DNA of 64,000 nt, taken from positions 2,408,554-2,472,553 of the forward strand of contig NZ_LT607802.1 in NCBI RefSeq assembly GCF_900090205.1. The letters run 5' to 3'. How positions within the stretch are numbered: the stretch's first letter is position 1; each line of letters starts with the position of its first letter. Source of the stretch: Vogesella sp. LIG4 (GTDB lineage Bacteria; Pseudomonadota; Gammaproteobacteria; Burkholderiales; Chromobacteriaceae). Below are positions 1 to 64,000 of this stretch, piece after piece. Under the pieces are notes generated by a model. It saw only the letters and a list, made by a program, of their open reading frames with translations. It did not search any database and was not told the DNA's origin. The position numbers were made by a program, and so were the translations under genes.

Positions 1-467
1 AGTACGATACCCGGACCTTTGCCGCCTGGCGGCGGCGGGAGGCGCAGCAGCTGCAGGCAGGCAGGTGCCAGCTGCAGCAGCAGGCGAGCGAGCTGGAACA
101 ATTGCTGGAGGCCAGCTGGCAGCATTGCCAGCCGGTGCTGAGCAATGGCAGCGAACGCCTGCGCCGGGGCTTGCGGTCGGCGCTGCAGCGCACCCGTCGG
201 CGCTACCGCACGGCGCGGGTAGCCTGGCGGCAGCAGGCTGGCGACGAGCAGGCCGAGCATCGCGTGCGACTGTTGGCCAAGCGCCTGCGCTACCAGGTGG
301 AAGTGTGTGCCGATGTGGTGGGCAAGCGCTGGTTGCGCCGGGCCGAACGTGCCAAGCAGTGTCAGCAGCAGCTGGGCGATGCTCGCGACCGGGTGCTGCT
401 GCTGCGCAGCCTGCGCGAGGATGCGGTGCCGCTGCCGGCGGCGTTGCGCCGCTTGCTGGGGCTGTAG
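1..467 (+). CDS. CHAD domain protein, C-terminal part (5' end outside window)
   Basis: An open frame runs from base 3, with no stop, to a TAG at 465-467, so the gene begins before the window. The fragment is rich in Arg, Gln and Leu and carries the hallmark of the CHAD domain (conserved histidine alpha-helical domain): EHRVRLLAKRLRYQVE followed by a helical AKQCQQQLGDARD segment. CHAD domains are basic helical bundles known to bind inorganic polyphosphate and are often fused to CYTH domains. Whether a CYTH domain precedes it cannot be seen here. Convergent with the ClpP-like gene, only 2 bp apart. Confidence 0.75.
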   Translation, partial: YDTRTFAAWRRREAQQLQAGRCQLQQQASELEQLLEASWQHCQPVLSNGSERLRRGLRSALQRTRRRYRTARVAWRQQAGDEQAEHRVRLLAKRLRYQVEVCADVVGKRWLRRAERAKQCQQQLGDARDRVLLLRSLREDAVPLPAALRRLLGL

Positions 468-469
468 CG

Positions 470-1144
470 TTAGCCCGGATTACGGCGGTTTTTCTTTTCC
501 AGGCCGGCCTCCACCTTGGCCTTGCTCCTGTCCTTGGCCGGCCGCGTGCTGGGCTCGCCTTTCTGGATGCGGTGCAGGCGGCGGCGAATCTCGTCGCTGT
601 CCATCCAGATATCCTCTCCCTTGAAGATGCGCTCCAGCTCCACGTCGGCCAGGAAAGGGCGGCACACGTGGCGCATCACCTTCTCGAACCATTTGCTGCT
701 GGCCAGTACCTGTGCCTGCTGCTCGTTGCCCTTGCCGATCAGCGCCGATGAATAGTTGTGGAACATCAGCTGGCAGGTGTCGTGCAGGATCAGCTCGTCG
801 CCGGCCAGGAACAGCAGCGCGCCCATGGAGTAGGCACGCGCTTCCAGGATGGTGATTACGTGCGCCGGGCTGGCGGCGATATTGTTGATGATCTGCAGCC
901 CGGTATCGAAATTGCCGCCCGGCGTGTTCAGGTGCAGGAAGATCACGTCGGTATTGCTGGCGCTGCGCAGGGTGTACAGCAGGTCGGTGTAGTAGATGGG
1001 CGCACCGATTTCCCCGCTCAGGTAGAAGGAAATCTGCCGTACCGTGCCCTGTGCCTCGTAGCGGCGGAACAGCGGCACGCTGTCTTCATCATCGTCATCA
1101 TCGTCGTTCTGGCGCGGCTGGTTGCGTAGTGGCAGGCGGGACAT
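470..1144 (-). CDS. ClpP-like / SDH-fold serine protease family protein
   Basis: A 224-residue protein with a short acidic N-terminal stretch (a run of about eight Asp/Glu after residue 13) followed by a ClpP/crotonase-like fold. The segment LHLNTPGGNFDTG resembles the ClpP oxyanion-loop region. ARAYSMGALLFLAGDE holds the presumed nucleophile Ser, and LMFHNYS the presumed catalytic His, as in ClpP. The start at 1144 is chosen because GAGGAG lies just upstream; a longer frame to 1249 has no ribosome site. True ClpP usually sits beside clpX, which is absent, so this is a ClpP-related paralogue of unknown substrate. The C-terminal tail is very basic (Lys/Arg rich). Confidence 0.8.
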   Translation of the reverse strand: MSRLPLRNQPRQNDDDDDDEDSVPLFRRYEAQGTVRQISFYLSGEIGAPIYYTDLLYTLRSASNTDVIFLHLNTPGGNFDTGLQIINNIAASPAHVITILEARAYSMGALLFLAGDELILHDTCQLMFHNYSSALIGKGNEQQAQVLASSKWFEKVMRHVCRPFLADVELERIFKGEDIWMDSDEIRRRLHRIQKGEPSTRPAKDRSKAKVEAGLEKKNRRNPG

Positions 1145-1226
1145 GACGGCTCCTCGAATGGTTGTGGGCGGCCGCTGCGAGGTGGCCATGTCTTGATGGT
1201 AGTGTCTGCTCCGCCGTTGTGCTGCG

Positions 1227-1271
1227 CCAGCAAACAGCACGGGCCGCATTGCGGCCCGTGCTGTTTGCTGG
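1227..1271. terminator. Near-perfect 22-bp hairpin downstream of the SYLF gene
   Basis: The arms 1227-1248 and 1250-1271 are exact reverse complements (CCAGCAAACAGCACGGGCCG...). The hairpin lies directly after the stop of the SYLF lipoprotein gene and upstream of the ClpP-like gene on the same strand. It is a likely transcription terminator, although no long U-tract follows on the minus strand. Confidence 0.6.
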
Positions 1272-1279
1272 CAGAGGGT

Positions 1280-1885
1280 TTACATGTCCAGCTTGCTGAC
1301 CTTGGTGCCTTCCAGCGTCAGGTTGGCCATCAGGCCGGCATTGGTCATCACGAAACCGATTACCGGTTGCTGTGCGGTATTCAGGTCGATATCGCCGTTG
1401 GCGCCGACTTTGGCCAGTGCCACCGAGGCATCCACGCCGGCGGTCCAGCCATTGCCGCTACGGAATTTGTTCAGCGCATCCTGCGTCATGAACAGGAAGA
1501 TCACCGCCTTGGACTGGGCGCCCAGCTGCCAGCCGAGCGAGCCGCTGACGGTCTGGTAGTAGCCAGCAGGCTGGCCGCCCACGCGCAGCGCACCCTTGCC
1601 GTACTCGGCGCCCACCACGAAGCCGGCGGCCAGCACCGTCGGGAAGATCAGTACACCCTTGGCCTTGCCGACCAGCTCCTGCGAGCCGTGGGCATTGCGG
1701 TACAGGCGTTCCAGCGTGGCATTGTAGCCGGCATCGATTTCCTGGCGCTGGCTGGCGAGGCCGCCGGCGCTGGCCTCGGTGCTTGGTTTGGTTGTGGTCA
1801 TGTAGCCGCCATGGGTTGTGGTACAGGCACTGGTGAACAGTGTCAGTACGGCAGCCGCTGCAACCAGCGGTTTGTGCGGATTCAT
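1280..1885 (-). CDS. SYLF/YSC84-domain lipoprotein
   Basis: About 201 residues. The N-terminus MNPHKPLVAAAAVLTLFTSA-C is a signal peptide with a lipobox (FTSAC), so the protein is probably a lipid-anchored envelope protein. The remainder matches the SYLF (YSC84-like, DUF500-type) family of lipid-binding proteins: KAKGVLIFPTVLAAGFVVGAEYGKG, then GYYQTVSGSLGWQLGAQSKAVIFLFMTQDAL and a C-terminal NLTLEGTK motif. AGGAGG is followed by two consecutive ATGs. The second, at 1885, has the better spacing (5 nt) than the first at 1888. The cellular role of bacterial SYLF proteins is poorly defined. Confidence 0.85.
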   Translation of the reverse strand: MNPHKPLVAAAAVLTLFTSACTTTHGGYMTTTKPSTEASAGGLASQRQEIDAGYNATLERLYRNAHGSQELVGKAKGVLIFPTVLAAGFVVGAEYGKGALRVGGQPAGYYQTVSGSLGWQLGAQSKAVIFLFMTQDALNKFRSGNGWTAGVDASVALAKVGANGDIDLNTAQQPVIGFVMTNAGLMANLTLEGTKVSKLDM

Positions 1886-2038
1886 CATGTCCTCCTGACT
1901 GCGGCCGCATTTGGCCGCATGAGTAATGCAGCACGGCGCGAGTGCGCCATCCTGCCCTTGTTATAGGCAATGACGCTGGTGTCAGGTGTTTGATTGGTAT
2001 GGGTTTATTGACGATTTGTGCCAGTTGCGGCGCTGGCG

Positions 2039-2515
2039 CTAGTGGTGCGGGCGGCTGTTGTGGCGGGCCTGGCGCCGTTGCCACAGTGCCGCCAGCATCA
2101 GCGCCACCACCGCCAGGTTGAGCAGCAGCGAGCCCACGCTCAGCCAGCTGACACGGTGAATGATCTCGGCGATTTCGAACGGCACGTAGATGGTACCGCT
2201 GGCCGCAGCCAGCAGCTCGGCCCAGGTGGCTTCGCGGTACAGGCCGTAGGCTTCGACAAAGCGCAGCGTGGAGTAGGCGGCGGCGCCCAGTGCGATCAGC
2301 ATCAGCTTGCCGTTCTGCAGGTGCTCCGCCGCGGTGATGAAAATGCTGGGATAGTGCGCCGCCGGGTTCAGGTGTGCGTGCTCCACCATGCGCACGGCGA
2401 TATCGTGCAGGTCCTTGTGCAGCAGCAGCAGCAGGCCGGAGGCGCCAGCCAGCGCCAGAAAACCCTTGAATGCCTCGAAGGCGGCAACGGCGCGGATGGC
2501 CTGGCGTGTCTGCAT
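2039..2515 (-). CDS. DUF2127 family inner-membrane protein
   Basis: A 158-residue integral membrane protein with about four hydrophobic segments (residues about 12-32, 70-88, 98-118 and 125-145). Features typical of DUF2127 are the N-terminal RAVAAFEAFKG, the central AAAYSTLRFVEAYGLYREATWAE and the SGTIYVPFEIAEI segment. Function is unknown. It stands alone between the SYLF lipoprotein and the LuxR-type regulator, all on the minus strand but with gaps over 100 bp, so an operon is unlikely. Confidence 0.8.
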   Translation of the reverse strand: MQTRQAIRAVAAFEAFKGFLALAGASGLLLLLHKDLHDIAVRMVEHAHLNPAAHYPSIFITAAEHLQNGKLMLIALGAAAYSTLRFVEAYGLYREATWAELLAAASGTIYVPFEIAEIIHRVSWLSVGSLLLNLAVVALMLAALWQRRQARHNSRPHH

Positions 2516-2631
2516 GGTAAGTCTCGGTGATACGGGAACGGGGAAGGGTGGTTGACTGGCAGGCGGGGCAAAAGTGCTACTGCCTGGGGCGCCATTCTAG
2601 CGCAGCTGTGTGTGTTTTTTGCGTCCTGCCG

Positions 2632-3408
2632 CTAGCGGGTCTTTTCCTGCAGGAACAGCGAAAACAGCTCGCCCTGCGAATTGATGCCCAGCTTGCTGTA
2701 CAAGTGCTTGCGGTGCGCCTTCACGGTATCGGTGGCGATGCCCAGCCGCTGCGCAATGCCCTTGGAGGAATAACCGCTGAGCAGCAGCTGGCCGATTTCC
2801 TGCTCGCGGGCGGTGAGGTTGGCACCGGCAAAGGCGGGTTCGCCGGCGGCCGGCAGCGGCGCCGGACGGGCGGGCAGTTGCAGCTGGCAACTCAGGCGCC
2901 AGTGCTGTTTCAGCAGCGGCACCAGCCACTGGCTGATCACGGTGAGCGTGGCGATGGCGGCCGGGGTGAAGCGGCTGGTAGCGCCCAGCGACAGGCACAG
3001 CATGCGGCCATCGTCCAGCCGGCAGTTGATCTGCACCTCGTCTTCCACGATGTTGCGGCAGAAGTAGCGGTTGTAGTACTCGGTGCCGCGAAAGCGGTCC
3101 GGCGCCACCTCGTCCAGCCGCAGCAGCCCTTCGCGCGGCTGCTCCATGGCGGCGATGTAGAACGGATCCAGCAGGAACAGGCCGGCCAGGTATTCGGCGA
3201 ACAGCGTGTCCGGCTGGCCATCCTCCTGCGGAATCTCGGCCAGCACCTGCGGCGGGCCGTCCGGGCTGAAGCACAGCGCCACCCAGCTGTTGAAATGCAC
3301 ATAGTCGGCCAGCAGCCGGGTAAGGCGCAGCCAGAAATCGTCGCGATCCAGCGCATCCAGCAGGCTGCCCATGGCACGGTGCCAGGCCAGATCATCCAGA
3401 TTCAGCAT
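2632..3408 (-). CDS. LuxR-type (helix-turn-helix) transcriptional regulator
   Basis: 258 residues. The C-terminal 60 residues are a LuxR/GerE DNA-binding domain: NLTAREQEIGQLLLSGYSSKGIAQRLGIATDTVKAHRKHLYSKLGI. The N-terminal about 180 residues look like a sensor domain without recognised autoinducer-binding motifs or a phosphoacceptor, so the signal is unknown. A good ribosome site (GGGGGAG) precedes the ATG at 3408. It is transcribed divergently from the nitrilase-family gene and the APC permease, which makes those genes the likely targets (inference from layout). Confidence 0.85.
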   Translation of the reverse strand: MLNLDDLAWHRAMGSLLDALDRDDFWLRLTRLLADYVHFNSWVALCFSPDGPPQVLAEIPQEDGQPDTLFAEYLAGLFLLDPFYIAAMEQPREGLLRLDEVAPDRFRGTEYYNRYFCRNIVEDEVQINCRLDDGRMLCLSLGATSRFTPAAIATLTVISQWLVPLLKQHWRLSCQLQLPARPAPLPAAGEPAFAGANLTAREQEIGQLLLSGYSSKGIAQRLGIATDTVKAHRKHLYSKLGINSQGELFSLFLQEKTR

Positions 3409-3567
3409 GCAGCTCCCCCTGCGAGGCTACCCCTCGCGTGTGATTTTGCCGCTGCGGGCGGCTTCTTATACTGCTGTTCATTGCCTGCCGGCGGAAGTCA
3501 GGCAGGGTAAGGCAAGCCCACCCCCGATACAAGCCGGCCCGACCGGCGGCAAGACAAGGAGACAGAC

Positions 3568-4380
3568 ATGCAGGTATTGCTGGCCCAGATAGCGCTGAGC
3601 GACAACCAGACCGAGTCCAACCTGGCGCGCGTGCTGGCGCAGATCGCCAGCGCCCCGGCGGGCACCGATCTGATCGTATTCCCCGAAACCACGCTGATGG
3701 GCTTTCCCACCGCCGACGAGATCGCCGCGGTGGCCGAGCCGCTTAACGGCCCCACGCTGCAGGCGGTACAGCAGGCGGTGCGTGCGGCCAACGTGGCAGT
3801 GGCCGTGGGCTTTGCCGAGGAGCTGGACGGCCGCTTCTACAACACCACGGTGCTGCTGGCACCGGAAGGTGTGCTGCTGGCCTACCGCAAGACCCACCTG
3901 TGGGCGTCGGATGTCGGCGTGTTCGAGCCGGGCAGCGAGTTGCCGGTGACCACCTGGCGCGGGCGCAAGGTGGGCATGCTGATCTGCTTCGACATCGAGT
4001 TCCCGGAAACCGCCAGAGCGCTGGCCAGCCAGGGGGCGGAGCTGCTGCTGGTGACCAACGGCAATATGGACCCGTACGGCCCGGTGCACCGCACGCTGAT
4101 GCAGGCGCGGGCAATGGAGAACCAGCTGTTCGCGGTAATGGTGAACCGCAGCGGCAGCGGCGGCGGCCTGGATTTCGCCGGCGGCAGCATGGTGGTGAAA
4201 CCCGGTGGCGAAGTACAGCTGGAACTGGGGCGCGACGAGGCTCTGGCGACAACCCGGCTGGATTTCGCACTGCTGGACGCCAGCCGCCGCGATTACGACT
4301 ACGTGGCGCAGCGTCGGCTGCGCCTGGCTGCCGAACCGGCGCAAGCCGGCGAGGGCGGCAGCAGCCTGCATATAGGCTGA
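3568..4380 (+). CDS. Carbon-nitrogen hydrolase (nitrilase superfamily)
   Basis: 270 residues with the complete Glu-Lys-Cys catalytic triad of the superfamily: E40 in FPETTLMG, K108 in YRKTHLW and C140 in LICFDIEFPE. Such enzymes hydrolyse amides or nitriles through a thioester intermediate in the cytoplasm. Substrate cannot be told from sequence. The next gene is an amino acid/polyamine-type permease, so an amide of an imported amine or amino acid is plausible (inference). AAGGAG precedes the start. The start lies 159 bp from the divergent LuxR-type gene. Confidence 0.85.
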   Translation: MQVLLAQIALSDNQTESNLARVLAQIASAPAGTDLIVFPETTLMGFPTADEIAAVAEPLNGPTLQAVQQAVRAANVAVAVGFAEELDGRFYNTTVLLAPEGVLLAYRKTHLWASDVGVFEPGSELPVTTWRGRKVGMLICFDIEFPETARALASQGAELLLVTNGNMDPYGPVHRTLMQARAMENQLFAVMVNRSGSGGGLDFAGGSMVVKPGGEVQLELGRDEALATTRLDFALLDASRRDYDYVAQRRLRLAAEPAQAGEGGSSLHIG

Positions 4381-4434
4381 TGGAACCACCCCCGGCCCGA
4401 CCGAGCCGCAAGTAGCAGGCGGGCATTTTCAGGG

Positions 4435-4566
4435 CTTGTTTACGATCTGCTGCGCGTCGGCGATATGGCGTTGAATTCGATTCAGTAATGCGCATTGACG
4501 CCATGTCAATTCCGCGCCCCCTAGTTTTCGCCTTGTCTCGCCCTGGCTCGCAAGATCGTAAGCAAG
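4435..4566. repeat. Inverted-end repeat element, copy A
   Basis: This non-coding stretch between the nitrilase and permease genes is bounded by inverted ends: CTTGTTTACGATCT at 4435-4448 and AGATCGTAAGCAAG at 4553-4566 (13 of 14 pair). An inner hairpin pairs ATGGCGT (4465-4471) with ACGCCAT (4498-4504). Near the right end is CGCCTTGTCTCGCCCTGG. The element at 20458-20595 has the same architecture and a near-identical CGTCTTGTCTCGCCTGGG. This suggests a dispersed MITE-like or structured-RNA repeat. The permease promoter, if any, must lie in or around this element. Confidence 0.6.
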
Positions 4567-4603
4567 TTTTTACAAAGAGAAATAGAACAAGCAGGAGAAA
4601 CTC

Positions 4604-5926
4604 ATGAGCACGCTGAAACGATCGCTCACGCTGGGCCCGGTGGTATTGCTGGGCCTGGCTTACATGACCCCCATCATCGTGTTGGGGACTTTCGGCATCA
4701 TGGCCGACAGCACCCACGGCACGGTGGCCGGCGCCTATCTGCTGGCGCTGGTGGCCATGCTGCTGACCGCGCGCAGCTACGCCGACATGGCAAGGGAGTT
4801 CCCGGTGGCCGGCTCCGCCTACACCTACACCCGCAAGGCGATCAATGCCAAGGCGGGCTTCCTGGTGGGCTGGGCGGTGTTGCTGGACTACCTGTTCCTG
4901 CCGATGGTGATCTGGCTGTTCGGCGCGGTGTACCTCAACGGCGCCTTCCCGCAGGTGCCGATGGCAGTGTGGATCATCGGCTTCATCGTCATTACCACCG
5001 CCATCAATATCTTCGGCATCAAGCTGGCCACCTCGGTGAACTTCATCATGATGCTGATCCAGTTGCTGGTGCTGATCGCCTTCGTGGCGCTGGCGCTGCA
5101 CTACGTGATGGGCGACGCCAGCAAGCCGCTGTTCAGCCTGGCGCCGCTGTACCAGCCGCAGGTGCCGCAGGGCATGCTGCTGGCCGGTGCCGCCATCGCC
5201 TGCTATTCCTTCCTTGGCTTTGACGCGGTAACCACCATGACCGAGGAGACCATCAACCCGAAACAGGTGATTCCGCGCGCCATCATGCTGATCACCCTGC
5301 TGGGTGGCGGCATCTTCGTGCTGGCCGCCTACGTGGTGCAGCTGGCGCACCCGGGCTACCAGTTCGCCTCCACCGATGCCGCGGCGTCGGAAATCGCCAA
5401 AAACATCGGTGGCGACCTGTTCGTCACCATCTTCCTGATCGGCCTGATCATCGGCCAGTTCGCCTCCGGCCTGTCCGCCCAGGCCAGTGCCTCGCGTCTG
5501 CTGTATGCCATGGGCCGCGACGGCGTGCTGCCGCGGCAGTGGTTCGGCCGGCTGCATGCGCGCTTCCAGACGCCAGTGGTCGCCATCCTGCTGTGCGGCG
5601 TGGTGGCCCTGCTGGCGCTGTTCATGGACGTAACCACCTCGGTGTCCTTCATCAACTTCGGCGCCTTCCTGGCCTTTACCTGCGTGAACCTGGCCGTGGT
5701 GGCGCAGTTCTACCTGCGCTGCCGCCAGCCCACCCTGGGCAACAAGCTGCGATATCTGTTGCTGCCGGTGCTGGGTGCGCTGGCCGACCTGTGGCTGCTG
5801 GTGAGCCTGGATCACCGCGCGCTGACCCTGGGGCTGGTGTGGCTGGGCGTGGGGACGCTGTATCTGGCCTATCTCACCGCTGGCTTCCGCCGCAACCCGC
5901 CGGAAATGGATTTCTCCGAGGCGTAA
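4604..5926 (+). CDS. APC-family amino acid/polyamine permease
   Basis: 440 residues with about 12 hydrophobic segments. It has the APC signature near the N-terminus (LGPVVLLGLAYMTPIIVLGTFGIM) and ARSYADMAREFPVAGSAYTYTRKAI. CYSFLGFDAVTTMTEETINPKQVIPRAI is the conserved TM6 region of the PuuP/YeeF-like branch. It probably imports an amino acid or a polyamine such as putrescine by proton symport across the inner membrane. GGAG precedes the ATG. It follows the nitrilase gene but is separated by the repeat element, so co-transcription is uncertain. Substrate is not determined by sequence. Confidence 0.85.
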   Translation: MSTLKRSLTLGPVVLLGLAYMTPIIVLGTFGIMADSTHGTVAGAYLLALVAMLLTARSYADMAREFPVAGSAYTYTRKAINAKAGFLVGWAVLLDYLFLPMVIWLFGAVYLNGAFPQVPMAVWIIGFIVITTAINIFGIKLATSVNFIMMLIQLLVLIAFVALALHYVMGDASKPLFSLAPLYQPQVPQGMLLAGAAIACYSFLGFDAVTTMTEETINPKQVIPRAIMLITLLGGGIFVLAAYVVQLAHPGYQFASTDAAASEIAKNIGGDLFVTIFLIGLIIGQFASGLSAQASASRLLYAMGRDGVLPRQWFGRLHARFQTPVVAILLCGVVALLALFMDVTTSVSFINFGAFLAFTCVNLAVVAQFYLRCRQPTLGNKLRYLLLPVLGALADLWLLVSLDHRALTLGLVWLGVGTLYLAYLTAGFRRNPPEMDFSEA

Positions 5927-5940
5927 ACGGGGGCCGAAAA

Positions 5941-5973
5941 GCTTGCGGCCAACCTTCAGGGTTGGCCGCAAGC
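5941..5973. terminator. Hairpin made of two inverted GTTGGCCGCA motifs
   Basis: The arms 5941-5954 and 5960-5973 (GCTTGCGGCCAACC and its exact complement) form a 14-bp stem with a 5-nt loop. Each arm contains the window-wide repeated 10-mer. It follows the permease stop by 15 bp and lies between convergent genes, so it probably serves as a bidirectional terminator together with the next hairpin. Confidence 0.75.
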
Positions 5974-5982
5974 GAGAATGCC

Positions 5983-6025
5983 GACAAAGCCCTTGAGCAG
6001 TGCTCAAGGGCTTTGTTGTGTAAAC
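5983..6025. repeat. 43-bp terminator-like repeat, copy 1
   Basis: GACAAAGCCCTTG ... CAAGGGCTTTGTTGTGTAAAC. The arms 5985-5999 and 6001-6015 are exact complements, followed by a U-rich TTGTTGTGT. The same 43-bp unit, with only the loop region changed, recurs at 57537-57579. Located between convergent genes, it should terminate the permease transcript. Confidence 0.75.
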
Positions 6026-6034
6026 AGCAGGTGC

Positions 6035-6889
6035 TCACTCGCCCTGTGTCCGAAAACCGTACTGCAGCTTCAGCGCATCGATTTCCTTGCGGTGGCTGAC
6101 CAGGAACTGCTTGAACGCCTCGATGACGTCGGTGTGCCGGGTGGTGGACAGATACCAGAAGCCGGTGGCATGCGGCAGGGCCGGGTCGTACACCACCGGC
6201 TCCTTGGCGGTCTTGCGGATGCGCGACCAGTAGTAGCGGGCAATCCGCGTGTTCATATAAGTGCCGTCCACGTGGCGGGTCAGCAGCTTCTGGTACAGCG
6301 CGTCGTACTGGGTAACCTCTTCCACCTGCAGTGCGCCGTTGTTGATCAGCTGCTGGTAGGGGTAGGGGGTAAAGCCGAGCGGCACGCCCAGCACCTTCAG
6401 GTGCGCCAGGCCCTTGCCGACGTGCTCCGGGCGCACCAGCACGCCATCGGTAAACGGCAGCATGGGAACATAGCTGATGGCGGCGTTCTTCTTGAGGTCC
6501 GTCACCCAGTTCGGGTTGTCCGGAAAGCTGAAATCCAGCTTGCCTTCCACAAACAGCATGTCGCGGCGTTTCAGCGGAAACACCCGGTAATGGAAGGTAT
6601 AGCCATGCTCCCTGGCAAAGGCGTCCAGGATGTCCTTGCCCAGCCCCCGGTACTGGCCGTTCTGGTAGGAGGAATAGGGCAGAAAGTTCGGATAATCCTC
6701 GACACCTACCGTGAAGGTGGTTGTGCCGGCGGCCAGGCAACAGCCGGTGGCGGCCAGCAGGCAGCTGGCCAGTATCCGGGCGGGGAGTGACGGCTTTAAC
6801 ACAGTGGAATCCTGGCGGAAGGCGGAAGCTTGCAGTCTAGGTTTACTTGCAGATGGCAACAAGCGGCGGGTGTGGGGGGCTGGCTGCAT
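6035..6889 (-). CDS. Family 3 extracellular solute-binding protein (polar amino acid type)
   Basis: A periplasmic binding protein of the SBP_bac_3 type: TFTVGVEDYPNFLPYSSYQNGQYRGLGKDILDAFAREHGYTF near the N-terminus and LDFSFPDNPNW later. Such proteins bind polar amino acids or act as sensors. The ATG at 6889 is preceded by GGGAGG with good spacing. However, the signal peptide core (LPARILASCLLAATGCCLAAG) lies about 30 residues in, so a GTG start at 6802 would give a more usual export signal. No transporter permease or ATPase gene is adjacent, so it is an orphan binding protein whose partner is elsewhere or absent. Confidence 0.75.
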   Translation of the reverse strand: MQPAPHTRRLLPSASKPRLQASAFRQDSTVLKPSLPARILASCLLAATGCCLAAGTTTFTVGVEDYPNFLPYSSYQNGQYRGLGKDILDAFAREHGYTFHYRVFPLKRRDMLFVEGKLDFSFPDNPNWVTDLKKNAAISYVPMLPFTDGVLVRPEHVGKGLAHLKVLGVPLGFTPYPYQQLINNGALQVEEVTQYDALYQKLLTRHVDGTYMNTRIARYYWSRIRKTAKEPVVYDPALPHATGFWYLSTTRHTDVIEAFKQFLVSHRKEIDALKLQYGFRTQGE

Positions 6890-6977
6890 GGTGCTTCCTC
6901 CCTGCTGTTGCATGGTCGTTAAGCGAATGTGCCGCTGTGCTCGGGTTTGCTGCGGGCCTGTGTGTTTTATCAGGACG

Positions 6978-7253
6978 CTAACCGCGGAATGGAACGATTT
7001 TCCAGTCTTTCTGCACGTAACAGAAGTTGATCGGCGGCACTGTCATGCTTTTATTGCCGTAATTTATCGTGCCCGGCATGAAGCTCACCTTGTCGCCACG
7101 GTGTAGGGCAACATTGAATTTCAACAGCATGTCGCTGCACGCATTGAAGTCGATTGGTGTGACAAATGGCGGGGTACATTGCCTTCTGGCTGGAGGTAGG
7201 TCTGTCTGCCGCAACAAACAAAACGGCCAACCCTTTGCCAGGGTTGGCCGCAT
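6978..7253 (-). pseudogene. Small low-GC open frame, possible gene remnant
   Basis: The frame encodes up to 91 residues. Its first 12 codons fall in the mfd terminator hairpin, so the full-length frame is probably not a real start. The later part (PIDFNACSDMLLKFNVALHRGDKVSFMPGTI and ending YVQKDWKIVPFRG) reads like the tail of a real protein. Base composition here is clearly lower in GC than the neighbours. I recognise no family. It may be the C-terminal remnant of a transferred gene, a small gene with an unseen start, or chance. The rest of 6890-7280 shows only terminator sequence. Confidence 0.3.
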
Positions 7254-7255
7254 GT
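7224..7255 (-). terminator. mfd terminator built from a GTTGGCCGCA inverted pair
   Basis: The arms 7224-7234 and 7240-7250 (CGGCCAACCCT and complement) form an 11-bp stem with a 5-nt loop. On the minus strand it is followed by TTTTGTTTGTTG, a classic U-rich tail. It lies 26 bp past the mfd stop. One arm carries the full repeated 10-mer and the other a truncated copy. Confidence 0.8.
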
Positions 7256-7280
7256 TTTTGTGCTGCTGAAACCGGCCGGC

Positions 7281-10200
7281 TTACGCCGTAAGTTCCTTCA
7301 GCAGCTCCTTCACCTTGCCGATGCGCTGCGCCACTTCCGGAATCGGCTGCTCCACCCGCAGCTTGTCCTGGCCGGCCAGTTTGTAGTGCCGCTTGCTCTG
7401 GATCAGCATGATGATCTTCACCGGGTCGATCGGCGGGTTCTTCACGAAGCTCAGCTGGATGGCCACTTCGCTGGCGTCCAGTTTCTGGATGCCCATTTCC
7501 TTTGCGGCCAACCTCAGGCGGTGGCTTTCGATCAGCGTTTTCACGCTCTGCGGCGGCAGGCCGAAGCGGTCGATCAGCTCCTCGTGGATGGCGTCGATCT
7601 CGTCTTCGCCTTCGCAGGTGGCCAGCCGCTTGTAGATCACCAGCCGCTCATGCACGCCGGGGCAGTATTCGTCCGGCAGCAGGGCCGGGCTGTGCAGGTT
7701 GATCTCGGTGGTAACGCCCAGCGGCGCGTCCAGATCCGGCTCGCGACCCTTTTTCAGGTCGCGCACCGCCTGCTTGAGCATCTCGGTGAACAGCGAAAAG
7801 CCCACTTCCTGCATCTCGCCGGACTGGCCTTCGCCCAGCACCTCGCCGGCACCGCGGATTTCCAGGTCGTGCATCGCCAGGTAGAAGCCGGCGCCCAGTT
7901 CCTCGGACGCCTGGATCGCCTCCAGCCGCTTCTGCGCATCCTTGGTCATGCCGTCCGGGGTGAGCAGGTAGGCGTAGGCCTGGTGGTGGCTGCGGCCAAC
8001 CCGGCCGCGCAGCTGGTGCAGTTGCGCCAGGCCGAACTTGTCGGCGCGGTTGATCAGGATGGTGTTGGCGTTGGGAATGTCGATGCCGGTCTCGATGATG
8101 GTGGAGCACAGCAGCACGTTGTAGCGCACCTGCAGGAAGTCGCGCATCACCTGTTCCAGCTCGCGCTCGCGCAGCTGGCCGTGCGCCACGCCGATGCGCG
8201 CCTCCGGCACCAGTTCGCTGAGCTTCTCGCGCATGTTCTCGATGGTGTCCACCTCGTTGTGCAGGAAGAACACCTGCCCGCCGCGCTTGAATTCGCGCAG
8301 CATTGCCTCGCGGATGATGCCGTTGCGGCTGGGGCTGACGAAGGTTTTCACCGCCAGGCGCCGGCTGGGCGCGGTGGTGATGGCGGAAAATTCGCGCAGC
8401 CCTTCCAGCGCCATCGACAGCGTGCGCGGAATCGGCGTGGCGGTGAGGGTGAGCACGTCCACGTTGGCGCGCAGGCGCTTGAGCTGCTCCTTCTGCCGCA
8501 CGCCGAAGCGGTGTTCCTCGTCGATGATCACCAGCCCCAGGTTGTGGAAGCTGACATCCGGCTGCACCAGCTTGTGGGTGCCGATCACGATATCGACATG
8601 GCCTGCGGCCAACCCTTCCAGTGCCTGTTTCACTTCCTTGGCGTTCTTGAAGCGCGACAGTTCGGCAATCTTCACCGGCCAGTCGGCAAAGCGGTCGGCA
8701 AAGTTCTGGTAGTGCTGCTCGGCCAGCAGGGTGGTGGGCACCAGTACCGCCACCTGCTTGCCACCCATCACTGCCACAAAGGCGGCGCGCAGCGCTACCT
8801 CGGTCTTGCCGAAGCCGACGTCGCCGCACACCAGGCGGTCCATCGGCTTGCCGCTGGTCATGTCGCCGATCACCGCCTCGATGGCGCTGGCCTGGTCCGG
8901 GGTTTCCTCGAAGCCGAAGCCGGCGGCAAAGGCGTCGTAGTCGTGGTGGCTGAGGCTGAAGGCATGGCCCTCGCGCGCTGCGCGCTGCGCGTACAGGTTG
9001 AGCAGCTCGGCGGCGGTGTCACGCGCCTTTTCCGCGGCGCGTTTCTTGGCCTTGTCCCAGGCCGGGCTGCCCAGGCGGTGCAGTTGCACATTGTCGCTGC
9101 CGTTGCCGGCGTAGCGGCTGATCAGCTGCAGCTGCGATACCGGCACGTACAGCGTGGCGCCTTCGGCGTACTCCAGCTGCATCATCTCGGTTTCGCCTTC
9201 GCCCAGGTCGATGGACACCAGGCCGAGGTAGCGGCCGATGCCGTGTGCTTCGTGCACCACCGGGTCGCCCACTTTCACCTCGGCGAGGTCGCGCAGCATG
9301 GCGTCGGAGCTGGCAGCCTTGCGGCGCTTGGTGTGGCTGCGTGCCACGTGCTGGTACAGCTCGGCCTCGGTGACGATGGCAAGGTTGGCCGCAGCCAGTT
9401 CGAAGCCGCTATACAGCGGCGTGGCCGCCAGAGCGAGCTTGTCGTCGCTGGCCAGGAACTCGGCCCAGCTGTCCATGGCCTTGGGCTGGATGCCGTTGTC
9501 GCGCAGGAACTGCTGCAGGGTTTCGCGCCGGCCCAGGCTTTCGGCGCCGATCAGCACCCGGCCGGGGTAGCGGCGCAGGTAGTCGTCCAGCTTGGTGAGC
9601 GGGTTGTCGGCGCGGCGGTCCACGCCCAGCTCCGGCAGGCGCCGGTAGTGTTCGTTGTCGCCATCCGCCGCCAGTTCGAAGCGGGCGTAGGGCTTGATGG
9701 CGGCCATGAGCTCGTCCGGGCGCAGGAAGATGTCGGCCGGCGGCAGCACCGGGCGCTCCGGTGCGCCCTGCGCCATCTGGTAGCGCGATAGCGCGTCGCG
9801 CCAGAAGTTCTCCGCCTCGGCCAGCACGTCGCCGTGCAGTACCAGGCCTGCTGCACTGCCCAGGTAGTCGAACACGCTGGTGGTGTCGTTGAAGAACAGC
9901 GGCAGGTAGTACTCGATGCCGGCCGGCCACAGCCCGGCGGACACGTCCTTGTAGATGCGGCTTTTGGACGGATCGCCCTCGATGCGTTCGCGGTAGTGCT
10001 GGCGGAAGGTGGTGATGCCGTCTTCGTCGCTGGGGTATTCGCGCGCCGGCAGCAGGCGGATCTCCGGCACCGGGTACAGCGTGCGCTGGCTATCCGGGTC
10101 GAAGGTGCGCAGCGAGTCGATCTCGTCGTCGAACAGGTCGATGCGGTAGGGCAGGGTGCTGCCCATCGGGAACAGGTCTACCAGCCCGCCGCGGATCGAG

Positions 10201-10679
10201 AACTCGCCCGGCGCCACCACCTGCGACACGTGCTGGTAGCCGGCTACCACCATGTCGGCGCGCAGCTTGTCCACGTCCAGCCGCTGTTTCTGCTTCAGCC
10301 AGAAGGTGCGGCCAGCCAGGTAGCTTACCGGCGCCAGCCGCGACAGCACGGTGGATACCGCGGCGATCACCACATCGCACTCGCCATTGCGGATTTGCCA
10401 CAGCGTGGAAAGCCGCTCCGACACCAGGTCGCCGTGCGGCGAAAAGTGGTCGTAGGGCAGCGTTTCCCAGTCCGGTAATAGTGCAATGCGCAAATCGGGG
10501 CGGAAGAACGGCAACTCCGCCTGCAGGCGCTGTGCGTCCTGTGCGCTGGCGGTAAGCACCAGCATGGGCAGTCCGGATTGCGGCAATGCAGCAAGCAGGG
10601 CGCTGTCGGCACTGCCTGCCGGCAGGGCGAGACGGGTCTTCTGGGCGGCCGGCGGCCATGAAGGCATCGGGGTGGTCAT
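7281..10679 (-). CDS. mfd: Transcription-repair coupling factor Mfd
   Basis: About 1132 residues, the usual Mfd length. Mfd displaces RNA polymerase stalled at DNA lesions and recruits UvrA. The N-terminal part has the UvrB-like module (LPDWETLPYDHFSPHGDLVSERL). The middle has the CarD-like RNA-polymerase-interacting domain (VKVGDPVVHEAHGIGRYLGL). The helicase motor has Walker A GDVGFGKTEVALRAAF, the DEEH box IIDEEHRFGVRQ, TATPIPRTL and QLRGRVGRS. The C-terminal TRCF domain ends in KELLKELTA. The frame is open to 10766. I place the start at MTTPMPSW (10679), though MYSD at 10691 is possible, since no clear ribosome site is seen. Three copies of the 10-mer repeat lie at 7503, 7991 and 8604, and a fourth at 9384. 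Confidence 0.95.
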   Translation of the reverse strand: MTTPMPSWPPAAQKTRLALPAGSADSALLAALPQSGLPMLVLTASAQDAQRLQAELPFFRPDLRIALLPDWETLPYDHFSPHGDLVSERLSTLWQIRNGECDVVIAAVSTVLSRLAPVSYLAGRTFWLKQKQRLDVDKLRADMVVAGYQHVSQVVAPGEFSIRGGLVDLFPMGSTLPYRIDLFDDEIDSLRTFDPDSQRTLYPVPEIRLLPAREYPSDEDGITTFRQHYRERIEGDPSKSRIYKDVSAGLWPAGIEYYLPLFFNDTTSVFDYLGSAAGLVLHGDVLAEAENFWRDALSRYQMAQGAPERPVLPPADIFLRPDELMAAIKPYARFELAADGDNEHYRRLPELGVDRRADNPLTKLDDYLRRYPGRVLIGAESLGRRETLQQFLRDNGIQPKAMDSWAEFLASDDKLALAATPLYSGFELAAANLAIVTEAELYQHVARSHTKRRKAASSDAMLRDLAEVKVGDPVVHEAHGIGRYLGLVSIDLGEGETEMMQLEYAEGATLYVPVSQLQLISRYAGNGSDNVQLHRLGSPAWDKAKKRAAEKARDTAAELLNLYAQRAAREGHAFSLSHHDYDAFAAGFGFEETPDQASAIEAVIGDMTSGKPMDRLVCGDVGFGKTEVALRAAFVAVMGGKQVAVLVPTTLLAEQHYQNFADRFADWPVKIAELSRFKNAKEVKQALEGLAAGHVDIVIGTHKLVQPDVSFHNLGLVIIDEEHRFGVRQKEQLKRLRANVDVLTLTATPIPRTLSMALEGLREFSAITTAPSRRLAVKTFVSPSRNGIIREAMLREFKRGGQVFFLHNEVDTIENMREKLSELVPEARIGVAHGQLRERELEQVMRDFLQVRYNVLLCSTIIETGIDIPNANTILINRADKFGLAQLHQLRGRVGRSHHQAYAYLLTPDGMTKDAQKRLEAIQASEELGAGFYLAMHDLEIRGAGEVLGEGQSGEMQEVGFSLFTEMLKQAVRDLKKGREPDLDAPLGVTTEINLHSPALLPDEYCPGVHERLVIYKRLATCEGEDEIDAIHEELIDRFGLPPQSVKTLIESHRLRLAAKEMGIQKLDASEVAIQLSFVKNPPIDPVKIIMLIQSKRHYKLAGQDKLRVEQPIPEVAQRIGKVKELLKELTA

Positions 10680-10789
10680 ATCGCTATACATTCGCAAAGA
10701 GGCGGGTATTATAGTGCGGCGCCGGAAAGCAGGCTGCGCAAGACAGCCGCCATACAACATATACATTCTTCCGGCGGCTTACCCGTGCT

Positions 10790-13700
10790 TTGCAATCAGA
10801 TATTCATAAAAGCCCGCTGTCTACGGACAGCCAGGGTGCGGGCAGCATTTTTCGTATGCGGGGAGACGTGGACAAATCCACTGCTAGTGCGTTGAGCGCA
10901 CTGATACTGTTCATTGGCGGCATGCTGCTGTGGCCGGGAGACTGGCAGCATGCGCTATTACCGGCGGTGTTCATCGCCCATGCCGCCATGGCATGGCGCT
11001 TTGCCGCCGGCCGTTTCAAGGTGGTGTGGTGGTGGGGCGCGCCGGCGGCGGTGGTGGCCCTGCTCGGCATGCCGCCGCTGCCTGCCGTGCTGTGGCTGCT
11101 GTCGTGCGGCGCCATGCTGCTGGGGCTGCACGTCATGCTGCCGGACAGCGGCTTCCGGCTGGATTCCCTTTCTTCCCTCGCCCGTTTGTTGCTGCGCCTG
11201 GTGCTGCCGGCGCTGCTGGTCAATGTGCTGCTGTGGCCGTTGCAGGATGCCGCTGGCGGCGCGCGCGCCTTCCTGTTGCTGTGGCTGTCGCTCGCCCTGC
11301 TGGTGCCGCTGCTGTATGCCGGCTTCCCCGGCCCGCAGGTGCGGCGCGAGCTGCTGGTGCTGCTGGGGCTGGGCACTTTGCTGGCCGGCATGCTGTGGTG
11401 GCTGGGCCGGGCCAACAGCGCCGCCGCCTGCCAGTTGTTGTTGCTGCCGCTGCTGTTTCTGGCGGCGATCCGTGCCGGGCTGGTGGGCGTGGCCGGCATC
11501 GGCTCGCTGTACCTGTTGCTGTTTTCGCTGCCGGCGCTGTGGCATGGCCGCATGTGGGGCGTGGCGGCGGATCTGCCGTCCACCCTGGGCCTGCTGCTGT
11601 TTGGCGTGCTGGCGCAGGCGGTGGCGGTGTTCGGCGAAGGCTATCGCCGGCGCGAGCGCCTGCTGCAGGACGTGCAGGCGCGCTTCGAATCGCTGCTCAA
11701 CCAGAGCACCAGCCTGATGACGCTGAAGGATCTGGACGGCCGCTACCTGCTGGTGAACCTGAACTTTGCCCGCTTGTTCGGCATGCCGCAGCAGGCGTTG
11801 AAGGGCTGCAGCGCGCGCGAACTGTTCAGTGCCGAAGAGGCATCGCAGATCAGCAGCCACGACCAGCAGGTGCTGCGCAGCCTGGAGTCGCGCCAGTTCG
11901 AGCAGGCCATCACCGTGGAGGGCCGCCACTACCTGATGCTGTCCAGCGTGTTTCCGCTGTTCGACAGCGATGGCCTGCCGGCCGGGGTGGGCAGCATCTC
12001 GGTGGACATCAGCCAGCGCGCCGAGGAAGAGCGCCAGCTGCAGGAGGCAATGGACAAGTACCGCGCGGTGGTGGAGCAGTCGCTGGTGGGCATCTACATC
12101 CTGCAGCACGAGGAACTGGTGTACATCAACCCCAAGCTGGCCACGCTGGTTGGCTATGTGCCGGATGAGATTCTGGGCGTGGCCATGGGCGAGCTGCTGA
12201 TGCCGGGCGAGGATGAGCATATCCGCGCGCAGATTCGCCGCCGGCTCAGCGAAAACATTCCGGTGATGCACTACGGCACCCGCCTGCGCCACCGCAGCGG
12301 CATGCCGGTCGATGTGGAGATCCACAGCCGCTTGATCGACTACCACGGCGACAAGGCCATCATCGGCGTGGTGATGGACGTGTCCGACCGCGTTGCGGCC
12401 AACGCCGAGCTGCGGCTGGCGGCCACGGTGTTCGACAACGCCACCGAAGGCATCCTGGTTACCGATGGTGAAGGCCGCATCGTGATGGTGAACCAGGCGT
12501 TCACCCGCATCACCGGCTTCGGGCTGGAGCTGGCCATCGGCCGCGTGTCGCGCATGCTGCGCACCGCCAACCGCGAGCGCAACCGCGCGCTGCAGGATGC
12601 GCTGGCGCGCGACGGCCACTGGAAGGGCGAAATGTTCGACCGCCGCAAGAACGGCGAGGCGTACACCGCCGAGCTGTCCATCAGCGCGGTGCGCGACCCG
12701 CTTGGCCAGCTGTCGCACTACGTGGGGGTGTTTTCCGACATCACCGGCCGCAAGCAGGCCGAGGACCGGCTGCAGTTCCTGGCCAGCCACGACCCGCTCA
12801 CCCGCCTGCCCAATCGCAGCGCGCTGATCGAGGCCATCGACAATGCCATCATCGAAACCGAAGAGGCGGAGCCCAGGCTGGCGCTGATGTTCATCGACCT
12901 CGACCGCTTCAAGCTGATCAACGACTCTTTCGGTCACCAGGCCGGCGACGAGGTGCTGCACGAAATCGCCGCGCGCCTGACGCAGTCCACCGAGCGCTTC
13001 GGCCTGGTGGCACGCCTGGGCGGCGACGAATTCACCCTGGTGGTGCGCGACTTCGACAGCCACGAGAGCCTGGGGCGCATGGCGGAGGAGGTGCTGGCCG
13101 CACTGGCGCGGCCGATCCGCATCGAGGGGCACGAGGTATTCGTCAGCGGCAGTATCGGCATCAGCGTGTTCCCCAACGACGGCGTGGACGCGGTGGCGCT
13201 GCTGAAGAACGCCGACGCGGCGATGTACCGCGCCAAGGAATCCGGCAAGAACACCTACCAGTTCTTCGATGCGCAGATGAACGCGCAGACCTTCGAGCGC
13301 CTGCTGATGGAAAGCGGCCTGCGCCAGGGCCTGGAGCGGCGGGAGTTCGAGCTGCATTTCCAGCCGCAGCTGTCCTGCGACGGCCAGCGCCTGGAAGGGG
13401 TGGAGGCGCTGCTGCGCTGGCGCCACCCGCAGCTGGGGCTGGTGCCGCCGGGGCGCTTCATTCCGCTGGCGGAGGAAACCGGCCTGATCAAGCCCATCGG
13501 CGCCTGGGTGCTGCGCGAAGCCTGCCACCAGATGGTGGCCTGGGACCGCATGGGGCTGCATGTGCCACGACTGGCGGTCAACCTGTCGGCGCGGCAGTTC
13601 GAGCAGCAGACGCTGCTGAACGAGGTGAACGACGTGCTGGCGGTAACCGGCCTGGCCGCCTCGCGACTGGAGCTGGAAATCACCGAAAGCATGCTGATGC

Positions 13701-14089
13701 AGAACCCGCAGGAGGCGGTATCACTGCTGCGCGAACTGAAGGGGCTGGGCGTGAAGCTGTCCATCGACGACTTCGGTACCGGCTATTCCTCGCTGTCCAC
13801 CCTCAAGCGCTACCCGCTGGACTACCTCAAGGTGGATCGTTCCTTCGTGGAGGGCCTGCCGGACGACGAGGACAGCGCCGCCATTACCGAGGCCATCATC
13901 GCCATGGCGCGCAAGCTCAAGTTCACGGTGATTGCCGAGGGGGTGGAAACCGCGGCGCAGAGTGTGTTCCTGGCCAATGCCGGCTGCGCCATCCTGCAGG
14001 GCTTCTACTACAGCCGGCCGCTGCCGGTGGCCGAACTGCAGCACTGGTTGGCCGCAAGGCAGCCGGCCTTGGCCGAAATCGCGCGTTAA
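10790..14089 (+). CDS. Membrane PAS-GGDEF-EAL cyclic-di-GMP signalling protein
   Basis: Up to 1099 residues. The first about 300 are very hydrophobic (eight or so membrane segments) and form an uncharacterised integral-membrane sensor. Three PAS domains follow (about 310-415, 420-545 and 545-665). The diguanylate cyclase domain has an intact LGGDEF signature. The C-terminal phosphodiesterase domain has EALLRW, LEITES, DDFGTGYSS, KVDRSFV and AEGVET, so it is also apparently complete. Both synthesis and breakdown of c-di-GMP are therefore possible. The start is uncertain: ATG at 10790 or 10856 or GTG at 10868, none with a good ribosome site. It is divergent from mfd. Confidence 0.9.
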   Translation: MQSDIHKSPLSTDSQGAGSIFRMRGDVDKSTASALSALILFIGGMLLWPGDWQHALLPAVFIAHAAMAWRFAAGRFKVVWWWGAPAAVVALLGMPPLPAVLWLLSCGAMLLGLHVMLPDSGFRLDSLSSLARLLLRLVLPALLVNVLLWPLQDAAGGARAFLLLWLSLALLVPLLYAGFPGPQVRRELLVLLGLGTLLAGMLWWLGRANSAAACQLLLLPLLFLAAIRAGLVGVAGIGSLYLLLFSLPALWHGRMWGVAADLPSTLGLLLFGVLAQAVAVFGEGYRRRERLLQDVQARFESLLNQSTSLMTLKDLDGRYLLVNLNFARLFGMPQQALKGCSARELFSAEEASQISSHDQQVLRSLESRQFEQAITVEGRHYLMLSSVFPLFDSDGLPAGVGSISVDISQRAEEERQLQEAMDKYRAVVEQSLVGIYILQHEELVYINPKLATLVGYVPDEILGVAMGELLMPGEDEHIRAQIRRRLSENIPVMHYGTRLRHRSGMPVDVEIHSRLIDYHGDKAIIGVVMDVSDRVAANAELRLAATVFDNATEGILVTDGEGRIVMVNQAFTRITGFGLELAIGRVSRMLRTANRERNRALQDALARDGHWKGEMFDRRKNGEAYTAELSISAVRDPLGQLSHYVGVFSDITGRKQAEDRLQFLASHDPLTRLPNRSALIEAIDNAIIETEEAEPRLALMFIDLDRFKLINDSFGHQAGDEVLHEIAARLTQSTERFGLVARLGGDEFTLVVRDFDSHESLGRMAEEVLAALARPIRIEGHEVFVSGSIGISVFPNDGVDAVALLKNADAAMYRAKESGKNTYQFFDAQMNAQTFERLLMESGLRQGLERREFELHFQPQLSCDGQRLEGVEALLRWRHPQLGLVPPGRFIPLAEETGLIKPIGAWVLREACHQMVAWDRMGLHVPRLAVNLSARQFEQQTLLNEVNDVLAVTGLAASRLELEITESMLMQNPQEAVSLLRELKGLGVKLSIDDFGTGYSSLSTLKRYPLDYLKVDRSFVEGLPDDEDSAAITEAIIAMARKLKFTVIAEGVETAAQSVFLANAGCAILQGFYYSRPLPVAELQHWLAARQPALAEIAR

Positions 14090-14129
14090 CAGGTAGAATG
14101 CGCGGCTATTCGATTGATGGCGGTGCCCC

Positions 14130-14876
14130 ATGAGCAACAAGAAACTGATTCACGGCTTTCATGCCGTCAATGCCCGCCTGTGGCAGAACCCGAAAAGCGT
14201 GCTGGAAGTGTTTCTGGCCGGCGGCCGCCAGGATGCGCGCGCGCAGGCGGTGCTGGACAAGGCCGCCGGCGAGGGCGTGAAGTCGCACATCGTGGACAAG
14301 GAACGCCTGGACAGCATGACCGGCAAGGCGCGTCACCAGGGCGTGGTGGCGATGATCGACGCCAACCAGAACTTCGTTACCCTGGAAGACGTGCTGGACA
14401 ACCTGTCCGAGCCGCCGTTGCTGCTGATCCTGGACGGCGTGACCGACCCGCATAACCTGGGCGCCTGCCTGCGCGTGGCCGACGCCATGGGCGCACATGC
14501 GGTAATCGCGCCCAAGGACCGCTCCGCCACCCTCAACGCCACCGTGTCCAAAGTGGCCTGCGGCGCCGCCGAAGTGGTGCCCTACATCACCGTGACCAAC
14601 CTGGCGCGCACCCTGCGCGACCTGAAGGACGCCGGGGTATGGATTGCCGGCACCACCATGGAAGCGGATACCGACCTGTACCACTTCGATGCCGCCGGCC
14701 CGCTGGCCTGGGTGATGGGCGCCGAAGGCGAGGGCATGCGCCGCCTGACGCGCGAACACTGCGACGTGCTGGTGTCGATTCCGATGTTCGGCACCGTGGA
14801 AAGCCTCAACGTGTCGGTGTCCTCCGGCATGGTGCTGTCCGAGAGCCGCCGCCAGCGGGTGCTCAAGGGCGCCTGA
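14130..14876 (+). CDS. rlmB: 23S rRNA (guanosine-2'-O-)-methyltransferase RlmB
   Basis: 248 residues of the SpoU/TrmH (SPOUT) family. An N-terminal substrate-binding domain ([21 protein letters not shown]) precedes the methyltransferase knot with motifs [28 protein letters not shown] (motif 1), [13 protein letters not shown] (motif 2) and [20 protein letters not shown] (motif 3). RlmB methylates G2251 (E. coli numbering) in the ribosomal P loop. A TAGAAT -10-like box lies at 14094-14099. The gene is followed by a strong terminator. Confidence 0.93.
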
Positions 14877-14897
14877 GCCTTTTCACCGCTGCATAAG

Positions 14898-14929
14898 GTT
14901 GGCCGCACACTGTTGCGGCCAATTTTTTT
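14898..14929 (+). terminator. rlmB terminator from an inverted GTTGGCCGCA pair
   Basis: TTGGCCGCA (14899-14907) pairs with TGCGGCCAA (14914-14922), and seven Ts follow (14923-14929). This is an intrinsic terminator 22 bp past the rlmB stop. Both arms are copies of the dispersed repeat. Confidence 0.88.
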
Positions 14930-14950
14930 GTGCCGCTGCGGGTGTTGTGA

Positions 14951-14971
14951 ATATACCCTTGTGGGGTATAT
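14951..14971. promoter_or_regulatory. Palindromic CsoR-type copper operator
   Basis: ATATACCC, five bases, then GGGTATAT: perfect 8-bp half-sites around TTGTG. CsoR-family operators are pseudo-palindromes with a run of C/G flanked by TAT/ATA, which this resembles closely. It sits 31 bp upstream of the multicopper oxidase start, in an operon that also encodes a CsoR-type repressor, so copper-responsive autoregulation is the natural reading. Confidence 0.75.
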
Positions 14972-15002
14972 GATGACGCTAGTCAGAGTACTGGAGCGCA
15001 GT

Positions 15003-16517
15003 ATGCAACGTCGCAATTTCCTGCAGCTGGCCGCCGCCGGCGGGGCCGCCTGGCTGGCCCCCAAGGCCATGGCCGAAGAGTTTCCGATGGTGGTGGCGGG
15101 CACCGACCACGTGGATATGGGTCACAGCATGCCGATGCCGGCTGCCGCGATGCAGGCCAATGGCGCACTGCCGCCGCTGCCGCCCGGCGAGCACCTGCCG
15201 GCTTTGCCGCGGCTGGCCAACGAGGCTGCCGAGGCAGGACATTTCCGCGCCAGCCTGGAAGCCGCGCCGCTGCAGGCCGCGCTGTGGGGCGATAGCCGCC
15301 AGACCGCATTCTGGGCCTACAACGGCAGCCTACCCGGCCCCTTGATCGAACTGTGGGAAGGCGACCAGCTGGAGATCAACTTCAGCAATCGCTTGCCGCA
15401 GCCCACCACCATTCACTGGCACGGCATGCCGGTGCCGGCCGAGCAGGACGGCAACCCGCACGATCCGGTACAGCCCGGTGCGCAACGACAGTACCGCTTC
15501 ACGCTGCCGGCCGGCAGCGCCGGCACCTACTGGTACCACCCGCACCCGCACGGCCATACCGCCGAGCAGGCGTTCCGCGGCCTGGCCGGGGCGGTGATCG
15601 TGCGCAGCAAGGACGACCCGCTGCGGCATCTGCCGGAGCAGCACCTGCTGTTCTCCGACCTGAAACTGGATGCCGACGGCCAGGTGGCGGCCAATGAAAT
15701 GGCCGACCTGCACGATGGTCGTGAAGGCCAGTACCTGCTGATCAACGGCACCTGGCAGCCGATGATTCCGCTGTTCCAGGGCGAGCGCCAGCGCTGGCGG
15801 CTGTGGAACGCCAGCAGCAGCCGCATCCTCAAACTGGCGCTGCCGGCACACGATGTGCAGCTGGTGGGCACCGACGGCGGTCTGCTGGCCGCACCACAGA
15901 CTATCGACAGCCTGCTGTTGCCGCCGGGCGCCCGCGCCGAACTGGTGGTGACCGGCCGCTTCCGCGATGGCGTGCCGGCCGGGCTGATCAGCCAGCCCTA
16001 CCGCCGCGGCAAGATGATGCATGCCGAACAGCAGCAGGACGAAGTGGTGGCCGGCATCATGCAGCACGGCCTGAAACCCACGCAGCTGCTGCCGGCTTCG
16101 CTGCGCGCCATCGCGCCGCTGGGTGCGCCGGGCTTTCGCCGCCGTATCGAATTCAGCGAGAACATGGCCGACATGTCGTCCATGTTCCTGATCAATGGCC
16201 ACAGCTACGACATGAACCGCATCGACGGCACCGGCAAGGTTGGCCGCATCGAGGAGTGGGAGCTGGTGGGCAATGCTCACATGGATCACCCCTTCCACCT
16301 GCATGGCACCCAGTTCCAGGTACTGGCGCGCACCGTGGATGGCTTGTGGGAAGACGAGACCTTCCTGGCCTGGCGCGACGTGGTGAACGTGGCGGCCGGC
16401 CAGTCGGTGCGCATCCGCTTCGTGCAGCACCTGCCGGGGCTGCGCATGTACCACTGCCACATCCTGGAGCACGAAGACCAGGGCATGATGGCGCAGATCG
16501 ACTTTCTGGCGGAGTAA
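15003..16517 (+). CDS. Tat-exported multicopper oxidase (CueO/CopA-like)
   Basis: 504 residues starting MQRRNFLQLAAAGGAAWLAPKAMA, a twin-arginine signal, so it is exported folded to the periplasm. All copper-binding motifs are present: TIHWHGMPV, YWYHPHPHGHT, HPFHLHGTQFQVL and MYHCHILEHEDQGMM. The last carries the His-Cys-His and axial Met of the type 1 site. The likely role is oxidation of Cu(I) for copper tolerance. The region after the signal is Met/His-rich (DHVDMGHSMPMP). The start at 15003 is chosen for its Tat signal; an upstream open stretch to 14913 would run through the operator. It is first in an operon with csoR and copZ. Confidence 0.9.
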   Translation: MQRRNFLQLAAAGGAAWLAPKAMAEEFPMVVAGTDHVDMGHSMPMPAAAMQANGALPPLPPGEHLPALPRLANEAAEAGHFRASLEAAPLQAALWGDSRQTAFWAYNGSLPGPLIELWEGDQLEINFSNRLPQPTTIHWHGMPVPAEQDGNPHDPVQPGAQRQYRFTLPAGSAGTYWYHPHPHGHTAEQAFRGLAGAVIVRSKDDPLRHLPEQHLLFSDLKLDADGQVAANEMADLHDGREGQYLLINGTWQPMIPLFQGERQRWRLWNASSSRILKLALPAHDVQLVGTDGGLLAAPQTIDSLLLPPGARAELVVTGRFRDGVPAGLISQPYRRGKMMHAEQQQDEVVAGIMQHGLKPTQLLPASLRAIAPLGAPGFRRRIEFSENMADMSSMFLINGHSYDMNRIDGTGKVGRIEEWELVGNAHMDHPFHLHGTQFQVLARTVDGLWEDETFLAWRDVVNVAAGQSVRIRFVQHLPGLRMYHCHILEHEDQGMMAQIDFLAE

Positions 16518-16522
16518 ACGAC

Positions 16523-16825
16523 ATGAGCGAGCAACACGACGACTGCTGCAGCCCCAAGCGCGTGGTGCAGCCGGACAAGGACGCGCTGCTCAAGCGGCTG
16601 GCGCGGCTGGAAGGGCAGGTGCGCGGCGTGGCCGGCATGATAGAAGGCGACCGCTACTGTGTGGACGTGCTCACCCAGATCGCCGCCGCGCGTTCGGCGC
16701 TGGACGCGGTGGCGCAGCAGCTGCTGGAAAACCACCTCAAGGGCTGCGTGGCGCGGGCGGTGCACGAGGGCGACAGCGAGCAGGCGATTGCCGAAGTCAT
16801 GCAGCTATTGAAGAAAATGCGCTGA
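16523..16825 (+). CDS. csoR: CsoR/FrmR-family metal-sensing repressor
   Basis: 100 residues, all-helical DUF156 family. The Cu(I) ligand triad of CsoR is conserved: C46 (RYCVDVL), H71 and C75 (ENHLKGC). This favours copper over nickel or formaldehyde sensing. An additional CC pair occurs at residues 8-9. It starts 5 bp after the oxidase stop and is followed 25 bp later by the copper chaperone. It presumably binds the palindrome at 14951-14971 and releases it on binding Cu(I). Confidence 0.88.
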   Translation: MSEQHDDCCSPKRVVQPDKDALLKRLARLEGQVRGVAGMIEGDRYCVDVLTQIAAARSALDAVAQQLLENHLKGCVARAVHEGDSEQAIAEVMQLLKKMR

Positions 16826-16850
16826 GCGGCGCAGCGAAAGGAGCAAGACA

Positions 16851-17057
16851 ATGACCCGGCAAGTACTGAAAGTGGATGGCATGACCTGCGGCGGCTGCGC
16901 CAACGGCGTGAAGAACGCGCTGTTGACGGTGGCCGGCGTGCAGGCGGTGGACGTGGATCTGGCCAGCAAGGCGGTAACCCTGGACTACCAGGGCGAGGCG
17001 CAGCCGGCGGCCTGGAAACAGACGGTGGAAGACGCCGGTTTCGATGTAATCGGCTGA
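16851..17057 (+). CDS. copZ: CopZ-type copper chaperone (heavy-metal-associated domain)
   Basis: 68 residues, a single HMA domain with the metal-binding loop GMTCGGC (C13, C16) and the usual beta-alpha-beta pattern. It carries cytosolic Cu(I). An AAAGGAG ribosome site precedes the ATG. It is last in the operon with the multicopper oxidase and CsoR. No copper-exporting P1B ATPase is found beside it, so its delivery partner lies elsewhere. Confidence 0.88.
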   Translation: MTRQVLKVDGMTCGGCANGVKNALLTVAGVQAVDVDLASKAVTLDYQGEAQPAAWKQTVEDAGFDVIG

Positions 17058-17104
17058 TTCGCCACAGCAGTTTTGCCCGGGTTGGCCGCAACAGGTGGAG
17101 ATGT

Positions 17105-17133
17105 TTGCCTGTATGCGGCCAACTGCGTATAAT
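17105..17133 (+). promoter_or_regulatory. Sigma-70 promoter of the rpsF operon
   Basis: TTGCCT (17105-17110), a 17-bp spacer and TATAAT (17128-17133), about 70 bp before rpsF. A copy of the repeated 10-mer (TGCGGCCAAC, 17114-17123) sits within the spacer, and another lies just upstream at 17081-17090. Confidence 0.8.
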
Positions 17134-17203
17134 CTGCCGTTTCAACCCTTGCCCTCCGGCTATCGCGCATGACGGGGGGCTTTATTAGCCACAAGGAGTT
17201 CAC

Positions 17204-17572
17204 ATGCGGCACTACGAAATCGTGTTCATCGTCCATCCGGATCAGAGCGAACAGGTTGGCGCCATGGTCGAGCGTTACAAGGGCATGGTCCTGAACGCTG
17301 GCGGCGTTATCCATCGCCTGGAAGACTGGGGCCGTCGTCAGCTGGCCTACCCGATCCAGAAGGTTCACAAAGCTCACTACGTTCTGATGAACGTTGAGTG
17401 CGCTCCGGAAGCCCTGGCCGAGATCGAGCACGCCTTCAAATTCAACGACGCCGTACTGCGTCACCTGACCATCAAGATGAATCGTGCTATCACCGAAGCA
17501 TCTCCGATGATGAAGGACGAGAAGGCCAAGAACCTGCTGGAAGGCCAAGCCGAAGCAGAAGTTTCCGCCTAA
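17204..17572 (+). CDS. rpsF: 30S ribosomal protein S6
   Basis: 122 residues beginning [18 protein letters not shown], the S6 signature, with [16 protein letters not shown] in the middle and a Glu/Ala-rich tail. It binds 16S rRNA together with S18. AAGGAG lies upstream. It is first gene of rpsF-priB-rpsR-rplI, the arrangement known in Neisseriales and in E. coli. Confidence 0.96.
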
Positions 17573-17590
17573 TCGGGCGTTACTGCATCC

Positions 17591-17890
17591 TTGCAGAACC
17601 GACTTGAACTGACCGCCACGGTCGAACGCGAAGACAGTCTGAGATACACCCCCGCCGGCTTGCCGGTGCTGGAATTGTGGCTCAGACACCAGTCCCGGCA
17701 AAGCGCCGCCAACCTGGAACGCGATGTGGTCTGTGAAATACAGGCTGTGTTGCTGGGGGAAATGGCCAAGCAGTTTGCCGGCAGGCTGGCAGGTAACACG
17801 GTGCAATGCGCCGGTTTTCTGAGCCAGCGCAGTCTGCGCAACCCGCGGTTGGTTCTACACATCGAATACGTTGAATTTGTAAGAGGTTAA
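17591..17890 (+). CDS. priB: Primosomal replication protein N (PriB)
   Basis: 99 residues with a single-strand DNA-binding OB fold: [33 protein letters not shown] and a C-terminal [11 protein letters not shown]. PriB helps PriA reload DnaB at stalled forks. The reading frame begins with TTG at 17591, with no in-frame ATG near. That start and the operon position between rpsF and rpsR fit the family. It ends 4 bp before rpsR. Confidence 0.9.
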
Positions 17891-17894
17891 TCAA

Positions 17895-18122
17895 ATGGCT
17901 CGTCAACTCTTCAAGCGCAAGAAGTTCTGCCGCTTCACGGCAGAAGGTATCAAGGAAATCGACTACAAATCCGTTGATCTCCTGAAGGACTTCATCGCCG
18001 AAAACGGCAAAATCATCCCGGCTCGTATCACCGGCACCAAGACTGGCTACCAGCGTCAGCTGTCCGAAGCCATCAAGCGCGCGCGCTTCCTGGCCTTCCT
18101 GCCGTACACCGACCAGCACTAA
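17895..18122 (+). CDS. rpsR: 30S ribosomal protein S18
   Basis: 75 residues, [34 protein letters not shown], then [28 protein letters not shown]. This is the full S18 sequence pattern. It pairs with S6 in the platform of the small subunit. AGAGG precedes the ATG. Third gene of the operon. Confidence 0.96.
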
Positions 18123-18145
18123 TCACGGGATAAGGATACGACAAG

Positions 18146-18595
18146 ATGCAAATCATTCTGCTCGAACAAGTGGCCAACCTGGGTGTTCTGGGTGACGTTG
18201 TTAAAGTGAAGAACGGCTACGCCCGTAACTTCCTGATCCCGACCGGTAAAGCCAAGCGCGCTACCGAAGCCAACCTGAAAGAATTCGAAGCACGCCGCGC
18301 CGAACTGGAAGCCAAACAGGCTGCCATCCTGGCCGACGCCAAAGTACGTGCCGAGAAGCTGGTTGACGCTTCCTTCACCATCGCTCAGAAAGCCGGCGTT
18401 GACGGCCGTCTGTTCGGTTCCGTGACCAACGTCGACGTTGCTGAAGCCATCACCGCCAACGGCGTTGAAGTGAAGCGCGCCGAAGTGCGTCTGCCGAACG
18501 GCCCGCTGAAGGCCATCGGCGAATACGATCTGGAAATCGCGCTGCACCACGAAGTGGTTGCTGCCGTGAAAATCGTTGTGGTACCGGCTGTTTAA
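18146..18595 (+). CDS. rplI: 50S ribosomal protein L9
   Basis: 149 residues. [36 protein letters not shown] is the conserved N-terminal domain, followed by the long connecting helix ([18 protein letters not shown]) and the C-terminal domain. It binds 23S rRNA near L1. Last gene of the operon, followed by a terminator. Confidence 0.96.
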
Positions 18596-18617
18596 TTACA
18601 GCTTGCACTGCTTCGCC

Positions 18618-18645
18618 AAAAAGCCGCCCTCGGGCGGCTTTTTGT
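18618..18645 (+). terminator. rplI operon terminator
   Basis: AAAAAGCCGCCC and GGGCGGCTTTTT pair around a short loop and end in TTTTTGTTTGTTT. A second, shorter hairpin with the same CCGCCCTCGGGCGG core and a TTTTTGTTTTT tail lies at 18692-18715, so termination appears to be doubled. Confidence 0.88.
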
Positions 18646-18691
18646 TTGTTTCAGGCAGACCCGAGTGAAGTGCCTGATCAGCCGCCTGCAG

Positions 18692-18715
18692 CCGCCCTCG
18701 GGCGGTTTTTGTTTT
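18692..18715 (+). terminator. Second hairpin with the same core as the rplI terminator
   Basis: CCGCCCTCGGGCGG followed by TTTTTGTTTTT. It repeats the core of the terminator 70 bp upstream and reads like a duplicated terminator. Confidence 0.6.
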
Positions 18716-18799
18716 TGCCGCAGGCGGGGGGCGGCTTACACTGTATTCCCGCCTGCATGGGCGATGGCTTGTTGCTGCCAGCTGGCAGGAGGAGATGGC

Positions 18800-19924
18800 A
18801 TGAGGTGTGTACTGGCACCGGATTCATTCAAGGGTAGCCTGGCGGCGCCGGAAGTGGCGGCGGCGGTGGCGCGTGGCCTGCGTCGCGCGCTGCCGGCTAT
18901 CGAACTCGACCACTGCCCGATGGCCGATGGCGGTGAGGGCACGCTGCAGGCGCTGGCGATTGCCGGCTGCGGCCAACTGCGCGAAACCGCGGTGCACGAT
19001 GCCGAGGGTGGCTTGCGCACGGTGCAGTGGCTGCAGGGCGACGCGCTGGCGGTGCTGGAAGTGGCGCAGGTAGTGGGGCTGCCGGACGTGGGCGACAGCC
19101 GGCTGGCCGAGCGCCACAGCGGCGGCGTGGGCGAACTGCTGGGCCGGATGCTGGATGCCGGCTGCCAGCGCATTGCGGTGGCGCTGGGCGGCTCCAGCAC
19201 CAATGATGGCGGCGCCGGCCTGCTGGCGGCGCTGGGCGGGCGCTGGCTGGCGGAAGATGGCAGCCTGCTGCCGCCTTTGCCGGCAAGTTGGCCGCAAGCA
19301 GTCTACTTTGATGAGAGCGGGCTGGACCCGCGGCTGGCCACGCTGCAACTGGAAGTGTGGTCGGACGTGAGTAATCCGCTGTGCGGCACCCTTGGCGCCA
19401 GCGCGGTATTCGGGCCGCAGAAGGGGCTATTGCCGCAGGACCTGTCGCACTTCGACGCCGCCTTGCAGCGCCTGGCGGCGGCGCTATTGCGGCAACGGCC
19501 CGGCCTGGCGCCGGACACGCCCGGTGGCGGCGCCGCTGGTGGCATGGGCTTCGCGCTGCAGTGGCTGGGCGCGCGGCAGGTTTCCGGCGCCGAAGCGGTG
19601 GCTGCGGCCAACGGTCTGGCCGCGCGCATCGGCGCCGCCGACTGGGTGATTACCGGCGAAGGCCGCAGCGACAGCCAGACCCTGCACGGCAAGGCGCCGG
19701 CGCTGGTGGCGCAGCTGGCGCGCGAGCAGGGCGTGCCGGTGAGCCTGCTGTCCGGCGCGGTGGAGGATGATGCACGGCTGAGCGCCGCTTTCGACGGCTG
19801 CTTTTCACTGTGCCCGCGGCCGGCCACGCTGGCCGAAGCCATGCAGCAGGCGGCGCCATGGCTGGAGCAGGCCGCGGAACAGATGTTGCGTTTGAGGTTG
19901 GCCGCAAGGAGGCAGGCATGCTGA
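18800..19924 (+). CDS. glxK: Glycerate kinase (GlxK/GarK family)
   Basis: 374 residues. MRCVLAPDSFKGSLAAPEVAAAVARGL is the family N-terminus, and CPMADGGEGTLQAL, ALGGSSTNDGGAG and the C-terminal GEGRSDSQTLHGKAP are conserved motifs of glycerate kinase type II. It phosphorylates glycerate, feeding glyoxylate or sugar-acid breakdown into glycolysis. The start at 18800 follows AGGAGGAG; a longer frame from 18665 has no such site. The stop overlaps the macrodomain gene start by 7 bp. The gene carries several copies of the 10-mer repeat (18968, 19287, 19603, 19897). Confidence 0.9.
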   Translation: MRCVLAPDSFKGSLAAPEVAAAVARGLRRALPAIELDHCPMADGGEGTLQALAIAGCGQLRETAVHDAEGGLRTVQWLQGDALAVLEVAQVVGLPDVGDSRLAERHSGGVGELLGRMLDAGCQRIAVALGGSSTNDGGAGLLAALGGRWLAEDGSLLPPLPASWPQAVYFDESGLDPRLATLQLEVWSDVSNPLCGTLGASAVFGPQKGLLPQDLSHFDAALQRLAAALLRQRPGLAPDTPGGGAAGGMGFALQWLGARQVSGAEAVAAANGLAARIGAADWVITGEGRSDSQTLHGKAPALVAQLAREQGVPVSLLSGAVEDDARLSAAFDGCFSLCPRPATLAEAMQQAAPWLEQAAEQMLRLRLAARRQAC

Positions 19925-20454
19925 CACGTAAACATGGCGTCACCATCGAGCTGTGGCGCGGCGATATTACCCGGCTGGAGGTGGATGCCATCGTCAATGC
20001 GGCCAACAATGGCTTGCGCGGCGGCGGTGGCGTGGATGGTGCCATTCATCGCGCCGCCGGGCCGGAGCTGCTGCAGGCCTGCATGCAGATCGGCCACTGC
20101 CCCACCGGCGACGTGCGCGTCACCCCCGGCTTCCGCCTGCCGTGCCGCTACGTATTCCATACCGTGGGGCCGGTCTGGCACGGTGGCGACGATGGCGAGG
20201 ACGCGCTGCTGGCCAACTGCTACCGCAGCTGCCTGGACATGGCGGCGGAGAAAGCGGTGACCAGCCTGGCCTTTTCCGCCATCAGCTGCGGCGTGTACGG
20301 CTACCCGGCGCTGTCGGCGATGAATATCGCCTGGCAGCAGATTACCGACTGGCTCGAGGAGGAGGTGCCACACCGCTTGCAGCGCATCGTGCTGGTGGCC
20401 TACGACGACGCGGTATGGCAGGCCGGCTGCCGGGTAATGCCGGGCATCAGCTGA
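19918..20454 (+). CDS. Macrodomain protein (O-acetyl-ADP-ribose deacetylase, YmdB-like)
   Basis: 178 residues forming a single macrodomain. The ADP-ribose-binding motifs are clear: WRGDITRLEVDAIVNAANNGLRGGGGVDGAIHRAAG and the later AISCGVYGYP loop. Bacterial members remove acetyl groups from O-acetyl-ADP-ribose or reverse ADP-ribosylation. AAGGAGG precedes the ATG, which lies inside the end of glxK, so translation is probably coupled. The pairing with glycerate kinase has no obvious biochemical link. Confidence 0.88.
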   Translation: MLTRKHGVTIELWRGDITRLEVDAIVNAANNGLRGGGGVDGAIHRAAGPELLQACMQIGHCPTGDVRVTPGFRLPCRYVFHTVGPVWHGGDDGEDALLANCYRSCLDMAAEKAVTSLAFSAISCGVYGYPALSAMNIAWQQITDWLEEEVPHRLQRIVLVAYDDAVWQAGCRVMPGIS

Positions 20455-20457
20455 TGA

Positions 20458-20595
20458 GCACCTCGAGAAACTCCCGCTTTCGTTGCGATACTGCGTTGCT
20501 CACGAAAAATGCCTTCTTGCATATCAAGCATATGCTGTGTCGATAGTTTCATCCGCGTCTTGTCTCGCCTGGGAATCAGGAGTTTTTCGAGGTGC
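20458..20595. repeat. Inverted-end repeat element, copy B
   Basis: GCACCTCGAGAAACTCC (20458-20474) pairs with GGAGTTTTTCGAGGTGC (20579-20595), 16 of 17 positions. Inside are CGTTGCGATACTGCGTTG near the left end and CGTCTTGTCTCGCCTGGG near the right end, both resembling parts of copy A at 4435-4566. It lies in the 261-bp gap between the macrodomain gene and cysK. No open frame is seen in it. Confidence 0.6.
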
Positions 20596-20715
20596 CCTGA
20601 TGATGGCGGGCTGGAAAAAACATAGCAGAAATTGGTATTAGCTAAGCGCGGGCGCGCTGTTTAGAATTGCCGGGCATAACGGATTGGCCGTTAACTGTTC
20701 TGGAGTAACAAGCCC

Positions 20716-21648
20716 ATGCGCATCGCCGCAACCGTAACCGATCTGATCGGCAACACCCCGCTGGTTCGTCTCAACCGTGTCACCGCCGGCGTTGGCGCCA
20801 CCGTGGTGGCCAAGCTGGAGTTCTACAACCCGGGGCACAGCGTCAAGGACCGTATCGCGGTAGCGATGATCGATGCCGCCGAAGCTGCCGGCAAGATCGG
20901 CCCGGATACCGTGATCGTGGAGCCGACCTCCGGCAACACCGGCATCGGCCTGGCCATGGTGTGCGCGGCGCGCGGTTACAAGCTGGTGATCACCATGCCG
21001 GAAACCATGAGCCGCGAGCGCCGCCAGCTGCTGCGTGCCTACGGCGCCGAGCTGGTGCTGACGCCGGGCCCGGACGGCATGGGCGGCGCCATCGCCAAGG
21101 CGCGCGAGATCGTGGAAGCTAATCCGGACACCCACTTCATGCCGCAGCAGTTCGAAAACCCGGCCAACCCGGCGATCCACCGCAACACCACCGCGGAAGA
21201 AGTGTGGAACGATACCGACGGCCAGGTGGACATCTTCGTGGCCGGCGTGGGTACCGGCGGCACCATCACCGGCGTGGGCGAAGTGCTGAAGGCGCGCAAA
21301 CCGGGTGTGCAGATCGTGGCGGTGGAGCCGGATGCTTCGCCGGTACTGTCCGGCGGTCCGAAAGGCCCGCACCCCATCCAGGGTATCGGCGCCGGCTTCG
21401 TACCGGCCATCCTCAACACCGGGGTGTACGACGAAGTCATCCGCGTGAAGAACGACGACGCTTTCGAGACTGCCCGCGCCATGGCGTCGCAGGAAGGCAT
21501 CCTCACCGGCATCTCTTCCGGTGCCGCCGTGTGGGCCGCGCTGCAGCTGGCCAAGCGCCCGGAAAATGCCGGCAAGCTGATCGTGGTGGTGATTCCGTCC
21601 TTCGGTGAGCGCTACCTGTCCACGCCGCTGTTCGAGCATCTGGCCTGA
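20716..21648 (+). CDS. cysK: Cysteine synthase A (O-acetylserine sulfhydrylase)
   Basis: 310 residues. The pyridoxal-phosphate lysine is K44 in [30 protein letters not shown] and [12 protein letters not shown] bind cofactor phosphate and substrate, and [12 protein letters not shown] is also conserved. The enzyme makes cysteine from O-acetylserine and sulfide in the cytoplasm. CTGGAG lies upstream of the ATG. The gene is closely followed by a hairpin that overlaps the next gene's start. Confidence 0.93.
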
Positions 21649-21670
21649 CAAAACCCGGAATCAAGCTAAA

Positions 21671-22117
21671 ATGACGGTCATGAACAAGCTATTCATGACC
21701 GTTTTTTTACTTGGTGCGCTGAGCGGCTGCGCCGAGATGCCGCAGTGGTTCCCGAATTCCCATAACCAGCAGCCGCGCAGCAGCAATGCGGCGGACACGC
21801 TGCTGGCCGAGGCAGACCGCCTGGCCGACAGGGTGGGCAAAGGCGAGCTGACCCGTGTACAGGCAGCAGAGAAGCTGGGCGAGACACGTATCAGGCTGGT
21901 TGGCCGCAACTTTATGGATGACGATGTCTACCGGCTGTACTACCAGATTGCCCAGTTGCGCGATGCCGGCAAGATAGACGGCGATGCTGCGCGCAAGCAG
22001 ATGGAAGACCGCCTGCGCTACTGGCAGCGCCGCTGGCCGGGGCTGCAGAACAAGCCGGCCAACCCCGCCTTCACCCAGTTCATGTTCAAGGTTTACAACC
22101 TGCCGCCACTTAAATGA
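21671..22117 (+). CDS. Small putative lipoprotein, function unknown
   Basis: About 145 to 148 residues. The N-terminus MNKLFMTVFLLGALSGC is a lipoprotein signal with lipobox LSGC. The mature part is polar and helical (DTLLAEADRLADRVGKGELTRVQAAEKL, RDAGKIDGDAARKQMEDRLRYWQRRW). I do not recognise a family. Two starts are possible, ATG at 21671 and ATG at 21680; the second gives the cleaner signal peptide. The first codons coincide with a terminator-like hairpin. The stop overlaps the next gene by 4 bp (ATGA), so the two are translationally coupled. Confidence 0.7.
   Translation: MTVMNKLFMTVFLLGALSGCAEMPQWFPNSHNQQPRSSNAADTLLAEADRLADRVGKGELTRVQAAEKLGETRIRLVGRNFMDDDVYRLYYQIAQLRDAGKIDGDAARKQMEDRLRYWQRRWPGLQNKPANPAFTQFMFKVYNLPPLK
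21674..21708 (+). terminator. cysK terminator overlapping the start of the lipoprotein gene
   Basis: ACGGTCATGAA (21674-21684) pairs perfectly with TTCATGACCGT (21692-21702) across a 7-nt loop, and a run of Ts follows (21702-21708). It begins 26 bp after the cysK stop. The same bases encode the first codons of the lipoprotein signal peptide. Confidence 0.75.
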
Positions 22118-22527
22118 GCAAATCCCGTCAGTCCACCCAGGCCGCAGGCTGCCCCTGCGGCCAAGCTTTTTCCTATGAACACTGCTGTGGCCGTTACCAC
22201 CAGGGGGAATTGCCGCAGACTGCCGAGCAGCTGATGCGCTCGCGCTACAGTGCCTATGTGCTGCGCAACGAACCCTATTTGCTGGCCACCTGGGCCAGCG
22301 CCACCCGCCCGCCGGCGCTGGAGCTGTCCGCCGATGACGGCGTGAAGTGGCTGGGCCTGACCGTGCTGGGCCACGAGGCCGGGCAGGCCGGCGACGACAA
22401 CGGCACCGTGCGCTTTGTCGCCCGCTACAAAGTGGGTGGCCGCGCGTTCCGGTTGCAGGAGAACAGCCGCTTCGTACGCGAGGATGGTGCCTGGCGCTAC
22501 CTGGACGGCGAGGTGAGCGAGAGCTGA
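22114..22527 (+). CDS. YchJ family (UPF0225) protein with SEC-C motif
   Basis: 137 residues. The N-terminal CPCGQAFSYEHCCGRYH is a SEC-C-like zinc-binding motif (two Cys, then Cys-Cys/His). AEQLMRSRYSAYVLRNEPYLLATW follows, then an NTF2-like fold (FVARYKVGGRAFRLQENSRFVREDGAWRYLDG). This is the layout of the YchJ family, whose biochemical role is unknown. It overlaps the upstream lipoprotein gene by 4 bp. Confidence 0.85.
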   Translation: MSKSRQSTQAAGCPCGQAFSYEHCCGRYHQGELPQTAEQLMRSRYSAYVLRNEPYLLATWASATRPPALELSADDGVKWLGLTVLGHEAGQAGDDNGTVRFVARYKVGGRAFRLQENSRFVREDGAWRYLDGEVSES

Positions 22528-22613
22528 TTGCCGCCGGTCAAGCCGGGGCGAATTGCGCCTTGGCTTCCTGGGGTGATGTGCCATGCTGGTATCTCCCCCC
22601 AGGAGGTATGGTC

Positions 22614-22922
22614 ATGACCGATGTTCTCTACGAGTTTGTAAAGCAGTTGGAAGCCCACCGTGCCGATGGCAAGGAACTGGCGCCGCTGCTGCATGCCCCC
22701 GCCGTGCGTCACCTGTCCGTGCCGCTGTGCCACGAGTGCTGCGGCGAACTGCGGGCGATGGCGGAAGTGTTCCAGTGCGATGAGGCCCTGTTGGCTGGCG
22801 CGATACTGCGCGGCGCCCTGCGCCATATGCAGGCGCATCTGGATGACGATCTGGACCAGTTGGCCATCATGGCCAACAAGTTGCTGGATAGCCCGTGCGA
22901 ACGGGCCAGCGAGAAAATCTGA
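22614..22922 (+). CDS. Hypothetical protein, 102 residues
   Basis: Starts at the ATG 7 nt after AGGAGG (an ATG 6 bp earlier is too close to that site). The sequence MTDVLYEFVKQLEAHRADGKELAPLLHAPAVRHLSVPLCHECCGELRAMAEVFQCDE has a Cys cluster (CHECC) that could bind metal or be redox active. The remainder is helical and acidic. I recognise no family. The strong ribosome site and codon use like its neighbours support a real gene. Confidence 0.65.
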   Translation: MTDVLYEFVKQLEAHRADGKELAPLLHAPAVRHLSVPLCHECCGELRAMAEVFQCDEALLAGAILRGALRHMQAHLDDDLDQLAIMANKLLDSPCERASEKI

Positions 22923-22980
22923 CTACTGACGGATAGCCGGATAGCTGACGATGGCGCCCCGTATGGGCGCCATTTGCATT

Positions 22981-23427
22981 TCAGCTGCCGGGAGGGCGTT
23001 GCAGCCGGCGGGTCAGCAGCTGCAGGGTGTCCCGCAACTGGGCGCGCTGGTCGCCGTCGTCACTGCCGCCATGGCGGCAGAGCAGGGTGGCCGGGATGCT
23101 TGCGGCCAACTCTTCCAGTGCTGCGCCGGCGGCGGTGAGGTGCAGCAGCACACTGCGTTCGTCCTCGCTACTGCGGCGGCGCTGCAGCAGGCCGGCGGCT
23201 TCCAGCCGTTTCAGCAGCGGGGTGAGGGTGCCGGAATCCAGTTGCAGGCGCTCTCCCATGGCCTTGACGCTGATGCCGTCGCACTCCCACAGCACCAGCA
23301 TTGCCAGGTACTGCGGGTAGGTCAGCCCCAGTGGCGCCAGCAGCGGCTGGTAGGCCTGGGTCATGGCGCGGCTGGCGGCATACAGTGCAAAGCACAGTTG
23401 GGCATCCAGCCGCAGCTGCGGTTTCAT
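22981..23427 (-). CDS. ohrR: MarR-family regulator of the OhrR organic-peroxide type
   Basis: 148 residues. The N-terminal [24 protein letters not shown] contains the sensing cysteine of OhrR repressors (C12), oxidised by organic hydroperoxides. The winged-helix region [42 protein letters not shown] is typical of MarR/OhrR. Its ATG overlaps the gpx stop by 4 bp (ATGA), making a two-gene peroxide-stress operon. It probably represses its own operon through the CAATT-G-AATTG site at 23943-23953. Confidence 0.85.
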
Positions 23428-23900
23428 AGCAGGGCCTTGATGTGCTCGGCCATGGCCGCAGGCTTGGTCAGCGAGCCGTAGCGCGCCACCACGCGGCCCT
23501 GGCGATCCACCAGGAACTTGGTGAAATTCCACTTGATGCGGCGGCTGCCCAGTACGCCGGCCTTCTGGTGTTTGAGGAACTGCCACAGCGGGTCGGCATT
23601 CGCACCGTTGACATCGATCTTGTCACTCATCAGAAAGCTCACGCCGTAATTCTTCTGGCAGAAGGCGCCGATCTCGCTGGCGCTGCCCGGCTCCTGCTGG
23701 CCGAACTGGTTGCAGGGAAAGCCGATCACCACCAGGCCGTCGGCGGCAAAATCGCGGTGCAGCTGCTCCAGCCCGGCGTACTGCGGCGTGAAGCCGCAGG
23801 CGCTGGCGGTATTCACCAGCAGCAGCACCTGGCCCTGGTAGCTGGCCAGCGGGACATCGCGGCCATCCAGGCCGTGAACGCGGTATTGGTAGATGTTCAT
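23424..23900 (-). CDS. Glutathione peroxidase family thiol peroxidase
   Basis: 158 residues starting MNIYQYRV. The active-site Cys is C35 in [12 protein letters not shown], with Gln in [13 protein letters not shown] and Trp in KWNFTKFLV completing the catalytic set. Bacterial members with Cys instead of selenocysteine often use thioredoxin. It reduces organic peroxides in the cytoplasm. A frame open to 24005 is longer, but the conserved N-terminus begins at 23900. Operon with the OhrR-like regulator. The usual OhrR partner is ohr, so gpx in that place is notable. Confidence 0.88.
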
Positions 23901-23934
23901 GGGTGTTGATTGCGTTGTGGCGGGCAGGGGGAAA

Positions 23935-23957
23935 ATTGCACGCAATTGAATTGTGTT
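23935..23957 (-). promoter_or_regulatory. Candidate OhrR operator in the gpx-ohrR promoter
   Basis: The palindrome CAATT-G-AATTG (23943-23953), read on the minus strand as ACAATTCAATTG followed by CGTGCAATT, matches the ACAATT/AATTGT type of OhrR box. It lies about 45 bp upstream of the gpx start. Confidence 0.55.
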
Positions 23958-24114
23958 CTTGCCGATTCGGCAAAAAAAGAGCGATGCGGCAAGGGGGAAC
24001 CACAACGCTCAGGAAGAAACGGCTTGCTGTGCCCAAACCGGCCAATACTGGCCGACTCTGAATTTCATCCTAGAACAGGCTACCCAAATTGCGAGTACGA
24101 AATCGTAAGTAATA

Positions 24115-24138
24115 AAAAACGCGGCCATCGGGCCGCGT
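24115..24138 (-). terminator. dcd terminator
   Basis: The arms ACGCGGCC (24119-24126) and GGCCGCGT (24131-24138) form a GC-rich stem followed on the minus strand by TTTTTTATT. It lies 20 bp past the dcd stop. Confidence 0.85.
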
Positions 24139-24157
24139 GGCTGTTGAAAGCGTGCGC

Positions 24158-24727
24158 TTACGGGCGTGGCAGGGTAACGCCAACCTGACCCATGTACTTG
24201 CCGGCGCGGTCCTTGTAGGACACGTCGCAGACTTCGTCCGATTCGAAGAACAGCACCTGTGCCACGCCTTCGTTGGCGTAGATCTTGGCCGGCAGCGGGG
24301 TGGTGTTGGAGAACTCCAGCGTCACGTAGCCTTCCCATTCCGGCTCGAACGGGGTGACGTTGACGATGATGCCGCAGCGCGCGTAGGTGGATTTGCCCAG
24401 GCACACGGTAAGCACCGAGCGCGGAATGCGGAAGTATTCCACGGTGCGTGCCAGCGCGAAGCTGTTGGGCGGAATGATGCAGTAGCCCTTGCCGGAGACT
24501 TCCACGAAGGAATCCGGATCGAAATTCTTGGGGTCGACGATGGTGCTGTTGATGTTGGTGAACACCTTGAATTCATCGGCACAGCGGATATCGTAACCGT
24601 AGCTGGAAGTGCCGAAGGAAATCACTTTCTGGCCTTCGACATTCTTGACCTGATCGTAGACGAACGGCTCGATCATCTTGTGCTCTTCCGCCATGCGGCG
24701 AATCCATTTGTCCGATTTGATTGTCAT
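24158..24727 (-). CDS. dcd: dCTP deaminase
   Basis: 189 residues. [22 protein letters not shown] and the conserved [94 protein letters not shown] are diagnostic. It deaminates dCTP to dUTP for thymidylate synthesis. AAGAG precedes the ATG. It is divergent from the bacterioferritin gene. Confidence 0.95.
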
Positions 24728-24886
24728 CGTCTGCTCTTAAAGAATGCCTTGATCGCCCGATTGTACTGGCTGTGCCGGGGGCACGCCACCGCGGGGCCCG
24801 CTGCCTGGCCGTAAACGGCGGGCAAGCTGCTGCGCTTGTTCTAGAATCCGGAAGTGATGCCACTGCGCTGCAACCCGGGAGGATAT

Positions 24887-25369
24887 ATGCAAGGCGATCC
24901 AAAGATCCTTGATCTGCTCAACGATTTACTGGCCGAGGAGCTGTCGGCGGCGGATCAGTATTTCATTCATGCCGAGATGTACCGCGACTGGGGTTTGCAG
25001 CGGCTGTTCGCGCGCATCGACCACGAGCGGCAGGACGAGCTGGAACACGCCCGGCGGCTGATCGCCCGCATCCTGTTCCTGGGCGGCAAGCCCAATGTGG
25101 CGCGCCGGGTGCCGATCGCCGTGGGTGAAGACGTGCCGGCCATGCTGCGCAACGATCTGGACGTGGAATATCGCGTGGCCAAACAGCTGAAAAGCGTGAT
25201 TGCCGCCTGCGAGAAGGCGCACGACTACGTGACGCGCGACGGGCTGATGGTGCTGCTGGAGGAAACCGAAAACGACCACGCGCACTGGCTGGAGCAGCAG
25301 CTGCATCTGATCGAGCTGACCGGTCTTGCCAACTACCAGCAGTCACAGCTGGGCGAGGGTGCCAGCTGA
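24887..25369 (+). CDS. bfr: Bacterioferritin, variant lacking the haem-ligand methionine
   Basis: 160 residues of ferritin-like four-helix type. Ferroxidase ligands are present: E18, E51, H54, E94 and an ExxH near 128-131. The haem-ligand position 52 is Leu (DELEH) instead of Met, so this subunit may not bind the inter-subunit haem itself. Neisseria has a two-subunit system in which BfrA lacks this Met and BfrB has it. A second bfr gene may exist outside this window. GGGAGG precedes the ATG at 24887, and TAGAAT at 24842-24847 could be its -10 box. Confidence 0.88.
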   Translation: MQGDPKILDLLNDLLAEELSAADQYFIHAEMYRDWGLQRLFARIDHERQDELEHARRLIARILFLGGKPNVARRVPIAVGEDVPAMLRNDLDVEYRVAKQLKSVIAACEKAHDYVTRDGLMVLLEETENDHAHWLEQQLHLIELTGLANYQQSQLGEGAS

Positions 25370-25398
25370 GCCGGGGGGCAATGTGCAGCCACCAACAA

Positions 25399-25424
25399 AC
25401 AAGGCCGCCCGTGGGCGGCCTTGT
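25399..25424. terminator. Bidirectional terminator between bfr and mscL
   Basis: ACAAGGCCGCCC (25399-25410) pairs with GGGCGGCCTTGT (25413-25424) between two convergent genes. Confidence 0.75.
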
Positions 25425-25443
25425 GCATGCAGCGGCGGGCAGC

Positions 25444-25905
25444 TCAGTCCAGCTGCGAGGTGCAGCACGGGCAGCGGCTGGCCTGCAGCGGAATGCTGGA
25501 CAGGCAGTAGCGGCATTCCTTGGTGGTGACCGCGGCTGGAGCTTCTTCCTTCTCTTCGCGCTTCAGGCGGTTGATCACCTTCACCAGCATGAAGATGGCG
25601 AAGGCCACGATGATGAAGCTCACCAGCGCGTTGATGAACAGGCCGATGTTCAGCGTCACCGCGCCGGCGGCCTTGGCGGCCGCCACCGAGGCGTACGGCC
25701 CGGCGGTCTTGGTGCCTTCCTTCAGCACGAAGAACAGGTTGGCGAAATCGACATTGCCGATCAGCAGGCCGATCGGCGGCATGATCACGTCGTCCACCAG
25801 CGACTTGACGATGGCGCCGAAGGCGCCACCGATCACCACACCGACGGCCAGGTCGATGACGTTGCCGCGCATGGCGAACTCACGGAATTCCTTGATGATG
25901 GACAT
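25444..25905 (-). CDS. mscL: Large-conductance mechanosensitive channel with zinc-ribbon-like tail
   Basis: 153 residues. [48 protein letters not shown] is the MscL N-terminal helix and first membrane segment, and [21 protein letters not shown] is the second. After the cytoplasmic helix the protein ends in [18 protein letters not shown], a pair of CxxC motifs that could bind zinc. This tail occurs in some MscL proteins but is absent from the E. coli protein. MscL relieves turgor on osmotic downshock. A good ribosome site (AGGGGGG) precedes the start. Confidence 0.93.
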
Positions 25906-26021
25906 GGTATAGCCCCCCTTGTTATGGATTGTGGATGAATAATGTCGCTAGTATCGGCAAATTTGCCGCAGATTTGAAGCTGTTCGAACGACGGGCCGCC
26001 ACCTTGGCTGCAACCGGCGCA

Positions 26022-26074
26022 TGCGGCCAACCCTGGCCGCGGACGCAAAAACGCCCCGGTGCATGCCGGGGCGT
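26022..26074 (-). terminator. lldP terminator with adjacent repeat motif
   Basis: ACGCCCCGG (26051-26059) and CCGGGGCGT (26066-26074) form a stem followed on the minus strand by TTTTTGCG. Immediately beyond lies a copy of the 10-mer repeat (TGCGGCCAAC, 26022-26031) with a partial inverted partner TGGCCGC. The rest of the gap up to mscL at 25906 shows nothing further. Confidence 0.8.
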
Positions 26075-26094
26075 CGAAGCGGAAAGCGGGTAGC

Positions 26095-27762
26095 TTACGG
26101 GTGGATTACCAGCGCGGTGAACGGCGGCAGATAGGCCATGGCGGTTACCACCAGGCCCACCAGGCAGGCCAGCGCCAGCGAGTGCAGGAACACAAAGCGC
26201 AGGATCACGCCTTCCTTGCCGTAGTACTGGGTGGCGGTGGACGCCACCACGATGGACTGCGCATCGATCATCTTGCCCATCACGCCGCCGGCGGAGTTGG
26301 CCGCGGTCATCAGCACCGGCGACAGGCCCAGCTGCTGCGCCGAGGCTTTCTGCAGGCCGCCGAACAGCACGTTGGCCGCAGTGTCGGAGCCGGTGAGCGC
26401 CACGCCCAGCCAGCCCAGCAGGGTGCCGAAGAACGGGTACAGCGCGCCGGTGTGCGAGAACGCAAGGCCCAGGGTGATGTCCACGCCGGAGAAGCGGGTA
26501 ACGTAACCCAGTGCCAGCATGGCCACGATGGTGATCAGCGAGTAGCGCAGCGACCAGAAGGTTTCCTTGTACACCTTCAGCATCTGCAGCGGACGGTAGC
26601 CCATGATCAGCGCCGAGATCAGCGCGGCCAGCAGGATGCCGGTGCCGGTGGCGGACAGCAGGTTCAGCTTGTACAGCGCGGCTTCCAGGTGCGGGGCGGT
26701 CACTACCGGCGGCATTTTGTAGATCAGGTTATGCAGGCCGGGCCACTTGATTTCCGGTGCGAAGATGCCGTCCAGCACTTTCTTCACCGACGGCGAACCG
26801 AAGGCGAATACCGATACCGACAGGATCAGCCACGGCAGCCAGGCGCGGATCACCTCGCCGGTGCTGTAGCCGTGGTGCTTGTCGGCCACGATGGCCTTGG
26901 CGCCGTTGGCCGCTTCACCACCCATGGTGCCGGCGGTGGAGGTGTAGATCTCCTTGGGGTGCCACACTTTCAGGAAGGCCACCAGCGCGGCAATGGAGCA
27001 TACCGAGGCGATCACGGCCACCAGCTCCGGCCCCATGGTGTTGGACACGATCAGCTGCGGAATGGCGAACGAGAGACCTGCCACCAGTACCGCCGGCCAG
27101 ATGCGCATGGTGTTGCGCCAGCCGCAGAAGGCGATCAGCAGCCAGAACGGCACCAGGATGGCGAACAGCGTCATCTGGCGGCCCACCATGGACGACACCT
27201 GCAGCACATCCAGGCCGGTTACCTTGGCCAGGGTGGTGATCGGGGTGCCCAGCGCGCCGTAGGCTACCGGGGCGGTATTGGCGATCAGCGACAGGCCGGA
27301 GGCGGCCAGCGGCGAGAAGCCCAGGCCGATCAGCATGGCGCCGGTTACCGCTACCGGGGTGCCGAAGCCGCCGGCACCTTCAAAGAAGGCGCCGAAGCAG
27401 AAGGCGATCAGCAGCAGCTGCAGGCGACGGTCGGTGGTGATGCCGGAAATCGATTCGCGCAGGATGGCGAACTGGCCTTTGCGCTCGGTGAGCTGGTACA
27501 GAAAGATGACGTTGAGGATGATCCAGCCGATGGGCATCAGGCCGTTGGCCGCACCCAGCAGCGTGGCGCTGGCCGCCATGCTGACCGGCATGCCGAAGAT
27601 GCCCACCGCCACCAGCAGCGAGGTGGCCAGGCCGAGCAGCGCGGCCTTGTGTGCCTTGACGTGGAAAATACCCAGCGCGCCCAGCAGCACGATGACGGGA
27701 ATGCCTGCCGCCAGCGTGGACAGCCACGGGTTGCCCAACGGGTCATAAACGTGTGACCACAT
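26095..27762 (-). CDS. lldP: L-lactate permease
   Basis: 555 residues, about 12 to 14 membrane segments, LctP family. Diagnostic stretches include FCFGAFFEGAGGFGTPVAVTGAMLIGLGFSPLAASGLSLIANTAPVAYGALGTPI and LGWLGVALTGSDTAANVLFGGLQ. It imports lactate (and possibly glycolate) with protons. AAGGAG lies upstream of the ATG. Monocistronic: no lactate dehydrogenase genes are next to it. Confidence 0.93.
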   Translation of the reverse strand: MWSHVYDPLGNPWLSTLAAGIPVIVLLGALGIFHVKAHKAALLGLATSLLVAVGIFGMPVSMAASATLLGAANGLMPIGWIILNVIFLYQLTERKGQFAILRESISGITTDRRLQLLLIAFCFGAFFEGAGGFGTPVAVTGAMLIGLGFSPLAASGLSLIANTAPVAYGALGTPITTLAKVTGLDVLQVSSMVGRQMTLFAILVPFWLLIAFCGWRNTMRIWPAVLVAGLSFAIPQLIVSNTMGPELVAVIASVCSIAALVAFLKVWHPKEIYTSTAGTMGGEAANGAKAIVADKHHGYSTGEVIRAWLPWLILSVSVFAFGSPSVKKVLDGIFAPEIKWPGLHNLIYKMPPVVTAPHLEAALYKLNLLSATGTGILLAALISALIMGYRPLQMLKVYKETFWSLRYSLITIVAMLALGYVTRFSGVDITLGLAFSHTGALYPFFGTLLGWLGVALTGSDTAANVLFGGLQKASAQQLGLSPVLMTAANSAGGVMGKMIDAQSIVVASTATQYYGKEGVILRFVFLHSLALACLVGLVVTAMAYLPPFTALVIHP

Positions 27763-27910
27763 GCGTTTCTCTCCTTGTTGTGTCGGATGCCGCGGCTGCT
27801 TGTCCTTGCTGGCAAGCGGGTTTTACCGCGCATGGGGCGGACTGTAGCGACAGAACAAGGCACTGTCTGTTGGGGCTGCCCCTTGCGGGAAAACCCTTGC
27901 CTGCGGGGTG

Positions 27911-27934
27911 CATGCGGCCAACGTTGGCCGCATG
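27911..27934. repeat. 24-bp perfect palindrome of two abutting 10-mer repeats
   Basis: TGCGGCCAAC and GTTGGCCGCA meet with no spacer (27913-27932) and are flanked by CA/TG. It lies in the gap between lldP and lpxH (27763-28008). With no loop and no U-tract it is a poor terminator, unlike the other inverted pairs. Nothing else is seen in the gap except the lpxH terminator. Confidence 0.75.
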
Positions 27935-27962
27935 GCCGGCAAAGTGCGGGGCGGGAAAAGCA

Positions 27963-27987
27963 CAAGGCCCGGCATGGCCGGGCCTTG
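27963..27987 (-). terminator. lpxH terminator
   Basis: CAAGGCCCGGC (27963-27973) and GCCGGGCCTTG (27977-27987) form an 11-bp stem. Reading on the minus strand, it comes 21 bp after the lpxH stop and is followed by TGCTTTT. Confidence 0.7.
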
Positions 27988-28008
27988 TTGCGCTGGTGTC
28001 GCGATAGC

Positions 28009-28743
28009 CTAGTGGTGATGCAGCGTCAGCGGGTGGGCGCTGAGGCCCACGCTGTCCAGCCGCAGGTAGCCGCCGTGGCCGCCGTGCCAGTCGGCGATGA
28101 CCCAGCGTTCGCGCACCTCGCCGTTCACCAGGTGTTCGTGGCGCGCCGGGCGGTGGGTGTGGCCGTGGATCAGCGTGGCGCCGGGGTAGGCGGCCAGCAG
28201 TGTCTCGATGGCGGCCGGGGTGACGTCGCTGATCTCGGTCATGCCCTGGGTCTGCTTCTTGTGCTCGCTCATGCCGCGCACCTGGCGGGCAATGATGTGG
28301 CGTTCGGCCAGCGGCTTCTGCAGGAAGGCCTGCTGCCAGGCCGGCTGGCGCACCATGGCGCGGAATTGCTGGTAGGCGGCATCGTCGGCGCATTCGCCAT
28401 CGCCATGCACCAGCAGGTAGCTGCGGCCGTGCACCTGCAGCAGGTGCGGCTCGTCCAGCAGCGTGGCGCCGCTGGCGGCGGCAAAGCCCGGTCCCAGCAG
28501 GAAGTCGCGGTTGCCGCGCATCACGTACAGCGGCGTCACGGCGGCGAAGTCGCGCATCGCCGCCAGCATGGCTGCGCTGAACGGGGTGCTGTCGTCGTCG
28601 CCCACCCAGTATTCGAACAGATCGCCCAGGATGTAGAGCGCATCGATCCTGCCGCGCCAGTCGGCCAGGGTGCGGGTGAACAATTCGCCCAGCCAGCTGG
28701 CCTCGTCGTGCAGATGCAGGTCGGAAATGAAATGGATGGCCAT
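28009..28743 (-). CDS. lpxH: UDP-2,3-diacylglucosamine diphosphatase
   Basis: 244 residues of the calcineurin-like metallophosphatase family. The metal-binding motifs are DLHLHD near residue 8, LGDLFEYWVGDDD, MRGNRDFLLG, LVHGDGEC and LIHGHTHRP. LpxH hydrolyses UDP-diacylglucosamine to lipid X in lipid A synthesis, at the inner face of the membrane. The genes ppiB and ppiA lie upstream on the same strand. Confidence 0.93.
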   Translation of the reverse strand: MAIHFISDLHLHDEASWLGELFTRTLADWRGRIDALYILGDLFEYWVGDDDSTPFSAAMLAAMRDFAAVTPLYVMRGNRDFLLGPGFAAASGATLLDEPHLLQVHGRSYLLVHGDGECADDAAYQQFRAMVRQPAWQQAFLQKPLAERHIIARQVRGMSEHKKQTQGMTEISDVTPAAIETLLAAYPGATLIHGHTHRPARHEHLVNGEVRERWVIADWHGGHGGYLRLDSVGLSAHPLTLHHH

Positions 28744-28757
28744 GATCGCTTCGGATT

Positions 28758-28782
28758 CAAAAAGGGCCGCACAAGGCGGCCC
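28758..28782 (-). terminator. ppiB terminator
   Basis: GGGCCGC (28764-28770) pairs with GCGGCCC (28776-28782), followed on the minus strand by TTTTTGAATC. It lies between ppiB and lpxH, so the two are probably separate transcripts or partly attenuated. Confidence 0.7.
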
Positions 28783-28800
28783 GGGTTCGGCAGGCAGGGA

Positions 28801-29298
28801 TCAGCCCTGGATGATCTCGGCCTTCTCGATCACCACCGCATCCAGCGGCACGTCCTGGTGGCCGCCGGCACGGCCGGTGGCCACGGTCTTGATGCGGTCA
28901 ACCACGTCCTGGCCTTGTACTACCTGGCCGAATACGCAGTAGCCCCAGCCCTGCATGCTCTCGGTGCGGAAGTCCAGGAAGTCGTTGTCGGCAACGTTGA
29001 TGAAGAACTGCGCGCTGGCGGAGTGCGGGTCCGGGGTGCGGGCCATGGCGATGGTGTAAGTCTTGTTGGACACACCGTTGTTGGCTTCGTTCTTGATGGT
29101 GTCGCGGGTGTCCTTCTGTTCCATGTCGGCGGTAAAGCCGCCGCCCTGGATCATGAAACCGTTGATGACGCGGTGGAAGATGGTGCCGTTGTAGTGGCCG
29201 TCCAGCACGTACTGCTCGAAGTTGGCCACGGTTTTCGGGGCCTTGTCGGCAAACATTTCCAGAACGATGTCACCGAAATTGGTCGTCAGCTTGATCAT
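28801..29298 (-). CDS. ppiB: Cytoplasmic peptidyl-prolyl cis-trans isomerase B (cyclophilin)
   Basis: 165 residues without a signal peptide: [55 protein letters not shown], then [18 protein letters not shown] and [12 protein letters not shown]. It is a complete single-domain cyclophilin. AAGGA precedes the start. It lies 20 bp downstream of the exported paralogue ppiA and shares much of its sequence, suggesting an old tandem duplication. Confidence 0.92.
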
Positions 29299-29318
29299 GG
29301 GGTAATCCTTGGTTTTGC

Positions 29319-29882
29319 TCAGGGTTTATAGGTGGCCTTGGTGATGATCACCGGCTCCAGCGGTACATCCGGCATGCCGGAGACAAAGCCGGTGCGTACC
29401 TTGGCGATGCGGTTCACCACATCCATGCCGGCGCTAACCTTGCCGAACACGGCGTAGCCCCAGCCTTCCGGTGTCTTGCTGCGGAAGTTGAGGAAGTCGT
29501 TGTTGGCCACGTTGATGTAGAACTGCGCGGTGGCCGAATTGGGGTTGAAGGTACGTGCCATGGCAATGGTGCCAATCACGTTCTTCAGGCCGTTGTCGGC
29601 CTCGTTGGCGATCGGCGCGCGGGTGGCTTTTTCCACCAGGCTGCTGTTCTGCGCGGTGAAGCCGCCGCCCTGGATCATGAAGCCGTCGATCACGCGATGG
29701 AACAGCGTTCCGTTATAGTGGCCGGCTTTCACGTAGGCAATGAAGTTCTCCACCGTCTTGGGAGCATGCGCCGGGTCCAGTTCGATGGTGATCGGGCCCT
29801 TGTTGGTGCTCAGTTCGACGCTCGGGGCGGCCAGTGCCGCCAGCGGCAGCATCAGCAGCAGGGAAGACAGCAGTTTTTTCAT
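29319..29882 (-). CDS. ppiA: Periplasmic peptidyl-prolyl cis-trans isomerase A (cyclophilin)
   Basis: 187 residues. [24 protein letters not shown] is a classic Sec signal with cleavage after ALAA, so the enzyme folds proteins in the periplasm. The cyclophilin core is [37 protein letters not shown] and [16 protein letters not shown]. The start at 29882 is chosen for the signal peptide; the frame is open to 29924. Confidence 0.92.
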
Positions 29883-29996
29883 GCTCGCGTTCCGTGTGGG
29901 AAATGACGGCCGGCAGTGTAGCATGGCCGCCGTTTGCCGGCAGCGCGGCCTGTGCGGCGGCCGGGCCGGTCTTGAAGTGCCAGCTTGTAAATATCC

Positions 29997-30023
29997 TCAA
30001 GCTTTAAGCCGGATAGCCGATAA
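29997..30023 (+). promoter_or_regulatory. Sigma-28 (FliA) promoter of the flgP-flgT pair
   Basis: TCAAGCTT, 11 bp, then GCCGATAA. This compares with the flagellar sigma factor consensus TAAAGTTT-N11-GCCGATAA: the -10 is exact, the spacing is exact and the -35 matches 6 of 8. It lies 45 bp upstream of flgP. Confidence 0.8.
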
Positions 30024-30068
30024 AGCTGACACGCTGTACAAGGATATGAATAGAAGCGGAGCAATACC

Positions 30069-30791
30069 ATGAACCTTACCCGACTGATTCCCGGCCTGCT
30101 GGCCGTTGCGGCGCTGAGCGCCTGCGCTGCCACGTCAGACACCCCGGCCGGCCAGCAATGGATGGTTGTGGCTTCGGCGCCTGCGGCCAACCCGCCGGCC
30201 AGTGTGGACGAAACGCCGGTTGCCGCCGGCAGCAGCGAGCAGGCGGGTATTGCCCGCCAGCCGACCATGACCCAGAACGGCATCATGCTGGGCGGCGGCT
30301 ATGCCGGCCCGCTGGCCGAGTCCGGCAGCCCCAAGCCGGAGCAATACAATGCGCTGCGCGTGCGCGTGGTGGGCCATGGCGCGCCACCGGTAGGCAAGGA
30401 TCTGTCGCTGGTGCAGCGCCGCCTGCTGGCCATGCGTGCTGCCCAGCTGGACGCCTACCGTGCGATGGCGGAACAGGTGCAGGGCTTCAAACTGTCCGGC
30501 AATAGCGCGGTGGGCAACCTGGTGGCCACCAATGACAGCTTCCGCGTGTACGTGGATGCCTACCTGCGCGGGGTGCGCCTGCTGTCCACCGACTTCAAGC
30601 CGGACGGCAGCAGCGAGAGCATTGCCGAAGTGGTGCTGGACGAAGGCTTCTTCAAGGCTTACCGTACGGCTCTGGCGACCACCGGCAACGTAGCCACCGC
30701 CGCCCGCGTGCTGCCGGCCAACGATGGCAGCAAGCTCGGCTGTACCGAGAGCGGCTGCGTCTACGGTGGAGACTTCTACGTTTCGCACTGA
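30069..30791 (+). CDS. flgP: FlgP-like (LPP20 family) outer-membrane lipoprotein
   Basis: 240 residues. The signal MNLTRLIPGLLAVAALSAC ends in a lipobox (LSAC, C19). The C-terminal half contains the LPP20/FlgP-type domain: LVQRRLLAMRAAQLDAYRAMAEQVQGFKLSGNSAVGNLVATNDSFRVYVDAYLRGVRL. FlgP is required for motility in Vibrio and Campylobacter and associates with the flagellar basal body at the outer membrane. It is followed 3 bp later by a FlgT-like gene and preceded by a sigma-28 promoter. Both support the flagellar assignment. Confidence 0.78.
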   Translation: MNLTRLIPGLLAVAALSACAATSDTPAGQQWMVVASAPAANPPASVDETPVAAGSSEQAGIARQPTMTQNGIMLGGGYAGPLAESGSPKPEQYNALRVRVVGHGAPPVGKDLSLVQRRLLAMRAAQLDAYRAMAEQVQGFKLSGNSAVGNLVATNDSFRVYVDAYLRGVRLLSTDFKPDGSSESIAEVVLDEGFFKAYRTALATTGNVATAARVLPANDGSKLGCTESGCVYGGDFYVSH

Positions 30792-30794
30792 GAA

Positions 30795-32102
30795 ATGATG
30801 CAAACATCCAGTCTGTTACGCGCCGCCTTCGGGGCGGCGTTTGTTTTGCTGGCACTGCCTGCGATGGCGGAAATCTACCGTGCCGAGGGCATGGCTTCGC
30901 TGGAGGTTGGCCGCGTGGCCGCGCGCCAGGCAGCCATCGAGGACGCGCTGCGCCAGATCGCCATCACCCACCAGGGGGCGCTGCAGGGCAGCAGCGAGGT
31001 GAACAACGGCGCGGTAACGGCGGAAAGCCTGATGGTGGGCCCGGTAAGCCTGCCGGGCAAGACGCGGGTGATCAGCGAAACCCAGCGTGCCGGCATGCTG
31101 ATCGTCACCGTGGAACACGATACCGACCCGCCGGGCAATACGGCGGCGCCGGCGCCGAACGAGGGCGGTGTGGCGGCGGCATCGTGCCAGCGCGCGGCGC
31201 TGCCGCCGGGGCGCTTCCTGGCGCGGCGCCTGCTGGCCAGCTACTTCCCGCTGCAGCAGCCGATGCAGGCCGGTGACCTGGGCAGCATGGCCAGCTGGTT
31301 CCCTGCCGAGCTGGTGCGCCGGCTGAACCAGCAGCGCGACGTGCAGGCGCTGGATGCCGGCAATATGTCGCTGTTCCCGGACGGCAAGGTTCAGGAGCCG
31401 ATGCAGGCGGCCGATACCGTGCGCGACATCGGCAACCGTGAAGGCGTGCAGTTCGTGCTGGCCGGGCGCATTCTGGATACCAGCGTCACCCGCCGCGAGC
31501 CGCGGCCCATCCTGTTCGATCACACCAACGAGGCCGAGCAGGGCATGTACTACACCGGGCCGATGTCCGGCCTGCTGGGCTTCTCCATCAAGCAGGTACC
31601 GGTGGAGCGGCGGCTGGTAGTGGAATACTGGCTGTACGATGCGCTAAGCGGCGGCGTGCTGCTGCGCGAGCAGGTGACGCGCGAGGCGCGCGGCAATGTC
31701 GCTGTGGATTCCATGCACCTGTTCGATACCGGCACGCTGGCCAAATCGGACTACGGCCGGCTGCTGGACCAGACGCTGACGGCGATTGCCGGCAAGCTGC
31801 ACGACACCATGCAGTGCCTGCCGTTCAGCAGCCGCGTGGTGCGGGTGGAAGGCGACCGCATCTACCTGTCGGCCGGCGCACTGGATGGCCTGGCGGTGCG
31901 CGATCGCCTGCTGCTGTACAAGCCGCGCCCCAACAGCGAGGTGAAGCGGCTGGATGGCAGTGTGCTGGGGGTGCCGGAGCAGGTAGTGGGCGATCTGGAA
32001 GTGGAGCAGGTGCAGCCACGGCTGGCCATGGCCCGGCTGCGCAGCAGCAGCCAGAAGGTGCAGGTGGGCGATTGGGTGCGTTTCCCCTTGCGCCCCAATT
32101 GA
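30795..32102 (+). CDS. flgT: FlgT-like flagellar assembly protein (H-ring component)
   Basis: 435 residues with a signal peptide (ending ALPAMA-E). The N-terminal domain IYRAEGMASLEVGRVAARQAAIEDALRQIAI resembles the LPP20-like fold of FlgT. The middle domain has GREGVQFVLAGRILDTSV-type sequence, and the C-terminal GDRIYLSAGALDGLAVRDRLLLYK plus DWVRFPL match the FlgT C-terminal domain. In Vibrio FlgT builds the H-ring around the basal body outside the LP ring and helps assemble the stator. Paired with flgP. No ribosome site is obvious, so coupling from flgP is likely. Confidence 0.78.
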   Translation: MMQTSSLLRAAFGAAFVLLALPAMAEIYRAEGMASLEVGRVAARQAAIEDALRQIAITHQGALQGSSEVNNGAVTAESLMVGPVSLPGKTRVISETQRAGMLIVTVEHDTDPPGNTAAPAPNEGGVAAASCQRAALPPGRFLARRLLASYFPLQQPMQAGDLGSMASWFPAELVRRLNQQRDVQALDAGNMSLFPDGKVQEPMQAADTVRDIGNREGVQFVLAGRILDTSVTRREPRPILFDHTNEAEQGMYYTGPMSGLLGFSIKQVPVERRLVVEYWLYDALSGGVLLREQVTREARGNVAVDSMHLFDTGTLAKSDYGRLLDQTLTAIAGKLHDTMQCLPFSSRVVRVEGDRIYLSAGALDGLAVRDRLLLYKPRPNSEVKRLDGSVLGVPEQVVGDLEVEQVQPRLAMARLRSSSQKVQVGDWVRFPLRPN

Positions 32103-32119
32103 CGCTCGTCAGCCAAACA

Positions 32120-32145
32120 AAATGGCCGCCCGAGGGCGGCCATTT
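32120..32145. terminator. Bidirectional terminator between flgT and pbpG
   Basis: AAATGGCCGCCC (32120-32131) pairs with GGGCGGCCATTT (32134-32145) between convergent genes. A copy of the repeated 10-mer follows at 32149-32158. Confidence 0.8.
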
Positions 32146-32163
32146 GCATGCGGCCAACTATGC

Positions 32164-33018
32164 TTAGCCGGACAGCCAGGTATTGGGGTGCGCTTCCAGC
32201 CAGGTCTTGATCGACTTGGCGTCGTTCACGCGGGCGGCGGAGCCGTTGGCGTCCAGCAGTACCATGATCATGCGCTGGCTGCCCACCATGGTCTGCATTA
32301 CCAGGCAGCGGCCGGCTTCTTCGATGTAGCCGGTCTTGGACAGGGCGATGTCCCATACGCCCTCGCGCACCAGCGGGTTGCTGTTCTTGTAGTGCAGCAC
32401 GCGGTTGCCGCGCGGGTGGGCATCGTATTCCGCGGTGGTGGTGAACTGGCGGATCAGCGGGTAGTTGTAGGCCGCTTTCACCATGCGTACCAGGTCCATG
32501 GCGGTGGAAGTGTTGCGCACGTCCAGGCCGGTGGCGTCATGGAATTCGGTATTGTGCATGCCCAGAGACTTGGCCTTGCGGTTCATCTGGGCGATGAAGG
32601 CTGCCTTGCCACCCGGGTAGGTGCGAGCCAGCGAGGCGGCGGCACGGTTTTCCGACGACATCAGTGCCAGCAGCAGCATTTCATGGCGGCTCAGCGTGGA
32701 GCCGACGGCCAGGCGAGAAGTGGTACGCTTGATGCGGTCAACCTCGTCGTCGCTGATGGTGATGCTGTCATCCAGCGGCAGGTTGGCATCCAGCGTCACC
32801 ATGGCGGTCATCAGCTTGGTGATGGAGGCAAACGGCTGTATCTGGTTGGCGTTTTTTTCGTAAACCAGTTGGCCGGATTCGGCGTCAACCACGGCTACCG
32901 AGTGCGAGCTCAGGCGAGGGCCGGAGGTCGTGGCCGCAAGGCTGACTTTTTGCGAGGCGTCAGCCACCAGCGGTGCGCCGGCCAGGCAAATCAGCATGGC
33001 CAAAGTTCTTAGCATCAT
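32164..33018 (-). CDS. pbpG: D-alanyl-D-alanine endopeptidase (PBP7 type)
   Basis: 284 residues with a signal peptide (MMLRTLAMLICLAGAPLVADA). The three penicillin-binding motifs are SITK (S65, K68), SSEN and KTGY, as in the D,D-peptidase S11 family. It cuts peptidoglycan cross-links in the periplasm. GGAG lies 7 nt before the ATG at 33018, so the frame open to 33165 is not used. Divergent from uvrB. Confidence 0.9.
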   Translation of the reverse strand: MMLRTLAMLICLAGAPLVADASQKVSLAATTSGPRLSSHSVAVVDAESGQLVYEKNANQIQPFASITKLMTAMVTLDANLPLDDSITISDDEVDRIKRTTSRLAVGSTLSRHEMLLLALMSSENRAAASLARTYPGGKAAFIAQMNRKAKSLGMHNTEFHDATGLDVRNTSTAMDLVRMVKAAYNYPLIRQFTTTAEYDAHPRGNRVLHYKNSNPLVREGVWDIALSKTGYIEEAGRCLVMQTMVGSQRMIMVLLDANGSAARVNDAKSIKTWLEAHPNTWLSG

Positions 33019-33163
33019 GATAGGGCTCCAGATGCGTGCTTGTTTGTGATTCGATATTCCAATTTTAAATTGAAATAAAGCAGTTGTGCGGGAGAAATTG
33101 TTCCGCCGGCCATGACTGGCGCGGTTTTCAGCTACAATCCGCGTGACATACGAGTGAGAAACC

Positions 33164-35179
33164 ATGGTAGTGACTTATCCCGGCAGCCCGTTCCGGCTGC
33201 ACCAGCCTTTTCCGCCCGCCGGCGATCAGCCCACCGCCATCGCCGGTCTGGTCGAAGGCTTGTCCGATGGACTGAGCTACCAGACCTTGCTGGGCGTTAC
33301 CGGTTCCGGCAAGACGTATACCATGGCCAATGTCATCGCGCAGACTGGTCGGCCGGCCATCATCATGGCGCACAACAAAACGTTGGCCGCACAGCTGTAC
33401 AGCGAGATGCGCGAGTTCTTTCCCGAGAATGCCGTCGAGTATTTCGTCTCCTACTACGATTATTACCAGCCGGAAGCCTATGTGCCGAGCCGGGATCTTT
33501 TCATCGAAAAGGATTCCAGCATCAACGAGCACATCGAGCAGATGCGGCTGTCGGCCACCAAGAGCATTCTGGAGCGGCCCGACTGCGTGATCGTGGCCAC
33601 CGTGTCCGCCATCTACGGTATCGGCGACCCGTCCGAATACCATCAGATGATCCTGCACCTGAAGGAAGGCGAGACCACGCCGCAGCGCGAGATCATCAGC
33701 CGGCTGACGGCGATGCAGTACGACCGCAACGACATGGACTTCGCCCGCGGCACCTTCCGCGTGCGCGGCGACGTGATCGACATCTTCCCGGCGGAAAGCA
33801 ACGACACCGCGCTGCGCGTCAGCCTGTTCGACGACGAGGTGGAAACGCTCACCCTGTTCGACCCGCTCACCGGCGTCACCAAGCAGCGGGTGGGCCGCTT
33901 CACCGTGTACCCGGGCAGCCACTACGTGACGCCGCGCGACACCGTGCTGCGCGCCTGCGACAAGATCAAGGACGAGCTGCGCGAGCGCATCGAGTGGTAC
34001 CACAAGGAAGGCAAGCTGGTGGAGGCGCAGCGCATTGAACAGCGCACCCGTTTCGACCTGGAAATGCTGTACGAGATGGGCTTCTGCAAGGGCATCGAGA
34101 ACTACTCGCGGCACTTTTCCGGCCGCGCGCCGGGCGAGGCGCCGCCGACGCTGATCGACTACCTGCCCAAGAACGCGCTGATGTTCATCGACGAGAGCCA
34201 CGTCACCGTGCCGCAGGTGGGCGCCATGTACAAGGGCGACGCGGCGCGCAAGCAGAACCTGGTGGATTACGGCTTCCGCCTGCCGTCGGCGGTGGACAAC
34301 CGGCCACTGAAATTCCATGAATTCGAAAGACTGATGCCGCAGGCGGTGTTCGTGTCCGCCACGCCATCCGACTACGAGCACCAGCACGCTGGCCAGGTGG
34401 TGGAGCAGGTGGTGCGGCCAACCGGCCTGGTGGACCCGGTGATCGAGATCCGCCCGGTATCCACCCAGGTGGACGACCTGCTGTCCGAGATCCAGCTGCG
34501 CATCGGCCAGGGCGAGCGGATATTGGTGACCACGCTGACCAAGCGCATGGCGGAGCAGCTGGCCGACTACTACACCGAACACGGCGTGAAGGTGCGCTAC
34601 CTGCACTCCGATATCGATACCGTGGAGCGGGTGGAAATCATCCGCGACCTGCGCCTGGGCATGTTCGACGTGCTGATCGGCATCAACCTGTTGCGCGAGG
34701 GCCTGGACATTCCGGAGGTGAGCCTGGTGGCGATCCTGGATGCCGACAAGGAAGGCTTCCTGCGCAGCGAGCGCAGCCTGATCCAGACCATAGGCCGCGC
34801 GGCGCGCAACCTCAATGGCAAGGCGCTGCTGTATGCCGACCGGGTGACCAACTCCATGCAGCGCGCCATCGACGAAACCGAGCGCCGTCGCGCCAAGCAG
34901 CTGGCGTTCAACGCCGAGCACGGCATCGTGCCGCAGGGCGTGAGCAAGAAGATCAAGGACATCATCGACGGCGTCTACCACGACAAGGCGCAGGAGCGGC
35001 AGAAGCTGACCGAAACCGCGCGCGTGGCGATGATGGACGAAAAGGCGCTGGCCAAGGAAATCAAGCGGCTGGAAAAAGCCATGCTGGAAGCAGCGCGCAA
35101 CCTGGAGTTCGAGCAGGCCGCCAAACTGCGCGACGAGCTGAAGGTACTCAAGGAACAAGCCTGGCTGAGCGACCTGTAA
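33164..35179 (+). CDS. uvrB: Excinuclease ABC subunit B
   Basis: 671 residues, full length. Walker A is GVTGSGKT (44-51). The beta-hairpin region [39 protein letters not shown] inserts at lesions. It has [30 protein letters not shown] and a C-terminal UVR motif ([28 protein letters not shown]) that binds UvrC. It works with UvrA, and with Mfd encoded at 7.3-10.7 kb, in nucleotide excision repair. Confidence 0.97.
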
Positions 35180-35198
35180 GGCCGGCCAAGGGGGAAAC

Positions 35199-35675
35199 AT
35201 GCAAGGCAAGCTGCGAATATTGATGGTGTGCATGGGCAATATCTGCCGTTCGCCAACCATGGAAGGCGTGTTGCGCGCCAGGTTGGCCGCATACGGTCTG
35301 CAGGATCGCATCGAGGTGGATTCCGCCGGCACCCACGACTACCACATCGGCCGCGCGCCAGACCCGCGCAGCGTGGCCGCCGCCGCCCAGCGCGGCTATG
35401 ATCTGTCCGCGTTGCGGGCGCGGCAGGTGCAGGCGGCGGATTTCAGCGCCTTCGATTTCGTGCTGGCGGCCGACCGCGACAACCTGGCCAATCTGCAACG
35501 GCTGCGCCGCGGGCAGGGAGTGGAACCGCAGCTGCTGTTGTCGATACTGGAAGCTGACGCCGAGGTGCCGGACCCGTACTATGGCGGCCCGCAGGGTTTT
35601 GAAGACGTGCTGGACCTGGTGGAGGCCGCCTGCGATGCCTGGTGCCGACGCTGGCAGCAGCACCTGCGCGGCTGA
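35199..35675 (+). CDS. Low molecular weight protein-tyrosine phosphatase
   Basis: 158 residues. The P-loop CMGNICRSP (nucleophile C11, R17) is at the N-terminus, and the general-acid Asp is D125 in VPDPYYGG. Members dephosphorylate tyrosine kinases of the BY type (often in exopolysaccharide clusters) or act in stress response. It lies 19 bp after uvrB with its own ribosome site (AAGGGGG). No tyrosine kinase is adjacent. Confidence 0.9.
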   Translation: MQGKLRILMVCMGNICRSPTMEGVLRARLAAYGLQDRIEVDSAGTHDYHIGRAPDPRSVAAAAQRGYDLSALRARQVQAADFSAFDFVLAADRDNLANLQRLRRGQGVEPQLLLSILEADAEVPDPYYGGPQGFEDVLDLVEAACDAWCRRWQQHLRG

Positions 35676-35702
35676 GCGGTCGGGTGCCGATACGGAAACA
35701 GT

Positions 35703-36383
35703 ATGAACAACGCCCCAAAAAAACATGATGCGCAACCACTGACGGTAGCGCCCAGCCATACGGCGGATGTCATCCTGCATCGTCAGCCGGTGCGTGCCTC
35801 GGTAGGCAAGCTGCCGCTGATCGCCATCGGTTCCTCCACCGGCGGCACCGAAGCGCTGCGCGTGCTGCTGAGCGGCTTGCCGCTGGACATGCCGCCCATC
35901 GTGGTAACCCAGCACATGCCGGAGATGTTCACCAAGTCGTTCGCCACCCGGCTGGATTCGCTGTGCCGGCTGAGGGTCAAGGAGGCGGAGGACGGCGAGC
36001 GGCTGCACCCCGGCACGGTATACATCGCGCCCGGCCATTCGCATCTGCTGGTCAAATCCACCAATGGCATCGGCTATGCCGCCTGCCTGCACCCGGGGCC
36101 GCCGGTGAACCGCCACAAGCCGTCGGTGGACGTGCTGTTCCGCTCTGCGGCCAACGTGGCCGGCAAGCACTGCATCGGCGTGATCCTCACCGGCATGGGC
36201 CGCGACGGTGCCGCCGGCATGCTGGAATTGCGCGAGGCCGGTGCCATCAACATCGCCCAGGACGAAGCCAGCTGCGTGGTGTTCGGCATGCCCAAGGAGG
36301 CCATTGCCAGCGGCGGGGTGCACGAGGTGCTGCCGCTGCAGAACATCGCCAGCCGGCTGATTGCCCTGTGCGGCGGCCGCTGA
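35703..36383 (+). CDS. Receiver-less CheB-type chemotaxis methylesterase
   Basis: 226 residues, with only the CheB catalytic domain. The Ser-His-Asp triad is complete: S45 in [11 protein letters not shown]71 in TQHMPEMF, D168 in [10 protein letters not shown]. The N-terminal 35 residues are not a receiver domain and carry no phospho-Asp site, so activity cannot be gated by phosphorylation in the usual way. It lies between the phosphatase gene and flrC, 34 bp before the latter, in the place where the flrB kinase gene sits in Vibrio and Pseudomonas. Confidence 0.85.
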
Positions 36384-36417
36384 CGGCTGCCGTAACGAAA
36401 ATGGAATACAACAATAA

Positions 36418-37764
36418 ATGAAACGCTTGCCTGTTTTGGTGGTGGAAGACGATCTGGATCTGCGCGAGGCGCTGGTCGATACCCTGATGCTGGCCGGCTT
36501 CCAGGTAGTGGAAGCGGCCGATGGCGGGGCGGCGCTGGAGGTACTGCAGCACGAGCCGGTGGGGCTGGTGATCTCCGATGCACAGATGCAGCCGATGGAC
36601 GGCTACAGCCTGTTCTTCCAGATCAAGGATCGCTACCCGGGGCTGCCTTTCATTCTGATGACCGCCTACGGTGTGATCGAGCGCGCCATCGAACTGCTGC
36701 GCGCCGGCGCCAGCCACTACCTGCTCAAGCCGTTCGAGCCGCAGCAGCTGATCGCCGAGGTGGGGCGCTTCGTGCTGGATGCGCCGGAAGTCAGTGCCGA
36801 CACACTGGTGGCGGAATCGCCGGCCATGCGCAAGCTGCTGTCCATTGCCAGCCGGGTGGCACCCAGTGATGCCAGCGTGCTGATCAGCGGCCCCAGCGGC
36901 GCCGGCAAGGAGGTGCTGGCGCGCTTCATGCATCAGCACTCGCGGCGTCAGGACGGCCCCTTCATCGCGGTGAACTGCGCAGCGATACCGGACAACCTGC
37001 TGGAATCCACGCTGTTCGGCCATGAGAAGGGCGCCTTTACCGGCGCCACTGCCAGCCTGCCCGGCAAGTTCGAGCAGGCGCAGGGCGGCACCATCCTCTT
37101 GGACGAGATTACCGAGATGCCGCTACCGCTGCAGGCCAAGCTGCTGCGTGTGCTGCAGGAGCGTGAAGTGGAGCGGGTGGGCGCAACTCGCACCATCAAG
37201 CTGGATATCCGCGTGCTGGCGACCAGCAACCGCGACATCCAGGCCGAGGTGGCCGCCGGGCGCTTCCGCGAAGACCTGTACTTCCGGCTGAATGTGTTCC
37301 CCTTGCAACTGCCGGGCCTGGCCGGAAGGCCAGAGGATATTCTGCCTCTGGCACGGAAATTGCTCAAAAAACATGCCGACGCGGTAGGCAAGTCCAATTT
37401 GACACTTGGCAAGGATGCCGAACGAGAATTGACTGCCTATAGTTGGGAAGGTAACATCCGCGAGCTAGATAATGTGATGCAGCGGGCGGCAATTCTTGCC
37501 GCCGGGACGGCGGTTTTTGCCGCTGACCTCATGCTGCAGTCTGTCTTGCCGGAGCAGTTGTCTGCCTTGCCCGAACCCCTGGAGCAGCCAGGCGCGGTGG
37601 ATCAGGCGATGGACATGCGGTCCATCGAAAAAAGACATATTCTGGAAGCGCTGGAAGCCGTGGGCGGGGTCAAGAAGTTGGCCGCAGAACGCCTGGGCAT
37701 CAGCGAGCGCACATTGCGCTACAAGCTGCAGCGCTACCGGGAAGAAGATGGTGACGTCATCTGA
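36418..37764 (+). CDS. flrC: Sigma-54-dependent flagellar response regulator FlrC
   Basis: 448 residues in three domains. Receiver: VVEDDLDLREALVDTL, with the phospho-acceptor at D54 in VISDAQMQPMDG. AAA+ domain: GPSGAGKEVLARFMH Walker A, the sigma-54 contact loop GAFTGA, and GGTILLDEITEMP Walker B. Fis-type helix-turn-helix at the end: RHILEALEAVGGVKKLAAERLGISERTLRYKL. It activates flagellar basal-body genes, such as those behind the sigma-54 promoter at 43466. Its kinase partner (FlrB) is not in this window. Confidence 0.9.
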   Translation: MKRLPVLVVEDDLDLREALVDTLMLAGFQVVEAADGGAALEVLQHEPVGLVISDAQMQPMDGYSLFFQIKDRYPGLPFILMTAYGVIERAIELLRAGASHYLLKPFEPQQLIAEVGRFVLDAPEVSADTLVAESPAMRKLLSIASRVAPSDASVLISGPSGAGKEVLARFMHQHSRRQDGPFIAVNCAAIPDNLLESTLFGHEKGAFTGATASLPGKFEQAQGGTILLDEITEMPLPLQAKLLRVLQEREVERVGATRTIKLDIRVLATSNRDIQAEVAAGRFREDLYFRLNVFPLQLPGLAGRPEDILPLARKLLKKHADAVGKSNLTLGKDAERELTAYSWEGNIRELDNVMQRAAILAAGTAVFAADLMLQSVLPEQLSALPEPLEQPGAVDQAMDMRSIEKRHILEALEAVGGVKKLAAERLGISERTLRYKLQRYREEDGDVI

Positions 37765-37797
37765 TATTCAGGTGGCAACAGACAGGTAGAGACCAAC

Positions 37798-38118
37798 ATG
37801 TCTACGCAAGGCATTAACCAGTTGCTGGGTGATCTGAAGGCGATGTCGGCGCTGGCCGCCGGCAAGCAGGCGGATGCGCCGGCGGCGGCACCGGAAGTGG
37901 ACTTTTCTTCGGTGCTGCAGTCAACGCTGGAGCAGGTCAACCAGGTGCAGCAAACCTCCCAGGAACTGCAAAAGCGCTTCGAGCTGGGGGAACAAGGGGT
38001 CAACATCCAGGACGTGATGGTGACCATGCAGAAAGCCAGCCTGAGCTTCCAGACCATGGTGCAGGCTAGAAACAAACTGGTTTCGGCCTACCAGGAAATC
38101 ATGAATACGCAAGTGTAG
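37798..38118 (+). CDS. fliE: Flagellar hook-basal body complex protein FliE
   Basis: 106 residues with the FliE pattern: a disordered N-terminus, VDFSSVLQSTLEQVNQVQQTSQELQKRFELGEQGVNIQDVMVTMQKASLSFQTMVQARNKLVSAYQEIMNTQV. FliE joins the MS ring to the rod. First gene of fliE-fliJ, 33 bp after flrC. Confidence 0.93.
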   Translation: MSTQGINQLLGDLKAMSALAAGKQADAPAAAPEVDFSSVLQSTLEQVNQVQQTSQELQKRFELGEQGVNIQDVMVTMQKASLSFQTMVQARNKLVSAYQEIMNTQV

Positions 38119-38171
38119 CCCCGCTGGATGGCTTGCCAGCAGCGGTAAACCTATAACGAAACCACCACTGT

Positions 38172-39881
38172 ATGGCTGATCTGGTAGACAACGCTACGCC
38201 TGCCTGGAGAGTGCGCCTCAATGAAATGACGGCGCGCTTCAATGCACTTCCCAATAATCGCAAAATCCTGCTCTTCGCCGCGGTTGCCGCGGTGTTGTCC
38301 ATTGCCATTGCCCTGGCGGCATTCAACCGCGACCCCGCATACAAGATACTGTTCACCGGCCTGGCCGATGCCGACGGCGGCCAGATCACGGCTGCGCTGC
38401 AGCAGATGAACGTGCCCTACCAGCTTGGCGAGGGCGGCCTGATCTCGGTGCCTAGCGACAAGGTGTACGACGTGCGCCTGCGCCTGGCGTCGCAAGGTCT
38501 GCCCAAGGCCGGCGGTGTCGGTTTCGAGCTGATGGACAAGCAGAAATTCGGCATCAGCCAGTTTGCCGAGCAGGTGAACTACCAGCGCTCCATCGAGGGC
38601 GAGCTGGCGCGCACCATCGAATCCATCGCCGCGGTGGATAGCGCCCGCGTGCACCTGGCCATTCCCAAGCAAAGCGTGTTCGTACGTGACCAGCAGCTGC
38701 CCACCGCCTCGGTGATGCTGACGCTGCGCGGTGGCCGCATTCTGGATGCCGGGCAGATCGCCGGCATCGTGCACCTTGTCTCCAGTGCGGTGCCCAACCT
38801 GCCGGTAAGCAATGTGTCGGTGGTCGACCAGGACGGCAACCTGCTGTCTACGGTGCAGGATGGCGGCAATGCCGGCATGGACCGCCGCCAGCTGACTTTC
38901 GTGCGCCAGATCGAAGGCGACTACGCCAAGCGAATCGAGGCCATCCTGGAGCCGATCTTCGGCCACGGCAATGCCCGGGCGCAGGTTACCGCCACGGTGG
39001 ATTTCTCCGAGGTGGAGCAGACCTCGGAAACCTATCGGCCCAACTCCACGCCGAACCCGTCCGCTACCCGCAGCCAGCAGATTCTGGAAACCCTGGGCAA
39101 GGATGCCGGCCTGCCGTCCGGCGTGCCGGGCGCCATGAGCAACCAGCCGCCCGGCGCCGCCTCGGCGCCGCTGACCCTGCCGCCGGGCGCGGCACCGGGT
39201 ACCGCCACCCTGTCCGGCCTGCCGATGAACAATGCTTCCGGCGGGGTGCATCGCGAGATCACCACCAACTACGAAGTCGACAAGACCATTCAGCACACCA
39301 AGCTGCCGCAGGGCAATATCAAGCGCCTGACCGCGGCAGTGGTGGTGAACTACAAGATGGTGCCGGACAACAACGGCGAAGCCAAGCCGACGCCGATGTC
39401 TGCCAAGGAATACCAGCAGATAACCAATCTGGTTAAGGAAGCGGTTGGCTATAATCAGGATCGCGGCGACTCGGTCAACGTGGTCAACGCCAGCTTTGCC
39501 GAAACCGTGCCCACGGTCACCACCAAGGACAAGCTGATTGAGTATGCGTCGGACAATGCGGCCAACCTGATCAAGTACGGTCTGCTGGGCATTGCCGTGC
39601 TGTACCTGCTGTTTGGCGTGGTGCGACCGATCATGCGCGATGTGATGAAGCCTGCGCCGGTGGTGCCGGAAGGGGTCGAGGGCGAGATGGCGGCTACCGG
39701 TGGCCGCCTGCTGGCGGTGGCCGGCGAGGAGGGCGAGGGTGAGCGTGGCGCCAACGGCGAAGAGAAAGACCAGTCGCGCCGACAGTACGATATCAAGCTG
39801 CAGTCTGCGCGCGAGCTGGTAAGAACCGATCCGCGCATGGCCGCCCAGATCATCAAGGAATGGATTGCTTCCGATGAGTGA
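38172..39881 (+). CDS. fliF: Flagellar MS-ring protein FliF
   Basis: 569 residues. The first membrane segment is KILLFAAVAAVLSIAIALAAF. The ring-building motifs follow (YKILFTGLADADGGQITAALQQMNVPYQL and EQVNYQRSIEGELARTIESIAAVDSARVHLAIPK). The second membrane segment (LIKYGLLGIAVLYLLFGVVRPIM) lies near residue 480. The C-terminal LVRTDPRMAAQIIKEWI docks on FliG. It forms the base of the flagellar motor in the inner membrane. Confidence 0.95.
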   Translation: MADLVDNATPAWRVRLNEMTARFNALPNNRKILLFAAVAAVLSIAIALAAFNRDPAYKILFTGLADADGGQITAALQQMNVPYQLGEGGLISVPSDKVYDVRLRLASQGLPKAGGVGFELMDKQKFGISQFAEQVNYQRSIEGELARTIESIAAVDSARVHLAIPKQSVFVRDQQLPTASVMLTLRGGRILDAGQIAGIVHLVSSAVPNLPVSNVSVVDQDGNLLSTVQDGGNAGMDRRQLTFVRQIEGDYAKRIEAILEPIFGHGNARAQVTATVDFSEVEQTSETYRPNSTPNPSATRSQQILETLGKDAGLPSGVPGAMSNQPPGAASAPLTLPPGAAPGTATLSGLPMNNASGGVHREITTNYEVDKTIQHTKLPQGNIKRLTAAVVVNYKMVPDNNGEAKPTPMSAKEYQQITNLVKEAVGYNQDRGDSVNVVNASFAETVPTVTTKDKLIEYASDNAANLIKYGLLGIAVLYLLFGVVRPIMRDVMKPAPVVPEGVEGEMAATGGRLLAVAGEEGEGERGANGEEKDQSRRQYDIKLQSARELVRTDPRMAAQIIKEWIASDE

Positions 39882-40872
39882 TGCCGGTATTCGCCGCAGC
39901 TCCGTGCTGCTGTTCAGCCTGGGGCAGGCCGAGGCCATCGAGGTCTTCAAGTACCTGGGGCCGAAAGAGGTGCAGAAGCTGAGCCTGGCCATGTCGGGGC
40001 TCAGCAACCTCAGCCACGAGGAAGTGGAAAAGGTCGTTGGCCAGTTCGAGGAAGAATACGCGGCGCGCGCCAACTTCGGCGCCACCGACGAATACCTGCG
40101 CAACGTGCTGATCGAAGCGCTGGGGCCGGACAAGGCGGCCAACCTGCTGGACAAGATCCTGCAGGGCAACGATCACAGCGGTATCGAAAGCCTGAAGTGG
40201 ATGGACCCGTCCTCCGCCGCCGACCTGATCCGCAACGAGCACCCGCAGATCATCGCCACCATCATGGTGCACCTGGACCCGGACCTGTCCAGCGCCATCC
40301 TGGCCTACTTCCCGGAGCGGCTGCGCAACGAGGTGCTGATTCGTACCGCCACGCTGGAAGGCGTGCAGCCGCAGGCATTGCGCGAATTGAACGACGTGCT
40401 GACCCAGCTGCTGTCCGGTTCCGACCGCATCAAGAAGAGCGCGGCCGGCGGCGTGGGCATGACGGCGGAAATCCTCAACTTCCTGGGCTCCAACGTGGAA
40501 GCCTCGGCGCTGTCCTATATCCGCGAGTACGACCCGGAGCTGGCGCAGCGCATCCAGGACAAGATGTTCGTGTTCGACAACCTGCTGGAGATCGACGACC
40601 GTTCCATCCAGACCATTCTGCGCGAAGTGCAGTCCGATTCGCTGGTGGTGGCGCTCAAGGGCACCAGCCAGGAACTCAAGGACAAGATCTTCCGCAATAT
40701 GTCGAGCCGGGCGGCGGAGATGCTGCGCGACGACCTGGAATCCAAGGGGCCGGTCAAGCTGTCGGAAGTGGAAGCCGAGCAGAAGGAAATTCTCAAGATC
40801 GTGCGCAGGCTGGCCGACGAAGGCCAGATCGTGCTAGCAAGCAAGGGTGGAGACGAGGGCCTTGTCGAATAA
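39874..40872 (+). CDS. fliG: Flagellar motor switch protein FliG
   Basis: 332 residues. The N-terminal domain (SVLLFSLGQAEAIEVFKYLGPKEVQKLSLAM) binds FliF, the middle domain has the EHPQ motif (RNEHPQIIATIMVHL), and the C-terminal torque domain reads MFVFDNLLEIDDRSIQTILREV. It transmits rotation from MotA to the rotor. The ATG at 39874 overlaps the end of fliF by 8 bp, so translation is coupled. Confidence 0.95.
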   Translation: MSDAGIRRSSVLLFSLGQAEAIEVFKYLGPKEVQKLSLAMSGLSNLSHEEVEKVVGQFEEEYAARANFGATDEYLRNVLIEALGPDKAANLLDKILQGNDHSGIESLKWMDPSSAADLIRNEHPQIIATIMVHLDPDLSSAILAYFPERLRNEVLIRTATLEGVQPQALRELNDVLTQLLSGSDRIKKSAAGGVGMTAEILNFLGSNVEASALSYIREYDPELAQRIQDKMFVFDNLLEIDDRSIQTILREVQSDSLVVALKGTSQELKDKIFRNMSSRAAEMLRDDLESKGPVKLSEVEAEQKEILKIVRRLADEGQIVLASKGGDEGLVE

Positions 40873-41629
40873 CAATGTGATTCCGGCCGAGTCGCTGGGG
40901 CAGTGGAAGTCCTGGCAGTTTGGCGAGTTGGGCGAACAGCCCGCCGCAGCGCAGCCGCAGCCGGAAAGCGACCCGGAAACCAGCGAACCCCCTGCACAGG
41001 GGGTTTCTGCATTGGAGCCTGCAGAGGGTGAAGCGGCGCCGGCGGAGGAGGCCGAGCTGGAAGAAGCGCCGCTGGCTTACCCGACGGCGGCCGAGCTGGA
41101 GGCTATCCACCAGGAGGCGTGGCAGGCCGGCTTCGATGCCGGGCAGCAGGAAGGCTTGCAGCAGGGGCGTGCGGTTGGTGAAACCAGCGCGCAGAACGAG
41201 GCCAATGCCCGTTTTGCCGAGCATTGGCAGCCGCTCGCAGCGATGCAGCAATCGTTCGAGCAACAGCTGCAGCTGCTGGGCGAGGAGCTGTCGGCGGATG
41301 TGCTGGTGCTGGCGGTGGAGCTGGCCGAGCGCATTGTGGCCACGCGCATTGAGGTGGACCCGGAGCAGATGCTGCCATTGCTGCAGCAGGCGCTGGAGGA
41401 GATCGGGCAGGGGCTGCAACAGGCACGCATCCGGGCCAATCCGGCCGATATCGAGGTTATCGAAGCCTTTGCGGCCAACGCCTACCCCGGGGTGAGCTGG
41501 CAGTGGCTGCCGGACGAGGCTGTGGAGCGTGGCGGCTGCGTGATCGACACCCCACAGCGCAAGATCGACCTTGGCCTGCCGCAACGCCTGCAGCTGCTGC
41601 GGCGGGCGCTGGGAGTGCAGGATGAGTGA
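40862..41629 (+). CDS. fliH: Flagellar export ATPase regulator FliH
   Basis: About 255 residues. [23 protein letters not shown] is the typical N-terminus with the conserved Trp residues. A Glu/Ala/Gln-rich coiled middle follows ([19 protein letters not shown]), and the FliH/YscL-type C-terminal domain is similar to a V-ATPase stalk. It binds and restrains FliI. I choose the TTG at 40862, overlapping fliG by 11 bp; GTG at 40847 is an alternative. Confidence 0.88.
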
Positions 41630-43016
41630 GCTGCTGCTCGATCAGCGCCGCTTTTTGCAGTCCTGCCGCGAGGCGGCGGCCCAGGTGCCGCTGTGGCAGG
41701 TGCAGGGCCAGCTGGTGCGTGTCACCGGCCTGGTGATGGAGGCGATCGGCCTGCGCCTGCCGGTGGGCAGTGCCTGCACGGTGGAGGTGGCGCCGGGGCA
41801 CCAGGTGGAAGCCGAAGTGGTCGGCTTTGCCGAAGACCGCTTGTTCCTGATGCCGCTGACCAATATCCAGGGCCTGCTGCCCGGCACACCGGTGAAGCCG
41901 GTGGTATCGTTCCAGCCGCCCGACTACCAGCAAAGCGGCGTCAAGCCCGAGGTCAATGGCCCGCTGGGGCGGCAGGTGCCGGTAGGCACCAGCCTGCTGG
42001 GGCGGGTGCTGGATTCGCTGGGGCGGCCGCTGGACGGCAAGGGCCCGGTGTACCCGGATGCCTATTTTCCGCTGTACAGCCAGCCGCTGAACCCCTTGCA
42101 CCGTACCCCGGTGCACGACGTGCTGGACGTGGGCGTCAAGGCCATCAACGGCCTGCTCACCGTTGGCCGCGGCCAACGTCTGGGCCTGTTTGCCGGCTCC
42201 GGCGTCGGCAAGTCGGTACTGCTGGGCATGATGGCGCGCTTCACCCGCGCCGACGTGGTGGTGGTGGGGCTGATCGGCGAACGCGGCCGCGAGGTGAAGG
42301 ACTTCATCGAAAACATCCTGGGTGAGGAAGGGCTGGCGCGCTCGGTGGTGGTGGCGGCGCCGGCCGACATGCCGCCGCTGATGCGCCTGCATGGCTCTGC
42401 CTACGCCACCGCGCTGGCGGAATACTTCCGCGCCCAGGGGCTGGACGTGCTGCTGCTGATGGATTCGGTAACCCGTTATGCCATGGCGCAGCGCGAGATC
42501 GCACTGGCCATCGGCGAGCCGCCGGTGAGCAAGGGGTACCCGCCTTCGGTGTTCGCCAAGCTGCCGCAGCTGATCGAACGCGCCGGCAACGGCGAGGATG
42601 GTGGCGGTTCGATTACCGCCTTCTATACCGTGCTGTCGGAGGGGGATGACCAGCAGGATCCGATCGCCGACTCGGCGCGGGCGATTCTGGATGGTCACTT
42701 CGTGCTGTCGCGTGAGCTGGCAGAGTCAGGCCACTACCCGGCCATCGATATCGAGCAGTCCATCTCGCGGGTGATGGTGGACGTGGTCAGCCGCTCGCAT
42801 ATGGATTCGGCGCGGCGCTTCAAGCAACTGTTCTCGCGCTATCAGCGCAGCCGCGACCTGATCAGCGTGGGGGCTTATGTGCCGGGCTCGGACCCGATGC
42901 TGGACGAGGCGATTCGCCGCCACAGCCAGATGGTGTCGTTCCTGACCCAGTCCATGCACGAGAATGTCGATTTTTCCGCCTGCAGCAACCTGCTGGGCGA
43001 GACCCTGGCCGGCTGA
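41622..43016 (+). CDS. fliI: Flagellum-specific ATP synthase FliI
   Basis: 464 residues of the F1-ATPase beta-like family: Walker [51 protein letters not shown] (Walker B) and the C-terminal [16 protein letters not shown]. It powers or primes type III export of flagellar subunits. The ATG at 41622 overlaps the fliH end and follows GGAG. A symmetrical GTTGGCCGCGGCCAAC variant of the repeat lies inside at about 42163. Confidence 0.95.
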
Positions 43017-43033
43017 GCTGACGAGCATCGGCC

Positions 43034-43459
43034 ATGAGCAAGTTCGCCCTGCTGCTACGCCTTGCCAACGACCGCCTGGACGCGGCGGCCGAGCGCATGC
43101 GCAAGGCGCAGCAGGCACAGCTGCAGGCGCAGCAGATGCTGCAGCAGCTGGAAGGCTTCATTGCCGATTACCAGCAACGCATGTTGCAGAGCGGGCAGGC
43201 CGGCATGTCGATAGCGCAGTGGCAGGATTACCGCCTGTTCATGCAGAAGCTGGACGACGCCCGCGAGCAGCAGCTGGGCCAGGTGGAATTGAGCGCGCAA
43301 CGTTTCATGGTGGAAAAGCAGGCCTGGCTGCAGGAGCGGCGCAAGCTCAAATCCTTCGAGGTGCTGCAAAAGCGCGAGGAGCAGCGGGCCGCCCTGGGGC
43401 AGAAGCGTCGCGAGCAAAAGACGCTGGACGAGTTTGCCGCGCGCATCAAGAAGTCCTGA
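43034..43459 (+). CDS. fliJ: Flagellar export chaperone FliJ
   Basis: 141 residues, almost entirely one long coiled coil (RLANDRLDAAAERMRKAQQAQLQAQQMLQQLEGF, then LDDAREQQLGQVELSAQRFMVEKQAWLQERRKLKSFEVLQKREEQRAAL). Position directly after fliI and size match FliJ, which links FliI to FlhA. Confidence 0.9.
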   Translation: MSKFALLLRLANDRLDAAAERMRKAQQAQLQAQQMLQQLEGFIADYQQRMLQSGQAGMSIAQWQDYRLFMQKLDDAREQQLGQVELSAQRFMVEKQAWLQERRKLKSFEVLQKREEQRAALGQKRREQKTLDEFAARIKKS

Positions 43460-43465
43460 ACGCCC

Positions 43466-43481
43466 TGGCACGCAATCTGCT
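43466..43481 (+). promoter_or_regulatory. Sigma-54 promoter upstream of fliK
   Basis: TGGCACG-CAAT-CTGCT matches the sigma-54 consensus TGGCACG-N4-TTGCW at all but one position, with the required 12-bp step between GG and GC. It lies 35 bp upstream of fliK and starts a separate late-basal-body transcript, fitting the FlrC activator encoded upstream. Confidence 0.85.
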
Positions 43482-43516
43482 TTATCCGCGCATCCAGTCA
43501 ATGAGGGCGAGCTGCC

Positions 43517-44743
43517 ATGGCCCATGCAATCACTTCCGCTAAAGGTCTTGCCGTAACCCTGCAGGCCGCCAGTGCCGCCACGGGTAATGCCGCCGGTGCT
43601 GGCGCACAGCCGAACGACAACAGCGTGTTCTCCCAGCTGCTGACCCAGCTGCAGCCGCTGATGACAGCCAACGGCAGCAGCCTGCCACAGCTGGACAGCC
43701 TGCTGGCGGATGGCAAGTCTGGCGCTGCGGCCGACAAGCTGCTGCTGAGCAGCACACTGTCGGGTGACGGCCAGGGCACGGTGGATGCCGCTTCGCTTGC
43801 CCAGATGCTGCAGAGCATGATGGCGGCGGCGCAGCCGGCAACGGCGGCCGAGGATGCCGGACGGCAGCAATTGCCAGCAGCGGCAGGAATTGCCGCTCAA
43901 CTGGAGTCATTGCCGTTGACCATGCAGCAGAGCGGCCAGGCGGGCAATCTGCTGCACGCGGATGTGAAACCGGCGGCTACCGAACAGACCACTGTGTCGG
44001 GAGCATCGGGGCTGCAGCAGGCGCTGAAGCAACTGGCCGACAGTTTGCAGGCTGCGCAGTCCGGTGCGCCGGCCGCCACACCGGCAGCGTCTTCCGGCCT
44101 GGCGGCAGCCAAGGGCAAGGAAGTGCTGCCGGACGATGTGCGGCTGATGTTCCGCGCCGAAGGCCGCCTGGAGCGCGACGACACCCAGCCTCTGGATGGC
44201 AAGCTGCTGGCCGGCCAGGCCGGGGCACTGGCCGCCGGCAGCGCGTCGCAGCCGGTGCAGACCAACCCGGCCACGCAGGAAATCAGCCAGCCGATGACCC
44301 GCGACAGCAGCGCCTGGCGGCAGGCATTTGCCGACAAGGTCAGCAATATGGTGCAGCTGAAGCTGGATTCCGCCAGCATTAAAGTCACGCCTGAACATCT
44401 CGGCCCACTGGATATCTCGATCAGCTTCGATTCGCAAAACAAGGCGCAGATCAGCGTGGTTGCGGCCAACCATGCCGCGCGCGAGATCGTGGCCAGCGGC
44501 TTGCCGCAGCTGGGCAAGATGCTGGAGCAGTCCGGCATCCAGCTGGGCAACGTGGAGGTCAGCTCGCAGCAGCAGTTTGCCCGCCAGCAGGATCAGCAGT
44601 GGCAAGGCCAGCAACAGGGGCGCCAGCGCCAGCAGCAGCGCGATGGCTACACCCCGCAGGCGGACGATATGCTGGCCGGCGCCGGGGCAGTGGATGCCGC
44701 GGCGGCGGTGGGCACATCGGATCAGCTGAGTATTCGCGCCTGA
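43517..44743 (+). CDS. fliK: Flagellar hook-length control protein FliK
   Basis: 408 residues. A long Ala/Gln-rich low-complexity N-terminal region leads to the conserved C-terminal FliK domain: QAFADKVSNMVQLKLDSASIKVTPEHLGPLDISISFDSQNKAQISVVAANHAAREIVASGLPQLGKMLEQSGIQLGNVEVS. A Gln-rich tail follows. It measures hook length and switches export specificity. One 10-mer repeat (44461) encodes VAAN in the conserved domain. Confidence 0.9.
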   Translation: MAHAITSAKGLAVTLQAASAATGNAAGAGAQPNDNSVFSQLLTQLQPLMTANGSSLPQLDSLLADGKSGAAADKLLLSSTLSGDGQGTVDAASLAQMLQSMMAAAQPATAAEDAGRQQLPAAAGIAAQLESLPLTMQQSGQAGNLLHADVKPAATEQTTVSGASGLQQALKQLADSLQAAQSGAPAATPAASSGLAAAKGKEVLPDDVRLMFRAEGRLERDDTQPLDGKLLAGQAGALAAGSASQPVQTNPATQEISQPMTRDSSAWRQAFADKVSNMVQLKLDSASIKVTPEHLGPLDISISFDSQNKAQISVVAANHAAREIVASGLPQLGKMLEQSGIQLGNVEVSSQQQFARQQDQQWQGQQQGRQRQQQRDGYTPQADDMLAGAGAVDAAAAVGTSDQLSIRA

Positions 44744-44836
44744 TATAAAGTGCTTTTCGCAGGCAGCTCTGTTCAACCGGCGTGGAAATGGAGAAAATAG
44801 TACGTAACGATTTCCCGCTAGCGAGTTGACCAGAAA

Positions 44837-45373
44837 ATGGCTGAAAAGAAGGAAGAAACCAAGGCCCCCGTGGCCGCTGCGCCGGCAGGTGGCAACAAGA
44901 AGCTGATGATCATTGTCATCGTGCTGCTGGTGGTGCTGCTGGCAGCCATTGGCGGGCTGGCGACCTATCTGATCCTGGGGCAGTCGCATGCTCCTGCATC
45001 TGCCAGCGCTGCGCATGCCGAAGAGGCCAAGCCGAAGAAAGAGAAAAAGGAAGGTCCGCCGATTTTCGAAAAGCTGGATTCCTTTGTCGTCAACCTGACG
45101 GGTGGGCCCACCGCGCCTATGCTGCAGGTAGAGATGCAGGCGGAACTGTCCAACGAAGAGGCCAAGAACAATTTCAAGGCCTACACGCCCAAGATTCGCA
45201 GCGCAGTCATCCTGTTGCTGTCTTCCAAGAGTGAGCAGGAGCTGTCCACACCGGATGGCAAGGTCAAGCTGCGTGCCCAGATCAAGCGCATCATGAACGA
45301 GGCGATGGACGCCGCCGATACCGAGCCGGTGGAAGGGGTGATGTTCACTTCCTTCATCATTCAGCAGCAGTAA
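44837..45373 (+). CDS. fliL: Flagellar basal-body-associated protein FliL
   Basis: 178 residues. There is a short basic cytoplasmic start, one membrane helix (LMIIVIVLLVVLLAAIGGLATYLIL), a Lys-rich linker, then the FliL periplasmic domain (FEKLDSFVVNLTGG...LQVEMQAELSNEEA, ending EGVMFTSFIIQQQ). It rings the stator units. The 93-bp gap after fliK shows no clear promoter. Confidence 0.92.
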   Translation: MAEKKEETKAPVAAAPAGGNKKLMIIVIVLLVVLLAAIGGLATYLILGQSHAPASASAAHAEEAKPKKEKKEGPPIFEKLDSFVVNLTGGPTAPMLQVEMQAELSNEEAKNNFKAYTPKIRSAVILLLSSKSEQELSTPDGKVKLRAQIKRIMNEAMDAADTEPVEGVMFTSFIIQQQ

Positions 45374-45388
45374 CACGGCAAGCGAGCT

Positions 45389-46399
45389 ATGGCCGACGAG
45401 ATCCTGTCCCAGGAAGAGGTAGACGCGCTACTGCGCGGTGTTACCGGGGAAGAGGAAGATGATGGCGATTCCGGCGACGGAAGCACGATACGCTCCTACG
45501 ACATCGGTCGGCAGGAGCGTATCGTCCGTGGCCGCATGCCGACGCTGGAAATCATCAACGAGCGTTTTGCCCGTAACCTGCGCATCGGTTTCTTCAACTT
45601 CATCCGCCGCAATGCCGAAATTTCGGTAGGGCCGGTGCGGGTGCAGAAGTACAGCGAGTTCATCCGCAACCTGGTGGTGCCCACCAACCTCAACCTGGTA
45701 CATATCAAGCCGCTGCGTGGCACCGGCCTGCTGATTTTCGACCCGGACCTGGTGTTCCTGGTGGTGGACAACCTGTTTGGCAGCGATGGCCGCTTCCACG
45801 TGCGGGTGGAAGGCCGCGACTTCACGCCTACCGAGCAGCGCATCATCCAGAAACTGCTGGAAGTGGTGTTCACCGAGTACCAGAAAGCGTGGGAGCCGGT
45901 GTACCCGATCGAGTTCGGCTATATCCGCTCCGAGATGAACACCCAGTTCGCCAACATCGCCACGCCCACCGAAGTGGTGGTAGCGGTGACTTTCCACATC
46001 GAACTGGGCGCCGGCGGTGGCGACTTCCACGTCTGCCTGCCGTACTCGATGGTGGAGCCGCTGCGCGACCTGCTGGCCAGTACCATGCAGGCCGACCGTA
46101 CCGAGGTGGACAACCGCTGGGTCAACCTGATGCAGCGCCAGGTACAGGCGGCGGAGGTGGAACTGGTGGCAACGCTGGCCCAGGCCAAGATTACCCTGGG
46201 GCAGATACTGAACCTGAAGGAAGGGGACGTCGTGATGGTGGACGTTCCGGAAAAGATCGTGGCGGATGTATCGGGAATCCCGGTATTGTCCTGCACCTAT
46301 GGCACGGTTTCGGGCAACTACGCGTTGAAGGTGGAAGAAATTCTGGCCGGCGCGCACGACCTGGCCGACATGCCCAATGGAGAAAACGAAAATGGCTGA
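45389..46399 (+). CDS. fliM: Flagellar motor switch protein FliM
   Basis: 336 residues. The CheY-binding N-terminal peptide MADEILSQEEVDALLRGV is followed by a CheC-like middle domain (RNLRIGFFNFIRRNAEISVGPVRVQKYSEFIRNLVVPTNLNLV) and a C-terminal surface-presentation (SpoA) domain. It forms the C ring with FliG and FliN and sets rotation direction. Confidence 0.95.
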   Translation: MADEILSQEEVDALLRGVTGEEEDDGDSGDGSTIRSYDIGRQERIVRGRMPTLEIINERFARNLRIGFFNFIRRNAEISVGPVRVQKYSEFIRNLVVPTNLNLVHIKPLRGTGLLIFDPDLVFLVVDNLFGSDGRFHVRVEGRDFTPTEQRIIQKLLEVVFTEYQKAWEPVYPIEFGYIRSEMNTQFANIATPTEVVVAVTFHIELGAGGGDFHVCLPYSMVEPLRDLLASTMQADRTEVDNRWVNLMQRQVQAAEVELVATLAQAKITLGQILNLKEGDVVMVDVPEKIVADVSGIPVLSCTYGTVSGNYALKVEEILAGAHDLADMPNGENENG

Positions 46400-46841
46400 A
46401 GAACAAGGCTTTGACCCGGATTCCGTCGCCGGCATGGAAGGCGGCGGCGACGATGTCATGGATGACTGGGCCGCCGCCATGGCGGAGCAGGAACAGGCTG
46501 ACAGCACTGCCGCAGAAGTGAAGCCGGCCACCTCGCTGTTCCAGGATTTTTCCGCTGCCGCCGGTGCGCAGTCGGTGCCGCAGAACCTGGACATGATCCT
46601 GGATATCCCGGTACAGCTGACCGTGGAGCTGGGGCGCACCAAGATCGCCATCCGCAACCTGCTGCAACTGGCGCAGGGCTCGGTGGTGGAGCTGGATGGC
46701 CTGGCCGGCGAGCCGATGGACGTGCTGGTGAACGGCTGTCTGATCGCCCAGGGCGAAGTGGTGGTGGTGAACGACAAGTTCGGTATCCGCCTGACCGATA
46801 TCATTACCCCGGCGGAGCGCCTGCGCCGGCTGCAAAAATAA
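46392..46841 (+). CDS. fliN: Flagellar motor switch protein FliN
   Basis: 149 residues. An acidic N-terminal extension ([26 protein letters not shown]) precedes the conserved SpoA domain [72 protein letters not shown]. The start at 46392 is 9 nt after GGAG. It overlaps fliM by 8 bp. Confidence 0.94.
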
Positions 46842-46843
46842 TC

Positions 46844-47269
46844 ATGTTACGCATTCTGTTCTGTTTGCTGCTTGCTGCGCCCGCGTTCGCGGCCCCTCCC
46901 GCAGAGGGGCCGTCGCCGTTATGGGGCATGTTGCAGGTCATCTTCGGCCTGCTGCTGGTACTGGCTGCCATTGTCGGCATTGCCTGGTTCTTCCGCCGCT
47001 TTTCCATGGGCGCCATGCTGGGCCGCATCCAGCCGGCGCGGGTGGTCAGCGGGGTGATGGTCGGCCCGCACGAGCGGGTGGTGATCGTGGAGCTGGCCGA
47101 GGAGTGGCTGGTGCTGGGGGTGACCTCGCGCAACGTCAACCTGCTGAAAACCATGCCCAAACCGGAAGGCAGCGATGCCGGCCAGCCTGCGGCCAACCCG
47201 CCGTTCGCGCAGTGGCTGGCCACGGCCATGGACAAGGCCCGCAAGCGCCAGGGGGACGGCGACAAATGA
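46844..47269 (+). CDS. fliO: Flagellar biosynthetic protein FliO
   Basis: 141 residues. A signal-like N-terminus ([16 protein letters not shown]), a single membrane helix ([25 protein letters not shown]), and a cytoplasmic domain with [36 protein letters not shown]. It assists FliP assembly. It overlaps fliP by 4 bp (ATGA). Confidence 0.9.
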
Positions 47270-48006
47270 AATGGAAGTTGAGTTTCGGCCTGCTGCTGTC
47301 GCTATTGCCGGCCGCGGTGTGGGCTGCTGGCCTGCCGATGATGACCAGTACCCCGGCAGCGGGGGGCGGGCAGAACTATTCGCTCAGCCTGCAGATGCTG
47401 CTGCTGATGACCGGCCTGAGCTTCATCCCGGCCATGGTGCTGATGATGACGGCGTTCACCCGCATCATCATCGTGCTGTCGCTGCTGCGCCAGGCGCTGG
47501 GTACCGTGCAGTCGCCACCCAACCAGGTGATGATAGGACTGGCGCTGTTCCTGACCGTGTTCGTGATGGCGCCGACGCTGGACGAGGTGTACACCAAGGC
47601 CTGGGTGCCGCTGTCCGAGGACAAGATATCCTTCCAGCAGGCGGCGGATGAAGCCGCCAAGCCGATGAAGGCCTTCATGCTGACGCAGACGCGCGAGAAG
47701 GATCTGGCGTTCTTCATCGAGATTTCCAAGTCGCCGCCGCCGGCCACCAAGGCCGATGTGTCGTTGAAGACCCTGGTGCCGGCGTTTGCGATCAGCGAGC
47801 TGAAAACCGCGTTCCAGATCGGCTTCATGATCTTCATCCCCTTCCTGATCATCGACCTGGTGGTGGCCAGCATTCTGATGGCGATGGGCATGATGATGGT
47901 GTCTCCGGTGATGATCTCGCTGCCGTTCAAGATGATGCTGTTCGTGCTGGTGGATGGCTGGACCTTGCTGATGGGCTCGCTGGTGCAGAGCTTCGGCACG
48001 CATTGA
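47266..48006 (+). CDS. fliP: Flagellar biosynthetic protein FliP
   Basis: 246 residues. A cleavable signal ([20 protein letters not shown]) is followed by four membrane helices with conserved [45 protein letters not shown] and [29 protein letters not shown]. It is the pore core of the export gate with FliQ and FliR. Confidence 0.95.
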
Positions 48007-48016
48007 AGGAAACGAC

Positions 48017-48286
48017 ATGACGCCGGAAACCGTCATCAACCTGGTGCAGAACGCACTGTACGTGCTGATCCTGGTGGCTGCGCCACCGTTGGCCGCATCG
48101 TTGCTGGTGGGCCTGCTGGTGAGCATCCTGCAGGCGGCCACCCAGATCAACGAAATGACGCTGACCTTCATCCCCAAGCTGCTGGCCATGTTCCTGGTAC
48201 TGGTGCTGGCCGGGCCGTGGATGCTGACTACCCTGCTGGACTACATGACGCGGCTGTTCCAGAGCATCCCCAGCGTCATCGGCTGA
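48017..48286 (+). CDS. fliQ: Flagellar biosynthetic protein FliQ
   Basis: 89 residues with two membrane helices: MTPETVINLVQNALYVLILVAAPPLAASLLVGLLVSILQAATQINEMTLTFIPKLLAM. AAGGAA precedes the ATG. Export-gate component. Confidence 0.94.
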   Translation: MTPETVINLVQNALYVLILVAAPPLAASLLVGLLVSILQAATQINEMTLTFIPKLLAMFLVLVLAGPWMLTTLLDYMTRLFQSIPSVIG

Positions 48287-48299
48287 CCGCTGCCAACGC

Positions 48300-49076
48300 A
48301 TGCTGACGTTCAGCGATACCCAGATCAGCGCATTTCTGGCCTACTTCCTGTGGCCGTTCGCACGTATTGTCGGCCTGATGCTGGCCGACCCGCTGCTGTC
48401 CTCGCGCAGCATTCCGCGCCGCTTCAAGGCCGGCTTCGCGTTGCTGCTCACCCTGCTGCTGGCGCCCATCCTGCCGCCGTTGCCGGCCATTCCGGTGTTG
48501 TCGGCGCCGGGCACGCTGCTGGTGGTGCAGCAGCTGCTGATCGGCATCATCATCGGTAGCGCGATGCGCATCGTGCTTACCGGGGTGGAAATGGCTGGCT
48601 TCCTGATGGGCACCCAGATGGGCCTGGGCTTTGCCATGTTCTTCGACCCGCAGCATTCGGCACAGGTGCCGGCGGTGTCGCGGGTGCTGTCCATCTTTGC
48701 CACCCTGGTGTTCTTGAGTTTTGACGGTCACCAGGTACTGCTGTCCGCCCTGGCCGACAGCTTCCAGAGCTTTCCCATTGGCACCACGCTGCCGCCGTCC
48801 AGCCTGCGCGAGGTGGCAATCTGGGGCGGCAAACTGTTTGCCTGGGGAGTGTGGCTGTCGCTGCCGGTGGTGGGCTGCCTGCTGGTGGTCAACCTGGCCA
48901 TCGGCGTGATGACGCGGGCGGCGCCGCAGTTCAATATTTTCTCCTTTGGTTTTCCGCTGACGCTGATCATCGGCTTCATCGCGATGTACCTGAGTCTGCC
49001 GCTGCTGGAGCCGGCAATCAGCCAGCTTTACCGCGAAGCGTTCGACTTTGTTGCCACGCTGCTGAAGGCGCCCTAG
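48300..49076 (+). CDS. fliR: Flagellar biosynthetic protein FliR
   Basis: 258 residues with six hydrophobic segments and the conserved [40 protein letters not shown] and [29 protein letters not shown]. Export-gate component. Last flagellar gene of this cluster; flhB and flhA are not in the window. Confidence 0.93.
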
Positions 49077-49155
49077 CTTTTTGCTAGAATGTCGCGTCAT
49101 TTATTTCTGGCTTGCCGCCCGGCAGGCTGCAAACCACAGATATACCGAGGCTTTT

Positions 49156-49881
49156 ATGGCTGGCCACAGCAAATGGGCGAACATTAAGCACAAGAAAGAA
49201 CGCGCCGACGCCAAGCGCGGCAAGATCTTTACCCGCCTGATCAAGGAAATCACCGTTGCCGCCAAGATGGGCGGCGCGGACATCGACACCAACCCGCGCC
49301 TGCGTCTGGCAGTGGACAAGGCCTGGGATGCCAACATGCCCAAGGACAACGTCCAGCGCGCCATCGACCGCGGCGCCGGCACCCTGGAAGGCGTGGACTA
49401 CCTGGAATGCCGCTACGAGGGCTACGGCATCGGCGGCGCGGCGGTGATGGTGGATTGTCTGACCGACAACAAGACCCGTACCGTGGCCGACGTGCGCCAT
49501 GCCTTCTCCAAGTACGGCGGCAATATGGGCACCGACGGCTGCGTGGCGTTCCAGTTCACCCACTGCGGCTCGCTGCTGTTCGCACCGGGTGTGGACGAGG
49601 ACGCGCTGATGGAAGCGGCGCTGGAAGCCGGTGCCGACGACGTGGTTACCAACGATGACGGCTCGCTGGAAGTACTTACCCCGCCGTACGAGTTCCCGCT
49701 GATCAAGGCGGCGCTGGAAAAGGCCGGCTTCAAGGCCGAAGGCGGCGAAGTAACCATGCGCCCGCAGAATGAAACCGAACTGACCGGCGACGACGCCGTG
49801 CGCATGCAGAAGCTGCTGGACGCACTGGAAGATCTGGACGACGTGCAGGAGGTGTACACCTCCGCGGTACTGGACGACTGA
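49156..49881 (+). CDS. yebC: YebC/PmpR family transcriptional or translational regulator
   Basis: 241 residues. [75 protein letters not shown] is the universal YebC/TACO1 N-terminus. Family members bind DNA or help ribosomes at polyproline. A TAGAAT box (49085-49090) preceded by TGC looks like an extended -10 promoter, right after fliR. Confidence 0.93.
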
Positions 49882-49905
49882 TCGTCATTTCCTGCCCGGT
49901 CAAAC

Positions 49906-49937
49906 AAAAAGCCTGCATCGCGTGATGCAGGCTTTTT
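49906..49937 (+). terminator. yebC terminator
   Basis: AAAAAGCCTGCATC (49906-49919) pairs with GATGCAGGCTTTTT (49924-49937), a classic A-stem-U terminator. Confidence 0.9.
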
Positions 49938-49952
49938 TGTATTTGGCTCCAG

Positions 49953-49974
49953 GGTTGGCCGCATGCGGCCAACC
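49953..49974. repeat. 22-bp palindrome of two 10-mer repeats
   Basis: GGTTGGCCGCA and TGCGGCCAACC abut to form a perfect palindrome between the yebC terminator and the glsA stop. It probably supports termination of glsA, read on the minus strand, although no U-tract follows. Confidence 0.7.
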
Positions 49975-49993
49975 TTGAGGCCTGGCGCAGTGC

Positions 49994-50908
49994 CTAGAAC
50001 ACCGACTCGCCGCTGCGGGTGGTGAAGCGATCCAGCGCCTCCAGCCCGGCCAGCGAGTTGCCGCGCGCGTCCAGCCCCGGGCTCCACACGGCGATACTCA
50101 TCTTGCCGGGCAGGATGGCGAGGATGCCGCCGCCCACGCCGCTCTTGCACGGCAGGCCGACGCGGTAGGCGAACTCGCCGGCGGCGTCGTAAGTGCCACA
50201 GGTGAGCATGATGGCGTTGATCTGCTTGGCCTGGCTGCGGCTCAGGCGCTGCCGGCCGCTTACCGGCGAGGCGCCGTGGTTGGCCAGGAACAGGCCGGCG
50301 CGCGCCAGTTCGCGCACGTTCATGCGAATGCTGCAGGCGCGGAAGTAGTGCGCCAGCAGCTGATCGACGCCGCCGCTGATGTTGTTACAGCTTTTCATGA
50401 AGTGGCCCAGCGCGGCATTGCGGTGGCCGTGCTCGGCTTCGGAGGCGGCAATCACGTAGTCGAAGTCGATGGCCGGCTCGCCGGCCTCCTCGCGCAGCAG
50501 GCTGCGCAGCGCACTGCTGCTGTCGCCAAATTCGCCGATGGCAATGTCGGTAACCACCAGCGCGCCGGCATTGATGAACGGGTTGCGCGGAATGCCGTGC
50601 TCGTATTCCAGCTGTACCAGCGAGTTGAACGGGTTGCCGGACGGCTCCTTGCCCACGCGCTGCCACAGCGCCTCGCCGTGGCTTTGCAGCGTGTGCGCCA
50701 GCATGAAGGCCTTGGAGATGCTCTGGATGGAAAAGCGCTTGTCGGCGAGGCCGGTGGCGTACAGGCCGCCATCCAGCGTGGCCACCGCCATGGCGAACTG
50801 TTGCGGGCTTTCCATCGCCAGTGCCGGGATGTAGTCCGCCGGCTGCGCCTGGGCGAGGTAGGGGGCGACATCATGCGCGATGCTGTCGATCAGGGTCTGG
50901 ATGTCCAT
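49994..50908 (-). CDS. glsA: Glutaminase
   Basis: 304 residues, serine-dependent glutaminase fold. The catalytic Ser-Lys pair is in FSIQSISKAF (S63, K66). Further conserved segments are GIPRNPFINAGALVVTD, SCNNISGGVDQLLAHYFRACSI and VGLPCKSGVGGGILAILPGKMSIAVWSPGLD. It releases ammonia from glutamine and may aid acid resistance. Confidence 0.94.
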   Translation of the reverse strand: MDIQTLIDSIAHDVAPYLAQAQPADYIPALAMESPQQFAMAVATLDGGLYATGLADKRFSIQSISKAFMLAHTLQSHGEALWQRVGKEPSGNPFNSLVQLEYEHGIPRNPFINAGALVVTDIAIGEFGDSSSALRSLLREEAGEPAIDFDYVIAASEAEHGHRNAALGHFMKSCNNISGGVDQLLAHYFRACSIRMNVRELARAGLFLANHGASPVSGRQRLSRSQAKQINAIMLTCGTYDAAGEFAYRVGLPCKSGVGGGILAILPGKMSIAVWSPGLDARGNSLAGLEALDRFTTRSGESVF

Positions 50909-51003
50909 ATTGCTCTGTCAGGTGTTGTGTGTCTGAACACCGCCGCGGCTGCCCTCTGTGTGGCTTGTGCGCCGTGGCGGCCAGGGTTGGCCGCAAGCGG
51001 CCG

Positions 51004-51648
51004 CTAATCTCCCCATTCCGCGATGAAGTCGTCGCGGAAGCGGTACAGCCAGGCCAGACGCGCCTCGCCCAGCGCTCTGCCGGCGTTGGTCTGCATGCTG
51101 GCGGGCAGGGTAGCGAGTTTGACGGCGATGTGGTCGAGCGCGTATTCGCGGTCGTCCAGTGCGCGGTTGGCGCCCAGGGCGTCGTGCGGGTGGGCGAGCT
51201 GGCTGTTCATGCGCCCGGCGGTGTAGAACAGCCGTGCCAACCCCACTGCGCCCAGCGCGTCCAGGCGGTCGGCATCCTGCACGATCTGCGCTTCCAGCGT
51301 CTGCGGTGCGATGTTGGCGGAAAAGCTGTGCGCCTCGATGGCGTGCGCGGTGGCGGCCAGCTTGTCGGCGGGGAAGCCCTGCGCGGCCAGCTCGCGGCTG
51401 GCCAGTACCGCCGCCCGGCGCGAGGCCAGCTGGCGCTCGGGGTGGTTCTTCGGCAGGTTGACCAGGTCGTGCAGGTAGCAGGCGGCCATCACCACCAGCG
51501 CGTCGGCTTGCGGGTAGTGCGCGAGCAGCTGCTGCGCGGTACGCCACACGCGCTGCAGGTGGTTGAGGTCGTGGGCGCCGTCGTCGCCGGCGTGCCGGTG
51601 GGCAAGGGCAGCCAGGCGCGGCTGCCAGCTGGCAAGCAGGGGAGTCAT
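51004..51648 (-). CDS. HD-domain phosphohydrolase
   Basis: 214 residues. Metal-binding residues of the HD superfamily are visible: His in DLNHLQRVW, His-Asp in CYLHDLVN, and Asp in QDADRLDALG. It resembles the YedJ-type small HD proteins. The substrate (a nucleotide or phosphate ester) is unknown. GGAG precedes the ATG at 51648; the longer frame to 51807 would run into the motA terminator. Confidence 0.85.
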   Translation of the reverse strand: MTPLLASWQPRLAALAHRHAGDDGAHDLNHLQRVWRTAQQLLAHYPQADALVVMAACYLHDLVNLPKNHPERQLASRRAAVLASRELAAQGFPADKLAATAHAIEAHSFSANIAPQTLEAQIVQDADRLDALGAVGLARLFYTAGRMNSQLAHPHDALGANRALDDREYALDHIAVKLATLPASMQTNAGRALGEARLAWLYRFRDDFIAEWGD

Positions 51649-51724
51649 ATATGCTCCGGGCGAAAAGGGGAACCCATTAAATGGGGCGTGGCGCAGGCTG
51701 TCAATGTAGCGGCCGACAAAAGCA

Positions 51725-51747
51725 AAGGCGCCCTCATGGGGCGCCTT
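51725..51747 (-). terminator. motA terminator
   Basis: AAGGCGCCC (51725-51733) and GGGCGCCTT (51739-51747) form a 9-bp stem followed on the minus strand by TGCTTTT. It comes 23 bp after the motA stop. Confidence 0.75.
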
Positions 51748-51769
51748 GTGGCGGCAATATTGTGGCGGC

Positions 51770-52630
51770 TTACTTCTTGCCCTTGATGCTTTCTTCCAGT
51801 TCGGCAAAGCCCGGGCGCTCGGTGGAGTACAGCACCTTGCGGCCGAATTCCACCGCGGTCTGCGGAGCGTAACCCTGCATGCTGGCCAGCAGCACGGTCT
51901 TGATGCACTGGAATTCCTTGGTGCTTTCGTCCAGTTTCTGTTCCAGCAGCGGGCCCAGCGGGCCGACGAAGGCGTAGGCCAGCAGAATACCCAGGAAGGT
52001 ACCCACCAGCGCCGAGCCGATCATGCCGCCCAGCACCGCCGGCGGCTGGCCCACCGAACCCATGGTGTTCACCACGCCCAGTACCGCGGCCACGATACCG
52101 AAGGCCGGCAGCGCATCGCCCAGGCGGGACAGCGCCGCCGCCGGGGCATGGCCCTCGTGGTGGTGGGTCTCGATCTCGATGTCCATCAGGTTCTCGATTT
52201 CCATCGCGTTGAGGTTGCCGGATACCATGATGCGCAGGTAGTCGGTGATGAAGTCCATGATGTGGTGGTCGCTGGAAATCTTCTCGTACTTGGAGAACAC
52301 CGGGCTGCTGTGCGGGTCGTCCACGTCCTTTTCCACCGACATCAGGCCTTCCTTGCGGATCTTGACCAGGATCTCGAACAGCATGCCCAGCAGGTCCATA
52401 TAGCGCTCTTTGCTATAGCGCGAACCCTTGAACAGCGTGGGTAGGGCGGATTTCACCGCCTTGAGGGTCTTGCCCTGGTTGGTCACCACGAAAGCCCCCA
52501 GCGAACCGCCGAAAATGGCCAGCAGTTCGGTAGGCAATGCGTGGAGGATCACCATCATATTGCCTTCGTGAAGGATGTAGGCACCGAAGATGCACACCAG
52601 CGAAAGGGCGTAACCGATAGCTACGTTCAT
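51770..52630 (-). CDS. motA: Flagellar stator protein MotA (no motB beside it)
   Basis: 286 residues, four membrane helices: MNVAIGYALSLVCIFGAYILHEG near the start, and PAFGIVAAVLGVVNTMGSV with SALVGTFLGILLAYAFVGPLGPLLEQ at the C-terminal half. The large cytoplasmic loop has the charged residues that touch FliG (SRYSKERYMDLL, RKEGLMSVEKD). It conducts protons with MotB. motB normally follows directly, but here a terminator and an HD hydrolase follow. GGGAG precedes the start. No flagellar sigma promoter is evident upstream. Confidence 0.93.
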   Translation of the reverse strand: MNVAIGYALSLVCIFGAYILHEGNMMVILHALPTELLAIFGGSLGAFVVTNQGKTLKAVKSALPTLFKGSRYSKERYMDLLGMLFEILVKIRKEGLMSVEKDVDDPHSSPVFSKYEKISSDHHIMDFITDYLRIMVSGNLNAMEIENLMDIEIETHHHEGHAPAAALSRLGDALPAFGIVAAVLGVVNTMGSVGQPPAVLGGMIGSALVGTFLGILLAYAFVGPLGPLLEQKLDESTKEFQCIKTVLLASMQGYAPQTAVEFGRKVLYSTERPGFAELEESIKGKK

Positions 52631-52823
52631 GAGCCTGCTGTCTCCCGGCTTTGCAAGGCAAGTGGTTCACTATAGGGGCAGCCAATTGGCGATTGCCAGT
52701 TGCCTTGGCAATGCGCGGGGTATAACTGGCTGGCATTCATTCTGTTTCAACTGAATGCGAACACCGGATGCTACCGGATTGCCAATGTGCTGCCAACCGC
52801 CAGGCATGCCTGACCAGGCGGGC

Positions 52824-53747
<924 letters not shown>

Positions 53748-53830
53748 GGTGTCTGCTTCCGTATCAGGCAGGTCGGATCAGGCAGGCAAGGCGGCCGCTC
53801 CCAAGAGAGAACGGCCGCGGCAGCTGGCGA

Positions 53831-55618
53831 TCAGCTGGCCTGCAATTGCCAGTTGCCGGCGCCGTGCAGCTGCAGCTGCAGATCGTGGTGCACCAGCAGC
53901 GAGCTGCGGTGGCCAACGCTGACCAGGGTAGTGTGTGGCAGCCGCTGGCGCAGCAGCCGGTACAGCGCATCCTCCAGCCCTTCGTCCATCGCCGAGGTGG
54001 CTTCGTCCAGGAAGGCGACGTGCGGTGCGGCCAACAGCAGGCGGCCAAACGCCAGCCGCTGCTGTTCGCCCAGCGACAGGGTGTGGCTCCAGTCGGCCTC
54101 CACATCCAGCTTGCTGGCCAGTTGGCCCAGGTGTACCGCCTTCAGCGCGGCCACAGCGGCGGCATCGTCCTGTGCGGCCGGCTTGGGGTAGTACAGCGCA
54201 TCGCGCAGCGTGCCCAGCGGCAGGTAGGGGCGCTGCGACAGGAACAGCAGGTGCTCCGGCGCCGGGTGCTGCATCTTGCCGTCGCAGTACGGCCACAAGC
54301 CGGCGATGGCACGCAGCAGCGTGGTCTTGCCGCTGCCGGACGGGCCGCGGATCAGCAGCGCGTGGCCCGGCTCCAGCGTCAGATCCAGCTTGCTCAGCAG
54401 CGGCTCCTGGTCCGGGCGGCGCACGTTCAGGTCGTGCAGGATCAGCCCGCCCTCGCGCAGGGTGTGGGTGGGCTGCGGCAGCTGTGCGGCGGCTTCCACC
54501 GAGTCCAGGAAGCCGGTAAGACGATCCAGCACCGCCTTGTACTCGGCAAAGCTGTCGAAGGCGTTACGGAAGAAGGACAGGTTGTCCTGCAGCTGGCCGA
54601 AAGCCTGCGCGGTCTGCACCATGTCACCCAGCGAAATCTGCTTGGCAAAGAAGCGCTTGGCCTGGATCAGGAACGGGAACACCACCGCGGTCTGGCTGAC
54701 CACCAGGTTGAAACCGCTGAATTTCAGCGTTCGGTACACGATGGCCCACATATTGTCGATCACGTTGACGAAGCGGTGGCGCAGGGTGTGGCCTTCCACT
54801 TCTTCGCCGCGGTAGAACGCCACGCTCTCGCCGTATTCGCGCATGCGGATCAGCGCGTAACGGTAGTCGGCGTTCAGTTTTTCGTTAAGGAAGTTCAAGC
54901 GGATCAGCGGGCGGCTGATATGGAACGCCAGCACGGTGGCCACGATCACGTAGATGTAGGCGATGAACACCATGGCGCGCGGGATTTCCACGCCGAACAG
55001 GTTGAGCACCCCGGACAGCCCCCACAGGATCATAGTGAACTCGAAGGTGGACACCAGCGCGTCGATCACGCCCATGGATAGCGCCAGCGAATTGGACACG
55101 AAGCTGGCAACGTCCTGCTGGATACGCTGATCCGGGTTATCGCTGGGGTTGGCCAGGTGCGAGCTGCGATAGTAGGCCTGCTGGTTCAGCCAGCGCTGCA
55201 GCAGGCTTTCGTTCAGCCATTCCCGCCAGCGGATCAGGAAAGTCTGCTGGATGAAGTAGGAAAACAGCGCGCGGGCCACGTGCGCGGTGGCCAGTATGGT
55301 GAACACCAGCATCGACAGCCAGAACGCCTTTTCGTCCCACTTCTGCAAGGCGGTGTACATGCCGTTGTACCAGTTGGAGAACAGTACGTTGATGCGCACG
55401 CCGGTAAGGGTGATCAGCAGGATCAGCAGAATGACCAGAATGGGCCGCCAGCCGCTCTTGGCCGGCAGGAAGAATTCGCCGGCCAGGCGCCAGAACTGCC
55501 GCCCCCAGGTGGTGAAGCGCACCACCAGCCACAGCGCCAGCACAGAGGACGGCAGCGTGATCGCCATCGCCTTGCCCAGCCAGAAGACACTGCCCAGCAG
55601 CTCGTGATTCCAATCCAT
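53831..55618 (-). CDS. ABC transporter, SbmA/BacA-like permease fused to ATPase (YddA type)
   Basis: 595 residues. The N-terminal about 370 residues are a membrane domain of the SbmA/BacA type (LTGVRINVLFSNWYNGMYTALQKWDEKAFW and QRWLNQQAYYRSSHLANPSDNPDQRIQQDV). The C-terminal nucleotide-binding domain has Walker A GPSGSGKTTLLRAI, signature LSLGEQQRLAFGR, Walker B VAFLDEAT and H-loop VGHR. Relatives transport peptides, vitamin B12 or long-chain fatty acyl compounds; substrate here is unknown. Two ATGs follow AAGGAG, and the second (55618) has the better spacing. Confidence 0.88.
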   Translation of the reverse strand: MDWNHELLGSVFWLGKAMAITLPSSVLALWLVVRFTTWGRQFWRLAGEFFLPAKSGWRPILVILLILLITLTGVRINVLFSNWYNGMYTALQKWDEKAFWLSMLVFTILATAHVARALFSYFIQQTFLIRWREWLNESLLQRWLNQQAYYRSSHLANPSDNPDQRIQQDVASFVSNSLALSMGVIDALVSTFEFTMILWGLSGVLNLFGVEIPRAMVFIAYIYVIVATVLAFHISRPLIRLNFLNEKLNADYRYALIRMREYGESVAFYRGEEVEGHTLRHRFVNVIDNMWAIVYRTLKFSGFNLVVSQTAVVFPFLIQAKRFFAKQISLGDMVQTAQAFGQLQDNLSFFRNAFDSFAEYKAVLDRLTGFLDSVEAAAQLPQPTHTLREGGLILHDLNVRRPDQEPLLSKLDLTLEPGHALLIRGPSGSGKTTLLRAIAGLWPYCDGKMQHPAPEHLLFLSQRPYLPLGTLRDALYYPKPAAQDDAAAVAALKAVHLGQLASKLDVEADWSHTLSLGEQQRLAFGRLLLAAPHVAFLDEATSAMDEGLEDALYRLLRQRLPHTTLVSVGHRSSLLVHHDLQLQLHGAGNWQLQAS

Positions 55619-55754
55619 CATTTCTCCTTATTGTTCGCCGGCGGCAAGCTGCATTGAGTGCCGCCGGCGCAAACTGTTCCGTTGCCGGCTGTGGCGGGCT
55701 TGACGGGTTTGCTACAATGGCGCTTTGTCGACCACGAACGGCCAGAACCCTGCC

Positions 55755-57128
55755 ATGCTCAATCTCTACAACACACTGACCCGCCAAAAAGAAGTATTCA
55801 AACCCATAGCACCCGGCAAGGTAAAGATGTACGTGTGTGGCATGACCGTTTACGACCTCTGTCACATCGGCCATGCACGCATGCTGACAGCCTTCGACGT
55901 GATCTACCGCTGGTTCACTGCCTCCGGCTACGACGTGACCTACGTGCGCAATATCACCGATATCGATGACAAGATCATCAAGCGCTCCGCCGAGCGCGGC
56001 ATCAGCCCGGAAGCGCTGGTGGAAGAAACCATCGCCGACATGCACGCCGACACCGGCGCGCTGGGCCTGCTGCTGCCCACTTTCGAGCCGCGCGCCACCC
56101 AGCACATCGGCGGCATGCAGGACATCATCAGCAAGCTGATCGCCCGTGGCAAGGCTTACCCTGCGGCCAACGGTGACGTGTACTACGCGGTGCGCGAGTT
56201 CCCCGGCTACGGCAAGCTGTCCGGCAAGACGCTGGATGCGTTGCGCGCCGGCGAGCGCATCGAGGTGGACCCGAACAAGCGCGACGCGCACGACTTCGTG
56301 CTGTGGAAGGCCGCCAAGCCGGGCGAACCGCAGTGGCAAAGCCCGTGGGGTGCCGGCCGTCCGGGCTGGCATATCGAGTGCTCGGCGATGAGCTGTCATC
56401 ACCTGGGCGAGCATTTCGACATTCACGGCGGCGGCGAAGATCTGCAGTTCCCGCACCACGAGAACGAGATTGCCCAGAGCGAAGGCGCCAACGAGCAGCA
56501 GTACGTGAACTACTGGATGCACAACGGCTTCATCAATGTCGATGGCGAGAAAATGTCCAAGAGCCTGGGCAACTTCTTCACCATCCGCGACGTGCTGGGC
56601 CATTTCGATGGCGAAGTGATCCGCTTCTTCATCGTGCGCAGCCACTACCGCAGCCCGGTGAACTTTACCGACGGCATTCTCAATGACGCCAAGCAGGGCC
56701 TGACCCGGCTGTACACCGCACTGCGCGGCCTGGCGCTGCCGGCGGCCACCGGCATCGACTGGAGCAACCCGTACGCGGCGCGCTTCAAGGCGGCGATGGA
56801 CGACGACTTCGGCACCTCGGAAGCGGTGGCGGTGCTGTTCGACCTGGCCGGCGAAGTGAACAAGAGCCGTGACCTGGCGCAGGCGCGCCTGCTGAAGGAC
56901 CTGGGCGGCGTGCTCGGCCTGCTGCAGCGCGACCCGGAAGCCTTCCTGCAGGGCGAGGCCGGCGGCGACGGCCTGAGTGCCGAACAGGTGGAAGCGCTGA
57001 TCCAGGCACGCAAGGATGCGCGTACTGCCAAGAACTGGGCCGAGTCCGACCGCATCCGCGACGAGCTGACCGCGGCCGGCATCGTGCTGGAGGACAGCGC
57101 CGCCGGCACCACCTGGCGCCGCGCCTGA
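55755..57128 (+). CDS. cysS: Cysteinyl-tRNA synthetase
   Basis: 457 residues, class I synthetase. [17 protein letters not shown] is the normal N-terminus; [19 protein letters not shown] holds a zinc Cys and the HIGH motif. [39 protein letters not shown] carries the other zinc ligands, and [10 protein letters not shown] is the KMSKS loop. The start at 55755 follows the family; a TTG-initiated extension to 55725 is unlikely. Confidence 0.95.
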
Positions 57129-57266
57129 GCCCCTTGAGTTGACTGCAAACAGGGCAAGCTGCCGATTTGACAGCTTGCCCTTGTCAAACCCGGCTAATGC
57201 CGGGATAATGTTTGGTCCCAAGAAGTGCAGGCAAAACCCCTGCACCCGTGTTTACAAGGAAAAATC

Positions 57267-57482
57267 ATGCAAGCCGCTATCCAGCCGAACTACAAAGAAG
57301 TTCAGGTTACCTGCTCCTGCGGTAACCAGTTCGTAACCAAGTCCACCATGAGCAAAGACAGCTTCCATATCGAAGTTTGCTCCCAGTGCCACCCGTTCTA
57401 CACCGGTAAGCAGAAGATCGTTGACACTGCTGGTCGCGTTGATCGCTTCAACCAGAAGTTCGGCAACTTCTTCAAGCGCTAA
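57267..57482 (+). CDS. rpmE: 50S ribosomal protein L31 (zinc-binding form)
   Basis: 71 residues: [28 protein letters not shown]...[31 protein letters not shown]. The CSC and CSQC motifs are the four zinc ligands of the C+ type L31. AAGGA precedes the ATG. Confidence 0.95.
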
Positions 57483-57502
57483 GCAGAGCTTGCAGGATGC
57501 TG

Positions 57503-57530
57503 AGCAAAGGCAGCCCGGGCTGCCTTTGCT
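57503..57530 (+). terminator. rpmE terminator, perfect 28-bp palindrome
   Basis: AGCAAAGGCAGCCC (57503-57516) is followed at once by its complement (57517-57530). A second hairpin (the 43-bp repeat) starts 7 bp later. Confidence 0.75.
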
Positions 57531-57536
57531 GTTAAT

Positions 57537-57579
57537 GACAAAGCCCTTGCGCAACACGCAAGGGCTTTGTTGTGTAAAC
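57537..57579. repeat. 43-bp terminator-like repeat, copy 2
   Basis: Same unit as 5983-6025: GACAAAGCCCTTG, a variable loop, CAAGGGCTTTGTTGTGTAAAC. The loop differs (CGCAACACG versus AGCAGTGCT) yet keeps the pairing. That compensatory change suggests selection on the hairpin. Confidence 0.78.
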
Positions 57580-57657
57580 CGGTCTATCCTGCTGCAGAAG
57601 CGGCCCGGCATTGCCGGGTCCGGTAGAATCTGAACAGAGCGCTTGGCCCGCAGCCTG

Positions 57658-57683
57658 AAGGCAGCTTTGGCTGCCTTTTTTAT
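57658..57683 (+). terminator. Hairpin with U-tract upstream of the glycosyltransferase gene
   Basis: AAGGCAGC (57658-57665) pairs with GCTGCCTT (57670-57677) and TTTT follows. It is the third terminator-like hairpin after rpmE. Sequence between 57580 and 57657 has no open frame and no tRNA fold that I can see; a short RNA cannot be excluded. Confidence 0.6.
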
Positions 57684-57758
57684 TGCCTGCGGCACCGAGT
57701 CGCGGCACCATGCGCGTGGCTTGCCATCACTACCCGCTAACCCTTATCCGCCTGTCAC

Positions 57759-59402
57759 ATGCTGACTTATAGCCCCAATCATTCCAGCCGCCTGCCGGTG
57801 GCCACCGAAAAACCGTGGCTGCTGCTATTGCTGGCTTTTGTATGGCTGTGGCCGGGCATCATCGGCCACACGCCGTGGAAGCCGAACGAGCCTTACGTTA
57901 CCGACGTGGTACAGCAGTTCGTGGCCGGCGGCCACTGGATGCTGCCTACCGTGGCCGGCCAGCCCTATGTCGAATACGCGCCGCTGTACTACTGGCTGGC
58001 GGCGATGCTGGCCAAGCTGCTGTCGCCGTGGCTGCTGCCGCTGCACGATGCCGCCCGGCTGGCCACACCGCTGTTCATGGGGCTGGCGCTGACCTTTGCC
58101 GGCGGTATCGGCCGCGAGCTGATCGGCCGCCGCCATGGCCGCAGCGTGGTGCTGATCCTGATCGGCAGCCTGGGGCTGATCGTCACCGGCCACGAGATGA
58201 CGCCGGTGGTGGCCGGCTTCGCCGGTTTCGCCGGCGCGCTGTACGCCATGGTGCTGACGCGCCGGGCGCCGGCCATGGCCGGTGCGCTGCTGGGCGCGGC
58301 GCTGGTGATGGTGTTTCTCAGTACCAACCTGTTGCAGCTGCTGCTGATCATCAGCGTGGCGCTGACACTGCCGGCGTTCACCTCCTGGCGCAACAAGAAC
58401 TACGCCATCACCCTGAGCATGGCGCTGCTGTTCGCGCTGCCGCTGCTGCTGGTGTGGCCGCTGGCGCTGCACAAGAACTACCCGCAGGTTTTCGACTTGT
58501 GGTGGCAGCACTATGCGCTGGGGCCGCTGCAGGGCTTCGGGCGGCTGGGCCTGTTCCACGAGTTCGGCTACTACCCCAAACTGGTGCTGTGGTACGCCTG
58601 GCCAGCGTGGCCGTTGGCCGCATGGGCGCTGTGGAAGAACCGCCGCTACGAACTTCCCATGCTGCAGCTGCCGCTGCTGTGCTTCGCCGTGGTGCTGCTG
58701 CTGCTGACCTTCTCCAGCCGCAGCCAGAGCGAGGACGCGATAGTGCTGCTGCTGCCGCTGTCGCTGCTGGGCGCGGTGGAGCTGGACAGCCTGCGCCGTG
58801 GCGCGGCGTCCTTCCTCAACTGGTTCGGCCTGATGGCGTTCGGCTTCTTTGCGCTGCTGGTGTGGGCGGGCTGGGCGGCAATGAATTTCGGCTGGCCGGA
58901 GCGGCTGGCGCGGCGGGCGGAATACTTCAGCCCCTACTACACGCCGCAGGTGTCCGGCCTGGCGGTGGCGCTGGCGCTGGTGGCCACCGTACTGTGGTTG
59001 TGGGCGGTGACGCGGCGCCACCTGCGTGGCCGCCAGGCGGTAACCAACTGGGCCGCCGGGCTTACCCTGTTCTGGGGGCTGCTGCTTACGCTGTGGCTGC
59101 CGTTCCTGGATGCCGCCAAGAGCTACCAGCCGGTGGTGGCCAACATGATGCGCTCCATGCCGACGGGCGACCAGTGCGTGGCGGTGGAAGCGCCGGAAAG
59201 ACTGGCGCGCGTCAGCTGGCGCTACTTTGCCGGCCTGCAGCTGCGTGCCTTCGTGCCGGGGCAGAGCATGCCCTGCCGTCTGTGGCTGCTGGTGCGCGAC
59301 CCGCGCGAGCGCAAGCTGCCGGCCGGCTGGGATGTGCGCTGGCAGGGCAGCCGCGGCCGCGACAAGAACGAGCAGTTCGTGCTGCTGCAGAAGCAGGGCT
59401 GA
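57759..59402 (+). CDS. ArnT/PMT-type membrane glycosyltransferase family protein
   Basis: 547 residues with about 12 hydrophobic segments. The N-terminal loop HTPWKPNEPYVTDVVQQFVAGGHWMLPTVAGQPYVEYAPLYYWLAAMLAKL resembles the catalytic loop of GT-39/GT-83 enzymes such as ArnT, which move sugars from lipid carriers. In ArnT-like enzymes an acidic pair in this loop is usual (DE), whereas here a single Glu (NE) is seen. The acceptor and sugar are unknown. No glycan cluster is adjacent. Confidence 0.7.
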   Translation: MLTYSPNHSSRLPVATEKPWLLLLLAFVWLWPGIIGHTPWKPNEPYVTDVVQQFVAGGHWMLPTVAGQPYVEYAPLYYWLAAMLAKLLSPWLLPLHDAARLATPLFMGLALTFAGGIGRELIGRRHGRSVVLILIGSLGLIVTGHEMTPVVAGFAGFAGALYAMVLTRRAPAMAGALLGAALVMVFLSTNLLQLLLIISVALTLPAFTSWRNKNYAITLSMALLFALPLLLVWPLALHKNYPQVFDLWWQHYALGPLQGFGRLGLFHEFGYYPKLVLWYAWPAWPLAAWALWKNRRYELPMLQLPLLCFAVVLLLLTFSSRSQSEDAIVLLLPLSLLGAVELDSLRRGAASFLNWFGLMAFGFFALLVWAGWAAMNFGWPERLARRAEYFSPYYTPQVSGLAVALALVATVLWLWAVTRRHLRGRQAVTNWAAGLTLFWGLLLTLWLPFLDAAKSYQPVVANMMRSMPTGDQCVAVEAPERLARVSWRYFAGLQLRAFVPGQSMPCRLWLLVRDPRERKLPAGWDVRWQGSRGRDKNEQFVLLQKQG

Positions 59403-59529
59403 ACGCCTGCCACGCCAGGTCTTGATGTCATGCCCAAGGTTGGCCGCAGCGCTCGCTGCTGTAATGCCTGAGTGATAGATTGCGGCAGCGCCCCCGCCCG
59501 CGGGGCGTGCCGCCAAACCGGAAGCTGCC

Positions 59530-60876
59530 ATGTCGCTGAACGCCTTTTTCGCCCGCCTGGGCAACCGCCTGACGGCTCTGTTCGGCCGCGGGCTGGTGTT
59601 GACCATGTCGATCGTGCTGCTGCTGGGCATTGCCATCGCCGTGCTGTCGCTGCTGTTGAGCAATGTGGCCGCGCCCACCACGCTGACCATCGCCAGCGGG
59701 CCGCCGGGCAGCAGCTTCCAGCGCAACGCCGAACGCTATCGCCAGCTGTTGGCGCGTGAAGGCGTCACGGTGAAGGTGCTGCCCTCGGCCGGTGCGCAGG
59801 ACAATCTGCGCCTGCTGCTCGATGCGCGGCAGAAGGTGGATGTCGGCTTCGTGCTCACCGGCGAGAGCGGCAATGCCGACACCAGCCGGCTGATGTCGCT
59901 GGGCAGCATTTCCTACCAGCCGCTGCTGGTGTTCTACCGCGGCGCGCCAAGGGCGTTGCTGTCCGACTTCAAGGGCCAGCGGCTGGACATCGGCGAGGAG
60001 GGCAGCGGCACCCGCACCCTGGCACTGGCGCTGCTCAAGCTCAACGGCATCGCGCCGGGTGGCGACACCACGCTGCTGTCGTCGCTGCACGGCGACGCGG
60101 TGAAGGCGCTGCTGGCCGGGCGTATCGATGCGCTGTTCGTGATGGGTGACTCCACCTCCACCGACCATCTGCGCGAGCTGCTGCACAATCCGGACATCCA
60201 CCTGTTCAGCTTTGCCCAGGCCGACGGCTACGCGCGCCGCCTCAGCTACCTCAACAAGCTGGAGATGCCGCGCGGCGTGCTCGACTTCGGCAAGGATATT
60301 CCGGCGGAAACCATCAACCTGGTGGCGCCCGCGGTGGAGCTGGTGGCGCGCGACGGGCTGCACCCGGCGCTGTCCGACCTGCTGCTGGACGCCGCGCGCG
60401 AGGTGCACGGCAAGGCGGGCATCTTCAAGAAGGCCGGCGAATTCCCTGCGCTGGCCAGCCATGAAATCCACACCAGCCCTGATGCCCAGCGCTACTACGC
60501 CTCCGGCAAAAGCTTCCTGTACCGTACCTTCCCGTTCTGGCTGGCCGGGCTGGTGGCGCGGGGTCTGGCGGTGATCCTGCCGCTGGCGTTGTTGCTGATT
60601 CCGGCGCTGCGGGTGGTGCCGGTGCTGTACCGCTGGCGCATCCAGTCCGGCATCAACCGCTGGTACCGCGTGCTGTTCGACATCGAGCGCGAGGCGGTGA
60701 GCCACCGCGGCGAGCCGGCCAAGTGCCAGGAACTGCTGCACCGGCTGGCGCATATCGATGCCGCCGTCAGCCGCATCGTGGTGCCGGCGGCATTTGGCGA
60801 CCTGCTGTACGACCTGCGCGGGCATATCGATTTCGTGCGTACCCGGCTGCTGGCAGAGCAGCCGGGTACGGAGTGA
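59530..60876 (+). CDS. TAXI-family TRAP-type solute-binding protein, membrane anchored
   Basis: 448 residues. An N-terminal membrane helix (LTMSIVLLLGIAIAVLSLLLS) is followed by a TAXI/NMT1-type binding domain: TLTIASGPPGSSFQRNAERYRQLLAREGVTVKVLPSAGAQDNLRLLLDARQKVDVGFV, and IGEEGSGTRTLALALLKLNGI. A second hydrophobic segment near residue 345 (LVARGLAVILPLALLLIPALRVVPVL) and a cytoplasmic tail follow. No TRAP permease gene is adjacent, so it may be a receptor rather than a transporter subunit (inference). GGAAG precedes the ATG. Confidence 0.82.
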   Translation: MSLNAFFARLGNRLTALFGRGLVLTMSIVLLLGIAIAVLSLLLSNVAAPTTLTIASGPPGSSFQRNAERYRQLLAREGVTVKVLPSAGAQDNLRLLLDARQKVDVGFVLTGESGNADTSRLMSLGSISYQPLLVFYRGAPRALLSDFKGQRLDIGEEGSGTRTLALALLKLNGIAPGGDTTLLSSLHGDAVKALLAGRIDALFVMGDSTSTDHLRELLHNPDIHLFSFAQADGYARRLSYLNKLEMPRGVLDFGKDIPAETINLVAPAVELVARDGLHPALSDLLLDAAREVHGKAGIFKKAGEFPALASHEIHTSPDAQRYYASGKSFLYRTFPFWLAGLVARGLAVILPLALLLIPALRVVPVLYRWRIQSGINRWYRVLFDIEREAVSHRGEPAKCQELLHRLAHIDAAVSRIVVPAAFGDLLYDLRGHIDFVRTRLLAEQPGTE

Positions 60877-60877
60877 T

Positions 60878-62281
60878 TTACTGCATCAACCCTTCCATGC
60901 ATGCGGCCAACCTCTGCGCCAGCGCACGCCGCCAGCCGGCGGCGGCCGTGTGCTGGTTCAGCACCCGGTCTTCCCAGTCGAAACTGCGGATGATGCCGTT
61001 GTAACCCAGCCAGCGTAGCGGCTCCGGTTCCCAGTGGCGCACCTGCGCCGGGGTGGTGAACCAGGGAATCTGCCGCAGCTGCGGTTGCGTGCCGGTAATC
61101 AGCGCGGCGAGGCTGCGCCCTGCCAGGTTGCTGGCACCCACGCCTTCGCCACCGTAGCCGCCGGCAAACACCATCTTGTTGTCGCCATCGACGACGATCC
61201 GCGGCTGGAAGCCGCGCGCCACGCCCAGGTTGCCGCCCCAGCCATGGGTGATCGCCACCTTGTCCAGCATCGGGAACAGCTCCAGCATCATATTGCGGCG
61301 CATGGCGACTTCCGCCGGCGTCAGCGCGAACTGGCGGCGGATCTTGCCGCCGAAGCGGTAACCGCCGCGCGCGCCGAATACCAGCCGGTTGTCCCGCGTG
61401 CGCTGGCCGTAGCTCACCAGGCGGCTGAATTCGCTGAACGCCTGGCCGTGCTCCAGGCCGATTTCGTCCCACAGCGTCTGCGGCAGCGGTTCGGTGGCGA
61501 TGATCATGCTCTGCACCGGAATCTGGTGGCCGCGGATGCCGGGTAGCGTCCGCGAGTAGGCCTCCACCGCCGGCACCACCCAGTCAGCGCGCAGGGTGCC
61601 GTGGCGGGTGCTCACCTCATGCGGGCGGATGGCGGTGGCCGGTGTCTGTTCGTACAGGCGCACGCCAAGCTGCGTTACGCAGCGGGCCAGTTCGCGCACC
61701 AGCCGCGCCGGCTGCACGGTGGCAACATGCGGCGAGAACACCGCGCCGAACGGGCGGGCAATGCGCAGCTGGCGGTTCAGCTCGGCCACCTCCAGCCAGC
61801 GGAAGTCCGCCTCGCCGTGGCCGTGCTGGTGCCAGTGCGCCAGCTGTCGCCGCAGCCGCGCCTCCTGTTCCGGGTAGCGCGCGGCGCAGTACAGCACGCC
61901 GCCCTTGCGGAAGTCGCAGTCCAGCGACTCGCGGGCCACGATGCGGCCAACCTCGTCGGGGATGTCGCGCAGGATGGCCAGGCAGGCATCGCGGGCGGCG
62001 TCGTCCAGCCCGGCAAGCAGGCGCTCCTCGCCGGACAGCTCGCCGATCACCCAGCCGCCGTTGCGGCCGGAGGCGCCATAGCCGGCCAGCTCGGCCTCGA
62101 CGATGGCAATGTCCAGCTCCGGCGCCAGTTGCTTCAGATAGTAGGCGGTCCACAGCCCGGTATAGCCGGCGCCGACAATGACCACGTCGGCACGGCTGTC
62201 GCCGGACAGCGGCGGCCCCGGCTGCCGTTGTTGCGGCGGCAGTTGGTCCATCCACAGGCTGATGTCACTCGATTGCGGCAT
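60878..62281 (-). CDS. FAD-dependent oxidoreductase, PuuB-like (gamma-glutamylputrescine oxidase type)
   Basis: 467 residues of the D-amino-acid-oxidase fold. The dinucleotide-binding motif DVVIVGAGYTGLWTAYYL and the ELAGYGASGRNGGWVIGEL segment (flavin region) are at the N-terminus, with FAGGYGGEGVGASNLAGRSLAALI near the C-terminus. This pattern is typical of PuuB/YcjA-like oxidases of polyamine and amine breakdown. Next to it are an AraC regulator and a PotF-like binding protein, which supports a polyamine role. Convergent with the TAXI gene, 1 bp between stops. AAGGGGAG precedes the ATG. Confidence 0.82.
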   Translation of the reverse strand: MPQSSDISLWMDQLPPQQRQPGPPLSGDSRADVVIVGAGYTGLWTAYYLKQLAPELDIAIVEAELAGYGASGRNGGWVIGELSGEERLLAGLDDAARDACLAILRDIPDEVGRIVARESLDCDFRKGGVLYCAARYPEQEARLRRQLAHWHQHGHGEADFRWLEVAELNRQLRIARPFGAVFSPHVATVQPARLVRELARCVTQLGVRLYEQTPATAIRPHEVSTRHGTLRADWVVPAVEAYSRTLPGIRGHQIPVQSMIIATEPLPQTLWDEIGLEHGQAFSEFSRLVSYGQRTRDNRLVFGARGGYRFGGKIRRQFALTPAEVAMRRNMMLELFPMLDKVAITHGWGGNLGVARGFQPRIVVDGDNKMVFAGGYGGEGVGASNLAGRSLAALITGTQPQLRQIPWFTTPAQVRHWEPEPLRWLGYNGIIRSFDWEDRVLNQHTAAAGWRRALAQRLAACMEGLMQ

Positions 62282-62312
62282 GCGGTTCTCCCCTTAGGTT
62301 GCTGGCTGGACC

Positions 62313-63119
62313 TTAACCGTCGGCCGGGGGCGTTGTCGTCCCGGCGGGCACGCAGGGAATCTGGCGCAGATAGGCGCTGGGGGTCATGCCGGTTTCGTCA
62401 CGGAAGGCGCGGTAGAACGACGACAGCGAGTTGAAGCCGGCGGCAAAGGCCAGCTCGTCCACCCGCAGCGGCAGCGGCTGGCGGGGCAGCTCTGCCAGCA
62501 GGTGGCGCACCCGTGCCGCGTTGACGTACTGGTAGAAGCTGCTGCCCAGCACCTGGTTGAGCAGGTAGGAAAGCTGGTTGCGGCTGTAGCCGGTGGCGGC
62601 GGCCACGGTCTGCAGCGTGCACGCCGGGTCCAGGTAGGGGCGCTGCTGCTGGAAGTAGTTGTGCAGCTCTGCGGCCAACCTGCCCAGCTGCCGCGCCGAC
62701 AGCCCCAGCCGCTGCAGTGGGCTGCGGCCGGCCGTCCCGCCTGCGGCGGTGGCGGCGCGCTGCAGGGTGGCGTACTCGTCGATGCGCCATACCAGGCCGT
62801 CCTTCACCCGGATGGCTTCGCTGCTGTGGAACAGTACGCGGCCGTCGTCCAGCGACAGCTGGTACTGGATGAAGGCGGTATCGCCATCCACGCGGATGCG
62901 GTCGCAGTGCTCCAGGCGGTCGCCTGGGCTGGCCGGCAGCGATGCCTGCACGTAATCGCGCAGCCCGTCGTGGCGGAAAACCCGGTTCTGCAGGTGGTCG
63001 TGGTAGGCGATGTCCGGGTGGTACAGCGCGAGAATGGCGTCCAGCTTGCGGCTCTTCCACGCCTGGTGATAGCGCAGTACCGCCTGGTAGGTGTCTTCGT
63101 TGAAGCCGGGACGCTCCAT
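62313..63119 (-). CDS. AraC-family regulator with SnoaL/NTF2-like N-terminal domain
   Basis: 268 residues. The N-terminal about 120 residues (YQAVLRYHQAWKSRKLDAILALYHPDIAYHDHLQNRVFRHDGLRDYVQASLP...GDTAFIQYQLSLDDGRVLFHSSEAIRVKDGLVWRIDEY) look like a SnoaL-type small-molecule-binding cone. The C-terminus is an AraC DNA-binding domain (TVAAATGYSRNQLSYLLNQVLGSSFYQYVNAARVRHLL...DELAFAAGFNSLSSFYRAFRDETGMTPSAYLR). GGGAG precedes the ATG at 63119. It likely controls the flanking oxidase and binding-protein genes. Confidence 0.85.
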   Translation of the reverse strand: MERPGFNEDTYQAVLRYHQAWKSRKLDAILALYHPDIAYHDHLQNRVFRHDGLRDYVQASLPASPGDRLEHCDRIRVDGDTAFIQYQLSLDDGRVLFHSSEAIRVKDGLVWRIDEYATLQRAATAAGGTAGRSPLQRLGLSARQLGRLAAELHNYFQQQRPYLDPACTLQTVAAATGYSRNQLSYLLNQVLGSSFYQYVNAARVRHLLAELPRQPLPLRVDELAFAAGFNSLSSFYRAFRDETGMTPSAYLRQIPCVPAGTTTPPADG

Positions 63120-63313
63120 GGTGCCGCTACTCCCTTTCCGTTGCCGATCACATTGCCGGCCGCCGTGATACGGCGACCAGGCCAAGCGTAGCAAGTTCTG
63201 CGCGCGGCGGCAGCTGCCGCAACAGACGGGGAGTGGGGGAGCGCTGCCGGCAGTGGCGGCCGGCAGGCAGGGTGACCTGGCGCTGGCGCTTCGCTGTCAG
63301 CGCCAGCGTTGGC

Positions 63314-64000
63314 TCATTTCAGGGTTTTCAGCTGCTGCCACAGCCGGGTTTCCAGGTGCATGATCTCCACCGGCAGCGACTTCACCGAGAAGGTGCGGTT
63401 GAGGATGGCGGCATCCGGGTACACCGCGGTGTCGGCAAGCACCTCCGGCTGCAGCAGCTTCCGGGCGGCGGGCACCGCGCTGGGGTAGAAGGTTTCGTTA
63501 CTCAGCGCGGCCGCTTCCTTCTCGGAGATGGCATGGTTGATCCACTTCATCGCCGCATCCGGGTTGGGAGCGTTTTTGGGTACCGCCATCACATCGAACC
63601 AGATGGCCGTGCCTTCCTTCGGGATGAGGTACTTGATGCTGTAGGGCTTTTTGGCGGCCAGTGCAGAGAGGCGCGCGGTGTTGACATCTCCCGACCAGCC
63701 GAAGGCCATACAGACATCGCCACCGGCCAGGTCGTTGATATAGGTGCTGGAGTTGAACTGGGTGATGTAGGGGCGGATTTTCTTGAGCAGTTCGAACGCC
63801 TGCTGGTAGTCGGCCGGATTGCTGCTCATCGGGTTCTTCTTCAGGTAGAACAGTGCGGTGCCGAAGGCGTCCAGCGGCGAATCCAGCACGCTGACGCCGC
63901 ACTTGCTCAGTTTGGATACGTACTCCGGCTTGAACAGCAGATCCCAGGAATCCAGCGGCGCGTTCTTGCCCAGTGCCGCCTGCACTTTCTGCTCGTTGAT
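63314..64000 (-). CDS. PotF-like polyamine ABC transporter binding protein (5' end outside window)
   Basis: At least 228 C-terminal residues: the frame stays open to base 64000. LDSWDLLFKPEYVSKLSKCGVSVLDSPLDAFGTALFYLKKNPMSSNPADYQQAFELLKKIRPYITQFNSSTYINDLAGGDVCMAFGWSGDVNTA and IKYLIPKEGTAIWFDVMAVPKNAPNPDAAMKWINHA match the PotF/PotD periplasmic binding proteins. Ligand is probably putrescine or a relative. It probably forms a catabolic and uptake set with the PuuB-like gene. Confidence 0.88.
   Translation of the reverse strand: MNEQKVQAALGKNAPLDSWDLLFKPEYVSKLSKCGVSVLDSPLDAFGTALFYLKKNPMSSNPADYQQAFELLKKIRPYITQFNSSTYINDLAGGDVCMAFGWSGDVNTARLSALAAKKPYSIKYLIPKEGTAIWFDVMAVPKNAPNPDAAMKWINHAISEKEAAALSNETFYPSAVPAARKLLQPEVLADTAVYPDAAILNRTFSVKSLPVEIMHLETRLWQQLKTLK

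Follow-up and report, generated by a model that had tools for sequence, protein, structure and literature searches.

DNA uptake sequences (DUS) are 10-12-mers that occur in the Neisseriaceae in thousands of copies, on both strands, with inverted pairs among them and in dialects that follow genera, and their established receptor in Neisseria is the minor pilin ComP. The literature searched treats DUS as a Neisseriaceae trait comprising eight dialects, each with a CTG core regarded as essential; in the accessible text of two papers, CTG is conserved at positions +6 to +8 of all eight published dialects (PMC3630211; PMC12061091), and the first of these also gives A at +10 in all eight (PMC3630211). 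As far as its accessible text goes, the 2013 article of Frye et al. dates the rise of DUS to after the separation from Chromobacterium violaceum, in which a BLAST search found no ComP (PMC3630211). A DUS-like motif in the Chromobacteriaceae is not reported in the literature searched, which was mainly open-access and consisted mostly of titles and abstract openings.

Here, we describe a 10-mer, GTTGGCCGCA, that shares the general features of DUS listed above and whose host, Vogesella sp. LIG4, belongs to the Chromobacteriaceae rather than the Neisseriaceae. Judging from sequence comparison, we assign a probability of about 0.88 to the reading that GTTGGCCGCA is a genus-wide Vogesella DNA uptake sequence favoured by a ComP-type minor pilin encoded beside aroB; it very probably marks DNA as own for uptake in natural transformation. 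The system is DUS-like, with the core CCG in place of CTG, which agrees with the initial annotation of this DNA in that the motif lacks CTG and is no published Neisseria dialect.

The window, by which we mean the whole 64,000-nt stretch that was analysed, contains 50 exact copies when both strands are matched, 22 on the plus and 28 on the minus strand. The positions listed in the initial annotation were all recovered except one, 39558, which is corrected to 39557. Four copies lie in mfd (7503..7512, 7991..8000 and 8604..8613 on the minus strand and 9384..9393 on the plus strand) and two in uvrB (33382..33391, plus; 34413..34422, minus). The lactate permease gene has two plus-strand copies (26371..26380 and 27544..27553), the gene of a sigma-54 response regulator one (37677..37686, plus) and a fliK-like gene one (44461..44470, minus). 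Eight copies form four inverted pairs: 5944..5953 (minus) with 5961..5970 (plus), separated by a 7-nt spacer; 17081..17090 (plus) with 17114..17123 (minus), separated by 23 nt; and, with zero spacer, 27913..27922 (minus) with 27923..27932 (plus) and 49954..49963 (plus) with 49964..49973 (minus). The other plus-strand copies are at 7243..7252, 14047..14056, 14898..14907, 16239..16248, 19287..19296, 19897..19906, 21899..21908, 35282..35291, 48088..48097, 50986..50995, 52893..52902, 58613..58622 and 59439..59448, and the other minus-strand copies at 3783..3792, 12394..12403, 18968..18977, 19603..19612, 19998..20007, 23101..23110, 26022..26031, 30182..30191, 32149..32158, 36146..36155, 39557..39566, 41470..41479, 47188..47197, 53492..53501, 54026..54035, 56162..56171, 60902..60911, 61942..61951 and 62670..62679.

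Dinucleotide shuffles of the window yielded a mean of 0.64 copies and a maximum of 3; the chance figure of 0.3 given originally was thus slightly low, and the massive excess is unaffected. The 4.15-Mb genome contains 2,895 copies, 1,458 on the plus and 1,437 on the minus strand, as compared with 8 (4 and 4) for the reversed pattern used as a control. This copy number is in keeping with DUS, of which a genome has about a thousand or more, and the density, one copy per 1.43 kb, falls within the proposed range of 1-1.5 kb. Statistics on genes, strands and pairs are based on a 464-kb sample of the genome holding 316 copies, of which 206 lie in called genes, 104 outside them and 6 partially within them. 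Since the genome is GC-rich and GGCC-rich words are common in it, such abundance might reflect composition or codon usage. An order-3 Markov model, though, predicts only 3.4 copies in the sample, a 92-fold excess, while the 30 one-mismatch words together stand at expectation (104 versus 104.7), some single words exceeding it (for example GTTGGCCGCG, 17 versus 4.9). The genic copies occupy all six frames, and synonymous-codon shuffling leaves 12.5 of the 206, a 16-fold difference that rules out codon usage or protein conservation as the cause and bears out the original remark that copies in both orientations and several frames are not explained by conserved protein sequence. In samples from family members whose GC content is similar, such as G056, G061 and G071, GTTGGCCGCA is not enriched. 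Because of the Markov, codon-shuffle and similar-GC counts, an artefact of composition or codon usage is refuted.

Short, very abundant words found throughout a genome may also serve a function other than uptake, as sites of a methylase or of a chromosome-maintenance system (Chi-like, KOPS-like, or bound by a nucleoid or segregation protein). GTTGGCCGCA is a non-palindromic 10-mer, which argues against a maintenance or methylation site. HIP1 of cyanobacteria is likewise a hyper-abundant short genomic word and differs from GTTGGCCGCA in being palindromic. Nor is there the strong strand bias along each replichore that marks Chi- or KOPS-type sites: 147 of the 316 copies are on the leading strand, and a replication-oriented site is thereby ruled out. 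The initial annotation had named strong strand bias and a genomic count near expectation as findings that would speak against uptake; the strands are balanced and the count is far above expectation. Like DUS, copies are also more numerous than expected outside called genes (104 of 316 versus 69) and in inverted pairs, and a maintenance or methylation site is accordingly very unlikely.

Opposite-strand pairs within 60 bp of each other number 25 in the 464-kb sample, against approximately 6.5 under random placement; 9 have no spacer, and in 14 both arms lie outside called genes. GTTGGCCGCA therefore occurs as DUS do, in either orientation, both within genes and beyond them and with an excess of inverted pairs. 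The inverted pairs noted originally were thus substantiated, and their proposed role as terminators found little support, since TTTT lies within 15 nt of an arm in 3 of the 25; we have rejected termination as the main role of the motif. The same pairs, with the 9 spacerless ones among them, might suggest that the 10-mer is part of a mobile repeat scattered over the genome, or of a terminator element, of the REP or MITE type. This is hardly credible, given that only 26 of the 316 copies begin a pair within 60 bp, that 206 are in called genes and in all six frames, that T runs adjoin so few pairs, and that the flanks, which have little common sequence past about 3 bases on each side, contain no longer shared unit.

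All 13 Vogesella genomes examined contain GTTGGCCGCA, in 1,871-2,895 copies each. Among 61 genomes of the family, in all of which GTTGGCCGAA and GTTGGCCGAG were counted and in 25 of which GTTGGCCGCA was counted, the GTTGGCCGAA dialect is found in 8 genomes and the GTTGGCCGAG dialect in 2, all from other Chromobacteriaceae genera, such that 23 of the 61 bear GTTGGCCGCA or a sister 10-mer. The three dialects have the core CCG in common and differ in their last two bases only, a pattern that further disfavours a maintenance or methylation site. The remaining 38 genomes, including Chromobacterium and Paludibacterium, show no excess of GTTGGCCGAA or GTTGGCCGAG. Whole-genome counts of GTTGGCCGCA in three of these are 18 (G018), 11 (G019) and 28 (G020), and samples from 14 of the 38, these three included, hold 7 copies in 980 kb. 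A search for a hidden motif in 260 kb each of G061 (Chromobacterium) and G042 (g6) found no dialect-like 10-mer; the same search in 260 kb of the Vogesella sp. LIG4 genome recovered 184 copies.

The Chromobacteriaceae motif and DUS have AG at -2/-1, G at +1, C at +6 and G at +8 in common. AG-GTTGGCCGAA shares 9 of 12 bases, in register, with both AG-mucDUS and AG-simDUS; AGGTTGGCCGAA, with 9 of 12 bases shared, differs from AG-simDUS at +2, +5 and +7 and from AG-mucDUS at +3, +5 and +7. At +10, GTTGGCCGCA and GTTGGCCGAA have the A of DUS and GTTGGCCGAG has G. At +6 to +8, the motif reads CCG and not the CTG of published DUS, and the accessible text of PMC3630211 reports that N. meningitidis is hardly transformed at all when the CTG carries transversions, which counts against the uptake reading. 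The likeness is also weak for the Vogesella 12-mer (p 0.08) and for AGGTTGGCCGAG (p 0.06), each with 8 of 12 bases alike. Applied to 8 samples of Neisseriaceae, the same k-mer method recovered simDUS together with kingDUS, eikDUS or AG-DUS in 6; G088 and Snodgrassella yielded nothing.

The uptake signal sequence (USS) of Haemophilus and other Pasteurellaceae, which would work in the same way as the proposed Vogesella tag, offers a second comparison. Read on its reverse strand (TGCGGCCAACCT), the Vogesella 12-mer has 9 of 12 bases in common with the extended Hin-USS (p 0.006), which counts against the DUS reading. USS combine a GCGG core with an AT-rich 3' flank; the flank of GTTGGCCGCA is not AT-rich, GCGG is found in the Vogesella dialect only (the sister dialects have TTCGG and CTCGG), and the hosts of USS belong to another bacterial class. 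Should GTTGGCCGAA be the older form, a single change in Vogesella would have produced the USS likeness, and convergence is therefore likelier. Resemblance to DUS is modest and the Vogesella motif about equally USS-like, and we do not take this resemblance as proof by itself.

The candidate receptor is a minor pilin whose gene lies outside the window, beside aroB (G000:C1:1559002-1559418). In a PDB sequence search (E <= 0.1), it matches only the three ComP chains, 5hz7, 2nba and 2m3k of Neisseria, and the same three are its best Foldseek matches; its globular domain is thus closest to solved ComP, at about 20-25% identity over the fold. We regard this pilin as the likely receptor and a ComP orthologue. 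The initial annotation, which had called for a genome-wide count, a survey of relatives and a search for a ComP-like pilin, had proposed a DUS-like dialect, and all three lines of evidence favour that reading.

Several observations count against the uptake reading. Its score for the Pfam family PF16732 (ComP_DUS), 23.8 bits, is below the gathering cut-off of 27.3, above which the orthologue of G002 scores 49.6; this cut-off fails to separate ComP, because other minor pilins pass it just as ComP orthologues do. The two proteins of this genome that exceed it (L003 and L004) were rejected as receptors because their PDB matches are the pilins PilE and PilA, with no ComP at E <= 0.1. The accessible part of PMC12616744 describes two disulfides, said to be essential, in Neisseria ComP; unlike it, Chromobacteriaceae ComPs have only two invariant cysteines in a 27-member family alignment, short of a two-disulfide arrangement. 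The ComP of this genome has four cysteines, two of them within the N-terminal helix. By VIA-align, two of the three ComP entries, 2nba and 2m3k, do not stand out (PilV 9.4, ComP 2nba 9.2, PilX 8.3, ComP 2m3k 7.6). ComEC falls below its cut-off in four family genomes (G001, G008, G021 and G058), two being Vogesella drafts. Of the 61 Chromobacteriaceae genomes, 57 have a ComP-like pilin that scores above ordinary pilins, and such pilins exist in motif-free genomes too (27 examined, from 27 of the 38).

The motif WPxLP is found in 22 of 23 ComPs from dialect-bearing and 23 of 27 from dialect-free Chromobacteriaceae, and in 19 of 20 from Neisseriaceae. The b1-b2 loop often reads A-[KR]-N-T-D-x-G in Chromobacteriaceae ComPs versus A-R-G-A-x-D in Neisseriaceae. 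As a text pattern, N-[TVA]-D is present in this loop in 22 of 23 dialect-bearing genomes (G021 lacks it) versus 1 of 27 dialect-free ones, the one match being a shifted SSDNVDQ in G061; this pattern was chosen post hoc and is confounded by kinship, and we rejected it as a dialect marker.

Within Vogesella, the identity of ComP to that of this genome drops to 35-56% with the motif unchanged, which counts against the uptake reading as framed here; strong divergence of ComP beside a constant dialect would suit an uptake sequence read by another pilin, ComP being a general DNA-binding subunit. A candidate is the GspH-domain (PF12019) pilin whose gene lies directly upstream of comP and overlaps its start, and a homologue of which adjoins comP in 13 of 13 Vogesella genomes. 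FimT is a GspH-like protein. The accessible part of PMC12616744 considers Legionella FimT among DNA-binding pilins. Against a receptor of this type, the GspH-like neighbour was not found in 17 comP loci outside Vogesella, mostly of about 3.4 kb (tblastn, E 1e-3, at which a diverged one could be missed), the GspH-domain pilin lacks any match in the PDB at E <= 0.1, and in Neisseria it is ComP that reads DUS. We consider another pilin improbable as the reader of the motif.

Under the ComP reading, the type IV pilus would carry a ComP-type minor pilin with a preference for motif-bearing DNA during natural transformation. We infer that Vogesella ComP binds GTTGGCCGCA and that this binding would bias uptake; motif-bearing DNA would be more often taken up and recombined, and copies would therefore spread via biased uptake. 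The Chromobacteriaceae data argue for a system older than the dating of Frye et al. Table S1D of that article lists over-represented 10-mers of Chromobacterium, Pseudogulbenkiania, Lutiella and Laribacter, none of which its main text, where accessible, calls an obvious DUS (PMC3630211); the table may include one of GTTGGCCGCA, GTTGGCCGAA and GTTGGCCGAG. We lean towards a DUS-ComP system that predates the Neisseriaceae/Chromobacteriaceae split, with an ancestral CYG core later fixed as CTG or CCG and lost in some genera; the ComP tree gives no resolution on its age. From an ancestral motif of the form AG-G-Y-T-G-S-C-Y-G-A-A, the Neisseriaceae would have fixed CTG, and those Chromobacteriaceae in which the system survived would have fixed CCG; in Vogesella, and likewise in one further genus, a single base of the final two would have changed. 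The motif would have been lost and a ComP-like pilin kept in Chromobacterium, Paludibacterium and others, and one genus would have lost ComP as well.

If this is true, the CTG core, held to be essential and universal, would be one of two solutions, and with the T-to-C swap at +7 nature would have run an experiment in how receptor and motif co-evolve. Self-recognition of the Neisseria type would extend to a related family with a different core in its tag. With ComP-like pilins in 57 and CCG dialects in 23 of the 61 genomes, how self-specific transformation arose and was lost becomes testable by comparison. A second set of receptors and motifs, differing at a supposedly indispensable base, would provide direct material on how ComP reads DUS, and genera with the receptor and without the motif would provide more.

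The sparsest samples of the genome, L239 and L240, have 3 and 5 copies of GTTGGCCGCA per 20 kb. A scan of 9 proteins in the first and 8 in the second detected no phage family, and gene content gave nothing clear for regarding low-density stretches as mobile elements; these samples encode transporters, regulators and enzymes. The 260-kb samples of G061 and G042 both contain low-copy repeats, and the 8-mer CTGGCCGA is in excess in each (194 versus 67 and 128 versus 46, respectively), which we take for a putative Leu-Ala-Glu codon effect.

The initial annotation had counted by hand 50 exact copies of the 10-mer GTTGGCCGCA on the two strands of the window and proposed it as a dialect of a DNA uptake sequence; the count is confirmed, with one position off by 1 base. 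Dinucleotide-shuffled versions of the window contain a mean of 0.64 copies and a maximum of 3. The genome of the window (G000; one contig, 4,147,242 bases) carries 1,458 forward and 1,437 reverse copies, or one per 1.43 kb, and the same pattern read backwards, as a control, is found 4 times on each strand. In a 464-kb sample consisting of the window and 20 stretches of 20 kb, 316 copies are present where an order-3 Markov model predicts 3.4, while the 30 one-mismatch words together show no such excess (104 versus 104.7 expected). Against an average of about 14 copies per 20 kb, two stretches of lower GC at 3.40 and 3.60 Mb (L239 and L240), encoding transporters, regulators and enzymes, have only 3 and 5.

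A simple gene caller found 441 genes in the 464 kb; their coverage, 78%, is probably too low. By these calls, 206 of the 316 copies lie inside genes, in all six frames, 104 lie outside (69 expected) and 6 cross a gene edge. When synonymous codons are shuffled gene by gene, 12.5 of the real 206 copies remain on average and never more than 20; these shuffles together with the Markov expectation rule out composition or coding as the source of the excess. The motif is unlikely to be a polar site of replication or recombination, since 147 of the 316 copies are on the leading strand as judged from the GC skew of each stretch. The inverted pairs had been described as forming terminators. Opposite-strand pairs no more than 60 bp apart are indeed more frequent than under random placement (25 versus about 6.5 in the 464 kb), 9 of them without a spacer, but a run of T is close to only 3 of the 25, so that any function as a terminator would be secondary at most. 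For the 102 copies that lie outside called genes and have complete flanks, the upstream bases are A at -3 (67), A at -2 (55) and G at -1 (72), and downstream stand A or T (78), then G (64) and C (52). These preferences define a Vogesella 12-mer, AG-GTTGGCCGCA, which has the AG prefix of AG-DUS in identical register.

The motif is abundant throughout Vogesella. Each of 13 Vogesella genomes contains 1,871 to 2,895 copies, including V. indigofera (G005; 2,057) and V. oryzae (G010; 2,273), of which loci of about 21 kb hold 11 and 9, whereas 2 to 58 are present in each of the 28 non-Vogesella members of a set of 41 related genomes. The highest of these counts belong to two Chromobacteriaceae genera (G014, 58, control 8; G023, 50, control 21; G013, 45, control 10). 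When k-mers were counted in samples from other genera, without supplying the motif, two sister dialects emerged, GTTGGCCGAA in genera g2, g3, g5 and g10 and in one genome (G017) of g6, and GTTGGCCGAG in g4. Across the 61 Chromobacteriaceae genomes, whole-genome copies of GTTGGCCGAA number 2,168 in G014, 1,851 in G021, 1,368 in G017, 1,245 in G016, 1,104 in G013, 893 in G022, 579 in G023 and 183 in G076, the next count being 78; those of GTTGGCCGAG number 1,940 in G024 and 1,590 in G015, followed by 165. Thus 23 of the 61 genomes, the 13 Vogesella included, carry a dialect. The other 38 (9 of 10 in g6, 19 of 19 Chromobacterium including C. haemolyticum, G055, 6 of 6 Paludibacterium and 4 of 4 in g9) have no comparable excess of GTTGGCCGAA or GTTGGCCGAG; the highest of them, Paludibacterium purpuratum (G072), has the two words at 62 and 92 with controls at 13 and 21. 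GTTGGCCGCA numbers 11-28 copies in three of these 38 genomes counted whole and 7 copies in 980 kb sampled from 14. Among 399 sampled genomes of the order, GTTGGCCGAA exceeds 47 copies only in G016 and G017, the other six carriers lying outside that sample.

As a control, the k-mer method recovered known words from six Neisseriaceae samples (simDUS with kingDUS in three genomes, eikDUS in two and AG-DUS in one), and it gave no word for the Neisseriaceae genome G088 or for Snodgrassella (21 kb). Beside GTTGGCCGAA, G017 has a second over-represented word, GTTTGCCGAA, found 18 times in 80 kb where 0.33 copies are expected (L012, L013, L201, L202), and in the sample of G014 (g3) a CCAACGCCAACG-type word recurs about 20 times, probably as one internal repeat array (L006, L007, L188). 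The main contig of G021 (g10; L177, L178) is motif-rich, and 20 kb of its first contig (L019) lack the motif among the top words; this assembly is listed with 7% contamination, and the contig may be foreign. The 8-mer CTGGCCGA exceeds the order-3 Markov expectation about threefold in the dialect-free G061 (194 versus 67; L172-L174, L264-L273) and G042 (128 versus 46; L163-L165, L274-L283), probably a codon effect.

According to Frye et al. 2013 (PMC3630211), each of eight DUS dialects has CTG from +6 to +8 and ends in A at +10, no obvious DUS is described for Laribacter, Lutiella, Pseudogulbenkiania or two Chromobacterium genomes, a BLAST search for ComP in C. violaceum gives none, and the origin of the system is dated after the split from that species. 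Papers from 2024 and 2025 still count eight dialects (PMC11316581, PMC12061091, PMC12616744), call the CTG core essential (PMC12061091, PMC12616744) and add seven possible new 12-mers, likewise with CTG (PMC11316581). The Chromobacteriaceae dialects have a CCG core and, lacking CTG, are not DUS dialects by the published definition. AGGTTGGCCGAA shares 9 of its 12 bases with AG-mucDUS and with AG-simDUS, on the same strand and in the same register, a match that shuffles attain at any strand or offset in 0.9%; the Vogesella 12-mer and AGGTTGGCCGAG each reach 8 of 12 (shuffles 7.9% and 6.2%). On its reverse strand, the Vogesella 12-mer also has 9 of 12 bases in common with the extended Hin-USS (shuffles 0.6%), a resemblance that we read as convergence because it depends on base +9, where Vogesella departs from GTTGGCCGAA. 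Judged by receptor, anatomy and register, the Chromobacteriaceae dialects are best placed beside the DUS dialects, as their sister group.

The motif is probably part of a DUS-like uptake system with a CCG core, whose putative reader is the orthologue of ComP, a minor pilin encoded beside aroB; the searchable literature places no such system in Chromobacteriaceae. The probable mechanism, modelled on Neisseria, is that pilus-borne ComP would bind the motif, the bound DNA would be pulled in and handed to ComEC, and recombination of the imported DNA would spread the motif. ComEC scores above its family cut-off in 57 of the 61 genomes. The best match per genome to the ComP family alignment scores 126-200 bits where a dialect is present (23 genomes), and 159-177 in the other g6 genomes, 101-169 in Chromobacterium, 84-158 in Paludibacterium and 59-68 in g9, the last being the level of ordinary pilins of G000 (61 and 56 bits). 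These scores indicate that most dialect-free genomes possess a ComP-like pilin and that g9 seems to lack one. In Paludibacterium, one such match (G071:C1:465057-465458) was flagged for a TGA, but its frame runs 135 residues to a stop and the gene is therefore not clearly broken.

In a tree of 70 ComPs plus two other pilins, ComP stands apart from these pilins (support 100/99), and the 13 Vogesella ComPs (100/100) and the 20 Neisseriaceae ComPs (98/92) each group together; its deep forks favour neither a single ancient gain followed by losses nor repeated gains. The pattern N-[TVA]-D, spotted after the fact and confounded by kinship, occurs in the b1-b2 loop of 22 of 23 dialect-bearing ComPs versus 1 of 27 dialect-free ones, where it is out of register. 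Within g6 it is present in G017, the sole dialect-bearing genome, and absent from six examined congeners. In the Neisseriaceae samples with simDUS and kingDUS (G097, G087, G115; L203-L205), ComP lacks the cysteine before this loop and is nearer the Chromobacteriaceae form. ComP of G000 is 35-56% identical to that of other Vogesella and the adjoining AroB 76-88%, the motif being abundant in all 13 genomes. A gene for a GspH-domain pilin (L005:887-1423), matching no PDB sequence at E <= 0.1, overlaps the start of comP in G000, and a homologue adjoins comP in all 13 Vogesella genomes (comP loci L053-L065).
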